Notes under the pieces: generated by a model
Seen by the model: only the letters and a program-made list of their open reading frames with translations
Told to the model about the DNA's origin: nothing
Database searches by the model: none
In this document: positions 1-64,000 of the stretch, piece by piece
Layout of the letters: every line of letters begins with the position of its first letter
Position numbering within the stretch: position 1 is the first letter of the stretch
Made by a program: the position numbers and the translations under genes
NCBI GenBank assembly: GCA_032622095.1
Contig: CP136065.1
Coordinates: forward strand, 240,973,530 to 241,037,529
Source of the DNA: Siphonodentalium dalli
Lineage: Eukaryota; Mollusca; Scaphopoda; Gadilida; Siphonodentaliidae
Length of the DNA: 64,000 nucleotides
Direction of reading: 5' to 3'

Positions 1-51
1 GTCCGACGTACAGCATACCATTTACATGTCCGACGTACAGCATACCATTTG
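1..51. repeat. Short direct duplication at window edge
   Basis: A 23 bp stretch beginning gtccgacgtacagcatacc occurs twice, at 1-23 and 29-51, 28 bp apart. It may be the end of a tandem array cut by the window edge. Confidence 0.75.
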
Positions 52-85
52 TTGAACGTAAATTCGACAACGACGCGCAGTAACC

Positions 86-2190
86 ATGCAGTCACTCAAA
101 CGCGGTCAGGTTACTTTATGTTTTAAGATTTTCGAAGTTTTGGACAACGAACCAGCCTATTCAACTATTAGAGACATTGAATGCGCGCCAATAAACAGAC
201 ATGTGAGTCACAAAAACAATGACAGACGACAGCTGGATAGTACTTCAGAAAGGGTAACGTTACTACAAATCGGGCGACTGGTTAGATTAGGACCAGTCTA
301 ATGCGCGAAATTTGGCAACAACTGTCTTAAAGGGGTACTGTACACAGAGATAGGCAATTTTTTTATTTACTCCCATTGACATAACTTTCAAGTTAGATTG
401 TGTTCGTGTTTATATGAGTTTCGTATAAACATAATTTAGCGACGAAAATATTGATCTTGGAAATAAAAATATTACGATTTCAAACTACGCGCCATGTTTT
501 TGACCTTCACCGGAGAAGACACAGGTTGCAGGATGAACCGGAAGTTCAATTGATGCCTGCAATATCTTCCATCGAACAATCTCACCCCCTATAAAAATAA
601 TTGACGCTTTATGAATCTTGTTTCTTCTCTTTTTTTTCCAAATTGGTTATAGCGGGACTTCCTCTTGCGTGTAACATGTTTTGTTCGCAACCCAATAATG
701 TTCGTCGTAAACGGCCGTCGATAAAAGACACCCAACATGTGAGATTTCAAGAACGGTAACTCGTAATGGCATAATTCGCCATTTTATGACTCCAGCCATA
801 AATTCATTTATATTAAATAATTCAATTTGACTTTTATGATAGCCTGTTAACCGGAACATTTTCAGTAGACATCGTCGACTCAAATACGTTATTTTAAAAT
901 ATAATATTGATATTAGATCGCAATTGTTACCGGGAATTTATTGAAATTGGCGTACAGTACCCCTTAAAGTTTCTACTCTACTTCATGGAAGTATAAAAGT
1001 ACATTTTAATAACAGATTTTAGTCTCAAAGTTGATATAATTGCTAAGTGAATGAAAATTGCTATCTAGCTCTAGCTCACTAGCTGTCATTCTGTTATTGT
1101 TTCTACAACTCTCGTGTCTGTTTATTTGCGCGTACTCAATGTCTCTTGTTTCATAGTCTGGTTCCTGGTCCAAAACTGCAAAAAATATGAAAACGTAGTA
1201 ACCTGATTCTCATATTATCCCTCCGGCGATAGTACTGTTCATTCGATAAGAAATTTTATCAACTTTGAGACGAAACTATATTAATTAAATGTACTTTTAT
1301 TTCCGTGCATTCATATACACACGTATCGAGGCACTATATAGTATAAACTTAAAGTGACACGAAACACTCCGGTAGGGTGATCAAATAGAAATGGAGAATA
1401 ATCTTGCTCAAAGTAGTTATTTTAACAAATATTATATCCAAATTGACTACACACACAGTCATTCTTATATATTAATTCAATGCAGTGACTCCCGATAACG
1501 AAATCTTTTTCATTAGTTTGTCGCCGCTAGATGCGTCCCGAATCGAGAAGTAAATATTTACAAATAAGCGTAGTTCAGACGACGTTTTCTATGGAGCGGT
1601 ACGGTTGATTTGCTTCATATTTTCGTCCGTGTTAGTAGAATGCTACATTCTTCCAGTTGGCATAGCACCTGCATACTAATTTATCAGTTTCACGCACACG
1701 AACAAGTACATAATATGACATATTATGTACTTGTTCGGGTGCGTGAAACTGATCAGTTAGTAACCAGACGCTATATATGCAAACTGGAGGAATGTAGCAT
1801 TTTACTAACATCGCCGAAAATCTGAAGCAAATCGACCGTACCACTCCATAGAAAACATCGTCTGAACTAAGCTCAATTGTAAATATTTACTACTCGATTC
1901 GGGACGCATCTCTCGGCAACAAACTAATGAAAACGATTTCGCCATCGAAAGAGACTGCATTTAATTCATATATAAGAATGACAGTGTGTGTTGTCAAATT
2001 GGATATAATATTTGTAAAAATTACTACTTTGAATAAGATTATTCTCCATTTATATTTGACCCCCTACCAGAGTGTTTCACATCACTTTAAGGCAGTTGGT
2101 GCCGAATTTCGCGCATTATAGACTGATCCTTGACCTGATTGAACCAGTCGCCCGATTTGCAGTAACCTGACCCGTTTGTCGCATGCAGTA
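86..2190. repeat. Nested inverted repeats (foldback cluster) beside the satellite
   Basis: Several inverted pairs are nested here. Positions 106-235 pair with 1080-1210 (shared core aataaacagacat in one arm), 248-336 pair with 2088-2172 (shared core caaatcgggcgactggtt), 992-1045 pair with 1250-1300, and a large palindrome occupies 1347-2092. No coding sequence is recognisable. The pattern fits foldback or MITE-type elements inserted into each other. The outermost pair brackets the block directly before the satellite array. Superfamily is not determined. Confidence 0.7.
1347..2092. repeat. Long imperfect palindrome (~370 bp arms)
   Basis: The sequence is nearly self-complementary about position 1718 (centre aatatgacatatt). 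The left arm starts with gtgacacgaaacact and the right arm ends with agtgtttcacatcac. Arms are about 370 bp, with scattered mismatches and essentially no spacer, so the single strand could form one long hairpin. It resembles a foldback element. No transposase ORF is visible. Confidence 0.88.
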
Positions 2191-2273
2191 ACCCTATACA
2201 GATGCGGATTTGACACACAGAGCCACGATTGTGTCAGACGGCTCATCTTAAGCAGTGGAAGGAGTCTAGACAA

Positions 2274-5200
2274 AAGAGTCGCGACCATGCGGGAATCCGA
2301 AGCCTCCTTTTATACCGCTCCGAGATTCAGATGCAACACTACACGGCGCATAACGGTAAGGGTCGCGACCATGCAGGAATCCGAAGCCTACTTTTATACC
2401 GCTCCGAGATTCAGATGCAACACTACACGACGCATAACGGTAAGGGTCGCGACCATGCAGGAATCCGAGCCTCCTTTTATACCGCTCCGAGATTCAGATG
2501 CAACACTACACGACGCATAACGGTAAGAGTAGCGACCATGTGGGAATCCAAAGCCTCCTTTTATACCGCTCCGAGATTCAGATGCAACACTACACGACGC
2601 ATAACGGTAAGAGTCGCGACCATGCGGGAATCCGAGCCTCCTTTTATACCGCTCCGAGATTCAGATGCAACACTACACGACGCATAACGGTAAGAGTCGC
2701 GACCATGTGGGAATCCGAAGCCTCCTTTTATACCGCTCCGAGATTCAGATGCAACAAGACGCGACGCATAACGGTAAGAGTCGCGACCATGCGGGAATCC
2801 GAAGCCTCCTTTTATACCGCTCCGAGATTCAGATGCAACACTACACGACGCATAACGATAAGAGTCGCGACCATGCGGGAATACGAAGCCTCCTTTAATA
2901 CCGCTCCGAGATTCAGATGCAACACTACACGGCGCATAACGGTAAGAGTCGCGACCATGCGGAAATCCGAGCCTCCTTTTATACCGCTCCGACATTCAGA
3001 TGCAACACTACACGACGCGTAACGGTAAGAGTCGCGACCATGCGGAAATCCGAGCCTCCTTTTATACCGCTCCGAGATTCAGATGCAACACTACACGACG
3101 AATAAGGGTAAGAGTCGCGACAATGTGGGAATCCGAGCCTCCTTTTATACCGCTCCGAGATTCAGATGCAACAAGACGCGACGCATAACGGTAAGAGTCG
3201 CGACCATGTGGGAATCCAAAGCCTCCTTTTATACCGCTCCAAGATGCAACACTACACGACACATAACGGTAAGAGTCGCGACCATGCGGGAATCTGAAGC
3301 CTCCTTTTATACCGCTCCGACATTCACATGCAACACTACCCGACGCATAACGGTAAGAGTCGCGACCATGTGGGAATCCGAGCCTCCTTTTATACCGCTC
3401 CGAGATTCACATGCAACACTACCCGACGCATAACGGTAAGAGTCGCGACCATGTGGGAATCCGAGCCTCCTTTTATACCGCTCCGAGATTCACATGCAAC
3501 ACTACCCGACGCATAACGGTAAGAGTCGCGACCATGTGGGAATCCGAGCCTCCTTTTATACCGCTCCGAGATTCAGATGCAACACTACACGACGCATAAC
3601 GGTAAGAGTCGCGACCATGCGGGAATCCGAGCCTCCTTTTATACCGCTCCGAGATTCAGATGCAACACTACACGACGCATAACGGTAAGAGTCGCGACCA
3701 TGCGGGAATCCGAGCCTCCTTTTATACCGCTCCGAGATTCAGATGCAACACTACACGACGCATAACGGTAAGAGTCGCGACCATGCGGAAATCCGAGCCT
3801 CCTTTTATACCGCTCCGACATTCAGATGCAACACTACACGACTCGTAACGGTAAGAGTCGCGACCATGCGGAAATCCGAGCCTCCTTTTATACCGCTCCG
3901 AGATTCAGATGCAACAAGACGCGACGCATAACGGTAAGAGTCGCGACCATGTGGGAATCCAAAGCCTCCTTTTATACCGCTCCGAGATTCACATGCAACA
4001 CTACACGACGAATAAGGGTAAGAGTCGCGACAATGTGGGAATCCGAGCCTCCTTTTATACCGCTCCGAGATTCACATGCAACACTACCCGACGCATAACG
4101 GTAAGAGTCGCGACCATGTGGGAATCCGAGCCTCCTTTTATACCGCTCCGAGATTCAGATGCAACACTACACGGCGCATAACGGTAAGAGTCGCGACCAT
4201 GTGGGAATCCGAGCCTCCTTTTATACCGCTCCGAGATTCACATGCAACACTACCCGACGCATAACGGTAAGAGTCGCGACCATGCGGGAATCCGAGCCTC
4301 CTTTTATACCGCTCCGAGATTCAGATGCAACAAGACGCGACGCATAACGGTAAGAGTCGCGACCATGTGGGAATCCAAAGCCTCCTTTTATACCGCTCCA
4401 AGATGCAACACTACACGACACATAACGGTAAGAGTCGCGACCATGCGGGAATCTGAAGCCTCCTTTTATACCGCTCCGACATTCACATGCAACACTACCC
4501 GACGCATAACGGTAAGAGTCGCGACCATGTGGGAATCCGAGCCTCCTTTTATACCGCTCCGAGATTCACATGCAACACTACCCGACGCATAACGGTAAGA
4601 GTCGCGACCATGTGGGAATCCGAGCCTCCTTTTATACCGCTCCGAGATTCAGATGCAACACTACACGACGCATAACGGTAAGAGTCGCGACCATGTGGGA
4701 ATCCGAGCCTCCTTTTATACCGCTCCGAGATTCAGATGCAACACTACCCGACGCATAACGGTAAGAGTCGCGACCATGCGGGAATCTGAAGCCTCCTTTT
4801 ATACCGCTCCGAGATTCAGATGCAACAAGACGCGACGCATAACGGTAAGAGTCGCGACCATGCGGGGATCCAAAGCCTCCTTTTATACCGCGCCGAGATT
4901 CAGATGCAACACTACACGACGCATAACGGTAAGAGTCGCGACCATGCGGGAATCCGAGCCTCCTTTTATACCGCTCCGAGATTCAGATGCAACACTACAC
5001 GACACATAACGGTAAGAGTCGCGACCATGCGGGAATCCGAATCGTCCTTTTATACCGCTCCGAGATTCAGATGCAACACTACACGACGCGTAACGGTAAG
5101 AGTCGCGACCATGCGGGAATACGAAGCCTCCTTTTATACCGCTCCGAGATTCAGATGCAACACTACACGACGCATAACGGTAAGAGTCGCGACCATGCGG

Positions 5201-8200
5201 GAATCCGAGCCTCCTTTTATACCGCTCCGAGATTCAGATGCAACACTACACGACGCATAGCGATAAGAGTCGCGACCATGTGGGAATCCGAGCCTCCTTT
5301 TATACCGCTCCGAGATTCAGATGCAACACTACACGACGCATAACGGTAAGAGTCGCGACCATGTGGGAATCCGAGCCTCCTTTTATACCGCTCCGAGATT
5401 CAGATGCAACACTACACGACGCATAACGGTAAGAGTCGCGACCATGTGGGAATCCGAGCCTCCTTTTATACCGCTCCGAGATTCAGATGCAACACTACAC
5501 GACGCATAACGGTAAGAGTCGCGATCATGCGGGAATCCGAGCTCCTTTTATACCGCTCCGAGATTCAGATGCAACACTACACGACGCATAGCGATAAGAG
5601 TCGCGACCATGCGGGAATCCGAGCCTCCTTTTATACCGCTCTGAGATTCAGATGCAACACAACACGACGCTTAACGGTAAGAGTCGCGACCATGCGGGAA
5701 TCCGAAGCCTCCTTTTATACCGCTCCGAGATTCAGATGTAACACGACGCGACACATAACGGTAAGAGTCGCGACCATGCGGAAATCCGAAGCCTCCTTTT
5801 ATACCGCTCCGATATTCAGATGCAACACTACACGACGCGTAACGGTAAGAGTCGCGACCATGCGGGAATCAGAGCCTCCTTTTATACCGCTCCGATATTC
5901 AGCTGCAATACTATACACGACGCATAACGGTAAGAGTCGCGACCATGCGGGAATCCGAAGCCTCCTTTTATACCGCTCCGATATTCAGCTGCAATACTAT
6001 ACACGACGCATAACGGTAAGAGTCGCGACCATGTGGGAATCCGAAGCCTCCTTTTATACCGCTCCGATATTCAGATGCAACACTACACGACGCATAACGA
6101 TAAGAGTCGTGACCATGCCGGAATCCGAGCCTCCTTTTATACCGCTTCGAGATTCAGATGCAACACTACCCGACGCATAACGGTAAGAGTCGCGACCATG
6201 CGGGTATCCGAGCCTCCTTTTATACCGCTCCGAGATTCAGATGCAACACTACACGACGCATAACGGTAAGAGTCGCGACCATGCGGGTATCCGAGCCTCC
6301 TTTTATACCGCTCCGAGATTCACATGCAACACGACGTGACGCATAACGGCAAGTGTCGCGACCATGCGGGAACCCGAGTCTCCTTTTATACCGCTCCGAG
6401 ATTCAGATGCAACACTACACGACGCATAACGGTAAGAGTCGCGACCATGTGGGAATCCGAGCCTCCTTTTATACCGCTCCGATATTCAGATGCAACACTA
6501 CACGACGCATAACGATAAGAGTCGCGACCATGCGGAAATCCGAGCCTCCTTTTATACCGCTCCGAGATTCAGATGCAACACTACACGACGAATAACGATA
6601 AGATTCGCGACCATGTGGGAATCCGAGCCTCCTTTTATACCGCTCCGAGATTCAGACGCAACACTACACGACGCATAACGATAAGAGTCGCGACCATGCG
6701 GGAATCCGAGCCTCCTTTTATACCGCTCCGAGATTCAGACGCAACACTACACGACGCATAACGATAAGAGTCGCGACCATGCGGGAATCCGAGCCTCCTT
6801 TTATACCGCTCCGAGATTCAGACGCAACACTACACGACGCATAACGATAAGAGTCGCGACCATGTGGGAATCCGAGCATCCTTTTATACCGCTCCGAGAT
6901 TCGGATGGAACACGACGCGACGCATAACGGTAAGAGTCGCGACCATGTGGGAATCCGAAGCCTCCTTTTATACCGCTCCGAGATTCGGATGGAACACGAC
7001 GCGACGCATAACGGTAAGAGTCGCGACCATGCGGAAATCCAAGCCTCCTTTTATACCGCTCCGAGATTCAGATGCAACACTACACGACGCATAACGGTAA
7101 GAGTCGCGACCATGCGGAAATCCGAGCCTCCTTTTATACCGCTCCGAGATTCAGATGCAACACGACGCGACGCATAACGGTAAGAGTCGCGACCATGCGG
7201 GAATCCGAGCCTCCTTTTATACCGCTCCGAGATTCAGACGCAACACTACACGACGCATAACGGTAAGAGTCGCGACCATGCGGAAATCCGAGCCTCCTTT
7301 TATACCGCTCCGAGATTCAGATGCAACACTACACGACGCATAACGGTAAGAGTCGCGACCATGCGGAAATCCGAGCCTCCTTTTATACCGCTCCGAGATT
7401 CAGATGCAACACGACGCGACGCATAACGGTAAGAGTCGCGACCATGCGGGAATCCGAGCCTCCTTTTATACCGCTCCGAGATTCAGATGCAACACGACGC
7501 GACGCATAACGGTAAGAGTCGCGACCATGCGGGAATCCGAGCCTCCTTTTATACCGCTCCGAGATTCAGACGCAACACTACACGACGGATAACGGTAAGA
7601 GTCGCGACCATGCGGGAATCCGAAGCCTCCTTTTATACCGCTCCGAGATTCAGATGCAACACTACACGACGTATAACGGTAAGAGTCGCGACCATGCGGG
7701 AATACGAAGCCTCCTTTTATACCGCTCCGACATTCAGATGCAACACTACACGACGCATAACGGTAAGAGTCGTGACCATGCGGGAATCCGAGCCTCCTTT
7801 TATACCGCTCCGAGATTGAGCTGCAACACTACACGACGCATAACGGTAAGAGTCGCGACCATGTGGGAATCCGAGCCTCCTTTTATACCGCTCCGAGATT
7901 GAGCTGCAACACTACACGACGCATAACGGTAAGAGTCGCGACCATGCGGGAATACGAAGCCACCTTTTATACCGCTCCGAGATTCACATGCAACACTACA
8001 CGACGCATAACGGTAAGAGTCGCGACCATGTGGGAATCCGAGCCTCCTTTTATACCGCTCCGAGATTGAGCTGCAACACTACACGACGCATAACGGTAAG
8101 AGTCGCGACCATGCGGGAATACGAAGCCACCTTTTATACCGCTCCGAGATTCACATGCAACACTACACGACGCATAACGGTAAGAGTCGCGACCATGTGG

Positions 8201-9259
8201 GAATCCGAGCCTCCTTTTATACCGCGCCGAGATTCAGATGCAACACTACACGACGCATAACGGTAAGAGTCGCGACCATGTGGGAATCCGAGCCTCCTTT
8301 TATACCGCTCCGAGATTCAGATGCAACACTACACGACGCATAACGGTAAGAGTCGCGACCATGTGGGAATCCGAGCCTCCTTTTATACCGCTCCGAGATT
8401 CAGATGCAACACTAAACGCATAACGGTAAGAGTCGCGACCATGCGGGAATACGAAGCCACCTTTTATACCGCTCCGAGATTCACATGCAACACTACACGA
8501 CGCATAACGGTAAGAGTCGCGACCATGCGGGAATCCGAGCCTCCTTTTATACCGCTCCGAGATTCAGATGCAACACTACACGACGTATAACGGTAAGAGT
8601 CGCGACCATGTGGGAATCCGAAGCCTCCTTTTATACCGCTCCGAGATTCAGATGCAACACTACACGACGCATAACGGTAAGAGTCGCGACCATGCGGGAA
8701 TCCGAGCCTCCTTTTATACCGCTCCGAGATTCAGATTCAACAAGACGCGACGCATACTGGTAAGAGTCGCGACCATGTGGGAATCCGAGCCTCCTTTTAT
8801 ACCGCTCCGAGATTCAGATTCAACAAGACGCGACGCATAACGGTAAGAGTCGCGACCATGCGGGAATCCGAAGCCTCCTTTTATACCGCTCCGAGATTCA
8901 GATGCAACACTAAACGCATAACGGTAAGAGTCGCGACAATGCGAGAATCCGAGCCTCCTTTTATACCGCTCCGAGATTCAGATGCAACAATACATGACGC
9001 ATAACGGTAAGAGTCGCGACCATGTGTGAATCCGAAGCCTCCTTTTATACCGCTCCGAGATTCAGATGCAACACTACACGACACATAACGGTAAGTATCG
9101 TGACCATGCGGGAATCTGAAGCCTCCTTCTATACCGCTCCGAGATTCAAATGCAACACTATACGACGCATAACGGTAAGAGTCGCGACCATGCGGGAATC
9201 CGAGCCTCCTTTTATACCGCTCGGAGATTCAGATGCAACACGACGCGACGCATAACGGT
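2274..9259. repeat. 83/84 bp satellite array, about 84 copies
   Basis: A head-to-tail array of a unit containing the palindrome gtcgcgac, then catgcgggaatccgagcc, ttttataccgctccgag and acgcataacggtaagag. Successive units are mostly 83 bp apart, with an 84 bp variant carrying gaagcc in place of gagcc. Units differ by a few bases (cgggaa/tgggaa, cagatg/cacatg, actacacga/aagacgcga). Because 83 is not a multiple of three, the frame rotates and each strand gives many overlapping arginine/threonine-rich pseudo-ORFs, the longest 258 codons. These are translations of the repeat and not genes. A multi-unit block is duplicated with an offset of 1159 bp (see findings). Confidence 0.97.
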
Positions 9260-9307
9260 GAACATGCCATGATGAAATAGGATGCTACATTGTATATCCC
9301 ATCTTCA

Positions 9308-9626
9308 CGACCAAACTCCAGCCAGAGTTATCTCCCATCGCTCCGCTGAGATACCACTGCCATAAGGACATTTGGTAAGGACTTCTTAGGTGTTCTTAGT
9401 TCTTATGTTTTATGATTAAAATTGTCGATGTCTTGCTCAGTTCATATTGGTCTTATCAATACCGAAAGAATTACCATTATTGCAAACTTTTGGTGGTCAA
9501 AATAAGATAATAGGTGACTAAATCTAGTTCCGACGATATGTAAAAATAGATGTATCGGTCCGCAAAGTACCATCCTTGTGGCAGTGCTATATCGCAGTGA
9601 TCACGTAGAGGGCGCTGCATGGAGTT
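9308..9626 (+). repeat. Interspersed repeat, copy A
   Basis: About 310 bp running from accaaactccagccagag to gagggcgctgcatggag. It is closely similar to 14753-15054 in the same orientation, so it is an interspersed element rather than a gene. Class is unknown; no TIR or poly(A) tail was recognised. Confidence 0.8.
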
Positions 9627-12029
9627 TGCGTCACGTGGTCATGTTGTGTGCCCATCAGAACATCATCCTTCTGTATTTGAGTCGTTTTATGTATAACATC
9701 TTTAACAATACATGTAGACGAAATATATGTTTGAATGAAGAACTCCTTAAAAATATCTCGAGACTAGCTCCCAAACCAACTACCTACATTTACCAGTCGG
9801 CCTGCGCTCAATATAAGGCCAAATTCAACACCATCAAAATGATGGTGTGGGTCATGCACACGCTTGTAACATGGCCGAGAGAGTTAATTGGTGGCGCCTC
9901 CACATTAGAATTTCCAACCAACTGCATGCACCACCCCCACTGAACAGGACCCAAGTCCGAAGTACCTCATGCATCCATTGTTGGAATGGAAATGTCCAAC
10001 CTGACATCTCCCCTATAAGAATGGAAATGTTCAACTGATATCAGTCAAAAACAATGTACCTAAAGTAAGGTCTGAAACAAATTTCACGTTAAATAATGCT
10101 TGGTTGGAGAATCAAACTATCAGAACAATTTGAACCTATTTGTAGTTTGAAATTTACAACTGATGTTGTGGCGGACATGGAATTCCCAACTGTTGAGACT
10201 GCTTTTTACCAAACTTGGGGTTGAGACACCCCGACCCCACACTTAAGTGTATATATACACTATTAATTTCCTTCTTTCATAAATATTTTTCATCTATACG
10301 GGGTATAACACAAAGGATCTACAACTACAACTAAATTTACAAATCGAGTCCAGTAAATTAGGTCCAGACCTAATTTACTGGACGAGTTTTCCAAATTTAA
10401 CTATAAACTGGGGACGAGTCGTAGGTTCTATTTATTACTTGATCCAAAATATCGATAAAACATACTTAAATCAATAAATGGGACGTGAAGCTAACAGCTG
10501 CTTCTATAAATCGTCACCCTCGTCGAATCGGCTTATCTATTTCAGAATCGACGGAAAGTACCGAGGTGTCCGATTGTGGCTTCTAGAAGGCGTGTGATGG
10601 CGTTTCACGTAACTATATGCGTTGTTTGCCAGCATAAAGAAATAATCCGTAGATAAATAAGACTAACGTATTTAATTTCGTAAATTTAATGAAAAAACAA
10701 TAGCAATATCAGTCAGACACAGATCCTGTTTCGTTCCTCGCCCCCTCCCGATTCCGAATCACGTTTGCCCAACAATACTACATTTGAGAGCATCTGGTAC
10801 TATTTCCTGTTATGCAATGACCGTGGCATTATCATTATTATAGAATGCGTTTAATGTATGACATAAGGGTCGAATCGTGTAATAACATGTATTTGAATAT
10901 GGACAGCTAGCTGCACTTGTGTGCAAAACTTTAGTATAATAAAGCAAACTGTCAACTCAATTGGCAGCTGGCACATATTAGTTCGAACCAGGCATCACCA
11001 TATATGCAATTCGATGCGTAGAAAACACATAGATTTCAAAAATAGAAATGTAATAACTCTGAGCTTTGAAGGTTGGATTCCTAGACTAAAATAAAATAGT
11101 TTCACCCCCCCCCCCCCGAAGCCGAAGAAGTACTAATTTAGAGATGTTAAATAGGAAGAAATAGTAATTAGGGGCGTTAAATTGGGCAGGGTGTCTTTAA
11201 CAGGAAGCATGCATGTGCAAAATAATTAAGAAAACGAGAAGATTGCCAGCTGGGGTTAACTGACATAATTAGTATTTTTCGAACAATGCTGGGCATGATA
11301 GACTGATCATATTATTGATATTGGATGGGTATATCTTGATTTAAAATAACTTTATTCTATGAGGTTGTTACTATGTAATACAGAATGAACATAATATGCA
11401 ATATGAACATAAAAGAAATAACTCAATGTGAGTGTATAAACATTTGGTATATATACATGATAAGACAGTCGCTAGTATTACCGTGATAAACGAGAATTTA
11501 CAATAAAATGGTACATGTGCAGTTAGTTCATGGCACGAGACCTACCGTGGTGATATCAAAGCTCATGCATGGTGATACTGCGGGTGATATTAAAGCTCAT
11601 GTATGGTAATATAGACATACTGAAGTTCCTCTTTGACAAGATCCTATATGTGAAGTTTCAAATTCCAAAACAAGAGTACGCTATACGTAATACGTATAGG
11701 GGTGTCACTTGGTATACAACCCCACGTTGCATACCATGCACAGGCCCCTGGGGAAAATTACTAAAATACCAGTGTACGGTATAGTCTAAATTGGTATTTT
11801 AGTAATTCCCCCCAGGGGGCCTGTGTTGAATATCACTGAGTGTGGGCATACATTGAGTAGAAAAAGCACTGACCCTTGACCATTCTTGATCACATTGTGT
11901 TCTTTTCATTACCAAATTCCATCGAGAGCCGATAACCTACTAGACAGTATGGCTGAGATATCTGCTGAAAATCAACATTTACAGATCAACAAAGAGGAAT
12001 AACTATAGAATAAACTCCTATTTCAAAAC
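9627..12029. other. Non-coding intergenic stretch with two hairpins
   Basis: No gene is recognised. It holds a perfect hairpin at 10348-10384 (arms gtccagtaaattaggtc), a run of 13 C at 11105-11117 inside a repeat shared with 15280 and 26570, and a hairpin at 11740-11823 whose ~31 bp arms include ttactaaaatacca. The rest is AT-rich unique-looking sequence. Confidence 0.6.
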
Positions 12030-13105
12030 CTGTCGGGTTTCGTTCCGAAACACAGCACTACATTTCAATTGATTGATCTTTATTACCCAGCTGTGTCAGA
12101 CACTCGACAAAGGCTTATACGCACTTGTTCAGTATTTTGTGATATCTCTAATATAAAGCCTTCGAGAGAGGCTGGCACAGAGGGTTGATTGCCAAAATTT
12201 ATTTAACTAGCTGCTGTAGTTCTGGGTTTTTCGAGATCACATTTGGCTGTGGGATAGCCCTGTCGTACACTTGGGGATTTATTTTAAAAAGTAAACACAT
12301 GACCTATGATTTTTCTTGCATTTTCGTGATCAACTGGTGTCAATCTAGCTGGGTAAACATCACTGGTATGGCCTGCAGGCTTCAATTCAGTGAATTTGGC
12401 CGAAACGTTAACACTGTCGCCTATGGGAAACCATTTAGTTCAGTGATTCCTATACAGGCGTAGGCAACGTACACCGCCATTTGCAAGCAATTTACAGAAT
12501 TATCAACCAAGACGCCCCTTTGTATCTGACATATCTCCTACCAGCACGCTCCAGAGAACGATCGGACTATAACTTTAGATTTCCAAATAAATTTTATTCC
12601 TATTTTGCTAATACTGAGCATTTTAAACAGTCATTTCTCCCATCCGTTGTTCTGGAATGGAACAAATTACCTGTGTATATAATCAATGCAACCTCCATTT
12701 CAGATTTCAAAGCCAATTTAGGGATTATAGACCCAATAATAAAAACACCCCTCTTATTTTTATACAGGAAAAAGGAAAATTAATGCAATACACTGTAAAA
12801 TTCGGAATCATTGTAGTGATCTCCGTTCGGATATGTTTGATAATCACATATCCGACTCGCCGATATGCCCCTGTAACTTAGACATTGAAGACGCCAATCA
12901 CTATTTTCATGTATGCCCTTTATTTATAGATCAGAGAATTGACTTTTATCTAAATTTAAGTATTAATGGCTTTCAATCATTAGAAGCAAATCATTTCTTA
13001 TATGGGGTTAAAGGTATATCAAACCACAAGAACACTACTCTTTTTCGCATTACTCTATCTTTTATAGCTAAAACAAAGCGTTTTGAACAAACCCATGTAT
13101 GATAA
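12030..13105 (+). pseudogene. Decayed LINE reverse transcriptase, 3' fragment
   Basis: Translated pieces match the palm and C-terminus of a non-LTR retrotransposon ORF2. SGFVPKHSTTFQLIDLYY (from about 12032) is followed by VFCDIS (12130-12148, the motif A region). After a deletion comes LPSVVLEWNKLP (about 12630-12675). In another frame from about 12785 lies CPCNLDIEDANHYFHVC, a C-x-C...H-x3-C terminal knuckle. Stops and frame changes show it is dead. Its C-terminal segment resembles the minus-strand copy at 18256-18790, so the two are probably one family. Confidence 0.8.
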
Positions 13106-13509
13106 CTTGGTAAATCTCGCCATTCATCTTTCAAACTCACTGAATTCTAGGCTTTTCTTCATAACCGGGATTGGAATACAGATGAAAACCCGACATCCGC
13201 AGCACACACACTCTGCACTATTCTTTATAAACACTTTGTGCTATATCTGCTATGTATTTTTATGTATGTTCCATGATTGTATTTATAGGAGAGGGGCAAG
13301 TTTTGTAATTTGTGCCCCGATCCCTATGTATATTTTTCTAGATACATTAAAATATGTTTAAAGTAAAGTAATAACTATAGAACGGAAAATGCGAGCAATA
13401 TCAATAGATACTTCTCTGAAAACACTCGAGATGGCCAACATCCTCACCAAATTTGATTGACTTTCGATAATATGTGACTGACGGACAGTGACCGGGTGCA
13501 TGGGTATGC

Positions 13510-13812
13510 GGCTTATACGGACCCTGGCTCTTACGGATCCTGGCTCTTACGGACCCTGGCTTTTACGGACCACCGGCTGATACGGACCCTGGCTTATACG
13601 GACCCCGGCTCATACGGACCTCAATTAAATTATGCAATTTGCAAACTTATATTTATGAATTTAATATATTATTATGATTGTCTTTTCACACATGTATCTG
13701 TATTAATTGAGAATATATGTGATTTTTTGGTGATTTTCAAACTTATATTTATGAATTTAACCGATTTTTTCGGTGATTTTCAAACTTATATTTATGAGTT
13801 TAATATATAATT
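13510..13812. repeat. Two adjacent minisatellites (16 bp unit; AT-rich unit)
   Basis: Positions 13510-13620 hold seven copies of a 16 bp unit like ggcttatacggaccct. Directly after, caaacttatatttatga recurs at 13642, 13738 and 13781 in an AT-rich repeat. The 104-codon ORF across them is repeat translation. Confidence 0.85.
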
Positions 13813-13828
13813 AGGATAATTATATAAT

Positions 13829-14603
13829 TAGTCATTTCGTACCATCGCAGTTTGGTACCGTACCAACTCGTAACCGATTTGTCATCTCGTACCCAGAGTA
13901 TTTCATAGACTATAAGTCAAGTCACATACTTTTGCATGCAGTACAACGAGTCAACTCGTACCATAAGACGTCACCATTTGTGGATGAAGTGAACTCTTTT
14001 ACAATTTTCTGAAACTAAGTAAACTCGTACCCAGAGTCACTGATTTTACAATTTCATAGAATACATCCAAAAATACGTTGACTCACTGATTTTACAATTC
14101 TATAGAAAACATAACCAGAGCCGCTGATTTTACAATTTTATGGACTATAAGTCAAGTCACCTACTTTTACAGCACACCGAGTCAACTCGTACCATAAGTC
14201 AACTCGTACCGTCGCTGTCTGTGTGTGAATTAGTGTACGATTTTCTGAAACTAAGTCAACTCGGACCCTGAATCACTGATTTACAATTTAATAGACTACA
14301 TTTTGCATAATTTACCTTAACTGAGTCAACTCGTACTCTGAGTCACTGATTTTACAATTTCGGACACTAAGTAAATTCACCGACTTTCAATACTGCGTCA
14401 TCTCGTACCCTGTTCCACACATACCAACCGTGTGTTTGGAAGGTGTCATGCAAATATAAGGTGGAAATTTGGAATGTAGCCTAAATGAAATCAGGGGGAT
14501 ACGAGTTGATTCAGCTGGAGGTTACGAGTTGATTCAGCTGGAGGTTACGAGTTGACTCATAATTGGGTACAAGTTGATTTTTTCGGAGACTACGAAATGA
14601 CTT
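13829..14603. repeat. Repeat element rich in CAACTCGTAC motifs with inverted ends
   Basis: The left end reads agtcatttcgtacc and the right end is its inverse, actacgaaatgact. The interior repeats sub-motifs such as gtcaactcgtacc and ctgattttacaattt many times, and the right part carries the same motif inverted (gttacgagttgattc, twice). It could be a TIR element whose subterminal repeats expanded. Class is uncertain. Confidence 0.6.
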
Positions 14604-14752
14604 GCTCACTTTTGTGGTATGGGTTAAATTACACCAGCTAGCTATATTTAAGTATTTCAAGTTCCGTTCTATGTATATGGAGAATGCTTCGATGTAGCAC
14701 GAAGGAAACTTGGATTATATTCAAGGTGACATAATATGCAACGATCATGTAT

Positions 14753-15054
14753 GATGACAAACTCCAGGCAGAGTAATCTCCCATCGCTCCGCTGAGATAT
14801 CACTGCCATAAGGACATTTTGGTAAGGATTTCTTACGTGTTCTTATGTTTTAGGATTAAAATTGTCTATGCCTGGCTCAGTCTATATTGTTCTTATCAAT
14901 ACCGAAATAATTGCCATTATTGCCAACTTTTGGTGGTCAAAATAAGATAATAGGTGACTAAATGTAGTTCGGACGATATGTAAAAATAGAAGTATCGGTC
15001 CGCCAAGTACCATCCTTGTGGCAGTGCTAACGTAGAGGGCGCTGCATGGAGTTT
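14753..15054 (+). repeat. Interspersed repeat, copy B
   Basis: This is the second copy of the element at 9308-9626, with the same order of sub-motifs from aactccaggcagagtaatc to gagggcgctgcatggag, including the shared block ctgccataaggacat. Confidence 0.8.
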
Positions 15055-15269
15055 GGTATGGTGATTGATTGTGATGAAGGTGTTGTCGTCGTATAGGTTG
15101 TTAAAGAGTAGTCTATCCTGGAAACGCGCTAACCTGCGAGAACCTACGAGATAATCGTCTGTTCTATTCCACACGCATTTTCTTTAACTGTAAATATGTT
15201 TATTACTTCCAGTCCTATATCGCATCGTTCATATATGTATAGTTTAAAGATGCATAATGCGATTAATCG

Positions 15270-15530
15270 CCCCTTAATTACTATTTATTTGGTTTCGGGG
15301 GTAAACAATATTTGTTTCGAGTCGAGGAACCCAGCTATCATGCAAAGCTCAGAGCTATTAGATATCTATTTTTTAATTCTATTATTTTTGACGATCGAGT
15401 CTAATTTATGGCCCACTAAAAAGTCGATGAGCCGACTGTCTCGGACCAAATTGCGGATGAAGATGGATAACTCTAAAATCAAGAGGCTTTGTGATGAAAA
15501 GGCCAAATTTCGTCGAACAACATGTTGATG
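15270..15530 (+). repeat. Fragment of foldback family (ggcttcgggggt type)
   Basis: Sequence such as ggtttcgggggtaaacaat and cgagtcgaggaaccca recurs in the TA-flanked element at 26531-27000 and, degraded and inverted, near 11040-11130. The 110-codon ORF here is not supported as a gene. Confidence 0.55.
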
Positions 15531-15690
15531 AATAACACGTTTCGGGCAATTTTATACTATAGTTGAGAGTGGTTAGCTTATTTTTGGGAAATTAATCGAT
15601 TCTGATAACTGAAGTGGCATTTCTAAAAATGTTGGTGTTGGAATCTGATTATATGGGGACCATAAGTACGCAAAAATGTGTATCAATTAA

Positions 15691-16082
15691 CCCTTTACCC
15701 AACAAACCGGCCAAAAACGGCCAAATAAAGCTGCAACAGCCTAAATTATCTTGGGTCTGTCTCAATAAAACCATACAAATATGGATATCATTGGAACCGG
15801 CTCATTGACCACATTGTGATAGTTACAGTTATGCCCTGTGCCAATGCATTCTCTTATATATGCGAGTCGACCATAGGTCGCCTCGCATATATAAGAGAAT
15901 GCATTGGCCTAAAAAAATCTTTTTTTTAACACTTTTTACCATTTTTTCTTACATTCTTTAACAATTTTATAATTTTTAATGTTTTAAGCCAATGCATTCT
16001 CTTATATATGCGAGGCGACCTATGGTCGACTCGCATATATAAGAGAATGCATTGGCACAGGGCCCTTCTGTTGGGTAAAGGG
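15691..16082. mobile_element. piggyBac-like MITE with two internal hairpins
   Basis: A 392 bp unit has TIRs beginning CCCTTTACCCAACA, flanked by TTAA on both sides (15687-15690 and 16083-16086), which is the target duplication typical of piggyBac-type elements. Inside are two hairpin modules (about 15840-15907 and 15989-16056) with arms like ccaatgcattctcttata and tatataagagaatgcattgg. No transposase is encoded. A related copy in the opposite orientation lies at 59620-59900. Confidence 0.85.
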
Positions 16083-16407
16083 TTAACGTATCAATGAGAA
16101 CTATTACATAAATCGCGCGCGGAAATGCGCATTATCTCGTGTAAATATACGGTTATTTCATATCGGTTAGCGCGTTTCAATGATAGATATATATATATAT
16201 AGTCAGCAGTTTCTGAACCTTAGCCTAAGTAATATATGACAGAACATGCGTGTGTGTAAACATAAAATGGCAAATAATCAACCATGACTTGGGTTATTAG
16301 GCGACAGTGACTCCGCATTGACATTTTAAAATATTGTGCGCTAAGGCCAAAGTCAAATTGATGCCTGTTTCTGGTAAATCACCCGGCCCACCCCAATCAA
16401 CAAGAAC

Positions 16408-16413
16408 TTTATT
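16408..16413 (-). terminator. Candidate poly(A) signal for DCTPP1-like gene
   Basis: TTTATT on the plus strand gives AATAAA on the minus strand, about 190 nt past the stop codon at 16604-16606. The position fits a 3' UTR end. No cleavage site can be proven from sequence. Confidence 0.45.
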
Positions 16414-16603
16414 GTTTTGTTTTGGAGTTTACCTTTTTCCTAACGCCCCAATTAATTTAAATGCTATGCTGTGCTGAATATGGTTCTGAAAACACTGGTG
16501 TCGAAACTCCCTGCACTCTTGGAATTACCTGAAACACGGATTCATATTAATTTGGCCTAAATAAGGCATCGGAATTTAGCATGACAGGAATGGTCACGAA
16601 CCG

Positions 16604-16821
16604 TCACGGTGCGTGTTCTTCAGTCGATACTTCTGTATACGCTGTGTATTTCTCACTCTTACCATAGACGACGTCCGCTGGATACTTCTTGGCATTGAGG
16701 TCTATTTTGTTCAGGGCCGCTGTTGGTAAGTCTATATGACATTTGTCCGCCAATCGGATAAGATAAAGCAGCACGTCTCCCATTTCCTGTGCCAAGTGAA
16801 CTTTTTCTTCTTCTTTGAAAT
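16604..16821 (-). CDS. DCTPP1: DCTPP1-like, last exon
   Basis: The acceptor is a pyrimidine-rich tract ending tttacag just above 16821. It encodes the residues from DFKEEEKVHLAQEMGDVLLY through KYPADVVYGKSEKYTAY to EEHAP and a TGA stop at 16604-16606. It carries the second metal-binding pair (E and D of EMGD) and the helix around IDLPTAALNKI. The first codon is split with the previous exon (G+AT). Confidence 0.9.
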
Positions 16822-19800
16822 CTGTAAAAGCAAAAGTTTCATAATTGCTGTCAGCAATCACGTTCCCTCCAGTTGTAAAAAAAAGTGGCGAATTTTGAAA
16901 ACATTGAACAGAAGAAAAAAAACGAGATAATTTCAGTTTTTTCAGTGGATAATTGCATCAATTCATACCAATCGATTCTTCGATTTGAAATTCTGGTAAG
17001 ACATTTAGATAACACTGCGGTGTATTTCGGCACAAATCTCCTGTATAGTTTGGAACGTCTGCCTGCCTGCCTGTCTGTCTGTCTGTATGGTATGTAAGCC
17101 TACATTGATCCCGGAACAATATGGGCGGGTCCAATTTCACGTGCGACCGTGTCCTTGACCTTGATCTCGCTCAAATAGGCATGTTTCTGTCTGGACCTCG
17201 GCCAATCCGACTCAAATTTGGTATGTAGACCCTTTGATCCGGGGAACAATGTGGGCGGGTCCAATTTCACGTGCGACCTTCACATTGACCTTGACCTCGC
17301 TCATACGCTCATATACGCTCATGTAAGCATGTTGCTGGACCGATCGAACAATAGTTTGTCCAGACGCATTTTTTCTGCCCAGACGGAGACGATCACAAAG
17401 AAATCCCTATGCCGGACGAAGACGGGCAAACAGCTATATAGTGGTATATAAAAATGTTGGCCGATCAAACGCTTGTTGCCATAAGACCATCTGGCCTTTA
17501 TGGGCATTCATTTGCTGTTTTTATTATGTGTATATTGTTGTTTTTTTCTTCAAAATGACTCCTGACCCTGACACTTTTGCACTGAGTGTCACTTTTGTGT
17601 GTACTTATAATGTACTATGTATCGTGGATTTCCGGAAATGTTCTCAGCGTGACAAACCTGAGGAAGGCGTTCGTGGCTTTACGGAAATGTTCTCAGCATG
17701 ACGATATCTCATGGGCGAAGGCTTTCGTGGATTTACGGAAATGTTCTCAGCGTGACGAGATCTCATGCGCAAAGGCATATTAAAGAAACGCTCCTCGAAG
17801 TAAATATGGAAAGTGGGTGGGAAAATCAATCACCACTATACGCACGGCAGACACGAAACGCATGAAAGCAAAATTAATAGAACAACACGCAAGTTGCCTC
17901 TTCGGCGATCTAACTATGTCTACTTCAAGCCGTGCCATGTTTTATCGAAACATTAATGATTTTGTCAGATTGAGCAAATACTTAGTATATATATGACCTC
18001 TCATCTGGCTACTTGTTTACTGAAATTTAGAACAGCTAATCACAGACTATATACCGGTGGAGCAATGCAGATGGAATAAAAGTACATGCGATGTAAAGAC
18101 ACGAAATGCCCGTAATGTGGCAAAAATGTCTGTGACGAATACCATTTTGTTATTTTGCGTATACAGAACACATAACGACATGCGAGAAATCTATATCCCG
18201 AAGTATTATTGGGAAAATCCTAACAGAAATAGATTCTACAGATTGTTGTGACTGCTTAATATAAGTACCGGTATATTGAAAAGAGATCGAAACGTTTTGT
18301 TTCTTTAATGAACCGATGCACGTAATTAAATATTACATAATTCATATCGTCACTTATATATGGGTTGCCGAACAAAAGTGCCTTGATTAATATGTTAATC
18401 ACATCAAAAGGTATTAAACTATTGTATAGCATGCACCAGTCTTTCTCTGGCATATAGCGTGCATTCAAAGAAATAGTGGTCAACAGTCTCATCGCCGAGA
18501 CCACAACCACACAGTTTAGAGTCTATCAAATGGTTAACTACTTTGTGTTCCGAAAACTATACTGCATCGACACCCGAGCTGGCATTGTATAAAATTTTAA
18601 CGCCGCTTCCCAGATAAGACATATTTGGTTTCAGCTTAGAATTTGCGAACCGTATCCGTTTTTTTTAAATCCTCTAGACGAGAGTTTCTGCAATAGGGTT
18701 CTAGGGCGTTCCATTCTGCGAGACATTTTGGAAAAAAGGATGAGTCCATTCGTTTATTGTCCCGGTGGAGAGGGGTAAATTCAGTATCAGTATCTTTTGT
18801 TGACTTGTAGATAGCCGAATGTTCACACTCGGTTACCAGTCGACCCTTCCTATTAGTATGTTATTGCTAGTTCGGGGAGGGCGATGTGGTGTATGCGTAC
18901 CCAATTTGGAGTTATTTCGTCTGACATCCACTTTGCCATGCTGGAATAAACTATAAAACATTTCCTGTATATATATTCATCGGAATGGTAGTGGATGAGA
19001 ATCAAACTGAATGATACAACTTCAAAAATCTGGCAGGCAAATGTCCTAGTAAATTATGCTGCAGTAAATCATACAGATTGTCCTGGTAAATGATGGTACA
19101 ATGAGTCAAACAGATTGAACATCTTACCTGGTAATCCTTCTTTCACTTCACCTTTCCACTGACTGAAAACAGAATTCACAGGTAATCATATATATATATA
19201 TATGTAATTTTCAGTATATGGATTTATGTCACAGGGAATTAACATTATAAATATAAGGGTATAGCCAATAAATGCCAATGGGATTGTTGATATTCACTGC
19301 ATGGTGAGTAGTTCCCATAAAGCAATTGTTCAGAATTCAACTTCAGTTATAGTTTCAACAAGCCTTTTTGAACTTATTGCTCAACAATATATATAGGTAT
19401 CTTTCTGCACCTTTATTTGATATATGTTCGTCTGCCTGACGTCTGTTGACATGTCATGAACATCCCTCCAGATGACTAATAGACCATACCAATATATACT
19501 TTTTATAAACTGATGGGAGAATCCATTTAGTAACGAGAGGCCGATCACGATCGGCAGATGTTTAACCCATACCTTGGCGATAGCGATCTTTTTATGAGTG
19601 CAAGAATTTCAACAATTCACAGCGTACTATTATTTATTAGTTTCATAGTGGAATCTGACATATTGAGCAACTTGCTCATTTAAACACAATAGGAACATGG
19701 ATATGACATTCGATTTCAACCTATTCGGTCACTCCAACACAGATACATGTATGTGTGATAGATTGATAAAGATAATTATACCCAAACACAGTCAGACAGA

Positions 19801-22556
19801 TGCACCATAGCTGTTAAAGATATAATTGTTACAATATTAACATCATAATAACTCTATTTATTTACTTCTTACAATGGAACCTGAGTCATAACAGATTATG
19901 TTGTTGTGTTAGCTGCATAGTAAAAGTTATGGGATGATTGAGATTAGAGACCAACAAACACCTGAACATCTATATAAGTGAGGGGTGCATGTATAGACCT
20001 TGATATTAAATATGATTGATAATGGTTGGATATAAAATATTTTAATACAGAATTATCAGATAACTAAAGGAGAGATATGAGAAGGGTCAAATTGAAAATA
20101 TTAGAGTCATAACATTGGATCGCGTACAGTATACATGTACCTATGGTTAATTTTATTCTAAGCTGATCATTGGAAAGATACAATGTCTGTAACAGCAGAA
20201 ATATTATTAAATATTGGGTTAATATTCTCAAAACCATTCAATCAATACCAAAATCTATACATGTGAAGAATGTGTCACAATCAACCTGAATGAGATTATA
20301 AAAGTGATTGGGTGAAAAATATTTGACCAATAAGTAAGCTTCTAGAATACCAGAACCATTATTATTATCCTGCAGCCCAAATGCAATAGAGGGAATTTCA
20401 AAATAAGATATATCCTCAAATGATGAATATTCAATTGGTGGCTTATAATTAATAGAAATTCTTAGTGAACCTGGCCCAAGGCGAAAGAGATAATTTAAAA
20501 TCTGCCTATCAGATATGATGTGTCTATGTAATAGGTTAATTTTAATCCTGAAATACATGCAAGTGAAAAGTGGATCACGATCAACCTGGACATAGAATAG
20601 GAGAATGAACATATGATGTGTGGAGAGTGTTAATAATTTTCAATGACATCATATGATGGAACTAATGTGTGGATAAATTTTTTTCTCAAAATAAGACAAC
20701 AGTGTCTCTGTAAACAACAATTCTCTAAACAGCCATGCTCCAGAACATCCTTCACATGGACAATGGACTATTTGTATTAATGCCATGAACATGTTTCAAC
20801 AGGTTGGGTTAAATTACTATTTTACACAAACTGGAGTAAAGTATCATCAATCACTTAAATTTGACAGCTCTGGGAGCAGCAGTGGTTTAGCAAAGAGTAT
20901 CCAGTGTCATTTTCTGATTCCAATAATGCAGATTACTGTGTAAAGTTGTTTGTCTTAAATTCTCACAGGGCATATACAATAGGTAGTAAATTACTTGAAT
21001 TATAAAGGGCCATAACTCTGTTAAAATATATTGGATCAAACCCAAATTTGAACTTGATCTGTATTTCGGGGTGAGGACCACATGTACCAAATTTGGTGTA
21101 GATCAGATGAAAAATGTTTTGAGTCATAGCAGCTTGCGTGAGTACTAAGTAAACATAAGTGTGAAAAGGGTTAACAAAACGATACCAAAATCCATACAGA
21201 TAAAGAACGTGCTAACAAAGACCTAGTTAAGAAATATGAGGCAATTCATAAGCAAATTGTTTGACTTAGATGCATCAGATAGAATTTGTGCGCACCGCAA
21301 GGTTAATTATTTTCTAAATCGATCAACTGATCGATACCAAAAACTATACAGGTGAGGGGTGTGTCATCATAAACCTACATTTCAAATATGAACACAATCG
21401 GACAAAAAACACTTGGGTTATTGCATCGGATAGCACATGCCCATGTGTGGATGCAAAGTGTTAATAATTTCTAAACCGATCAATCGATCTATACCAAAAA
21501 CTATACAGGTGAGGGGTGTGTCATTGTAAACATGCACATGAAATTTGAACATGATCCGATAAAAGATACTCCAGTAATCGAATCGGATAGCAAGTGTCTA
21601 CGGACAGACGGACAGACGGACGGACGGACAGACGGACGGACGGACAGACGGACGGACGAACGACGGATGGTTGATCCGGACGTCAGCATTATGTGTACCA
21701 TACATGGTATGGGTACACATAAAAACCAGTAAGTTTAATAGTTTGCGAAATAAGAGTTTACCGTCTGCATGATTATAAGCATTATTCTCTACACATGATT
21801 TCAACAGGAAATCAACAAGCTTTTGACATGTGTCAAATGTGCAGACAAAATTTCCGGGAATGTCTATTGGTTATCGTCAGATCGCACACTTCATAATGTA
21901 TGATGGTGTTCTCAAATTGGTCTGAAAATATTAAGAAGTTAGACACTTACAATATATCTAATAGCTCTCCAACTTCTCCGACTATAGCTATAGAAGCAAC
22001 ACTTACAATATCCCATATAGCTCGCCGACTTCTCCGAACATAGCTAGAAGCAACACTTACAAAGTCTCAGATAGCTCCCAACTTAATTCTCCGACCATAG
22101 CTATAAGCTAGGAGCAACACTGACAATGTCTCAGATAGCTCCCAACTTATTTCTCCGACCATAGCTAGAAGCAACACTTACAATGTCTCAAATAGTTCCC
22201 TGACCATAGCTAGAAGCAACACTTACAATATCTCAGATAGCTCTCCGACTTCTCCGACCATAGCTATAAGCAACACTTACAATACCTCCGATAGCTCTCC
22301 GACCATATAGCTATAGAAGCAACACTTACAATGTCTCAGATAGCTCCCCAACTTAATTCTCTGAACATAGCTAGAAGCAACACTTACAATGTCTCAAATA
22401 TATCTCTCCGATTTCTCCGACCATAGCTATAGAAGTAACACTTACAATATCTCCGATAGCTCTCCGACTTCTCCGACCATAGCTAGAAGTAAGTTCCTGG
22501 GAGAATGGTACTGATTCCAATTCCTGTCCAAGGCGAACTTCCCCTGAAGCTCGCGA
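16604..22556 (-). CDS. DCTPP1: dCTP pyrophosphatase 1-like (MazG-type) gene, three exons seen
   Basis: Exons join as 22556..22446, 19162..19128 and 16821..16604, giving about 120 residues ending in a TGA stop. DCTPP1 is an all-alpha MazG-like enzyme that hydrolyses dCTP and modified dCTPs to the monophosphate and pyrophosphate. The order RNWNQYHSPRNLLLAM, EVGELSEIFQWKG, EEKVHLAQEMGDVLLYL, IDLPTAALNKIDLNAKKYP follows the family. The metal-binding acidic pairs are present: E-x2-E in EVGELSE and E-x2-D in EMGD. All junctions are GT..AG and keep frame. The protein is short by roughly 30-50 N-terminal residues, so an upstream exon with the start codon must lie above 22556; it was not identified. 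The first intron carries a donor-site minisatellite (21942-22445) and the second holds a LINE fragment. Confidence 0.88.
17100..17320. repeat. Local direct duplication in DCTPP1-like intron
   Basis: The segment containing gggcgggtccaatttcacgt followed by ccttgacctt occurs at about 17125 and 17252, roughly 127 bp apart. The flank has a tgcctgcctgtctgtctg microsatellite at 17059-17090. It is intronic repeat and no gene is seen. Confidence 0.75.
17632..17775. repeat. Three-copy minisatellite (~49-55 bp)
   Basis: The core acggaaatgttctcagcgtg recurs at about 17632, 17681 and 17736 with partly similar spacers. It is intronic relative to the minus-strand gene. No coding function is supported. Confidence 0.8.
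18256..18790 (-). pseudogene. Decayed LINE 3' fragment in DCTPP1-like intron
   Basis: Minus-strand reading gives FFPKCLAEWNALEPYC (about 18735-18690), then CGCGLGDETVDHYFFEC (about 18500-18450; C-x-C...H-x3-C), then LLFGNPYISDDMNYVIF and FIKETKRF in another frame. These are the hallmarks of the C-terminus of LINE ORF2, interrupted by a frameshift. The final part resembles FLYGVKGIS and FIAKTKRF in the copy at 12030-13105. Confidence 0.78.
19128..19162 (-). CDS. DCTPP1: DCTPP1-like, 35 nt micro-exon
   Basis: A 35 nt exon between acceptor ttttcag (ending 19163) and donor gtaagat (from 19127). It encodes QWKGEVKEGLP plus split codons on both sides. Joined to the exon at 22446 it restores EIFQWKGEVKEGLPDF, a conserved stretch of the family. 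It is too short to be found by ORF length and is supported by splice sites, frame and family match together. Confidence 0.88.
19969..21600. repeat. Diverged interspersed repeat block in intron
   Basis: Sub-motifs such as gaggggtgtgtcat, accaaaaactatacag and gttaataatttct recur at about 19975, 20245, 21185, 21340 and 21490, about 150-160 bp apart in the best-preserved part. The block ends in the GGAC/CAGA microsatellite. It is a tandem-like repeat of unknown class with no gene seen. Confidence 0.65.
21596..21661. repeat. GGAC/AGAC tetranucleotide microsatellite
   Basis: About 65 bp of ggacggac and agacggac units. It gives artificial SVRPSVRP-type or TDGRTDGR-type peptides on the two strands. 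Confidence 0.9.
21942..22445 (-). repeat. Minisatellite made of exon end plus 5' splice site (DCTPP1-like)
   Basis: Read on the minus strand, the unit is the last ~45 nt of the adjacent exon (cttctagctatggtcggaga through ctatcggagatatt) followed by gtaagtgttg. After the true donor at 22445 there are nine further junction copies; eight keep GTAAGTG and one reads GTCAGTG (near 22133). Spacing is about 42-70 bp because units carry different deletions. The repeated exon part encodes the E-x2-E metal motif region. Retaining the intron to the next donor adds an immediate in-frame TAA. Confidence 0.92.
22446..22556 (-). CDS. DCTPP1: DCTPP1-like, first visible exon
   Basis: It encodes RELQGKFALDRNWNQYHSPR and then NLLLAMVGEVGELSEI, ending with two bases of a split Phe codon at donor gtaagtg. 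The chosen acceptor is tctgatttcag just above 22556. An alternative acceptor (cacacag near 22590) would add about ten residues. No in-frame ATG lies between the upstream TAA (near 22625) and this region, so this is not the first coding exon unless a non-ATG start is used. Confidence 0.82.
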
Positions 22557-22629
22557 CTGAAATCAGAATTCGAGGCGTTCGTGTCAAGGGCAAGATGGAC
22601 GCATGCCGTTCTGTGTGGTGACAATTATC

Positions 22630-24240
22630 CGAGTATTCAAGAATGCATGCGTCCCCGCATTGATATATATTATCAGTCTACATATAACTAGACCAAGGTT
22701 TCCTTAACAGTCAGCTCTCATATGTTGAAAGCAATGAAAATTAGGTCTATATAGCTTTAATAAGACTGATATATTATGTGTAAAGTGGTCATTCGCTATA
22801 CATTACGCAAAGAGTGTACGATAAGCAAAACGCTCAGCATGCACTGGGGGGGGGGGGCACTAAGGCTGAACAGATCACTCTCATAAAAAAAGTGCTAAAG
22901 GGTACACAGGTCATGAAAATGTGCTGAATTGTACACAGGTTTTGAAATGTCGTTCTAAATTACTTTTAGTTTTCGTATCTGCGATGATTTCCGTTAAAGA
23001 ATAATTGTTTGCGTTCCAATGAACATTAAAATTAACTGAAAACAAACTGCTAATAGGCGCCAGACTTTCAGAAACACAGTTTAATGAACGGTGTTGGTGA
23101 TCGAGCAGAAACCATGTGTACCCTTCAGCACATGTTCAAGCCATGTGTACCCTTCAGCGGCACTGAGCCCACTGTGGATCATAGTGCAGGATTTAGGTGA
23201 CTTTTTCGTGGTGCCATTTCGATTTATTTTATAACAGTATTAACTAAATAATGACGTATATTCTACCACGATGTATCAATCATTTATCGTATATTTCGGT
23301 TTTACGCGCAGTTATCTATATGAAAATGTGCTCGTCTTTTCGTTACCGGAATAGTACAATTATATTATATAGATTATATTTGCATAAAGATTGCATATAT
23401 GCGTTATATCGAACAAACGATATATATACAAAAGAGCATTCACATCCTATCTAAGATGACGCAGATTCATGTATGGGAGTATTTTGCACTATGTATATAA
23501 ATCGTAACTTCGGGGGAAAATGAATAGACAAATTTTAATTTTACACGTGGATCTTGTTCGCGTCATGCTGTCTCGTGATCATGTTAAAGATCACTCAAAC
23601 ATGACTGCGATATATACAGAGATCCTAAGTTGGCACATATGAATTTTCTATTTTTCGCACTAAGTCCCATAACTCAATAAAAATAAATGGACGAAACCCG
23701 TTGTACGTAAATATCCTTTCACCTTAGTGGTTCATTAGCAGATAAAAGATCATTAAAATCCGACAGCCGATGACTGGGATATTGAGTACCAAAGTTCAGT
23801 CGGACTTTTCACACTAAGTTCCATATAACTCAACAAAAGAAAAATGAATGGACAAAACCCGTTGTATGTAAATATCCTTCCCCATGCAATGGTGGTTCAT
23901 CGGGGCTTTGGACGGACTTACGTCTTACGTATATACGGACGGACTCACATACGGACGGACGGAACCCATTGCTATACCCCCCCCCCCCGCCAAATTTCGT
24001 TCACGAGGATAACAACAACAATAAAAAACGGCGAGGCGACAATCGTGTCGCTCGGAACGTATGGAGAAAACTCAAGGACTCAGTCATGCAGGGACTGTCA
24101 TCATCAGAAAAAAATCGCTTTAAATTGTGTCTAATATATCAGTGTATGACCAAGAAGTTCGGAGAACAAGCCAATAATAGTCTGCAGTCAACCTGAATTT
24201 GAATTTCCATATAGAGTATGCCAGTATAAATATATATATA
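22630..24240. other. Upstream region of DCTPP1-like gene, no exon recognised
   Basis: The missing first exon and promoter may lie here, but nothing was identified. Visible features are G and C runs (near 22847-22857 and 23977-23988), a short direct repeat of catgtgtacccttcagc (about 23113 and 23142), and a duplicated block with atggacaaaacccgttgta (about 23688 and 23848). Confidence 0.5.
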
Positions 24241-24254
24241 TATAGAATCATACA

Positions 24255-24830
24255 TTCTAGGCTACTGGAATGAACATATAAACTCAACTGCATCAAAAGC
24301 CTGGAATAGACTAAATATGATCAAACGAATAAAAAGCCTGGAATAGACTAAATATGATCAAACGATATCGATATAGGCTGAGTAGAAAAACACTGGAAAG
24401 AATCTATTACACCTACATATAATAGTACATATGTCCAATACTCGAATATGCGTCCTCATTATGGAATAGTATACCAGATTACGTAGCTGATGACAATGAA
24501 GATCCATATCCAAAATTAAATGGCCCGTGGAGAAAGAAACACCCACTTGTTCAGTTTTACAAAATGAAAAATGAACTTGCCCCTGCACATTTAAGGTTAA
24601 ATCCCACCTATTGATGAAAATTTTACATACCATTTTAGAAAACTCATTATAAGGACACCTTCTGACATTATAATTTATAACACACACTCGTATGATAAAT
24701 TTTCCTGCCATCTGCTATCAGGGACTGGAACAATCTGGCGGATGACTTAAGACGAATTCCAAAACTATCGGGTTTCAAGGCAAAATTATTTTCCCGCCCT
24801 CAAAAGAAACCGCCCTACGTCCATCATTGC
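24255..24830 (+). pseudogene. Decayed LINE 3' fragment
   Basis: The plus strand reads WNEHINSTASKAWNRLNMIK, RYRLSRKTLERIYYTYI, PILEYASSLWNSIPDYVA and, after frame changes, PSAIRDWNNLADDLRRIPKL. These are typical of the thumb and C-terminal region of LINE ORF2. Stops and frameshifts are frequent. A 34 bp segment (aaaagcctggaatagactaa...) is tandemly duplicated at 24296 and 24330. Confidence 0.75.
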
Positions 24831-24851
24831 AATTCTCGAAAGGCACATTCA

Positions 24852-25354
24852 CGGTGGGGAATCACGTGGTTTCGAGGTTGGTGAGTACCAGGCATACAAA
24901 ATGGCCGAGGCTAATGCAAGCACACAAAAACTAAATATATGAGGAACTGACACAAAACATAGCATTTTGAATGTTACGAGCATGCCTATAGTTCATTTGT
25001 GAAACAAGTTGGTACCTTATTTGTTCGGAAATACTCGGTGGTTTTCTATAACATTCTGACCAAAGTTGCCAGTCGGAGGTGCGTGGAACATACCATTCCA
25101 TAACTCTAGGAGAATCCTACGACCGACAACTTTGGTCAGAAAGTTAGAGCAAACAAATGTGAATTTGGACACAAATGGGGGTGACAGCTTGTTTGAAAAA
25201 TAGTATAGCATAGTATAGTATATAAAAAATACTATGTAATATGCCATAGCTTGGTTTATTTACATTTTACCTCGTTTCTGGTCGCGTTTTTGATCCCCTC
25301 GGCCATTTTGAATGCGTGATACTCATCAACTCGAAACCACGTGATTCCCCACGT
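24852..25354. repeat. Foldback element with ~57 bp inverted ends
   Basis: Positions 24852-24910 (ggggaatcacgtggtttcga ... aatggccgagg) are the inverse of 25298-25354. A second, inner inverted pair sits at about 25058-25077 and 25122-25140 (tgaccaaagttg / caactttggtca). There is no coding sequence; it is MITE-like. Confidence 0.75.
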
Positions 25355-25439
25355 GACATTGCAAGTTCTCCACACACGCGCGGGTGCGCTTAAAATGTGA
25401 CAACCTGAACAGTGACTTACTCGCAAAATTCATAAGAAC

Positions 25440-25870
25440 CTTTCCGCATTACTGCCCCGTTCCGATGTGCATTCCATATATGGAATTCGTGTGTATTCAA
25501 AACACCATATATGGAATGCACCTCCAGAACTTTGATTTGTACCATTTAAACCGCGGAATGCGGTCTGGATGGATCCAATATGGCCGCGACTAAGTTATCT
25601 CGCTTATTGAATCCGCTTATCACTACATCTAATAGATACACCCTATCACTTACTCGCGGCCATATTGAATCCACCAGGTCCGGTTCCGTGTTTTTACCTA
25701 ATTTTCCATATATGGAAGTCACGAATAATTCAAAAGCTCCATATATGGAAATGCTACTCCAAACTTTTACCTGTAGCACTAAAACCGCGGAACCGGGGCT
25801 CGGTAAATCTTTGAAAGCACGGAATCGGGCCTGGTGGATCCAATATGGCCGCGAGTTAGTGACAGAGCGT
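25440..25870. repeat. Duplicated block with four CArG-box palindromes
   Basis: CCATATATGG occurs at 25474-25483, 25505-25514, 25706-25715 and 25739-25748, arranged as two pairs about 232 bp apart. Blocks with ggatccaatatggccgcga lie at about 25570 and 25838, with an inverted relative at 25650. The sequence is a CArG consensus (serum response factor site), but the paired repeat context suggests a transposable element or duplicated palindrome. Regulatory function is unproven. Confidence 0.7.
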
Positions 25871-26530
25871 ATTGTCCTCAATTTGACCCTGTTCGAGTTA
25901 AGTTATTAGAAGATCTTCCTGATGGTGAAATTTCAACTCGAACACTCCTTTGTGGAGACATTAGGCTTTCTAATCCACATAACATACTGATTTTCGATGC
26001 ATTACAAAAGTTCATACTGCCGCAATCGAAAAGATTGCCATAAATATACGTACATGTACATTATATATTATACATTGCATAGAACATTAGGAATGCATTA
26101 GATTGTTGTTCTATATATGATTACTGTTGACTTGAACGTCGACATACTGTTTAGTTTGTTTTTTTTAATGATTTTTTATACATGTATAAAAAATTCCCAC
26201 AAATGAATAGATATAATATAATAGTCCAATACCGAATTAATTTATCAAATAAGAAAATAACGAGATGACTTCTTTTAAAAAAAGAAAAAGCCACTCGGCT
26301 TGTTGTCAAATCCTCTATCACATCATTTCCATCCTTCACACACTCATCTCATCTATTGATATATTGTTAAACAATACATTTTGGGGGAGAATAAATATTG
26401 TTTACACTGTCCAGAAATATAATCGTGAGATGCTGCCAGTTAATACACGGAATAAAAATGTATTTAACAGTGGATTTTGATAAAAAACTTCCAATAACTG
26501 TGGGTAAAACAAAGTTTTAAATTAAAGGTA

Positions 26531-27000
26531 CTCAATCCGATAAAACTCCTCTCAATTACTATTTCAATGGCTTCGGGGGTCTAAAATATTTGATTCGAGT
26601 CGAGGAAGTCACCCATCAAAGCTCAGATTTGTTAGATATCGATTTTAGAAATCTATTATTTTTCATTATCGGGAATACTTTCTGGCCCAGAACTCAGTCA
26701 AAATTGCGTTATTATTACCACTTGATTTTAGAGTTATCCATCCTTGTCTGTTTGAATAGATTTTGGTGTACACATCCCGAGCAGATTACGGCAGTTGAAG
26801 GCAATTATTAGTACTCATCTCGAGTAAATAACAAATTTCAAAAATCAATATCTAATAACTCTGAGCTTTGTTTGATGGGTTCCTCGACTCGAATCAAATA
26901 TTTTTTACCCCCAAAGCCAAAGAAATAGTAATATAGGACCCTCTGATCGGATTGTTGTTGTTGGAATCTGTTGAGATGGGGACCCTCTGTTCGGATTGAG
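26531..27000. mobile_element. TA-flanked foldback MITE
   Basis: Ends are CTCAATCCGA and its inverse TCGGATTGAG, with TA on both sides (26529-26530 and 27001-27002). Long inverted arms run at 26555-26633 and 26859-26935 (gattcgagtcgagga / tcctcgactcgaatc). TA duplication fits a Tc1/mariner-type MITE. Related fragments lie near 11040 and 15280. Confidence 0.65.
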
Positions 27001-27002
27001 TA

Positions 27003-28680
27003 GCTTTAAACGAATATACGAAAGCTTGCACATCACTATATATGCAAGTAAGTAAATCACAAATATGTGCTGGAAATTCAGGTCAAGTTCAACACCAGAG
27101 GAACCACTGCAAGGTATAATTATATAATATTTGCAGTACTAGAGGTCAAAGGCAAAGTGTCACATAGATTACGCAAGGTTTGCTCGGAGTTCAAAGTCCC
27201 TTAACCTTTTTAGGTGTGGAAGATTCTTAACTGGCGTCACTTGTACATACAGTATACACATCTGCAAATTCACGGATTCAATTATAAGGAAAACAAACGT
27301 TCTCTACATCAATCGAATACTGGAGTGCATCGCTAAAACTCAACGGGTGAAACTAGTACAAAAGAATAAGAACATGTTTGACTTTTTCGACTAAAGACAA
27401 CTGTACACAGAAAGCTTGGATCGGTACGCAATTATCAATGCACAATAAATCTACTTTCAGTTTCGATTTTAGGTATTATACATACATTTGTTCAAAAGAA
27501 ACGTGTGGACTGAATCTGAATTCAGTTTCAGGCTGTGTATCACCATTGCAGCCAGAATCACTATTTGAATCAATATGTTTGGAATTCATTACTCAACACT
27601 TGAGAGATAAAACTTGACTTTGAGTCCGTCGAAATTACAACACGAGAAATATATAATATGAAAAATACGAATCCGGAGCCGGAATTATGTTCGGCCAAAG
27701 TCCGGATTCATGAACAATCTGATCCATGGTGGATATCATATCCAATACAATTTCAGTCAGAATCCACAAAATGAGATGAAACCAACAACAGACACATATA
27801 ATAATATATATAACATTAGGCCATCGACACATGTATAACACAATACCATTTTCAGTATGATCCTACTGGATCATGACATATAGATAGAGCCTAATTCACC
27901 CATATGCATATGCATGCATCTTGGCATATCGTGGCTATGTGTGTTGGTCCAGTTACCTCCATATATAGGCTATACAAGCGATGGTCGCAATTTATTGTCT
28001 GACGTCTATACAACATTCGACCTGTCGAATAACATCGCTTATAAATACCCGTCTCTTTGCAGGCGACTGCTTACTGCATCGAAATATTGACATAATATAA
28101 GTACCATCACAACACACAGAAAGAAATTTCTGTACACGCTGAACCAGTATGGAGTAAACTACATACCCACATATAAAATATGTCCGTATGAATCATGGTG
28201 TATGTTTACAAAAACTGACAGTGAACTCATAGATAGCTAGGCCAACACATGGATATTGAATTTAACACCAAGAAATTTCATATTCTATCAATCAAAAACA
28301 TCTATACAATAGTACTATGTATGTTGAATAATGGCGTCATTATATACAGAAGTCAACGATCACTCGTGCGTCGGATGACATTAACGTACAACAACTTCAG
28401 CTGGGGCACTCATCTATACTAATCAAACTCCGTTTTGTTTGTTTGTTTGTTTGTTTGACTGTCTGGCTATGGGCGGGCGACCAAAAGGCTGGACCCTCGG
28501 GGCTTACAATTTCTACACAATGGTCATGGGATAGGTTCCGTTGGCATCAGATGTCTTAAATTGGCAAGGTATAAGCAACAATGTATATGATCGTAAGCCA
28601 CTCTGCGGGAAGGTATGCCGGGTGGGTGCATGGGTGGTCCGAGAGGCAAACGGCACACACGATATGTCTATAGATTTCCT
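27003..28680. other. Non-coding intergenic stretch
   Basis: No gene is recognised. It contains a (gttt)n microsatellite at about 28432-28456. Short ORFs, including one of 79 codons at 27378, show no family match. Confidence 0.5.
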
Positions 28681-28706
28681 GTTTACAGTCATTAGACTCT
28701 TTGTGT

Positions 28707-28786
28707 GATCACCGAAGTTAAGCAACATCGATCTCGGTTAGTCCTTGGATGGTTGACCGGCTGGGAATTCCGGGGTGCTGTCAACT
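28707..28786 (+). pseudogene. 5S rRNA-derived fragment (pseudogene or SINE head)
   Basis: About 80 nt matches the 3' two-thirds of animal 5S rRNA: gatcaccgaagttaagcaac, then ggttagtccttggatgg, gaccggctgggaa and ccggggtgctgt. This part includes the internal control region elements of a 5S gene. The first ~40 nt of 5S is not present upstream and several conserved bases differ. It is therefore a truncated pseudogene or part of a 5S-derived SINE. Confidence 0.8.
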
Positions 28787-29159
28787 TTCGGTGAGACTCC
28801 CACACTCAGCTTCCCCCGACGTACATATATATATAATATCAAGCATTCGACCTGACCACGGGTTTACGATTTGTGGAAATCGGGAGTAACGTTTAGTGTT
28901 GTGACCATACATGCAATTTTGTGTCAATTAATGATATGTGGTTAAAACATGTACGAAAGATTGGTTACTTGGACGTATGTACATCCTGATCCAGAAAGAT
29001 AAAATATGAAACATCGAAATTTCCACTGCATGCACATTGCCGAATACAGAATCATTAATCTTCTTCGAACTCCGAGTCCCGCTTCGAGTGATAAACATAG
29101 ACGGAGGAATACAAACAATAATTCAGTATACATGCATACGAGCCAAAAACAGACTTGAA

Positions 29160-29440
29160 CCACGGGTGCATGTAACGTGCTCCGTTGCCCGCCCCCATTT
29201 TGCACTGCCCAAATATGCCGCCTCTTATATGTACGCGCCTGCTTCACGTTAATGCATGTATCTGTCTGTATCTGTAGTTGTTACGTCCTAGTGACCAAAG
29301 CATGGTAGTATAATAAGGTCATTATTATACTACCATTAACGTGAAGCAGGCGTGTATATAGAGGCGGCGTATATGGGCAGTGCAAAAGGGGGGCGGGCAG
29401 CGGAGCGCGTTACAGGCCACTAAGGTGCTTGAACCAACGG
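29160..29440. repeat. Foldback element with ~95 bp arms
   Basis: The left arm (about 29160-29255, containing ccgcctcttatatgtacgcg and gcctgcttcacgttaatg) is the inverse of 29336-29440. The loop contains a further perfect hairpin, ggtagtataata / tattatactacc, at 29305-29335. No ORF is supported. Confidence 0.8.
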
Positions 29441-30780
29441 GATCGGGATTGCACGCTATAGAGTGTAAAATAATTCATTAGCCCATTTCCGGATCCAGAC
29501 CACAAAGCCGGAAACATATCCACAGTATCGTTTCGTTACAGATAATTCTTATTTTCTAGCAACCCGGACTTCCTCCTTTTCTGCAAATCATTTTGCCGGC
29601 ATTCATTTCATCATCAACGTCTGTAAATGTACGTGACATTTGATTGTTCATGTGATTATGGTAGTGTAATAAACCGAAGATATATAGAACACATACACAA
29701 CATGTAAATACTGTGTGTCGTATTCCAAATATTGCGATGACAGTCATTTTCTTTTTTGCATTGCAATCAGAAAGACGTTTCGTACCAGAATGGTTCTGAT
29801 ATAACATTCAATATCTACGAAGTTTTATGAGTTATGATGCATACAATTTGTCAAAGCCTCTCACAGCCATTTAAAGTTTGGGTTAAGTCCCAATTGCATA
29901 CCTATACTAGAGGAATCAATCATAACAGCAAATTATTCAGGCATAGTGTCACTGCCAGTGGTAGGTGCCAACTTTTCTACCAAAGACAAAGAAATGAGTC
30001 CAGGATAATTGTTAGGGTACGTAAATAGAGCTGAATGAGTGATTTTGCAAAATTCAAAAACATTTTGAATTTGGGATCCAAGCTTTGGTCACACAGGGAT
30101 GGATCCTGGCCTTTCTCTTATTGATAACCTGGTTGGCGGGTTACACAAATGCAGTGTGACGATTTGCAGTAAGTCCCCGAAATTACGGACGTCCGCTAAA
30201 ATAGGCGAAAGAGACGACTTTAAACTTGGAGGAATGGGTGTGTATAGGTCAATTGAGATATTTAAAAACAAATAATGGCACAAAAATCGATGATATTGGC
30301 TTGTTCTATCAATTATATTTGCTTAGCTCACTTGGCGCAATAAATATTATGCTAAACATTTGCTATAGGCCTATATACATGTATGTCCCCATAAATGCTT
30401 GGATGACCCCTTAAACTCGTGAGTTAAATGAAACATATGGAATAGATGTTATTCAGTCAATTAAATAATATTATTCATTATACTCCCGGAGGATGCTGCG
30501 GGATGTCCCGATCACGCAAATTAAATCGCGGGGGTTCCTCAACTCACATTCAAAATTCGCAGAGGTCTCTTTATAAGTTATCAAAACGAACAACTTTAAA
30601 GAAGGAAAGTGGTGTTTACTGGCTAGTTATTAGTATATTCTTCAATGAATATTAAATAATAATGGTTTAATTCATCAATTATATTCGCAAAGGTCCTTTT
30701 GCAGACATTGAAAATGGTGATTAGAATTCGAGGAGATCCCCATATATACGTTCCCATGCATGCCTGAAGGTCTACTTATA
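29441..30780. other. Non-coding intergenic stretch
   Basis: No gene is recognised; it is AT-rich. A segment near 30440-30740 resembles 31440-31760 (shared tattcagtcaattaaataat and catcaattatattcgc), which is a diverged local duplication flanking the repeat at 30783. Confidence 0.5.
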
Positions 30781-30782
30781 AT

Positions 30783-31403
30783 TAGCTCAATTTGACGAAG
30801 TCAAGTTTGATCTATTGCCATGGGTTGGCATGCATACGTCCGTCAACAATTTCCATTAGCACACCCTACAGGTCACATCTCTCATCCGATCATCATCAAT
30901 TCATATGGATCATCAGGATGACCTCCAGATTCCAGCAGCCATCTTGGATTTCAAATTTGAATCCATTGGCACACCCTGCAGCCTGCATCCCACATCCGTC
31001 ACCAAACTTCATATGGATCTTCGGGGTGACCTCTAGATGGGAGCCTCCTATTTTAACAGAAATTTGTTTAAAAACATGACAGCCGGCAGCCATCTTGGAT
31101 TTTACTCTTTGCCTGACTAAATTCTTTGGCACACCATACAGACCACATCCCTCATCCGATCATCACCAAACTTCATATGGATCTTTTGTGTGACCTCTAG
31201 ATGGCAGCCATAAATTTTTTCCGAATTTCATTGAAAAACATGGCCGCCAGCATCCATCTTAGATTTTACTTTATATATATCTCTTCATGTGAAATTTAGT
31301 ACTAGTATTACTTAGACATATAAACTTTCCACATTCCTAATCGATCTATTGACTGTATCACATAAAATATACCCCTTCCAATGTTGAGCTACAGTGTCAT
31401 TGA
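30783..31403 (+). repeat. Interspersed repeat (agctca...tgagct family), short copy
   Basis: It begins ttagctcaatttgac, passes gccatgggttggcat and cgtccgtcaacaattt, and ends gttgagctacagtgtcattg. Internal blocks with ccatcttggatttt and aacttcatatggatc are repeated two to three times. The same family, much expanded, fills 61065-63150. Confidence 0.75.
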
Positions 31404-31850
31404 CACCTTTTATTTGTGAATAGGATGAAGAATATCAATTATTGGTGTTATTCAGTCAATTAAATAATATTACTTGTCAACTATTGCCTACATGTACTCC
31501 AGAAGAATGTGGGTGTCCCTATCATGCAAATTAAATCACGGATGTCCCTCAACTCGCATTCACAATTTGTGGAGGTGTCTCTATAAATTGGCAAAGCGAA
31601 CAACTTAATGAAGGAAAGTGGTGTATACTGGCTAGTTAATACATATTCTTCAACGAATAATATATACTAATGGTTTTATTCATCAATTATATTCGCGGAG
31701 GTCCCTTTTGCAGAGATTGAATATGAGGATAACAATTTGTGGAGGTCCCCACATACATGCCCATGCATGTCCGGAGGTCCCCTTATAATTTGTGATTAAG
31801 ATGAAGAATATCGATTATTGATGTTATTCAGTAATATGTTATTTGTAATA

Positions 31851-32125
31851 GACTTAAAGCCACATGGCTGTTTGCGCTAAAAAATATACCTAATTATATT
31901 CGCTTCTGAATTTTTCCCGGTATCAAATTATGTCAATAAATACCTCAACTTTGTTTCCCAGAAGGACGGATTGAAGTCATAAAAAATACAACTTTGAACA
32001 CGTTAATTGGGTCCAAATAAAAATCAGCTATTTGTATTCATCGTAATTCTGGAATCAAAAACGGATATGTCCGGAAAAGGTATATTACATAATCTAACAA
32101 GAAACTATTTAAAAACTTTGCTCAC
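31851..32125 (+). repeat. Interspersed repeat, copy just upstream of NPEPPS start
   Basis: Shared with 37985-38242 in the same order: aaagccacatgg, ttgaagtcataaaaaat, attgggtcc and ccggaaaaggtatatt. It ends about 120 bp before the presumed start codon. Just after it a ~46 bp segment (gatcggcct...ttaggttattaa) is tandemly duplicated at 32125-32212. Confidence 0.75.
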
Positions 32126-32244
32126 TGTGCACTATCACGATCGGCCTGTCGTTAGGTTATTAAGGTAAACCTGTGCACTATTATGATCGGCCTCTTGTTA
32201 GGTTATTAAACCTGTGCCCTATCTCCTTTCAGCTCTTCTCAGTC

Positions 32245-32367
32245 ATGCCTGGAAAGAAAGATTTCGAAAGGCTGTCAACAACAGTAAGGCCAATCAACTA
32301 TAACATATGGTTACATCCAGATTTGAAGGCTTTTGAATTCCAAGGCAAGGAAGTTATCGATGTAGAG
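32245..32367 (+). CDS. NPEPPS: NPEPPS-like exon 1
   Basis: 41 codons, [20 protein letters not shown] onward to KEVIDVE, phase 0, donor gtaagc. It covers the first strands of the N-terminal saddle domain. Confidence 0.9.
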
Positions 32368-35300
32368 GTAAGCATCGCTTATTTTGTATTTGAACATTTG
32401 TGGATGTTATTGACTTATTGTTAAAGGGACTTAAAGAGGTACATTACACTAAATCCGGCCATATATGGATGGGACCATCTCCTTTTATACTCAACAGAAT
32501 ATATGCAACTAAGGAATGAATTTGAGCCATGGGTCAGTGCAAAATACACTCATGTGCCCTATGATGAACAACATGCAAACAACATGGTAATTATAATGAA
32601 AATGAATTTATGACTCTTGTCACTTCTAGGAATCGAGATTAAAGGGAAAAAAAGAAAACATTATATATTATAATACTGATTGGTTATATTTGTGAAAACA
32701 TTTCAATGTATTTAAATTAAAAATTTATTTAATTTTTATTGAAATCAAGAACAAGGCATGTTGACATTAAACCAAACAGGTAACACTAGAGATACACAAT
32801 TTCACTTATATGTCACACATAGCATTATAATAAAGATATATAATGTTATTGTTCCTGTTTTTGATTTGGTGTAGAATATAAGAGTGGAGAAGATGAGGCA
32901 AAGTGTATGTATTTTTTAACCAAAAAATATTTACAAAAATATGAGACAGCAATGATGTTTATAGCTTTAATTTTTATTTTTTTTGAACATTATTGCAACC
33001 ACCTCACCTCATCAGTTTTTCAACCCTTCCATGACTGTAACTTCTTAAAAATTTACGAAAACACTGTGCCAATGCATTCTCTTATATATGAGAGTCTCCC
33101 ATAAGGGAGCCTCACATATATAAGATAATACATTGGCCTAACAATATTTACCTTGACCATAGGCATATAATCTTTCTGCCAGTATTGGATTCTACTTTCT
33201 ATTTTCTACTTTCAGATCTCTGAAGCCACCGACGCTGTTACTATCAATAGTGTTGATATAGACATCCATTCAGCGTCTTATTCAGCAAAAGGTAAAAGCT
33301 CACTTTTGACAAATTTAGTTTTTTTTTGGGGGGGGGGGGGGTTTCATCTAATTTTGTATCATTGAATATCTTAATTATTACCGTGTACACCATCTATCTA
33401 GTACAAACACTTGAAGGTTATACTAAGACTCTGAGACTATGAATATAGAGGTGATATATATTTATATACATATGTATATCTATATATATATATTCAGGTC
33501 CTGTCCACTCATGCTATGCTATGACTTGGCTAGTGACCGTGTTTAGGTCGTATCAGCTTTTGTTTTGATTGTCACACAGTGAGTGAGACCATGTGCACAA
33601 CGATTAATCTTAATCCTATAGATTTTACACATACTTTCAATCTAGTTGCCACTTGAGCTGGCCCTTAGCACAAATGTCAACCAGCATGGAACCTGTGGAC
33701 CTGGCGGAGTTATTACCATTTTTCGACATAGAAATGTTTTATGTTTTTTATTTTAGAGTTATTGACCCTTTCTCAACACATTTAAGATGTGCAACATATT
33801 TTAGTGAAAATGCACTCGCAACTTTCTTATTTTCTTCAGATTCAGAGAAATCACTTAATGCAGCATTCACATTCAACACAGACGATGAGAAAGTCACATT
33901 CAAATTTGAGGAACAATTGCAGGTAAGCTATTTTATATATATATCCAGCAGGCTTGAAAATATAGTGCCGGTCATCTGCAGAATGAGGTCCCCAGAGGGG
34001 TCAAGTTAGTGATGCTGCCCGGCACCGCTGGCTAACATCACTAAATTCACCCTCTAAGGACCTCATTCTGCTTAAGCCTCATCTTCTCTGGAGAGTATTT
34101 TTATAATCAAATTAAAAAGTTTTTTATTCTCGTTAGAAACTTCTTTAGAAAGTTTAATTTTCTTTTTTAGTTTATTTTCTCAATATTCCAAAAATGGAAG
34201 ACAACACTATGTATAATCGGTGCACTTCAACATCTGGGAACTTAGTTCTATGTCTACTAAGAAAGCATGATTTGGAACAGTAAACACAGAAGTGAACAAA
34301 AAATCAATGCAGAAGTGAAACGTCTGCAAAATTCATCACAGTATTGCGCGCGCATCACAATTTCACCGATCCATTTGGCAATAGAGTTACCTCGTGACGT
34401 CACAGAGTTCTGCTAGTCCCGACTCGAATGAGTCCAATTTGACTTTCGGGAGTCCAATGTGACTTTTTCCCCTGATTATCATATGATGGCTTTTACCCAG
34501 TCATAAATAGTGTTAGTTAAGGGATGGATAATAATATATTATATAGATAATGAGTTCTTCCCGTGAATCCCAATATTAAAACAGAAAGAAACTTGAAATA
34601 CCCCAGTAACTTTTTCTTAGATTAATGAAGCAGGTTTAACTGTATTTTACGTATATGGAGTATGCATGTGTAGTCATACGATAACAATGTGTGGAATTAT
34701 TTGTTGTTCGGTCCCCAAGATCGCACCTTGGTCCAAATATGGGGCCAATCTTTTGCCTTTATCTCAATGCAAAACAGATACGATTTGTGCCCATTTTCAG
34801 CCTGAATATCCCCAATCACATTCTTTCATTTTCACCTAGTGTCAGCCTAGAGTCATTAGCCTATTAACTGGCAAAACTATGCCCACAGCACTCTAAATAT
34901 CAATTAAATGAGTTTTGGCATGTTTTGAGATAGGTGTAGCCATCATTTGATCTTCAAGCTGATTCATCAGTGATTATGTTTAGAGATGGGGGAAATTGAC
35001 AGAATTAAAACAAGGATATTTGGCATGTACGGCAAGTTATTTGTTTTATGGAAATTTTCAAGTTTGACTGGCCATGTCTAGTTCAAGTTTTCTGATAGGA
35101 AAATCATAAAATGTATAAACTTATTATGAAGATATCTCAATTTTTTGTTTTTAAATAGCTGTCGTCAGTGGGTATTTGTGGGAAGATGGTGGATTATTTA
35201 GTAACTCAACTTTGTAAGCTCAAATTGTTATTGTATTTTGCGGTAGTACAATTCGAAATGGCTAAAGGGAGTTTTTTGCCACTATCTAGTGATACTCTTG

Positions 35301-38300
35301 TTCCCCATTGTAGTTCCCGAACCCAAATTACCCAGGATAAGCTATGGTATCTTATCTGATAAATTGTGTTCAATAACTGAAATGTGCGAACACAAATTTT
35401 GTTTTGAAAAATGTTTGAAGATTGGCTGAAAGAGTGATGTCAATAGATCATAGGTCTGTTTTAATTTAATTTCTATATATTTTATCTTTTTACAGCCAGG
35501 TAGTGGTACCTTGAGTATTTCATTCCTGGGAAAACTTAATGACAAAATGAAGGGTTTTTACAGAAGTAAATACACAGAGAACGGAGAAGAACGATTTGGT
35601 GCAGTAACTCAGTTTGAGGTAGGTAGATAGTTTAAGGTAGGTAGATTTGGTGCAGTAACATGGTTTGAGGTAGGTAGATTTGGTGCAGTAACACGGTTTG
35701 AGGTAGGTACATGTAGATTTTGTGCAGAAACACAGTTTGAGGTAAGTACATGTAGATTTTGTGCAGAAACACTGTTTGAGGTAGGTACATGTAGATTTTG
35801 TGCAGAAACACGGTTTGAGGTAGGTACTAGGGCTGGACGATATTAACGAAAATAAAAACTGCGATTTTTTTAAATTAAAACCGTGGTTAACGATATAATC
35901 GCGTTTTTTTAAAACATCAGATACTAGTAACTTAAAACAGTTTCTCACTGTTCGCTAGAATCACATCATTGTCATTAATTTTGACAAGTTGACGTCAATA
36001 ATAACATACACAACCACTCAACCAATGACAACCTCATGCTCGATCGATATTTGGAACGAAAAGTAAATTCACCGGTTAAATTCCGCTATTCGGACAATTT
36101 CGTTCCGGTGACTTGACAAATTCTGGTATATACCGATAATTAATAAAACCATTATCTGGTCTATGCCAAAACTAAAAGTGTTCTATACTATAGTATCCTT
36201 TTCTAACTCGGTATATTCAACCATGTTGAGTAAATACATGTTGTTCCCGATGACACTTGCGTCGCTTGACAAATGGAAATGTGGTTTACCGTCAAGACAA
36301 ATTTTAGCGAAGTCCGCACACACGTAGTACATAACTTTTGGAATTCTGCCAAGCAAGGACACCATGTATTTTTGGGCGGGTTTGAAGCCCTAATTCTATA
36401 TTTTTGGTTTTAACCAATCGCCGTGAGTGGTTTCTTCTAGACGAGAAGGGGGCGGTATCTTTGCTCATTTACTATTTTGATTGACGGTGCATGTGCATCA
36501 TTGTACTGAAGGAAGAGGCGTGGCAAAACTGACATTCATATTGATCTATCACCTGATCAGTCAATTCATTTGGTGAATTCTCTTGTAATAAAAAGTATGC
36601 AGGGAAGTCGGAGGGTTTGTGTAATATTGTGAGCGAAAGGGGGACGTATTCTGGGTTTTCATATCCCCCTAATTTCGTTAGTCGTCCTAAACGTTGTTTA
36701 CTATGATTATTGAATATTGAAAAGTCAGGACACAGGGATTTAGTTGGAATTTAAAACTTAAATAACTCGATTTAGGCTTGAGTTAAACTATTTGTTTGTA
36801 TACGCTTATGATGGTCTGGCACCCTCTAATTGCCGACGATATTACGATTATTTTAGTTTAGACGATATTACTGACGATATTGAAATATTAACCGGGTATT
36901 GACGATTAATCGGGAAACCGCCCAGCACTAGTAGGTACATGTAGATTTGGGGTGCAGTAACTCAGTTTGAGGTAGGTAGTTAGTATGAGGTAGGTAGATT
37001 TGGTGCAGTAACATGGTTTGAGGTAGGTAGATTTTGTGCAGAAACACAGTTTGAGTTAGGTAGATTTGGTGCAGTAACATGGTTTGAGGTAGGTACATGT
37101 AGATTTGGTGCAGTAACTCAGTTTGAGGTAGTTAGTTAGTATGAGGTAGGTAGATTTGGTGCAGTAACAAGGTTTGAGGTAGGTAGATTTGGTGCAGTAA
37201 CACGGTTTGAGGTAGGTACATGTAGATTTTGTGCAGAAACACAGTTTGAGGTAGGTAGATAGTTTGAGGTAGGTAGATTTGGTGCAGTAACTCAGTTTGA
37301 GGTAGGTACATACAGATTTTGAACAAAACAGGACATATTGTGTTATTGGTCTGTCTGTCTATCCATTCACTTTTGGTTTCCAGATGATAAACTTTAGATA
37401 GTCTCAACTGAATGTAATTAAATTTGGTATGTGGCTTTACTAGCACAAATACAGAACAAGCTGGAATTCGCAATTAATTTTCATTTCCGGATGATATAAA
37501 AAGTAAGTCTGAACGTAATGGAATGAAATTTGGTATTGTAAATTTACTAGCCCAAAATACAGGTCAAGTTCGAATTTGGCCATCCAATTTTTACCAGAGT
37601 TATGGCCCTTTGTTGGAATTACCATGGGCATATTTTGCTAGCGATGCACTTGTTGTATATCTACTTTTCAGGCGACTGACGCTAGAAGAGCCTTTCCTTG
37701 TTGGGATGAGCCAGCTATCAAGGCAACATTCGACGTGAGCCTCGTTGTGCCAAAAGATAGAGTTGCTCTGTCCAATATGGTGAGTTTCAAACTGTCGTTT
37801 GTTGAATGTATTATCTGAACATTTCCCAACAAAGAACATGAATCTTTCTGCACTTGCATTAGCTTTTTGTCTTCTGTCTACTTTTATTACCTGAACATCC
37901 CTCGATATGAAGAATAGACCATTCTAATATATACTTTTTTAACTGAATGGGAGATCCATCTAGTAAGGACAGGGATAAAGTCTAATTTGCTTCAAAGCCA
38001 CATGGAGGTCTTTGCTCCAAAATACACGGTATAATGTTCACTTTTGAACTACCTTTCTATGAGCATTATATGTCCCAGAAAGATGCATTGAAGTCATAAA
38101 AAATGCAACTTCGTACACGATGATTGGGTCCCAATAAAATATTGCGACATTTGCAATTTTGGAATCGACATCCGAATAACTTGCGACATCCGGAAAAGGT
38201 ATATTGCTTTATCTTAACATGAAACAATTAAAAAAACTTCACATGCTGTTTTTCTTTGTTTAAATCATCAAAATTATTTAGCACTTTAAACGTTTCAGAG

Positions 38301-41300
38301 TGAAGACAGATGTAGATTTTGTTGCGACACATGTGGAAATTTTACGCGACAGCTGATTAAGAAATTTGCCCGACGAAAACAAAATTATCTCAAATTTATC
38401 AAAAACTATAAGAAACAAAATATGTATTTTCAGTGCTATATCAAAGAATTTGTTTGGAATTCTTCCTGTATGTATGTTTTTACATAATTTTGGGGTTTGA
38501 ATGAGCCATGTCAAAATAATATGCTCTAATTAATTGACCCCTTTATTGTGGTTGTTGGCCGGTAATGACCGCAGTCATACCACAGTCAAGAGGTATCACC
38601 GTGAATACTAGTGGCTGACGTGTGGTATCTGCCGGTAAACTGCGGTAGGATTTTTAACTGCGATAACCAAGTAAATGGCTGCCATGTTAATTTTTTGTGA
38701 TGGCGATTTCAATCTATATATTTTGAAACACATGAGCGTTCGACGTCAGGTGCTATTTTCAATCACCAAGTTTACAATTGACTCTGAATAAAAATATATA
38801 AAAAAAAAAAAAAAAGTTTACAATTGATCTTTATTTTCAAGTTAACTAAACACAAAACAAAATTTCATAAATTCTATTGTTGACGGTTTATTCAACATAC
38901 AAAGTTGGTCACTGACCGACATTTGCGATTGCATCATCAATGCAGCATTATGCCTTGCAAGAAATAAACAAATACTATGGTGTGGTCAACCTTGTTAATG
39001 AGGGTCGATTAATTAGAGCATAATAATGAGAAAATCGTTTACTACAGCCTGTCACAAGCACCAAAGACTTTGAGGAGGATGGTAACTTGTCAGTCATGAC
39101 ATATGAGAGAACGCCGATCATGTCGACATACCTGTTAGCCTTCGTTATCGGAGAGTATGACTATGTCGAGGGTACCGATTCCGACGGAGTTCTCATCAGG
39201 GTCTACACACCTAAAGGAAAGAAGGAACAGGGCAGATTCGCTCTTGAGGTAATTACAACTGTAAAATAATGTGGGTTGCTAGTCGGGGGAATTTGCTTTT
39301 GGACCAAAGTGTTCCCCAATTGGTTATCTAGATAGCATGATCACTATGAAAAATGTAAATAACATAATGGAAAATACTATTAAAATACATACAATACAAG
39401 TCTTCCAGTGTAAGAAATGTTTAATTAACCAGTAAAGACACTGCTTACCATTGAAAAGCTCAAACAGTTATTGCATATTGAAATAACAGTATTTTGTGTG
39501 CACTCACATGTTTGTTGTCGATCTGTTACCAAGTCGAAACTGTTACACATAATTATGCTGGTACTATTGCTGTATCCACAAACCCATTAAAACAGTTGTG
39601 TCATTTTGTATATCTGGCACTTCCATTATCACAAGCTGGTTTACATCAAAGGAAACTTGGACTAGTGTTCACGAGTTGCAAGCCTGAGTTTAGTGTGCCT
39701 GTCATTTGCAGAATGAGGTCCCCAGAGGGTGAATTTAGTGATGCTATCTCGCATAGTGGGCTAGCATCACCAAATTCACCCTCTAGGGGCCTCATTCTGC
39801 ATGGCTTCATCTGATATGGGAGAGATAGACTCAGATTGAAGTTCTCAAATGGTGAATATTGTGATGTGAACCCATTGGAAACCTTGATTATGCAATGTTT
39901 CGTCTGCCAATTTGGGGATATAGAGAAACTAAACTAAAAAAGAAATATAATCTTTGTGAAGAAGTTTCTGTAGAAATTTGATAATAAAGAAACTTTCCAG
40001 AGAAAATAAGGCCTAAGCAGAATGAGGTCCCCAGAGGGTGAATTTACTGATGCTAGCCCGCTATTTTCTGCTTTTAGGTTGCTGTGAAAACACTGCCTTT
40101 TTACAACAATTATTTCAAGATTCCATATCCACTACCAAAGATGGACTTGATAGCGATAGCAGATTTTGCAGCAGGTAAAATGCTTGGTTATTATGAGCAG
40201 CTAAAGGGTTACTATACACTAAATCCGGCCGTTTATGGAACCATCTCATTTTATACTCAACAGAATATATGCAACAAATGAATGAATTTGAGCCATGAAT
40301 TAGTGCACAAAACACTCGTGTGCTCTATGAAAAATGCAAACAACATAGTAGTTGTAATGAAAATGAATTTATAACTCCAGTCATAATTTCATTTTCAATA
40401 TAATTACCATGTTGTTTGCATTATTCATAGAACACACAAGTTTATTTTGCACTTATCCTTGGCTCAAATTAATTCATTAGTTGCATATATTCTGTCGAGT
40501 ATAAAAGGTGATGGTCCCATAAATGACCGGATTTAGTGTACAGTCCCCCTTTAACCGTTGGCTTTGAACCCTGGAAAATATTTTGAAGATGCCACATTCC
40601 TAGGGTTGTAGGAGAAAATTGTATATTTCATATAATATACGAAACATTATATAATAGAATCTATTTCAAATGTAAAGTACTATGCAGTCAATTAGAAACA
40701 TATATCATCGATGCAGTCAATTTGAAAACATAAACATATATCGTGGATGCAGTCAATTCGAAAACACGAACATATATCTTGGATGCATTCAATTAGAAAA
40801 CACAAAACATTTATCGGATAAATATGTTTGTAGCAAGTAGTTGACCTTGCTATGCTATGCACGCCAAAGTTATCACCAGTGGAATTTGTTTTTAGAAATT
40901 ACGTCACAGCTTTTAGAAGACATCTGCTGGTGAGTTTGGGGAATTAATTTTCAAGTGTAAATAAGGATGCAGTCTATTAGAAAACACAAACATTTATCGT
41001 ATAAACCAGTTTATATCCAGTGGTTGACCTTGTTATGCCATTTGCTCATCAGAGCTGTCACCATTTGCATTTGTTTATAGTAATTGCGTCATTCAATTTT
41101 ACAATCATTCAATTTTACAATTGTAAAATGTTATAATTGTAAAACTGTTGGAGTTTTTACATGATGTGCTGGACTAAGTTTACTTCTTGTTATGATATAC
41201 AGTGAAACCTGTTATGAGAGACCACCCATTTTGCCAAGGATAAATGATCGTTCATGACAAGTGGTCGGCGACGACGGGTTTGACCTATTTATGTATCAGT

Positions 41301-44300
41301 GTAGGATGTGTCTATGGTTGTATCTGAATCTGATGTCTGCGCTTGTAGATTTTTTTTTTATATCATGAGTGATACCCACTGGTTGAAAATAATGGAGATT
41401 ATATGTGTTTTACTTATGTTTAATCTTGAATAAGATATACTTAAATAAAATAATACGATAGAACAGCTGACCAGATAACTCGTCGGGCACGTGACAGAAC
41501 TTCGTCAGAAGGAAGAAACTTTGGAAATAAAATCACTAATTGAGCATTGAAACAAGTTAATTTAATGTAACATTTTGTTGTATCTTTTGTTTAATAAATA
41601 TGAATCCCTAACAAACGCTCCAAGCTATGATTTGGGTAAGTATAGTGGGAGAAATCAATAAAATATTCCAAGAGAAAGCTGGTTTTTCCGCTGGTGGTCA
41701 GAACACCGGTACATTTTGACAAAGGTCAAGGTTGTTTCTTAGCAACTGATTGGGGAACACAACAGGGGGAGAATTAGATTCATTAAAAAATAGAGTATTT
41801 CCCCTTTGATTATAAACACAATTAAACTGGTCAGCTATTCACACACATTAATAATTTTGCCACAATGTTATTGCTTGACAAGAAAGAACTTGTCTAACTT
41901 TGGTTGAGCTGCAGGTTTCACTGATAATTGTCTTTCTTCTACGGCTGTCTCAGTGGACATAACGCAGTTAAAAACGTCATTGAAGTAATTGAAGTGCACG
42001 AGAAAGATTTGGAAATATAACTGTGACATTGCGGTCTATGAACCTATATAGGTAGAAGAAGCCCACGTAATACAAGCCGAGATGATTTTAAGCTTTCCGT
42101 AGATTATAAGTAAAACAATACAATTCCAGACCGTGCGTCTGCGAAGTGTAAACATGAATCCATTCTCGAGGCCAAAGTGACTCCATAATTAACTGCTTAC
42201 ATAAACCCTTTTATCTACCAAATGACCCTCAAGTGTCTTCTATTCATACATTCTTAATCACCAGCGAGCAATTCTCACCTCTTTAAATATCCGGTAACCT
42301 TAATTGACATGTGAAACTAATACCTTACGCGCATCAAACACTGACAGACTCGGGGGTTCAGAACGGGGAATAAAAGTACATAAGTTTGTGCATTTAAACT
42401 TTTACTTTTTTGTGCACAAATTATATATTTTTTCGATGGAATTGGTCGTTCATAACAAGTAAATATTTATGTTTTTGCCGCGATATACCGATCGGTGGTC
42501 GCGTTAGACAGGAGGTCGCTCACGGCAGGTCGTTTATATAGCGAAAAGTGTCCGTACAAAAGGAATTTGGTCGGAAAAGACAGGTGGTCGGTCACGGCAG
42601 TGGTCGTAAATTGCAGTTTTCACTGTAACAGTATTGTTTTCATCTTAAAATGAAAAACCAAAATAAAATTGAAAAAATCAGAATACTGTGTCTCAATCCA
42701 TGTAGAGGTGCCACGATTATTGATTTTGAAAATCGATAATCGGTCGTCAATAATCGACTATAATTGATTAATCGTACCTAATATTAATAACATCAGTGGA
42801 AGTATTCCGTAACATACCTATTGCCTGGGTGCTGGTTAACTCAATAACTGCATTGTCGCTGGTTGGTTGAGGCATCGGCTGATGTAATTTTCACATTAAT
42901 AAAGTGCATCTAAACCACCGTTAATGACTAATGAGCACAATGTATTGAATACCAGTACAGTTCTCGGCGATGTTACGGTTATAATATTTGTGAGTTCATT
43001 AGAACGAACATGGTGATTAATTTCAGTTTTATGAATAGCCACATCTACAAACAATATAAAAGTAGGAATGAACGATGGACCGCCAGCGGTTCCTAAAGAA
43101 AGAAATCAAATGTTACGGAAACTATAAGTTTCACCAAACTTCCAGAGCGTGGTTAACAATCACAAACGTGTGCCCCCCACCCGCAAATTGCAGGACTCCG
43201 AACAAGCTAAGTATTTGATAGTAGTCAGTTTCATTCAGCATTCACCACACGATAGCCTTTACTAGTAGTAGTACATGTAACTTCTAAGTATAGGCTACAT
43301 TTGTACTTATACAAAGTACACTCACAATTGCATTGCAGAGAACATCGCTGATTAAAATACCATATATATTGGTTCCCTGGTTTTAGAGAGAATGTCAATC
43401 AACTTCCCATTGGTCCAATCAGATTCAATGGCGAGTGCATTCAGTTCATTGAACACGGTGACAGTCGGCACATTTCAAAGACATAGTGCCACCTTTCAAG
43501 TATATTAAAATATACGAGTGAACGACGCAATGAATGTGTTCAAATCTGCAGTGCCAACTGTTTGCAACATATATCAGTAGTACTCATGTTATTGGAAATC
43601 TCTTTGGTACGCGATCAAAGGATGTTAACACCTCGGTTATAGATTAAACTGATTACATCCGATATAAATAACGCAGATTAATCGACGATGGAAATGGTAA
43701 TCGATTATCGGCTTTATCAACGGTTCATCGATTATATGATTAATCGTGGCACCCCTAAATCCATGTTCAGTTGGATTCAAATATGAAACCAATCATCACC
43801 ATTACAACATTCCTTAACTTGATAATTCACATGTTTAGTATAGTTGAGACCTTCAACTCTTGACTTTGGGAGACATTACCTCACAAACAGCGGTAGTAAG
43901 TCATATATTGGGGTTGTTATTACAATGTTTTGTTTTTGGGTGATCTTCTGGTCGCATAAGGGAATTGTTTGGATCTTTAATATAATACACAGTGGTTATC
44001 ATAAAATTCAAATTAAGGCTGATAGTAATAATTTTTCAGGTGCTATGGAGAACTGGGGTTTGGTCACCTACAGAGAAACAGCTTTACTTGTTGATGAGAA
44101 AAACTCTTCTGCGACAGTGAAGCAATGGGTAGCTCTGGTTGTTGGCCATGAACTTGCTCATCAGTGGTTTGGAAACCTTGTCACAATGGTATGAAATTGG
44201 ACTGTAATAAAAAATTATTCTTTAGTGTTTCAAAGTCACACCCAATTGATTTATTTTGGTCAACAATTTTCTCCCATGGAAATTACTATGAGTGTCGTCA

Positions 44301-47300
44301 CTTCATATTTAAGGCATATTGTCTTGAAGACCATGAATCAACCGGATGTCGGGCAAATAACAATGAAATGCATTTTTGTTTTTTATTTCTACACACTCAG
44401 AAAGTTAGTGCCTATTAGCAAGCTCAAAATAGGGTTGATTAGGCCAAAAAAAAGTGTTTTGATTCTCGAGCATAGCCGCGTCTGGAAAAAAGGCCCACGT
44501 TGAACCATTTTATTACGATTTTCAATTTGACCGAACCTGTCAAATGATAACACGAAAATAGGAAACTAGAAAACAGAAATTAGTTATGTTTCAAACATCA
44601 AATATGATAGACATACAATGGTGTATGTGTTGGTATTAAAAAAAACTGACACTAGGCAATGATAACTACCAGGTATATTGTCACCACAAGCTGCCAAAAC
44701 CCCAAGTTTATTAAGTCAAATGTGTTCAAATATTTCGGTATTTTATAAATTCAAAAAGGTAAACGGTAAACAATTCTGAGATTTACAATTTCGGGAACGC
44801 AAACCGGAAAGAAATATGGTGCGTATTGGCGATGTGTATGCTGGTTTAATATTTGAAGTTTTCATGGCTGGCATGTATTGAGATACATAATACTTATTCA
44901 GATACGGCAGAATAAGGCATTCTAGACTTTCTATGAAGATCACTATATATATCTTTTCGTTTCGATTGTATTCAATTTCCGTATTTTTATTTGAGTAATT
45001 GAACTGGATATTTAGTTCTGTTTGTTATTATTAAACATGCTTGTTTAAACGAAACAATATTAGAAACGCAAATATTCTCTTCCCAATGTGACAACAGGTG
45101 ATAAAACGTTAGTAGACTGGTCCATCTACAACGTTGAGAACGATCTTATTATGGTCATTCATTATAGTGGAATACATTAGTTTATATCAAAACAATGTTG
45201 TCCTTACATTTTCTTAACCTGGGAAGGTATAATAACCCATGCTAACTATGGGCATTATCCCCAAAATAAAAATAAAACCCTCGCTCCCTCATCGATTCTC
45301 AAAATAAATTGCCTGAGAATCAAAAAACTTTTTTTATTTGGCCTTATGTGTTTTTGTGCAAATTTAAGGACAAAGGATGTATAATCACTAGAGCTGAAAT
45401 GGTTGACCCATTCTTCTAACCGGTTAACCATCGGGGTTAAACGGATTTCAACCGGTTAACCGCTAAATATCTAGCGGAATTCTCTCACACTAATTATGTC
45501 GACATTATGCCATGCTCCAGGGACAAACCTAGGTGAGAAGTAGTAGCTGAAATAAAGACCTTATTCACGGCATTTAACGATATTCAAAAACACGCATTCC
45601 TTGTTCTTTTGCTGGCTCTCGTGATGGGGAATGAGCAAGTGAAATTTGTGAATGGCAGGAGAGATCGCTTATTTGCCGTGATCAGCATATGTTTGGGCAT
45701 TTGTAAAACGAGTAAAATAGTATGGGTATTGGTAAAACGAGTAACAAAACTATATATTAAAGATCTGTAATATATCATTATCATCATTGGTATATCCTCC
45801 AATGCATTATATATAAAGACAAGAAAGTAATAACTAGAGAACAAAAAGGAAGGTCAGTTAGGTCAGACTCGCAGTCCTATTCAGTATTCGAGCTATTCGT
45901 CGGTATCATGATAGCGGACACAAGTGTTGGGAGGTTATATAATTTACGTTTCGGTTTCGGTTTTGGTTTTAGCATGCAATCACTTAACATATAGCAATTA
46001 CTGCCAAATTGAGTGTTAATTAGTCCCACAGGCACAACCAGTTACAGAGTAGCATGGAGCATCAATTTCCTTGATAAAAGGGAAGATTATTGAATAAGTT
46101 TTGGGTTGCTTCAACTACGATGTCTGTTTGAGTCACTCAATTGAATTGATCATATTAAATCACAACACGGAGGAAGAACGGGAAGAGTGAAAACATTGTG
46201 CAGCTGATCTCAATCTTCAAACTTTGTCGACTTACATAGTTTTTATAAACCCCACTGTAAAACAGTTTTATATATAGTATGTCGTGGTGTGGTTCCAATT
46301 TGAATCCATGTTGCTTCGTGCAGTATTAACTATTAAGTTACGAAAGCATGCATTGCCACACAACGTCACTTTTACGTTGTCACTTCCTTGTGTGCATTCA
46401 GAATTGATACACAGTGACTGCACACATGCTTTTGTCGGAAGAAAACTTCAAAGGGTCGGAATTGATTGAAGGTCGCCGACACTTCCAGGCAGTTCGAGAA
46501 TTGCTACTAAGTATCTGATACTACCGCGTGTACCAATTAATGCTTGCATTGCACTCTACTATCGGTGACACGGGATTTAGTATTAGTTTTGCATCATTTA
46601 ACCTAATATTTTGAGGATTATTCACGTTCACATTCAACTGACAACGGGATGCGGTTACGTCCGGTTCATTTTTTTCTAACCGGTTACGTCGCTAACCGGA
46701 TGCTAACCGGTTAACCGTCTAACCGTTTCAGCTCTAATAATCACCAGACAAAGGATGTGTAATCACCAGACAAAGGATGTGTAATCACCAGACAAAGGAT
46801 GTGTAATCACCAGACAAAGGATGTATAATCACCAGACAAAGGATGTGTAATCACCAGACAAAGGATGTATAATCACCAGACAAATCTTGAACTTTTCCAA
46901 CAAATTCATACTACTTTCAATATTTTTTCAGGAATGGTGGACACACTTGTGGTTAAATGAGGGCTTCGCTAGTTGGATCGAGTATCTTTGTGTGGACTTC
47001 TGTTTCCCAGACTTCGACATTTGGACCCAGTTTGTCACTCAGGATTTAGGACGAGCATTGGATCTTGATGCTCTTGATAACAGTCATCCCATTGAGGTGA
47101 TTTCCAGTCTGTGTAAACTTATGCTCAGAGTCATACTGAGTCTATCTTAGTCTCACAGAAATGCAGTGCTGGCTTTGTGAAAAATCTCTGAGAGCTAAAA
47201 ATTCCCCTGCATGGTTAGCTCTCACAGGGGCAATTCCTGTATTTGTCTTTATTTGAAATAATCCAGCTGTATAGATAAAACAATTCAAATTCCTTGAAAT

Positions 47301-50300
47301 AACTCATATTTTAAAGAGTTTATATTTGATGATGCACAACGTTACAAAAATTCAAAATGAATTCTTGTTACAAACAACTTTAGTCTAGAAGTTGACAGCG
47401 TGTGTGTTTGTTTATGTTGCAAAACGAAACTGCAGAAAGAATGAATGTGTCACCTTTATTGTCAATTGTCTTAGAATAATTGTGCATTTGTACTGTTCAA
47501 AGAGGTATCATAAGAGAGAGAGCTTGGGGGGGTATTCTGGAATCAGATTGGCCATCTGTCTGTCCATGGATTCAATTTTGTCAAAGCTTTTATTCCTATA
47601 TTTTTCGGTCAATATTTTTAAAACTTGGCACAGATATTTAGTACCATGGTAACCTGTGCACCTGCGATTAAGAGGTCCGTAAAACTTTTTGTGTGTGTGT
47701 AATTATCCATCTTTTTCGACTTTAAACATATTCTAAAAATGCATAATTTTTGGCCGTATGCTTTCTCAGAATGTTCTTAGTCAATTCTTTTCTCATTTCA
47801 GGTTGCCGTTGGACACCCGTCAGAAGTTGATGAGATATTTGATTCTATCTCTTATAGTAAGGGAGCATCAGTGATCCGGATGTTACACAGTTATATAGGA
47901 GATGATGTAAGTGTGTTGTATGATTGTTACCTAGTTAGGTTCTGGCATGGGAATCTTCATTGGTGACCCAATCCGGATGTTACACAGTTATATAGGAGAT
48001 GATGTAAGTGTGTTGTATGATTGTTACCTAGTTAGGTTCTGGCATGGGAATCTTCATTGGTGACCCAATCCGGATGTTACAGTTATATAGGAGATAATGT
48101 AATTATGTTGTATGATTGTTACCTATATTGGTTCTAGCATGAGAATCTTCAAAGAGCGACCAATGGCACTCCAAGTGGGTAAATGTGCCAAAAATATGAA
48201 AGTCTGTAAAAACATCTCCAGTAAAACATGGAGAAATGGATCAACTTCATTCTTAAATTCATTACTGATAGTTCTCCAATAATGAAATTGCACATGTTGA
48301 AACTATTGTTATGTAAACAAAACTGTTACAATAATTTGTCTACAAACATCGCTAATCCTGTAGTATGCGCAAATATTTTAGTCTGTATGTGATTTTCAGA
48401 ATATTTGTTTATGCCTTGACTTTTTACCATAAAGTTTGGTATATAAAAACTATTATTAACAAGACAGTCAACGACTGTGGAGACGGCCACCAGACTGTAA
48501 AGACTGAGAAGACTGGGACTCGGAAGACCATAAGAGTTAGTACTTGTCAAATTCACTTAAAACAAGTAGTCCTAAAGAAGACATAGCCTAGAGGGTCTCC
48601 GTTGAGCAGTGGGGTGTCCACCTTGAAATATGGTCCAGATCCCCCCACCCCACATAGTCCATAGTCTGCTCCCTCCCAACTGAAGCAAACACACTCCCAA
48701 GTTCGTAAAATTCCTTTGCACATGTTGGAATTTTACAACTGATATCTCAACTTCCTCAAGCTTTCCTAACTGTTACAAAGTTACAACCTGACATGCCCCC
48801 CTTTTTAATGGTGTACCCCATTCAAACAAATTTTGATCCCAACTCTCCATTGGCCATATACACCAAATGCCATTTCTTTATTGGTCGAACCCATTTTCAC
48901 AAATCTGTAACCCAGTCCCAAGTAACACAAGGACCCTCCATACTAGTTAATACTAGGAGCTATTTTAAGAATTACTATGGGGGAAGAGTTATGTACCTGG
49001 TCGCACTCCTATTTGACCTGGTGAACCCATTTAAACAAATCTGAATCCCAGTCACCCAAGGGGAAAAGAATTATGTCCGTGGCTCTGACCCTATTTGACT
49101 CAGTGATCCAATTCTGAATCCAATCTGAATCCTAGTCACCCATACCAAATATAAGCTGAATTAGCCTGATGGTTCTTGATAGGAAGACATTTTAAGAATT
49201 ACAATGGATGGACAAGTCCCTGGCTCCGCCCTTATTTGACCAGGTGACCTCATTTTAACACATCTGTATCCTTGTCACCCAAGAGTTGTGTCCCTGACTG
49301 CCCCTCTTTGACCCAATGACCCCATTTGAACAAATCTGAACCCCAGTCACCCAAGGACCCTCCATACCAAATATAAGCTAAATCGGCCCAATGGTTCTTG
49401 AGAAGGAAGTCATTCTAAGAATTACTATGGAGGAATAGAGTTATGGCCCTGCTTTCGCAACTATTTGACCCAGTGACCTCATTTGAACAAATCTGAAATT
49501 CTGAATGTGAGTCACCCAGGGAACATCCACTCCAAATATGAACCCATTCGGTTTTATGGTTCCGAAGAAGATGTTTAAAGAATTGTTGACAGACAGACAG
49601 ATGGATGGATTGACGAGGAGTGATGACTATAGCTCCTCTGGAGACTTCGTCTCAGGTGAGCTAATAACTAACTCTCATGAAAATTGTTCTAGGATTTCCG
49701 AAAAGGAATGCACCAGTACCTGAAGCAGTATAAATATAAAAACACACTGACGGAAAATCTATGGAAGTGTCTGGAAGACGCGAGCAGTAAACCAGTGACA
49801 GCCATAATGGATAAATGGACCTCTCAGATGGGCTTCCCTGTCATCAAGGTTTGTTAACTCTCAGATGGAATCCCTGTCATCAAGGTTTGTTAACTCTCAG
49901 ATGTGTTCACAGAGGGTGAATTTAGTTATGCTAGCCCGCAATGCAGGATAGCATCACTAAATTCACCCTCTGGCGACCTCATTCTGCAAATGACAGGCAC
50001 ACTAAACTCAGGCTTGGTTCAAAATCCATCAACACCACAAAGCCCATTGAACAAAAAACTGTTGAAAGCGACGTGATTACACAGCAGTTCACATAGCATT
50101 GAATTATTCCTTTAATTGTCCCCCGAAAATTTTATTTTGGGGACTATAGAAACGGGCTCCGTCCATCCGTCCGTTTGGACGTACGTTCGTCCGTCACACT
50201 TTTGAGTACCTTCATGGTGTAATCATCTCCTCCTACAGATTTCATCCCAGAGATTTGAAACTTCAGAATATTGTTGCCCATATATTGAAGATGTGCAACA

Positions 50301-53300
50301 TGTATATAGATGACGGAAAAATTATTTTTTGACGGAGTTATCAACCCTTTTCGAATTAGAAAATTTCAACATTTTTTATAATTTTCTGTATGAGGGTACC
50401 TTCATGGTGTAATCAACTCCTCCTACAGTTTTGATCATAGCTATTTGAAACTTCAGAGTACTGTTACCCACATATTAGAGATGTGCAACATGTATATAGA
50501 TGAAAGAAAAAAAAACAATTTATGGAGTTATTAACCCTCTTCGACTTTTAACAAAGCGGCATCGACTTGCCACGTTTTCGGGGGACACTGTGGTCAGCTG
50601 ACCTTTTATTTTCAGATTGAGTCAATCTATCATGTTGCTTTTACTGAATATAAAAATGTTTTCCTTAAAAAAAACAAATAGTATTGACAAAATTTTATGT
50701 TATTCAGGTGTCTCATAGTCAAAAAGGTGCTGAACGTGTGCTTCATTTATCCCAAGAAAAGTTCTGTGCTAATGGAAAAAAATCAGGTAACGTAAAATTT
50801 CTTTGTAAAATAGGAATCAACCATTGATAACTAATGACTCATTCCAAGATGATAAGTTTTGATATTGGGCCAATTGATGAAGTAAATAAAAACTGTACAA
50901 CAATTCTTCAGACACTGTATATTATTTATATGCAATATATTTCTGTATGAATGTTACTATTTGGAATAATAAGGCCAAACAAAAAAAGATATTTGATTCT
51001 CAGGCAATTTTTTTTGAAAATCAATGAGGCGTGCGGGTTTTATTTTTATTTTTTTCTGCCCATAGTAAGCATGGGTTATTATACATTCCCAGGTTCAGAA
51101 AATGTAGAGAGAACTATGTAATGGATATAAACTAATTAAATCTATATAAAGAATGACAAATTATGACTTCCCGAAACCATGCACATTTGATCTGTCTGGA
51201 ATTATTTTTATAATTTTAACACTTTCATGACGGGAGATGCGCTGGTGCAGCATTAAAGACCCTGTGCCAGTGCATTCTCTTATATATTCTAGTCTCCTTT
51301 AGGAGCCTCATATATAAGAGAATGCACTGGCATACAAGATCAAGGTAAATATTGTTAGGCCAATGCATTCTCTTATATATGCGAGGCACCCTATGGGTGA
51401 CTCGCATATATAAGAGAATTCATTGGCACATTCGCAAAATTTCAGGAAGCTGCAGTCATGAAAGGGTTAAACAGTTCAAAATAATTGTGATTTTGTTTTT
51501 ATGCAAACATGCAGTGAGCTCGAACAGACTTGTTTCCTGCATCAAATTTCCGATTCATTACTGTAATGGGTAACTATGTAACCTGTGATTACCGATTCAT
51601 TACTGTGTATGGGTAACTATGTAACCTGTGATTACCGATTCATTACTGTAATGGGTAACTATGTAACCTGTGATTACCGATTCATTACTGTAATGGGTAA
51701 CTATGTAACCTGTGATTACCGATTCATTACTGTAATGGGTAACTATGTTCAAACTTGTGTACAACACGCGATGTATTCCGTCTGCAAACTCGTGTAAATA
51801 ATAATTGGGTGATGTTTGAAATAAATCACATGGAATCTATCAACTAACCTTTATGGACATCTGTTCAAGTAATAATGGCCACGGGCAACTAAAATTAAAC
51901 CCGGACGATGCAGAGGTGGAATGCTTCGTTCCCCAGAAATGTACTATTTGACTTTGGATGGCCTTATTGGACTTTCTGATCAGGCCTGAGAACATTGCAG
52001 AATGAGGTCCCCAGAGGGTGAATTTAGTGACACTATCCCGCATAGCAGGCTAGCATCACAAAATTCATCCACTGGGGACCTCATTCTGCTAAGGCCTCAT
52101 CTTCTCTGGAAAGATTCTTTATTATCAAATTTCTGTAGAAACTTCTTCACATAGATTCTATTTCTATTTTATTTTAGTTTCTCTATATCCCCATATTGGC
52201 AGATGACACAGTGCATAATCAAGGTTCCCAATGGGTGTACATCACACTATCACCATCTGGGAACTTCAATCTGAGTCTCTGTGTGCCATATCAGATGAGG
52301 TCATGCAGAATGAGGTCCCTATGCAGTGAATTTGGTGATGCTAGCCCACTATGCGGGATAGCGTCACTAAACTCACCCTCGGGGGACCTCATTCTGCAAA
52401 TGACAGGCATGCTAAACTCAGGCCTGATTCTGATCCCCGGAACATGAAACAGGAGATTACTATGCTTAATTTGAAGCTTATGAGTTACTTTGAAGAAGAT
52501 TAGAGTGTTTCACATCACTTTAAATACCATCTGTTGATCCTTCTCTACAGAAAAGCCATATGAATGGATGGTCCCAATCAACTTCACTACAAGCTGCAGT
52601 CCGAAGTCTAACGTCCAGACAATCCTCCTGGATACTCCAAGTATCGACATCACAGTAACAGACGTCGGTAAAGGAGATTGGGTGAAGGTAAAAGTCATTT
52701 ATTGTCTAAGGCACTAAAAATATATCAGTGTTCTTAGCTGGTGTTCTCAGAAAATTTAATTTGGAAAATTGGATGTAGAGAAGCTTATTATTTTCATTTT
52801 TTTTGCTTTAACGGTTCCAACATAACAGACACATCTGCATACCTTAGTGTTATTGTCTACAAGCCAATTTCCATGCAGCCGATATCGTCTGAACACTCAA
52901 TAACTCCCTGCACTGTCCAAGTCTGGAACCACACGGTGGGCTAGCATCACCAAATTCACCCTCTGGGGATCTCATTCTTCTTAGGCCAAAGAAAAAAAGT
53001 GTTGTGGTTCGGGTTTCCCGACCAACCCTATTTTAAAGCTGCGACCCTAAAGATTTTGTTGGTAAATCATAAAAAAAATATAATTACAATGATCTCCGTA
53101 GTGCAGCGCATCGCGTACGGAAACGAAAAACGGAACTATTTATAGTAGTACATTTATTCCTCGTATCCGGTTTCTAATAATTCATGTCGCCAAAGTTCGT
53201 GACCGCATAATACAGAGAAAATGTCTTCTATAATAGCGATTATTGTCAAAAAATGCGAACATTTAGCCCAACAAAAATTACTTAAGACTATATCTCACAT

Positions 53301-56300
53301 CACATTCTCCATAAATGTCACTGTCAAACCCCCTCACCCCAGAATGCAGAACCAGTTTACTGTTCACCAATCAATATGCGAACGTATTCATCGGCAATTC
53401 GAAAAATATAAGACCTTTGATGAATATTAACCTTGTGCGGCCCACAAGGAGCATGTCGGCACATGTTGATGACATTAAACACCAATTAATCATTATACCC
53501 CCCGCAACGAAGTTAGGGGGGTATACTGGAGTCAGCTTGTCCGTCCGTCCGTCCGTCGTCCGTCCGTCCGTGGACACAAATTTGTCCGGAGTTTTTCTCA
53601 GTCGTTTTTTGATCAATTTCCGTGAAACTTGGCACAGACATCAACCACCATGGGAACCTGTGCACCTGTGATTATGACGCCTGTCGGACGTTTTTTTTTG
53701 GAGTTATCCCCCCTTTTTCGACTTAGAAACTTTTTTTGCAACATGCATAATTTTGTCCGAGCTTTTATTCCTACATTTTTCGGTCAATGTTTTTTAATCT
53801 TGGCACTGATATTTAGTACCATGGGAACCTGTGCATTTTTTGTGTGGAGTTATTCCCCATTTTCGACTTAGAATATTTTTCGCAACATACATAATTTTGT
53901 CCAAGCTTTTATTCCTACAATTTTCGGTCAATAGGTTTAAGATTAGGGTTATGGTTGTACACCTGCAATGGGAACTGTTATTTTATTATTTTAACTAAAT
54001 ATTTACTGTCATGTCAAACATCTTAGTATTTTTTTAAAAGTGGGGTATCCGTAGTCCCATTGGGACAGTCACACCTCTAGTTGATGAATATTATTTCTAA
54101 TATCACAGATAACATTTAACTTTTGCTCTACTGTATGATCTGCTCCATCCCCAGAATGCCCTAAATTACAAAAAAACACTGGCAATTTACTACATGTATT
54201 TAGTATTCGCTCTCAGTTGGTACTATGACATCCACCAGGACACATTCATATATTTGGTTGGTGAACACAAACTAGTATATTACTGAAAATAGTAGCACTT
54301 GCCTTTGGCGACTGGCCCGCAACTCATCCAGATAATGAATTGAGATCCAAATGGAGTATTGGATCCAAACTTAAGTCGACATGCATTCATGCAGAATTTG
54401 AACCCTTCACTCAATTGCGCTTGGTGATGTGACAATATGGTGTCATACACCCAATGAGCCATGAAAGCTGCAAGCCAACTTGTTTCACCTCTCCCAATTT
54501 TCTCAGTGTATAGACCAGTCCATGTGTGTTTAATGAGTTGAACATCTATTGCACAAGTTTCTTATGGTGCATGGGCTAGGTGGCAGACTCATCTTATAAC
54601 TTACACCATTACAAATGTGTGCAATAATTCTCAAATCATAACATGCTTGGATGGATCTACATATCCACATTTTTCAATGAAGTATTTTCTATAACATAAC
54701 ATTTGAACACAACTCATACTTGATACACAGGGTAGATAACGTATATTTTAATATCTAGTGTCTGAATATCATGGATACAAATATGTACATGTACATGTAA
54801 GATTCTGAAATGGTTAATACATTTTGTAAATAAGTGACCAACTGACATAATTATACTTTGAGAATCCCCTCTTGTGGAAACATGATGGAGAAGAATAAAA
54901 TTAATATATTTGTTTATTATGAACTCGACTAATTGGCTCATAAGAGCCCATACTACTGCATAACAATGATGTAAACATAACAGTCCAAAAAACAACAAGA
55001 CAGATATAAAGCTTCACATTGAAATATGATCATGACTAGAGTTATATGTATGTATGAAAAGTGATGGAGTTATCTTAGGAGGATGCAAACTACCTGATGA
55101 CCCTGCAGATGCAACCACGACCCAAGAATTCCTTTTATGATATTGATTATTATAATGTATGATGGTAGTTAAGGAACTGAATTCTGGTGGTCGTCTGATG
55201 CATCTGCCGTGCCATGTCGTTTACATCAGAATAATCTTTTCTTATAATTTTACCAGTGGTGATGAATAACCACAAACGATTCACATTATTTGGATACTTT
55301 ATCACTATGCCATTAAAACAGAGTCGTTTACTTCATTCTATATACTAATATCAGTTAAGCCAAAGAGGGTTATGTATAATTATTACCATTGAAATGATTC
55401 TGAATATCTGTTTGCTTTGTACAGACTTTCTCAGTATCCAACCGAGCTATCTATCGCTTGGCTAGATATTGACTCTCTGAGTGTATTAAAGAGCCACCAT
55501 GTGACTAGGATTGTCAGAATCTGAGAATATATTTGGTAGAGCTTTTCGCTCTTACGAATACATGAAGCTATCAAATGAGTGAGCATGCAATATGGTTACA
55601 TATATATATATATACATAGCATAAATTTGGATCAATGGGACTCTCCACGACTGGTAACCTACTCATTATAATTGAGATATTATATAGAACTGCTACATTC
55701 AAGTACGTTGAGTAATCATTTAATATTGACCCTCATCATACGATGCCATCCTGCCTTTGGGGCGTTTATAATAAACTACCCAAACGAAGCTGGATACCAG
55801 CGGAGAGCCCCAAAAAAGGATGATGCGAGATGAATGTTACCTAACCACCACCAAGAGCGCACAAAGAAATAAGTAGTTATGGACAAGTACTCCTGGACTT
55901 GGCCTATGTACATTAACAAGAACATGGGTGAACATGACTAACTTAAATACAGCTGCTGGTACTGGATGCTTGGGATAAGGCACAATGAGCCTGATATAAT
56001 GTGTCGATGGGGGTATGAATGTATCGCGTGTAACAGTCAGACTCCCACCTGCCGAGTGTTTTGATCAGATGATCCTCTAGCCGCGCACCACATGCAGTGG
56101 TTGCAGCGCCAATACGGAGGCTATGGCCTGAATAATATTGTGATGAAATGCCGCAGCTGAGAATTAGAGCTTTAAGGTTGCTGACAAAAGTTTGGCGTGT
56201 TAGTGGGTCACCGGCGCTGTTAATGAATAAGGGTGAATTGTCGGAAGCTCCATTAACGCGCCGGGCTGAGATTAATTGTTCTAGAAGTAAGACTGGGCAA

Positions 56301-59300
56301 ATTGGAGATAGGCAGAAATATTTTATATGAACGCCTTTCTTGAAAGGGTCAGTCTTAGAGTGACGCAGAAGCAATGATGCTGTTTTTTGCTTTTCGCGAT
56401 TGATGAAGGAAATGTCGCGCAATAGTATGGCAGACGCCTTTTCACGGGCGCTGGTAATGGTAAATTCTCCACACCTGAGGAAACCGAAGAAACCGATGAC
56501 GAGAGCCGTTTTCATTACAAGGCAATCGATGTTAGATATGCGTGAAGGCGAAAGGTTGAGTTTGACTACGAGTTTTTGGAGAATATTGAAAGTGATCGGC
56601 AGACGCGGACGAGCTGTGGTGCTTTGTTGTTTTTTAATACTCTTGAGGACGCCATGGATTCTTGGCCATGGATGGCCATTTGGTTGCTCTAAGGGATTTG
56701 GCAGACCAGCTGAGATATAGAAAAAACGAATACCTGACAAGTATAACTTCACAGTTGAATATGACAACTTAATCTCAAAGTGGCAGAATGCTATGAACTG
56801 TAAAATCACACTTTCATTCAATACTGGTAGCTGAACTGTGCTACTGATGTGAATGTTACTTAGTAGCGCAAACTTTCTGAGCCAGTTAAGTCCGACTAGG
56901 TATTGGACCCGAGTTTGAGGGGAAACAGAATTTGACCACAGCTCCTCTGCCCTGTCGATCAGATTGCCATGACCGCGTTGAAGGCGGGGCATGGAATTGC
57001 TTCGGAATCTGCTTCCGGTGCCAGTTTTCGGAATTCCTGAAAACAATAACGTGACAGACTGTCAGGTACATTATTATGCTTGGATGGAATGTATGATGCA
57101 TAAAACATGAAATTGTGATTTAATGCCGATAGGGTAAGACGCCTCATAAGCTTCATAATTGATGGAATTTTTGAGCGGCCTTTTTTAATGATTAGAACTG
57201 TCGCTTCATTATCACACATAAAAACAATGCGCTTATTGGACCATAAGTGGCCCCATATCATGGATGCTATAGCTATGGGATAAATTTCCAGAAATGCCAT
57301 TGACCAGTCCTTATCATGCTCAATTTTCATTTCTAGAGGCCACTTGCCGTGAAACCACTGAGTGCGGAAAATTCCTCCAAAACCAATTGTAGAACTTGCA
57401 TCAGTATATAGGCTCAGATCGCTTGATGATGTGAACTCGTTATTCAGAAAGACGGAGGAACCGTTCCACGATTCCAGAAATGAAAGCCACATGGCTATAT
57501 CTCTACGGCAAGCGGCTGATATGTTAATATGATGATGCAATTCTGATACAGATGATGCAAGTGATATTAAATATGTAATGAATGAACGGCCGGGAACTAC
57601 GACCTTACCGGCGAAGCTCATGTGGCCTAGCAGACTCAATAATTCCCGTTTTGAGCAGGTACTTTTTTGCATAAATGATAGCAGCAGCTGCTTGAGACGA
57701 GCTAATTTATCGTGAGGGAGGCGACATTCCATTCTTTCCGAATCCAAAATAATGCCTAGGAATTCTAAGCAGGTAGTGGGGCCTATTGACTTCTCTTCGG
57801 CTAGAGGAACGTTGGCGTCTGAAAAAGCTTTCAGCAGGTTATTTACTACCGGCTGAGGGTTAACGTCTCTGGGTATAATTGTGACAAAATTGTCTAAGTA
57901 GTGCAGCAAGTTGGGTATCCCATAAATGTTGGTGGCAATCCAGCAGAGAGCAATTGATAAAGAATTGAAAATCTTAGGGGACGAGTGACTGCCAAAACAC
58001 AATTTTGAATAGAAGTAAAATTTGCCACGCCAGTTGATGCCGTAATAAGGCCATAAGGCCTTTTTTGTCGGACACAGTTTGAAAGCGCTACTAATGTCGC
58101 AGTGGAAAAGATGACTGCCTGGAGGTAGTTGTTTAATGATCTTTGCAGCGTGATCGACAGATACGTATGTCAGCGAAAATTCTTCTTGACTAATTAATGA
58201 GTTAAGAGAGTGTTCTTTAGACGAGTTATGTGGTGCAGAAAGGTCCACAATAAGGCGCTTTTTCTTTGATAATTTTCTAACTGCAATACCGATTGGGTTA
58301 ATGCGATACGTGGCGAAAGGAGGCTCGGAAAATGGACCGAATATGAAATTGTTGGCTAGTTCTTTTGCCAAAAGCTCGTCAACTGCCGAGGGGTCTTTGA
58401 CTGCCGATTGCAGATTTCGCAGTTTTAATGATTGTTTTGGCAGATCTGAAATACCTGTGTCAAAACCGGAAGTAAATCCCTCTAACAAAAACTGTACGAA
58501 ACCCCGGTCCGGATAACTCTGCAGCGCCCAACCTAAGAATGCGACGTTAACCGGAGTGTATATCGAATTGGGAATGGTGGCTTTCGATTCAGCTGCTGGC
58601 ATATTTACATCAGGTAGTCAGGCTGATTTGCCAGGGGGGGTAAAAGGAAACGGCTTTTGCCGTGACTGCTTCTTGCTGCAAACTTGACGAGAATGGGGGC
58701 CTTGGCATGACAGACATTGATGCGAGTATTTGCAAGTCGGTCCGAATGAGCAGCCACGGACTGAATTGAACTGTAAGCAAGGCGTACCCAGCCCCGTAGG
58801 GGTAGCTATAGCTGGAGGCGAGCCACCGGTAGGTGGTGGCATAATAAAAACCCTACCTACCTACCCTATTTTTTCTGGCATGAAACCCGAAACACAACAC
58901 TTTTTTTCTTTGGCCTTAGGTTCATCTTCTGGGAAGTATCTATAGTATCAAATTAAAATTGTTTGACTAAATCATTTGGCACACCTGCAGGCCACATCCG
59001 TCATCAAACTTCATATGAATTTTCAGGGTGACCCCTCAATGGTAGCTGTCCAATAGTTTGTATTGTAAAAAAATTAAATTGAAAAATATTATGTTATGTG
59101 AATCGCGGTAAAAGCCTGTTATGTTTTATGAGAAAGAGAGATATTTACACCTCAAGCCTGGGTATAGTGTATCTGACATTCGCCGAATGAGATCCCCAGA
59201 GGGTAGATTTAGTGCCGCTATCCCACACGGTGGGCTAGCATCACCAATTTCACCCTCTGGGGATTTCTTTCTTCTTAGGTTCATCTTCTGGGAAGTATCT

Positions 59301-60116
59301 ATAGCCTCAAATTAACATTGTATTTAGTTACTTTTTCCCTTCTGATCAGTTTAATTTGCAGAAAATAAAATACATAATCGAGGTGACTAATGGGTGAACA
59401 TCACCAACTTCAACTAGGGAACTTCAATCTGTTCCTAGGTCTCCCATAACAGTTGAGGCCCAAGCAGAATGAGGTTCCCTAAGGGTGAGTTTGATGATGC
59501 TATCCCGCACAGCGTGATAGTCACTAAATTCACCCTCTGGGGATCTCTTCATGCAAATGTCAGACACACACTATTTAGACTTGGCAATGTCTTCCCTCTG
59601 TCAATAGATGATGTTTTAACCCTTTACCCAACAGAACGGCCCTGTGCCCATGCATTCTCTTATATATGCGAGTCGACCATAGGCCAATGCATTCTCTTAT
59701 ATATGCGAGGCGACCTATGGTCGACTCGCATATATAAGAGAATGCATTGGCACAGGGCATAACTGTAACTATCACAATGTGGTCAAGGAGCCGGTTCCAA
59801 TGATATCCATATTTATATGGTTCTATTGAGACAGACCGAAGATATTTTAGGCTGTTGAAGCTTTATTTGGCCGGTTTTGGCCGTTTTGTTGGGTAAAGGG
59901 ATATAGCTTAGTCACTGAAATGATGGTAAGAACCATCCAATAAATCAGTCTTATTGATATGTGATTTCTTTGATGTTTCAGTTAAATGCCGCGACAGTTG
60001 GCTGCTACAGAGTTCAGTATTCGACAGATTTACTTGAACAGTTTATTCCTGCCATCAAGGATCAGACATTACCTCCAAGAGACAGACTCGGTTTACAGTC
60101 GGATCTCTTTGCCTTG
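32245..60116 (+). CDS. NPEPPS: Puromycin-sensitive aminopeptidase-like (M1 family), 14 exons, C-terminus outside window
   Basis: M1 zinc aminopeptidases remove N-terminal residues from peptides; this subfamily is largely cytosolic and trims proteasome products. Fourteen exons (32245-32367, 33216-33291, 33840-33922, 35496-35618, 37672-37779, 39048-39248, 40078-40174, 44040-44188, 46932-47096, 47802-47906, 49693-49848, 50708-50786, 52551-52687, 59982-60116) join in frame for 579 codons with no stop. Motifs: GAMEN at 271-275, zinc motif HELAH at 307-311 with the third ligand E330 in NEGFASW (H-E-x2-H-x18-E), and catalytic Tyr393 in SISYSKG. Residue spacing matches the cytosolic form of human PSA throughout these sites. 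The start ATG aligns with the internal MPEKR-type start of the vertebrate enzyme; tttcag at 32227-32232 could be an acceptor for an upstream 5' UTR exon. The C-terminal third is beyond 64000. Confidence 0.94.
32425..32605 (+). repeat. Single arm of a palindromic MITE
   Basis: Shares cactaaatccggcc, tatactcaacagaatata and catgcaaacaacatggtaat with the full foldback at 40200-40556. Only one arm is present in intron 1. Confidence 0.75.
33066..33137. repeat. Solo hairpin module (ccaatgcattctcttata type)
   Basis: The arms gccaatgcattctcttatat and its inverse are separated by a short loop. It is the same hairpin module found inside the TTAA elements at 15691, 51220 and 59620, here without recognisable outer TIRs. 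Confidence 0.75.
33216..33291 (+). CDS. NPEPPS: NPEPPS-like exon 2
   Basis: Acceptor tactttcag, donor gtaaaag. It encodes [20 protein letters not shown] and SYSAK plus one base of a split codon. It continues the N-terminal domain. Confidence 0.9.
33840..33922 (+). CDS. NPEPPS: NPEPPS-like exon 3
   Basis: Acceptor tttcttcag, donor gtaagc. It encodes [20 protein letters not shown] and FKFEEQLQ; the first codon is shared with exon 2. Confidence 0.9.
33945..34100. mobile_element. Hairpin MITE (gcagaatgaggtcc family), intron 3
   Basis: The arms gcagaatgaggtccccagag and ctaaggacctcattctgc, with complementary tgaatttag-type inner parts, form a hairpin of about 100 bp. Other copies are at 39680, 49905, 51975, 52921 and 59150. 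Confidence 0.8.
34101..35495. other. Intron 3 remainder, no feature recognised
   Basis: AT-rich intronic sequence. Nothing coding or clearly repeated was seen apart from the hairpin MITE before it. Confidence 0.5.
35496..35618 (+). CDS. NPEPPS: NPEPPS-like exon 4
   Basis: 41 codons from [20 protein letters not shown] to RFGAVTQFE, acceptor tttttacag, donor gtaggtag. It holds the conserved GFYRSKY segment. Its last ~26 nt and donor seed the intron 4 minisatellite. Confidence 0.93.
35619..37321 (+). repeat. Minisatellite made of exon 4 end plus 5' splice site, split by a hAT element
   Basis: The unit (about 33-37 bp) is gatttggtgcagtaactcag plus tttgag from the end of exon 4 followed by gtaggtag or gtaggtacatgta. 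The array occupies 35619-35827 and 36931-37321. About 17 extra donor-like gaggtaggt/gaggtaagt junctions are visible besides the true one. At 37265-37300 the exon-derived part matches exon 4 exactly, including the donor. The first possible in-frame continuation past the true donor is a stop (GTA GGT AGA TAG). Confidence 0.93.
35828..36930. mobile_element. hAT-like non-autonomous element in the exon 4 minisatellite
   Basis: Ends are TAGGGCTGGACGATATTAAC and the inverse-type CCGCCCAGCACTA. The 8 bp GTAGGTAC flanks both sides (35820-35827 and 36931-36938). Because the target is a repeat containing this 8-mer, the duplication is likely but not certain. There is no transposase ORF in the 1103 bp. 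Confidence 0.75.
37672..37779 (+). CDS. NPEPPS: NPEPPS-like exon 5
   Basis: 36 codons, [20 protein letters not shown] then [16 protein letters not shown]. The [12 protein letters not shown] block is strongly conserved in M1 peptidases. Acceptor acttttcag, donor gtgagt. Confidence 0.94.
37985..38242 (+). repeat. Interspersed repeat, second copy
   Basis: Partner of 31851-32125, sharing gaagtcataaaaaat and ccggaaaaggtatatt. It is preceded by a block (about 37885-37975) that resembles 19455-19545, both with aatatatactttttt-like cores. Confidence 0.7.
38521..39021. mobile_element. TIR element ending 26 nt before exon 6
   Basis: Ends are ATGCTCTAATTAATTGACCC and the inverse GGGTCGATTAATTAGAGCAT (one mismatch), flanked on both sides by AATAAT. 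The unit is 501 bp with no transposase. Superfamily is unassigned. Confidence 0.75.
39048..39248 (+). CDS. NPEPPS: NPEPPS-like exon 6
   Basis: 67 codons from [20 protein letters not shown] through [20 protein letters not shown] to [10 protein letters not shown]. The STYL.AF..GEYD block is conserved in the family. The acceptor tttactacag is short in pyrimidines, with a TIR element ending 26 nt upstream; donor gtaatt. Confidence 0.93.
39680..40072. mobile_element. Composite MITE (two gcagaatgaggtcc hairpins), right end truncated at exon 7
   Basis: The left end gcctgagtttagtgtgcctg leads into a full hairpin (39710-39800). A ~215 bp middle with catctgatatggg follows, then a second hairpin start at 40017 that stops after gctagcccgct at 40061. 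Its right TIR is missing, and exon 7's acceptor tract follows within a few bases. Confidence 0.8.
40078..40174 (+). CDS. NPEPPS: NPEPPS-like exon 7
   Basis: Encodes [20 protein letters not shown] and [12 protein letters not shown] plus one base of the GAMEN glycine codon. Acceptor ctgcttttag, donor gtaaaa. It is flanked on both sides by transposable elements within 5-26 nt. Confidence 0.93.
40200..40556. mobile_element. Palindromic MITE starting 26 nt after exon 7
   Basis: Arms about 40200-40378 and 40385-40556 are inverted copies: cactaaatccggcc pairs with ggccggatttagtg-type sequence, and aatgcaaacaacat pairs with atgttgtttgcatt. The ends read taaagggtt and ccccctttaa, so a TTAA-like border is possible. 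A single arm lies at 32425-32605. Confidence 0.85.
40681..40990. repeat. Minisatellite (~38-40 bp), intron 7
   Basis: Units like atgcagtcaattagaaaaca with catatatcgtgg occur about four times in 40681-40815, with another partial copy at 40968-40995. Confidence 0.8.
41200..42625. mobile_element. TA-flanked TIR element (Tc1/mariner or pogo-like), non-autonomous
   Basis: The left end CAGTGAAACCTGTTATGAG and the right end gcagttttCACTG are inverted, with TA at 41198-41199 and 42626-42627. Subterminal ggtcggtcacggcagtggtc and gacaagtggtcggc repeats occur near both ends. The 1426 bp contain no transposase ORF. Confidence 0.75.
42703..43757. mobile_element. hAT-like non-autonomous element, intron 7
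   Basis: TIRs are TAGAGGTGCCACGATTA and the inverse TAATCGTGGCACCCCTA (one mismatch), flanked by an exact 8 bp duplication AATCCATG at 42695-42702 and 43758-43765. Subterminal aatcgataatcg-type repeats are present. There is no transposase ORF in 1055 bp. Confidence 0.9.
44040..44188 (+). CDS. NPEPPS: NPEPPS-like exon 8 (GAMEN and zinc motif)
   Basis: Encodes (G)[19 protein letters not shown] through [17 protein letters not shown]. It holds the substrate-binding GAMEN motif, the two zinc histidines and the catalytic Glu of HELAH. Acceptor atttttcag, donor gtatga; the first codon is split with exon 7. Confidence 0.96.
44442..45343. mobile_element. PIF/Harbinger-like MITE (TTA duplication)
   Basis: The left end GGCCAAAAAAAAGTGTTTTG and the right end, inverse GGCCAAATAAAAAAAGTTTT, are flanked by TTA (44439-44441 and 45344-45346). 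The 3 bp TTA duplication and GG-starting TIRs fit PIF/Harbinger. 902 bp, no ORF. Its right end is homologous to 50972-51095. Confidence 0.78.
45389..46736. mobile_element. hAT-like non-autonomous element, intron 8
   Basis: TIRs are TAGAGCTGAAATGGTT and the inverse-type AACCGTTTCAGCTCTA. The 8 bp ATAATCAC flanks both sides (45381-45388, 46737-46744). Subterminal repeats of ctaaccggttaacc occur at both ends. The target is a unit of the 22 bp minisatellite that follows. 1348 bp, no transposase ORF. Confidence 0.85.
46737..46882. repeat. 22 bp minisatellite before exon 9
   Basis: About 6.5 copies of taatcaccagacaaaggatg plus tg/ta. One further unit lies left of the hAT element at 45369-45388. 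It ends about 50 bp before exon 9. Confidence 0.92.
46932..47096 (+). CDS. NPEPPS: NPEPPS-like exon 9 (third zinc ligand)
   Basis: 55 codons from [20 protein letters not shown] to [15 protein letters not shown]. Glu of NEGFASW is the third zinc ligand, exactly 18 residues after the second zinc histidine. Acceptor attttttcag, donor gtgatt. Confidence 0.96.
47515..47690 (+). repeat. ggggggtat...tctgtctgtcc repeat fragment
   Basis: Shares ggggggtat(t/a)ctgga, tgtccgtcc-like runs, aaacttggcacagatattta and accatgg..acctgtgcacctg with the longer copy at 53505-54080. Confidence 0.65.
47802..47906 (+). CDS. NPEPPS: NPEPPS-like exon 10 (catalytic tyrosine)
   Basis: 35 codons, [20 protein letters not shown] then [15 protein letters not shown]. 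Tyr of SISYSKG is the transition-state-stabilising tyrosine of M1 enzymes. Acceptor ctcatttcag, donor gtaagt. Its last 33 nt are duplicated downstream with the donor. Confidence 0.95.
47874..48130 (+). repeat. Tandem duplication of exon 10 end plus 5' splice site
   Basis: Three copies begin atccggatgttacacag at 47874, 47971 and 48067 (period 97/96 bp). Copy 1 contains the real exon end and donor. Copy 2 repeats the exon part, gatgatgtaagtgtg and the intron part without a visible mismatch, so it is recent. Copy 3 is diverged and its donor reads gtaatta. Splicing at copy 2 would add 97 nt and reach a TGA. Confidence 0.95.
48780..49650. repeat. Diverged ~190 bp tandem repeat, intron 10
   Basis: Blocks containing ctatttgacccagtgacc, ttgaacaaatctga, cccagtcacccaagg, accaaatataagct and agaattactatgg recur about four times. 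The block ends in a gacagacagacagatgg microsatellite and ctcaggtgagct. Confidence 0.8.
49693..49848 (+). CDS. NPEPPS: NPEPPS-like exon 11
   Basis: 52 codons, [40 protein letters not shown] and [12 protein letters not shown]. The W-T-x-Q-M-G-(F/Y)-P block is diagnostic of the family. Acceptor attgttctag; the donor gtttgt is weak (no purine at +3). Confidence 0.94.
49821..49905 (+). repeat. Tandem duplication of exon 11 end plus 5' splice site
   Basis: ctctcagatgg...tccctgtcatcaaggtttgt starts at 49821 (exon) and again at 49858 (intron), and a third start ctctcagatg at 49894 breaks off into a MITE. Donors are 36 nt apart. The in-frame continuation after the true donor is GTT TGT TAA, a stop. 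Confidence 0.92.
49905..50015. mobile_element. Hairpin MITE (gcagaatgaggtcc family), half copy, intron 11
   Basis: The arms agagggtgaatttag and ctaaattcaccctct are followed by the family right end cctcattctgcaaatgacag and actaaactcaggc. The left outer part is missing where it meets the exon 11 duplication. Confidence 0.8.
50116..50588. mobile_element. TIR element with internal tandem repeat, intron 11
   Basis: The left end ttgtcccccgaaaa and the right end ttttcgggggaca are inverted. Inside, a block with taccttcatggtgtaatca and gatgtgcaacatgtatatag occurs twice (about 50209 and 50397). Class is uncertain. Confidence 0.7.
50708..50786 (+). CDS. NPEPPS: NPEPPS-like exon 12
   Basis: Encodes [20 protein letters not shown] and ANGKKS plus one base of a split Glu codon. 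Acceptor gttattcag, donor gtaacg. Confidence 0.9.
50972..51100. repeat. End fragment of the GGCCAAA Harbinger-like family
   Basis: Runs taaggccaaacaaaaaaag, ttgattctcaggcaat, gcccatagtaagcatgggtt. It is the inverse of the right end of 44442-45343. Preceded by TAA; no matching second end was located nearby. Confidence 0.7.
51220..51466. mobile_element. TTAA-flanked MITE with two hairpin modules, intron 12
   Basis: Ends CACTTTCATGACGGGAG and inverse-type CTGCAGTCATGAAAGGG are flanked by TTAA (51216-51219 and 51467-51470). It contains two ccaatgcattctcttata-type hairpins (about 51268-51335 and 51358-51428), which also occur in the CCCTTTACCCAACA elements although the outer TIRs differ. Confidence 0.82.
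51549..51750. repeat. ~42 bp minisatellite, intron 12
   Basis: About 4.5 copies of ccgattcattactgtaatgg with gtaactatgtaacctgtgat. One unit is 44 bp. Confidence 0.9.
51975..52430. mobile_element. Full-length composite MITE (two hairpins), intron 12
   Basis: Ends caggcctgag and inverse ctcaggcctg. Hairpins at about 51998-52090 and 52308-52398 use gcagaatgaggtcc arms around a ~215 bp middle (catcttctctgg...gaacttcaatctgag). It ends about 120 bp before exon 13. Confidence 0.82.
52551..52687 (+). CDS. NPEPPS: NPEPPS-like exon 13
   Basis: Encodes (E)[18 protein letters not shown] through [12 protein letters not shown], the small beta domain of M1 enzymes (W-x-V-P-I motif). Acceptor ttctctacag, donor gtaaaa; the first codon is shared with exon 12. 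Confidence 0.92.
52921..52983. mobile_element. Left half of a composite MITE interrupted by the 5.9 kb insertion
   Basis: Sequence cacggtgggctagcatcacc to ctcattcttcTTA matches 59217-59278. Its continuation (ggttcatcttctgggaagta) resumes at 58919. The insertion therefore split one copy of this repeat. Confidence 0.85.
53505..54080 (+). repeat. ccccccgcaacgaag...ggggggtat repeat
   Basis: Starts with taccccccgcaacg and agttaggggggtatactgg, has a gtccgtccgtccgtc microsatellite, then repeated blocks with attcctacatttttcggtca and accatgggaacctgtgca. It relates to 47515-47690 and lies inside the TIR unit. Confidence 0.7.
54100..55942 (-). other. Non-coding region downstream of the recombinase gene
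   Basis: Probably the 3' part of the retrotransposon on the minus strand. A 60-codon ORF at 54280-54462 and a 94-codon ORF at 54714-54998 have no recognisable family. An inverted pair catcctgcctttggggc / gccccaaaaaaggatg lies at 55750-55826. A TA microsatellite lies at about 55598-55614. I could not locate the split or inverted repeats expected for a DIRS-order element. Confidence 0.5.
55943..57046 (-). CDS. Tyrosine recombinase of a DIRS-order (Ngaro-like) retrotransposon
   Basis: A 367-residue ORF with the catalytic set of tyrosine recombinases: R191 in GFLRCGE, K231 in RHSKTD, H308-x-x-R311 in [10 protein letters not shown]334 in GRWESD and Y342 in YTRYI. The N-terminal ~110 residues resemble a SAM-like core-binding domain ([14 protein letters not shown]). 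In these elements the enzyme integrates a circular cDNA without the usual integrase. It overlaps the end of the RT gene by 88 nt in another frame. The ORF is uninterrupted. Confidence 0.9.
   Translation of the reverse strand: MFSGIPKTGTGSRFRSNSMPRLQRGHGNLIDRAEELWSNSVSPQTRVQYLVGLNWLRKFALLSNIHISSTVQLPVLNESVILQFIAFCHFEIKLSYSTVKLYLSGIRFFYISAGLPNPLEQPNGHPWPRIHGVLKSIKKQQSTTARPRLPITFNILQKLVVKLNLSPSRISNIDCLVMKTALVIGFFGFLRCGEFTITSAREKASAILLRDISFINREKQKTASLLLRHSKTDPFKKGVHIKYFCLSPICPVLLLEQLISARRVNGASDNSPLFINSAGDPLTRQTFVSNLKALILSCGISSQYYSGHSLRIGAATTACGARLEDHLIKTLGRWESDCYTRYIHTPIDTLYQAHCALSQASSTSSCI
56959..58602 (-). CDS. Reverse transcriptase-RNase H of a DIRS-order retrotransposon, active-site change
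   Basis: A 547-residue ORF. RT motif A is FHCDISSAF (D169) and motif C reads HYLDNF, so the usual YxDD is YLDN (N238, codon AAT at 57889-57891). RNase H follows with D401 (LYTDASS), E439 (FLEIYP), D464 (MCDNEA) and D514 (VPDSLSR). No DNA N6-methyltransferase domain is seen after RNase H, which argues for a Ngaro-type rather than DIRS1/PAT-type layout. It starts with ATG 15 nt after the Gag stop. The frame is otherwise open. Confidence 0.9.
   Translation of the reverse strand: MPAAESKATIPNSIYTPVNVAFLGWALQSYPDRGFVQFLLEGFTSGFDTGISDLPKQSLKLRNLQSAVKDPSAVDELLAKELANNFIFGPFSEPPFATYRINPIGIAVRKLSKKKRLIVDLSAPHNSSKEHSLNSLISQEEFSLTYVSVDHAAKIIKQLPPGSHLFHCDISSAFKLCPTKKALWPYYGINWRGKFYFYSKLCFGSHSSPKIFNSLSIALCWIATNIYGIPNLLHYLDNFVTIIPRDVNPQPVVNNLLKAFSDANVPLAEEKSIGPTTCLEFLGIILDSERMECRLPHDKLARLKQLLLSFMQKSTCSKRELLSLLGHMSFAGKVVVPGRSFITYLISLASSVSELHHHINISAACRRDIAMWLSFLESWNGSSVFLNNEFTSSSDLSLYTDASSTIGFGGIFRTQWFHGKWPLEMKIEHDKDWSMAFLEIYPIAIASMIWGHLWSNKRIVFMCDNEATVLIIKKGRSKIPSIMKLMRRLTLSALNHNFMFYASYIPSKHNNVPDSLSRYCFQEFRKLAPEADSEAIPCPAFNAVMAI
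58618..58842 (-). CDS. C-terminal Gag fragment with CCCH zinc finger
   Basis: 74 codons: a proline-rich start, then C-x8-C-x5-C-x3-H ([20 protein letters not shown]), then [15 protein letters not shown] and a basic tail. This looks like the nucleic-acid-binding end of a Gag. A full Gag would be several hundred residues, but the sequence above 58842 quickly becomes the TIR at 58915, so the N-terminal part is missing. The ATG used here may be internal. Confidence 0.75.
   Translation of the reverse strand: MPPPTGGSPPAIATPTGLGTPCLQFNSVRGCSFGPTCKYSHQCLSCQGPHSRQVCSKKQSRQKPFPFTPPGKSA
58919..58965. mobile_element. Right half of the split composite MITE
   Basis: ggttcatcttctgggaagta continues the repeat broken at 52983. 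The same stretch is intact at 59279-59310. Confidence 0.8.
59150..59585. mobile_element. Composite MITE (two hairpins), full-length diverged copy, intron 13
   Basis: The left end aagcctgggtatagtgtatc and the right end gtcagacacacactattta are inverted-type. Hairpins lie at 59180-59270 and 59465-59555, with a middle that includes ttcatcttctgggaag. Confidence 0.78.
59620..59900. mobile_element. piggyBac-like MITE, second copy (inverted orientation)
   Basis: TIRs CCCTTTACCCAACAGA and inverse TGTTGGGTAAAGGG; TTAA on the left (59616-59619) but gata on the right, so the duplication is degraded. The interior matches 15691-16082 in reverse, including aactgtaactatcacaatgt. It ends about 80 bp before exon 14. 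Confidence 0.83.
59982..60116 (+). CDS. NPEPPS: NPEPPS-like exon 14 (last in window)
   Basis: 45 codons, [40 protein letters not shown] and DLFAL. This is the junction to the helical C-terminal domain (G-x-Y-R-V-x-Y and R-x-G-L-x-x-D motifs). Acceptor gatgtttcag, donor gtagga. No later exon was recognised before 64000. Confidence 0.94.
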
Positions 60117-61060
60117 GTAGGAACAATGTTAACAATATCATGCTTTCTCTGGGTGTAGTCAGTGCATTTGTGTGTAACAAATACATTTATATTAGATAAT
60201 GCTATGAATCTCTACTCTGGTTACCGCCCGTAGAGATCATATTCCACCAGTACAAAACCTGGGAACTTTTTGAAGTTTGACAGGGAACCTTATAAAGTTG
60301 AAAAAATAATGCAGGGAATAGATATCTTAGTTATTATTAGTGATGCATTGGCCGATAATAGCCCATCGGATATTAATCGTCCCATCGCAGTTGAACATCG
60401 GCTTTTACCGATTGTCAAAACAAACAAAAACATTCTTGTATCTAAGCGCTATATGCATGCTTTAATACGCATACACAATACAACCGTAGTATTGAATGTA
60501 AAACACAGTTGTAATAACCTAAAAAGAAGTTATTGGCATCGTCCAAACAGTCTGGTATGATTATATATAAGCATGGCAATACACCTGTTCGATATATCCC
60601 GTGTAATATGAAGTTATTGGTTCAATCGCGTGGATACGAAATAGATTCAACAACTGACCTCATTACAATGCACATGTAGTTTCCGGTTGAGCACGTGCCT
60701 TAATGTGACGTCACATGCTATGTCAATAATTTGAAGCATGCACTGAATGAATTAGTACAGTCGCGATCAGAACTGAGGAGGGGCATAATTAAATTATCTC
60801 TGTAAGGGACAATATGGTGAAGAAGTCCCAAATTGCACGTTTTTTTGTCGCTCCGCGAGTTGCCATTGTTATAATGTTATGGCGTACTACAAGTTACGGC
60901 GTACGCTATGAAATATGCTTAGCTCCATGTTGAACTCGGAGGCGGTCTAGCAAAACAAAATTTGAGTAGGCGGAACTATAAAAGCTTCCCAGTTATTAAA
61001 CGACAAAAGGTGTGACCAATGGGAATTTGGGAAATCTCAGAAAAATATGACACTAATTAT
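60117..61060. other. Intron 14 start, no feature recognised
   Basis: Unique-looking sequence without an exon match; the 96-codon ORF at 60270 has no recognisable family. Confidence 0.5.
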
Positions 61061-61064
61061 TAGC

Positions 61065-63150
61065 TCAACTTACTTTTTAAGTTTGAGCTATTGCCATGGG
61101 TTGGCATCCGTCGTGTGTGTGTGCGTGCATGTGTGCGTCCGTCAACAATTTCCTTTGGCGCGGGCTATAGGTCGTATCTTTGGTCTGATCTTGTCATGAA
61201 TGTTGACATGTAGATGGGAACGAGTCATTTTGGGGTCATTCGGCCAAAAAACATGGCCGCTGGTGGCCATCTTGGATTTCAAAATTAAATCCATTGGCGC
61301 GGGCTACAGGCCGTACTGTTTGTGTGATCATCATAAAATTTGTCATGAATATTGACATTTACATGTAGATGGGAACGAGTCATTTTAGGATCATTCGGCC
61401 AAAAAACATGGCCGCTGGTGGCCATCTTGGATTTTACTCTTTGCATCACTAAATCCTTTGACACATCCTACAGACCACATCTCTGATCCGATCATCACCA
61501 AACTTCATATGGATCAGTTGGGGTGATCTCTTGATGGGAACAAGGCATTTTTGGGGTCATTTGGCCAAAAAACATGGCCGCCATCATCCATCTTGGATTT
61601 TACTCTTTGCATCACTAAATACTTTGGCGCGGGTTACAGGTCGTATCTTTGGTCTGATCTTTATGAAATTTGTCATGAATGTTGACATTGTCATGTAGAT
61701 GGGAACGAGTCATTTTGGGGTCATTCGGCCAAAAAACATGGCCGCTGGTGGCCATCTTGGATTTCAAATTTGAATCCATTGGCGCGGGCTACAGGCATTA
61801 CTGTTTGTCTGATCATCATAAAATTTGTCATGAATGTTGACATTTACATGTAGATGGGAACGAGTCATTTTAGGATCATTCGGCCAAAAAACATGGCCGC
61901 TGGTGGTCATCTTGGATTTTACTCTTTGCATCACTAAATCCTTTGACACATCCTACAGACCACATCTCTGATCCGATCAAAAAACATGGCTGCATCATCC
62001 ATCTTGGATTTTACTCTTTGCATCACTAAATACTTTGGCGCGGGCTACAGGTCGTATCTTTGGTCTGATCTTTATGAAATTTGTCATGAATGAAGATCCA
62101 TATGGGAACTTCATATGGATCACCGGGATGACCGCTAGATGGGAATGAGTCATTTTGGGGTCATTTGGCCAAAAAACATGGCCGCCGTCAGCCATCTTGG
62201 ATTTTACTCTTTGCATCACTAAATACTTTGGCGCGGGCTACAGGTCGTATCTTTATGAAATTTGTCATGAATGTTGACATTGACATGTAGATGGGAACGA
62301 GTCATTTTGGGGTCATTCGGCCAAAACACATGGCCGCTGGTGGCCATCTTTGATTTCAAATTTGAATCCATTGGCGCTGGCTACAGGCCATACTGTTTGT
62401 CTGATCATCATAAAATTTGTCATGAATGTTGACATTTACATGTAGATGGGAACGAGTCATTTTAGGATCATTCGGCCAAAAAACATGGCGCAGTGGCCAT
62501 CTTGGATTTTACTCTTTGCATCACTAAATACTTTCACACACCCTACAGACCACAACCCTGATCCGATCATCACCTAACTTCATATTCATCATTGGGGTGG
62601 CCCCTAGTTGGGCACAAATCATTTTGGGGTAATTCGGCCAAAAAACATGGCCGCTGGTGGCCATCTTGGATTTCAAAATTGAATCAATTGGCGCGGGCTA
62701 CAGTCCGTACTGTTTGTCTGATCATCATAAAATTTGTCATGAATGTTGACATTTACATGTAGATGGGAACGAGTCATTTTAGGATCAATCCGCCAATAAA
62801 CATGGCCGCTGGTGGCCATCTTGGATTTTACTCTTTGCATCACTAAATCCTTTGACACATCCTACAGACCACATCCCTGATCTGATCATCACCAAACTTC
62901 ATATGGATCATCGGGGTGACCTCTTGATGGGAACGAGTCATTTTGGGGTCATTCGGCAAAACAATATGGCCATTTTGGATTTTACTCTTTGTATGACTCA
63001 ATATTTCTACAAAATCCATTAGCATGGGTTATAGACCGATCTCATTTACATCTTGTCTTACTTAGACATTTCAATTAGCACCTTTCCTAATTCCTCCATT
63101 TACTGTCAACCATTAAATTATTCCCCTACCTAAGTTGAGCTACAGTGTCA
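61065..63150 (+). repeat. Expanded agctca...tgagct repeat, tandem internal blocks
   Basis: Begins ttagctcaacttac and ends aagttgagctacagtgtcat, as in the short copy at 30783-31403. Between them a block with ggcgcgggctacagg, ttgtcatgaatgttgacat, gatgggaacgagtcatttt and acatggccgctggtggccat followed by cttggattt recurs about nine or ten times in alternating variants, expanding the element to about 2.1 kb. Confidence 0.88.
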
Positions 63151-63334
63151 TTGACACTTTCATTATCCATCATTTTAAATTTAGTTAATAATTATCGCAT
63201 TCCATACATTGTCGCGACTAACAATTATTCAATCAATACCTTTATCCGCATGCAAGTGTTCCCCTTATGGTGATAATGTTATTCTGATTCGGCACCTTTG
63301 ATCTCTTTGTCAAAACAACTACCGGTGTAACACG

Positions 63335-63425
63335 ATATCTTCCCCCCTGGGTATCTTCCCCCCCGGGGGGGAACATACCCCGGGGTATCTTCCCCCCCAC
63401 CCTGGGTATCTTCCCCCCCACTCGT
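63335..63425. repeat. C/G-run palindromic patch
   Basis: Repeated gtatcttcccccc units, with a nearly perfect palindrome ttcccccccgggggggaa at about 63356-63373. Long G runs on the minus strand could form unusual structures. Confidence 0.8.
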
Positions 63426-63439
63426 ACATTTTTTTTCCC

Positions 63440-64000
63440 TCACTTATTTTATATTATTATGGTAAGAAATGCCGAGAAAACTATTAAATTATTTTTTTTT
63501 TTTTTGTTATATGAAGTTTAACTTAACCCAGTAATAGCATAAATATGTCAAAATATTACCTTATGATTCTATCGTTTAATTTGCTTTATATAGTCATGAA
63601 ATGGCGAGAAATTAACTTTATATGAGCACAATTTGATAGAGTAAGAATTTGGGGTGGGGGGTGGAGATACCCAGGCCTGAGTATCTTTCCCCCCACCCAG
63701 CGCCTACATATGAAAAAATTAAACGTATGATTTTATTGCTTAATTTGCTTTATATAGTCATGAATTGGCGAGAAATTAACTTTATATGAGCAAAATTTGA
63801 TAGAGTAAGAATTTGGGGTGGGGGGGGAAATACCCAGGCCTGAGTATCTTCCCCCCCCCCACCCAGCGCCTACATATGAAAAAATTAAACGTATGATTTT
63901 ATTGCTTAATTTGCTTTATATAGTCATGAATTGGCGAGAAATTAACTTTATATGAGCAAAATTTGATAGAGTAAGAATTTGGGGTGGGGGGGAGATACCC
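63440..64000. repeat. ~175 bp tandem repeat running off the window
   Basis: A unit containing ttaatttgctttatatagtc, ggcgagaaattaactttata, gatagagtaagaatttgggg and a G run, then cccaggcctgagtatctt, occurs about three times (63575, 63750, 63905). It continues past position 64000. Confidence 0.9.

Follow-up and report, generated by a model that had tools for sequence, protein, structure and literature searches.

Results

Donor-spanning tandem arrays in the window

The window, the 64,000-nt stretch of DNA analysed here, carries exons 1-14 of an NPEPPS gene and, on the opposite strand, exons of a DCTPP1 gene, whose joined translations show a MazG-like domain extending across them (Table 1). For NPEPPS, exons 1-3 and certain later sites were placed by eye and frame. 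When only exon-proximal splice sites were read, NPEPPS gave an open frame of 850 amino acids without a stop (19 exons joined, with exon 20 read to the first stop). An Rfam search of window positions 9000-64000 returned no matches.

The original prediction had placed tandem arrays after NPEPPS exons 4, 10 and 11 and DCTPP1 exon 1, and all four were found there. The predicted numbers of copies beyond the true one also agreed: nine in DCTPP1, 17 at NPEPPS exon 4, two at exon 10, and one plus a fragment at exon 11. As predicted, each unit comprised the end of the coding sequence, the donor and some intron, with an exonic share of 25-44 nt. The 17 copies at exon 4 lie in two blocks separated by an insertion of about 1.1 kb, and a search for a strong inverted repeat at the ends of this insertion found none. 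For the donor 31-mers (25 exonic and 6 intronic nt) of exons 4, 10 and 11, the best copies within 1.5 kb downstream scored 28, 31 and 24.5 of 31, compared with 10.5 or less for the remaining 11 of the 14 NPEPPS donors in the window. The same test upstream of the 14 exon starts, the first of which is a start codon and not an acceptor, gave scores of 11 or less.

Table 1 Features of the array-bearing genes. Positions are those of the window, except in the last four rows, which give positions on the contig.
Feature	Position	Strand	Remarks
DCTPP1 exon 2	19128..19162	-	Without array; from sequence
DCTPP1 donor-spanning array	21943..22489	-	Unit of ~54 nt x 10; 44 nt of exon
DCTPP1 exon 1, 3' end	22446..22489	-	...VGEVGELSEI; first copy of the array
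NPEPPS exons 1-14	32245..60116	+	Gene continues to exon 20 beyond the window
NPEPPS exon 4	35496..35618	+	Ends ...RFGAVTQFE; translation, frame, homology to Pinctada NPEPPS
NPEPPS exon 4 donor-spanning array, block 1	35594..35835	+	Units of 33/39/18 nt, with 25 exonic nt + GTAGGTAG
Insertion (~1.1 kb) in NPEPPS exon 4 array	35836..36930	.	From sequence; extent by eye
NPEPPS exon 4 donor-spanning array, block 2	36931..37310	+	
NPEPPS exon 10	47802..47906	+	Ends ...SYIGDD
NPEPPS exon 10 donor-spanning array	47874..48151	+	97-nt unit x 2.9, with 33 exonic nt, donor and intron
NPEPPS exon 11	49693..49848	+	Ends ...GFPVIK
NPEPPS exon 11 donor-spanning array	49821..49903	+	36-nt unit x 2.3, with 28 exonic and 8 intronic nt
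PKG acceptor array	240943133		3 copies precede the true one
PKG acceptor array	240964912		14 copies
NPEPPS exon 17 acceptor array	241044888		2.3 copies
Acceptor array at candidate exon, MAD1 region	241133867		11.5 copies

Exon-edge arrays beyond the window

Arrays recurred at exons beyond those of the original prediction. Donor arrays were found at NPEPPS exon 19 and in PKG, MAD1 and an ePHD gene (C5), as well as at LEM, USP47_C and plexin PSI exons on a second chromosome (C1). Within one 324-kb stretch, five genes carry edge arrays; the size of these ranges from a few to 56 copies, and their units begin within conserved coding sequence. The earlier statement that acceptors show no such duplication holds inside the window and fails outside it, where acceptor-spanning arrays occur at exon 17 of NPEPPS and at two exons of PKG.

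Several assignments need to be specified. The PKG array at 240966640 was scored as a donor array despite having only 6 exonic nt in its unit. No junction was found for a PKG intron between residues 217 and 219, which was left out, the junction of PKG 297-352 is unsure, and MAD1 edges were placed at the best-scoring sites. Two coiled-coil exons of the MAD1 region, which gave no MAD match, and the ePHD exon, whose 28.6 bits fell short of the 29.1 cut-off, were discovered via their arrays and were excluded from the counts of 36 donors and 37 acceptors given below.

Frequency of arrays at exon edges

Among the homology-called exons of the 324-kb stretch, 8 of 36 donors and 3 of 37 acceptors bore arrays. 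The donor share exceeds that of intronic points, 1.9% of which had one (p = 3 × 10−7). In NPEPPS, PKG and DCTPP1 together, the proportion was 7 of 33 donors, compared with 1.9% in a set of 13,958 intronic points (p = 2.5 × 10−6). Within this stretch, both kinds of edge are hit, so that the arrays are a matter of exon edges and not demonstrably of donors in particular. A process linked to the 5′ splice site that repeatedly copies donor-spanning DNA would fit the TRF counts in the same three genes (7/33 donors and 2/33 acceptors). It would also fit the three donor arrays at Pfam-verified C1 exons, though the C1 arrays were chosen by a donor motif. However, like arrays exist at acceptors, and the donor specificity of the original prediction was not borne out either in the whole stretch (8/36 vs 3/37; Fisher's exact test: p = 0.11) or outside the window (4/20 vs 3/22; p = 0.69). 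Donor strength (PWM) did not differ with and without arrays (p = 1.0), which also argues against weak donors as the cause. Such a donor-directed process is therefore highly doubtful. Intron lengths overlapped between donors with and without arrays.

PKG and MAD1 were pursued because an array had already shown there, and the counts outside the window depend on how this is treated. Arrays were present there at 4 of 20 donors (p = 5 × 10−4), with two genes chosen because of a seen array; at 2 of 18 (p = 0.05) after removal of one ascertaining array per pursued gene; and at 1 of 17 (p = 0.28) after removal of every array seen beforehand outside NPEPPS. The earlier assertion that the pattern is hard to attribute to chance thus stands as an excess over intronic points in the 324-kb stretch and weakens with the correction for selection. 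Elsewhere in the genome, myosin exons showed arrays at none of 12 donors and none of 12 acceptors; five of the 12 exons represent one paralogous exon, the flanks covered only about 230 nt and the edges were placed at best-scoring sites. Genome-wide motif counts were not in excess either. The motif AGGTAAGT occurring twice with N6 gave 6 matches against 7 for the control (matches counted, not arrays), and its triple gave 2151 against 2127 (raw matches, flooded by a C1 satellite). The triple of AAGGTAAGTW gave 73 against 144 (raw matches, read by eye as about 9 distinct forward arrays). The excess at exon edges is seen in the 324-kb stretch; neither the 12 myosin exons nor the motif counts showed one.

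These null results, together with the corrected donor counts, would be expected if there were neither a special process nor an excess, but only a generic density of arrays (157 tandem arrays occupying 13.2% of the 324 kb) and a discovery bias, the window having been noticed and PKG and MAD1 pursued since arrays hit exons. Against this reading, the excess persists outside the window when both edges are counted after ascertainment correction (5/40, p = 0.001), when the myosin exons are added (5/64, p = 0.009) and in the strictest count (4/63, p = 0.04). Three of the eight C1 arrays, a set chosen by a donor motif, begin at Pfam-verified exons, which may point the same way. We consider density and bias alone a rather improbable explanation.

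Properties of the arrays and of the decoy donors

Edge arrays and the other 143 arrays were alike in unit GC content (p = 0.81) and in the similarity of their copies (identity 90.5% vs 87.7%, p = 0.38), but the edge arrays had more copies (median 4.8 vs 2.4, p = 0.007). Greater age can be rejected as the cause, since the identity of copies in edge arrays is not lower. Array starts numbered 0.32-0.63 per kb where the first 60 nt had 38-70% GC, 0.19-0.36 at 25-38% and 1.84 below 25%. Given the equal unit GC, base composition does not qualify as the cause; it may contribute up to about threefold, not tenfold. Assemblies tend to fail in tandem arrays, and an assembly artefact might be suspected. 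However, the exonic parts of copies differ by 4-15% through substitutions and indels, unit length varies inside arrays, one array is interrupted by an insertion and the NPEPPS frame is intact around its arrays, which makes an artefact extremely improbable.

The description of these structures as arrays of decoy donors proved apt: GT was present in 104 of 107 scored copies from six arrays. Use of these downstream copies, some of which were located with an error of up to 3 nt, would introduce an in-frame stop in 106 cases and a frameshift in one. The decoy donors are unproductive. Preservation of the reading frame by units of a multiple of three was rejected, since among the six arrays it is true only of the one at NPEPPS exon 4, where a stop occurs in the first unit. 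The donor core was the least diverged of three unit regions in 6/6 arrays (NPEPPS exons 10 and 11, MAD1a and MAD1b were left out of this count, clean copies lacking). The retained GT, the conserved core, the stops and the higher copy number might all be expected if decoy arrays were kept by selection, for example for holding U1 snRNP in long introns or for unproductive splicing that leads to decay. However, the window-rank of the donor core is ordinary (0.15-0.42), no array being unusual singly, any intron segment commonly holds stops, and 28 of the 36 donors that these genes contribute lack arrays. Selective maintenance is thus improbable.

Discussion

Comparison with known systems

The pattern is already known as the "mirages" of amphioxus and is found here in a mollusc-like genome. 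Mirages are described as minisatellite-like tandem duplications across the intron-exon boundary, both 5′ and 3′, in Adh3, the globins BflGb6 and BflGb9, PGBD5 and troponin C, with AG/GT in many, not all, copies (PMC3087553; PMC3902484). The units measure 150-160 bp in BflGb6, 157 bp in BflGb9 and 10-72 bp in Adh3; those of BflGb6 are 81-100% identical and number 3 and 6 in its two haplotypes (PMC3087553; PMC3902484). The arrays reported here likewise have a tandem unit spanning the boundary, lie at both 5′ and 3′ boundaries, and keep the splice signal in many, not all, copies (by eye in the case of acceptor copies). Unlike the amphioxus cases, they occur in a host that is not a cephalochordate, which is not a structural criterion, and they affect five genes within a single 324-kb stretch with up to 56 copies. 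For one gene, NPEPPS, a tree of 26 rows placed the window's protein together with 12 molluscs at a support of 100/99 and separately from the two amphioxus rows. Regular splicing is reported for the amphioxus genes (PMC3087553), where RT-PCR results and length variation are known and length polymorphism or somatic instability is a mark of the type. In the single assembly covered here, the NPEPPS frame is intact through exon-proximal sites, an indirect sign that splicing may be regular.

Two other systems are related. In the Rogers model, introns are gained via tandem duplication of AGGT segments, as described for potato RdRp, ATP2A1 and fission yeast cases (PMC4974935). The process is alike in the tandem duplication of splice-site-bearing gene segments, but as described there a new intron forms (PMC4974935), whereas the duplicates seen here flank existing exons of conserved genes on their intronic side. 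Dual-specific splice sites in the tandem repeats of UBC and VCX3A form AG|GT arrays with one site per unit (PMC10809524). According to that account the repeat forms an in-frame part of the coding sequence and its sites are used, while 0 of the 107 decoys in our donor arrays give an open in-frame extension.

Origin and significance of the arrays

We think that these structures are probably mirage-type minisatellites, that is, products of ordinary expansion that chanced to span an exon edge and were tolerated since the exon-proximal site still works. A short tandem duplication, mostly of 31-97 nt, would by chance cover an exon edge and so include exonic bases, the splice site and intron. The array may then lengthen or shorten via slippage or unequal exchange, as other tandem arrays of the genome would. 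An intact splice site would stay in the copy adjoining the exon body, which is the first copy at a donor and the last at an acceptor, and the mRNA need not change because this copy retains the splice site in its old place. The spliceosome presumably picks this exon-proximal copy, and the additional ones would be silent decoys inside the intron. Any duplication that extended across the exon would disrupt the protein and be lost, which may be why the arrays end inside exons near their edges.

Tolerance accounts for the spared exon interiors, not for the excess over intron interiors, and the least-diverged donor core hints at constraint. It is conceivable, though unlikely, that tandem duplication truly favours exon edges in this mollusc-like lineage, making hot spots of donors and acceptors alike, as in cephalochordates.

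How the spliceosome chooses among identical copies of a splice site is an open question, for which these arrays offer a natural test. Many copies of the same donor stand in a row with their exonic context, and only the exon-proximal one is productive. This makes it possible to examine transcription order and exon definition independently of site strength. If exon edges are indeed hot spots, this lineage would hold a standing population of genes in which the spliceosome selects the exon-proximal site among up to 57 near-identical ones. Such a population would amount to a natural experiment on how splice sites are chosen, and it would be a reservoir from which new introns or unproductive isoforms could arise.

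Genes and arrays in the window

The window (G000:C5:240973530-241037529, on contig C5 of the genome G000) belongs to a genome of 2.23 Gb in 9 contigs. NPEPPS lies on the + strand with 20 exons, 14 of them inside the window, and DCTPP1, which is MazG-like (Pfam), on the - strand with three. Nineteen NPEPPS exons joined to exon 20, read up to its first stop, gave an open frame of 850 aa, whose protein grouped with 12 molluscs (support 100/99) in a 26-protein NPEPPS tree. Therefore the genome appears mollusc-like, as judged from this one gene.

The four arrays of the original prediction, tandem copies of exonic bases, donor and some intron at NPEPPS exons 4, 10 and 11 and at DCTPP1, are real, and their copy numbers were measured (Table). 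A direct test with donor 31-mers agreed for the three NPEPPS exons (copies scoring 28, 31 and 24.5 of 31, respectively), the remaining 11 NPEPPS donors in the window reaching at most 10.5 and its 14 NPEPPS exon starts at most 11. The exon 4 array is interrupted by an insert whose ends resemble, by eye, a non-autonomous hAT element.

Other repeats were also present in the window. The retrotransposon in NPEPPS intron 13, which we take to be of DIRS/Ngaro type, carries a reverse transcriptase frame (RVT_1 1.4e-5, below the Pfam cut-off) that overlaps a tyrosine-recombinase frame (Phage_integrase 2.8e-6, slightly above its cut-off). A dispersed element (GCAGAATGAGGTCCCCAGAGGGTGAATTTAGTGATGCTA...) recurs across introns. 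One stretch looks by eye like 5S rRNA and may be a SINE derived from 5S; it had no Rfam match at gathering score.

Features of the window, the 324-kb contig and other loci
Feature	Position	Unit	Copies	Remark
Donor array, NPEPPS exon 4		25 exonic nt + GTAGGTAG	17 scored after true one	two blocks
Insert in exon 4 array	window 35836-36930	~1.1 kb
Donor array, NPEPPS exon 10		97 nt	2.9
Donor array, NPEPPS exon 11		36 nt	2.3
Donor array, DCTPP1 exon 1		~54 nt	9 after true one
Donor array, NPEPPS exon 19		31 nt	4.7	first noticed from exon calls
Donor array, PKG exon ending ...VFVME		64 nt	56
Donor array, second PKG exon		213 nt	4.9	only 6 exonic nt in unit
Donor array, MAD1 exon ending ...DFLMFK		70 nt	5.9
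Donor array, ePHD-type zinc-finger exon		35 nt	18	narrowly below Pfam cut-off (E 1.7e-6)
Donor arrays, two candidate coiled-coil exons				MAD1 region
Acceptor array, NPEPPS exon 17		34 nt	2.3
Acceptor array, PKG exon		33 nt	14
Acceptor array, another PKG exon		~68 nt	3 upstream of true one
Acceptor array, candidate coiled-coil exon		60 nt	11.5	MAD1 region; same exon also with donor array
Satellite	window 2274-9259	83 bp	84	93% matches between copies
Retrotransposon, NPEPPS intron 13	window 55943-58617 (-)
Palindromic element (GCCAATGCATTCTCTTATATATGCGAG...)	window 15846-16050, 33080-33140, 51255-51430, 59640-59760			short; MITE-like by eye
5S-like stretch	window 28690-28790
Myosin-head gene cluster	G000:C4:274.2-275.5 Mb		~eleven
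Satellite carrying AGGTAAGT	G000:C1:231.98-232.05 Mb	26 bp

Frequency at exon edges

The window and 260 kb of neighbouring sequence form a 324-kb contig, in which TRF found 157 non-overlapping arrays of period at least 12, amounting to 13.2% of the sequence. Acceptor arrays occur outside the window, at NPEPPS exon 17, two PKG exons and one candidate exon; thus the original statement that acceptors lack arrays holds for the window alone.

Exons called by homology or profile were counted: 19 donors and 19 acceptors in NPEPPS, 12 and 12 in PKG, two and two in DCTPP1, and, via Pfam profile search, 3 donors and 4 acceptors in MAD1 (identified by a PDB match to 7b1f, E 8e-17, and Pfam). Arrays beginning in the exon and spanning the donor numbered 7/33 by TRF in the first, second and third genes and 1/3 in MAD1, that is 8/36, against a background of 1.9% when 13,958 points within introns of NPEPPS, PKG and DCTPP1 were tested likewise (p 3e-7); without the 16 donors of the window, the count was 4/20 (p 5e-4). 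Acceptor arrays in the same three genes numbered 2/33 by TRF and 3/33 by alignment, and with MAD1 3/37 (p 0.04), or 3/22 outside the window (p 0.01). Donor and acceptor rates did not differ significantly (p 0.11 overall, p 0.69 outside the window), and, acceptor arrays being present, the proposed donor specificity is not supported.

These counts are biased in that an array in the TRF listing of the contig drew attention to PKG and MAD1. Removal of one ascertaining array per gene left 2/18 outside-window donors (p 0.05). Removal of all TRF-listed arrays outside NPEPPS left 1/17 (p 0.28). Donors and acceptors outside the window together gave 5/40 after correction (p 0.001) and 4/39 at the strictest (p 0.008). 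Therefore an exon-edge excess in the 324-kb stretch is likely, though it rests on few cases.

The 14 edge arrays had more copies than the other 143 (median 4.8 vs 2.4, p 0.007); neither period, unit GC nor the identity between copies set the two groups apart. If the local excess of array starts at exon edges is real, neither donor strength nor array age explains it, and composition does so partly at most.

Decoy splice sites

Six arrays offered clean copies; in these, 104/107 downstream donor copies retained GT. The donor core (-3 to +6) diverged least from consensus in all six (2.0, 8.3, 2.6, 2.5, 1.3 and 2.2%, compared with 13.1, 13.5, 3.9, 14.8, 4.3 and 5.4% for the exonic and 20.6, 13.9, 6.6, 5.6, 2.0 and 8.0% for the intronic parts, in the same order). 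This is only a hint of constraint, because the core was not outstanding among all same-width windows in any of the six (0.15-0.42). The scoring of stops and frameshifts covered donor decoys, the extra donor copies in the intron: use of any would bring an in-frame stop (106) or a frameshift (1). Therefore the donor adjoining the exon body is predicted, from the reading frame, to be the sole productive one among those scored.

Other loci in the genome

A myosin-head Pfam search gave 85 exon matches, including a cluster of similar gene copies on contig C4 (profile matches). Twelve of the 85, located on contigs C3, C4, C5 and C8 and picked blind to arrays, showed edge arrays at 0/12 donors and 0/12 acceptors. 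The donor result has p 0.05 if the rate of the 324-kb stretch applies, and would be the expected outcome at a rate of 2%; for both edges, the 324-kb locus and this sample gave Fisher p 0.06. With the myosin exons added, the corrected outside-window counts become 5/64 (p 0.009) or 4/63 (p 0.04).

On contig C1, among the matches listed, reaching ~232 Mb, we took the 5' ends of 8 non-satellite arrays with three AGGTAAGT sites. In three of the 8 listed, the array starts at the 5' splice site of an exon confirmed by Pfam (LEM 7e-9; USP47_C 2e-12; plexin PSI 6e-8); therefore the donor-array phenomenon is present on a second chromosome. Two more are exon-like without a convincing Pfam match, two have one dispersed repeat in common and no visible exon, and for one the sequence taken was still within the array. 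A satellite on C1 floods donor-motif counts. Genome-wide raw donor-motif match counts showed no excess over the reversed control, and distinct arrays among the matches listed were fewer than a rough expectation at the local donor rate (a guess from assumed exon numbers and motif shares). We infer that the genome-wide share of donors with arrays is well below the local one.

Lancelet mirages and the origin of the arrays

Tandem repeats of this type are known from amphioxus Adh3 as "mirages" (PMC3087553), and lancelet PGBD5 and troponin C are further cases (PMC3902484). According to the first of these sources, mirages can strike both intron-exon boundaries, many but not all copies carry AG/GT, and Adh3 data and globin RT-PCR suggest that regular splicing is undisturbed; their mechanism is called unclear, and they are proposed as a source of new introns (PMC3087553). 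The present arrays have the structure that defines a mirage, whereas mirages were described in lancelets and these arrays lie in a mollusc-like genome. We found no report of mirages outside lancelets in the open-licence literature searched, which does not prove absence.

Tandem-repeat turnover seeded by edge-spanning duplication is the best-supported account of the arrays. A duplication spanning an exon edge would seed an array, which turnover would then alter. The array may be harmless as long as the exon-proximal splice site wins, and its spread on the exonic side would be stopped by selection on the protein.
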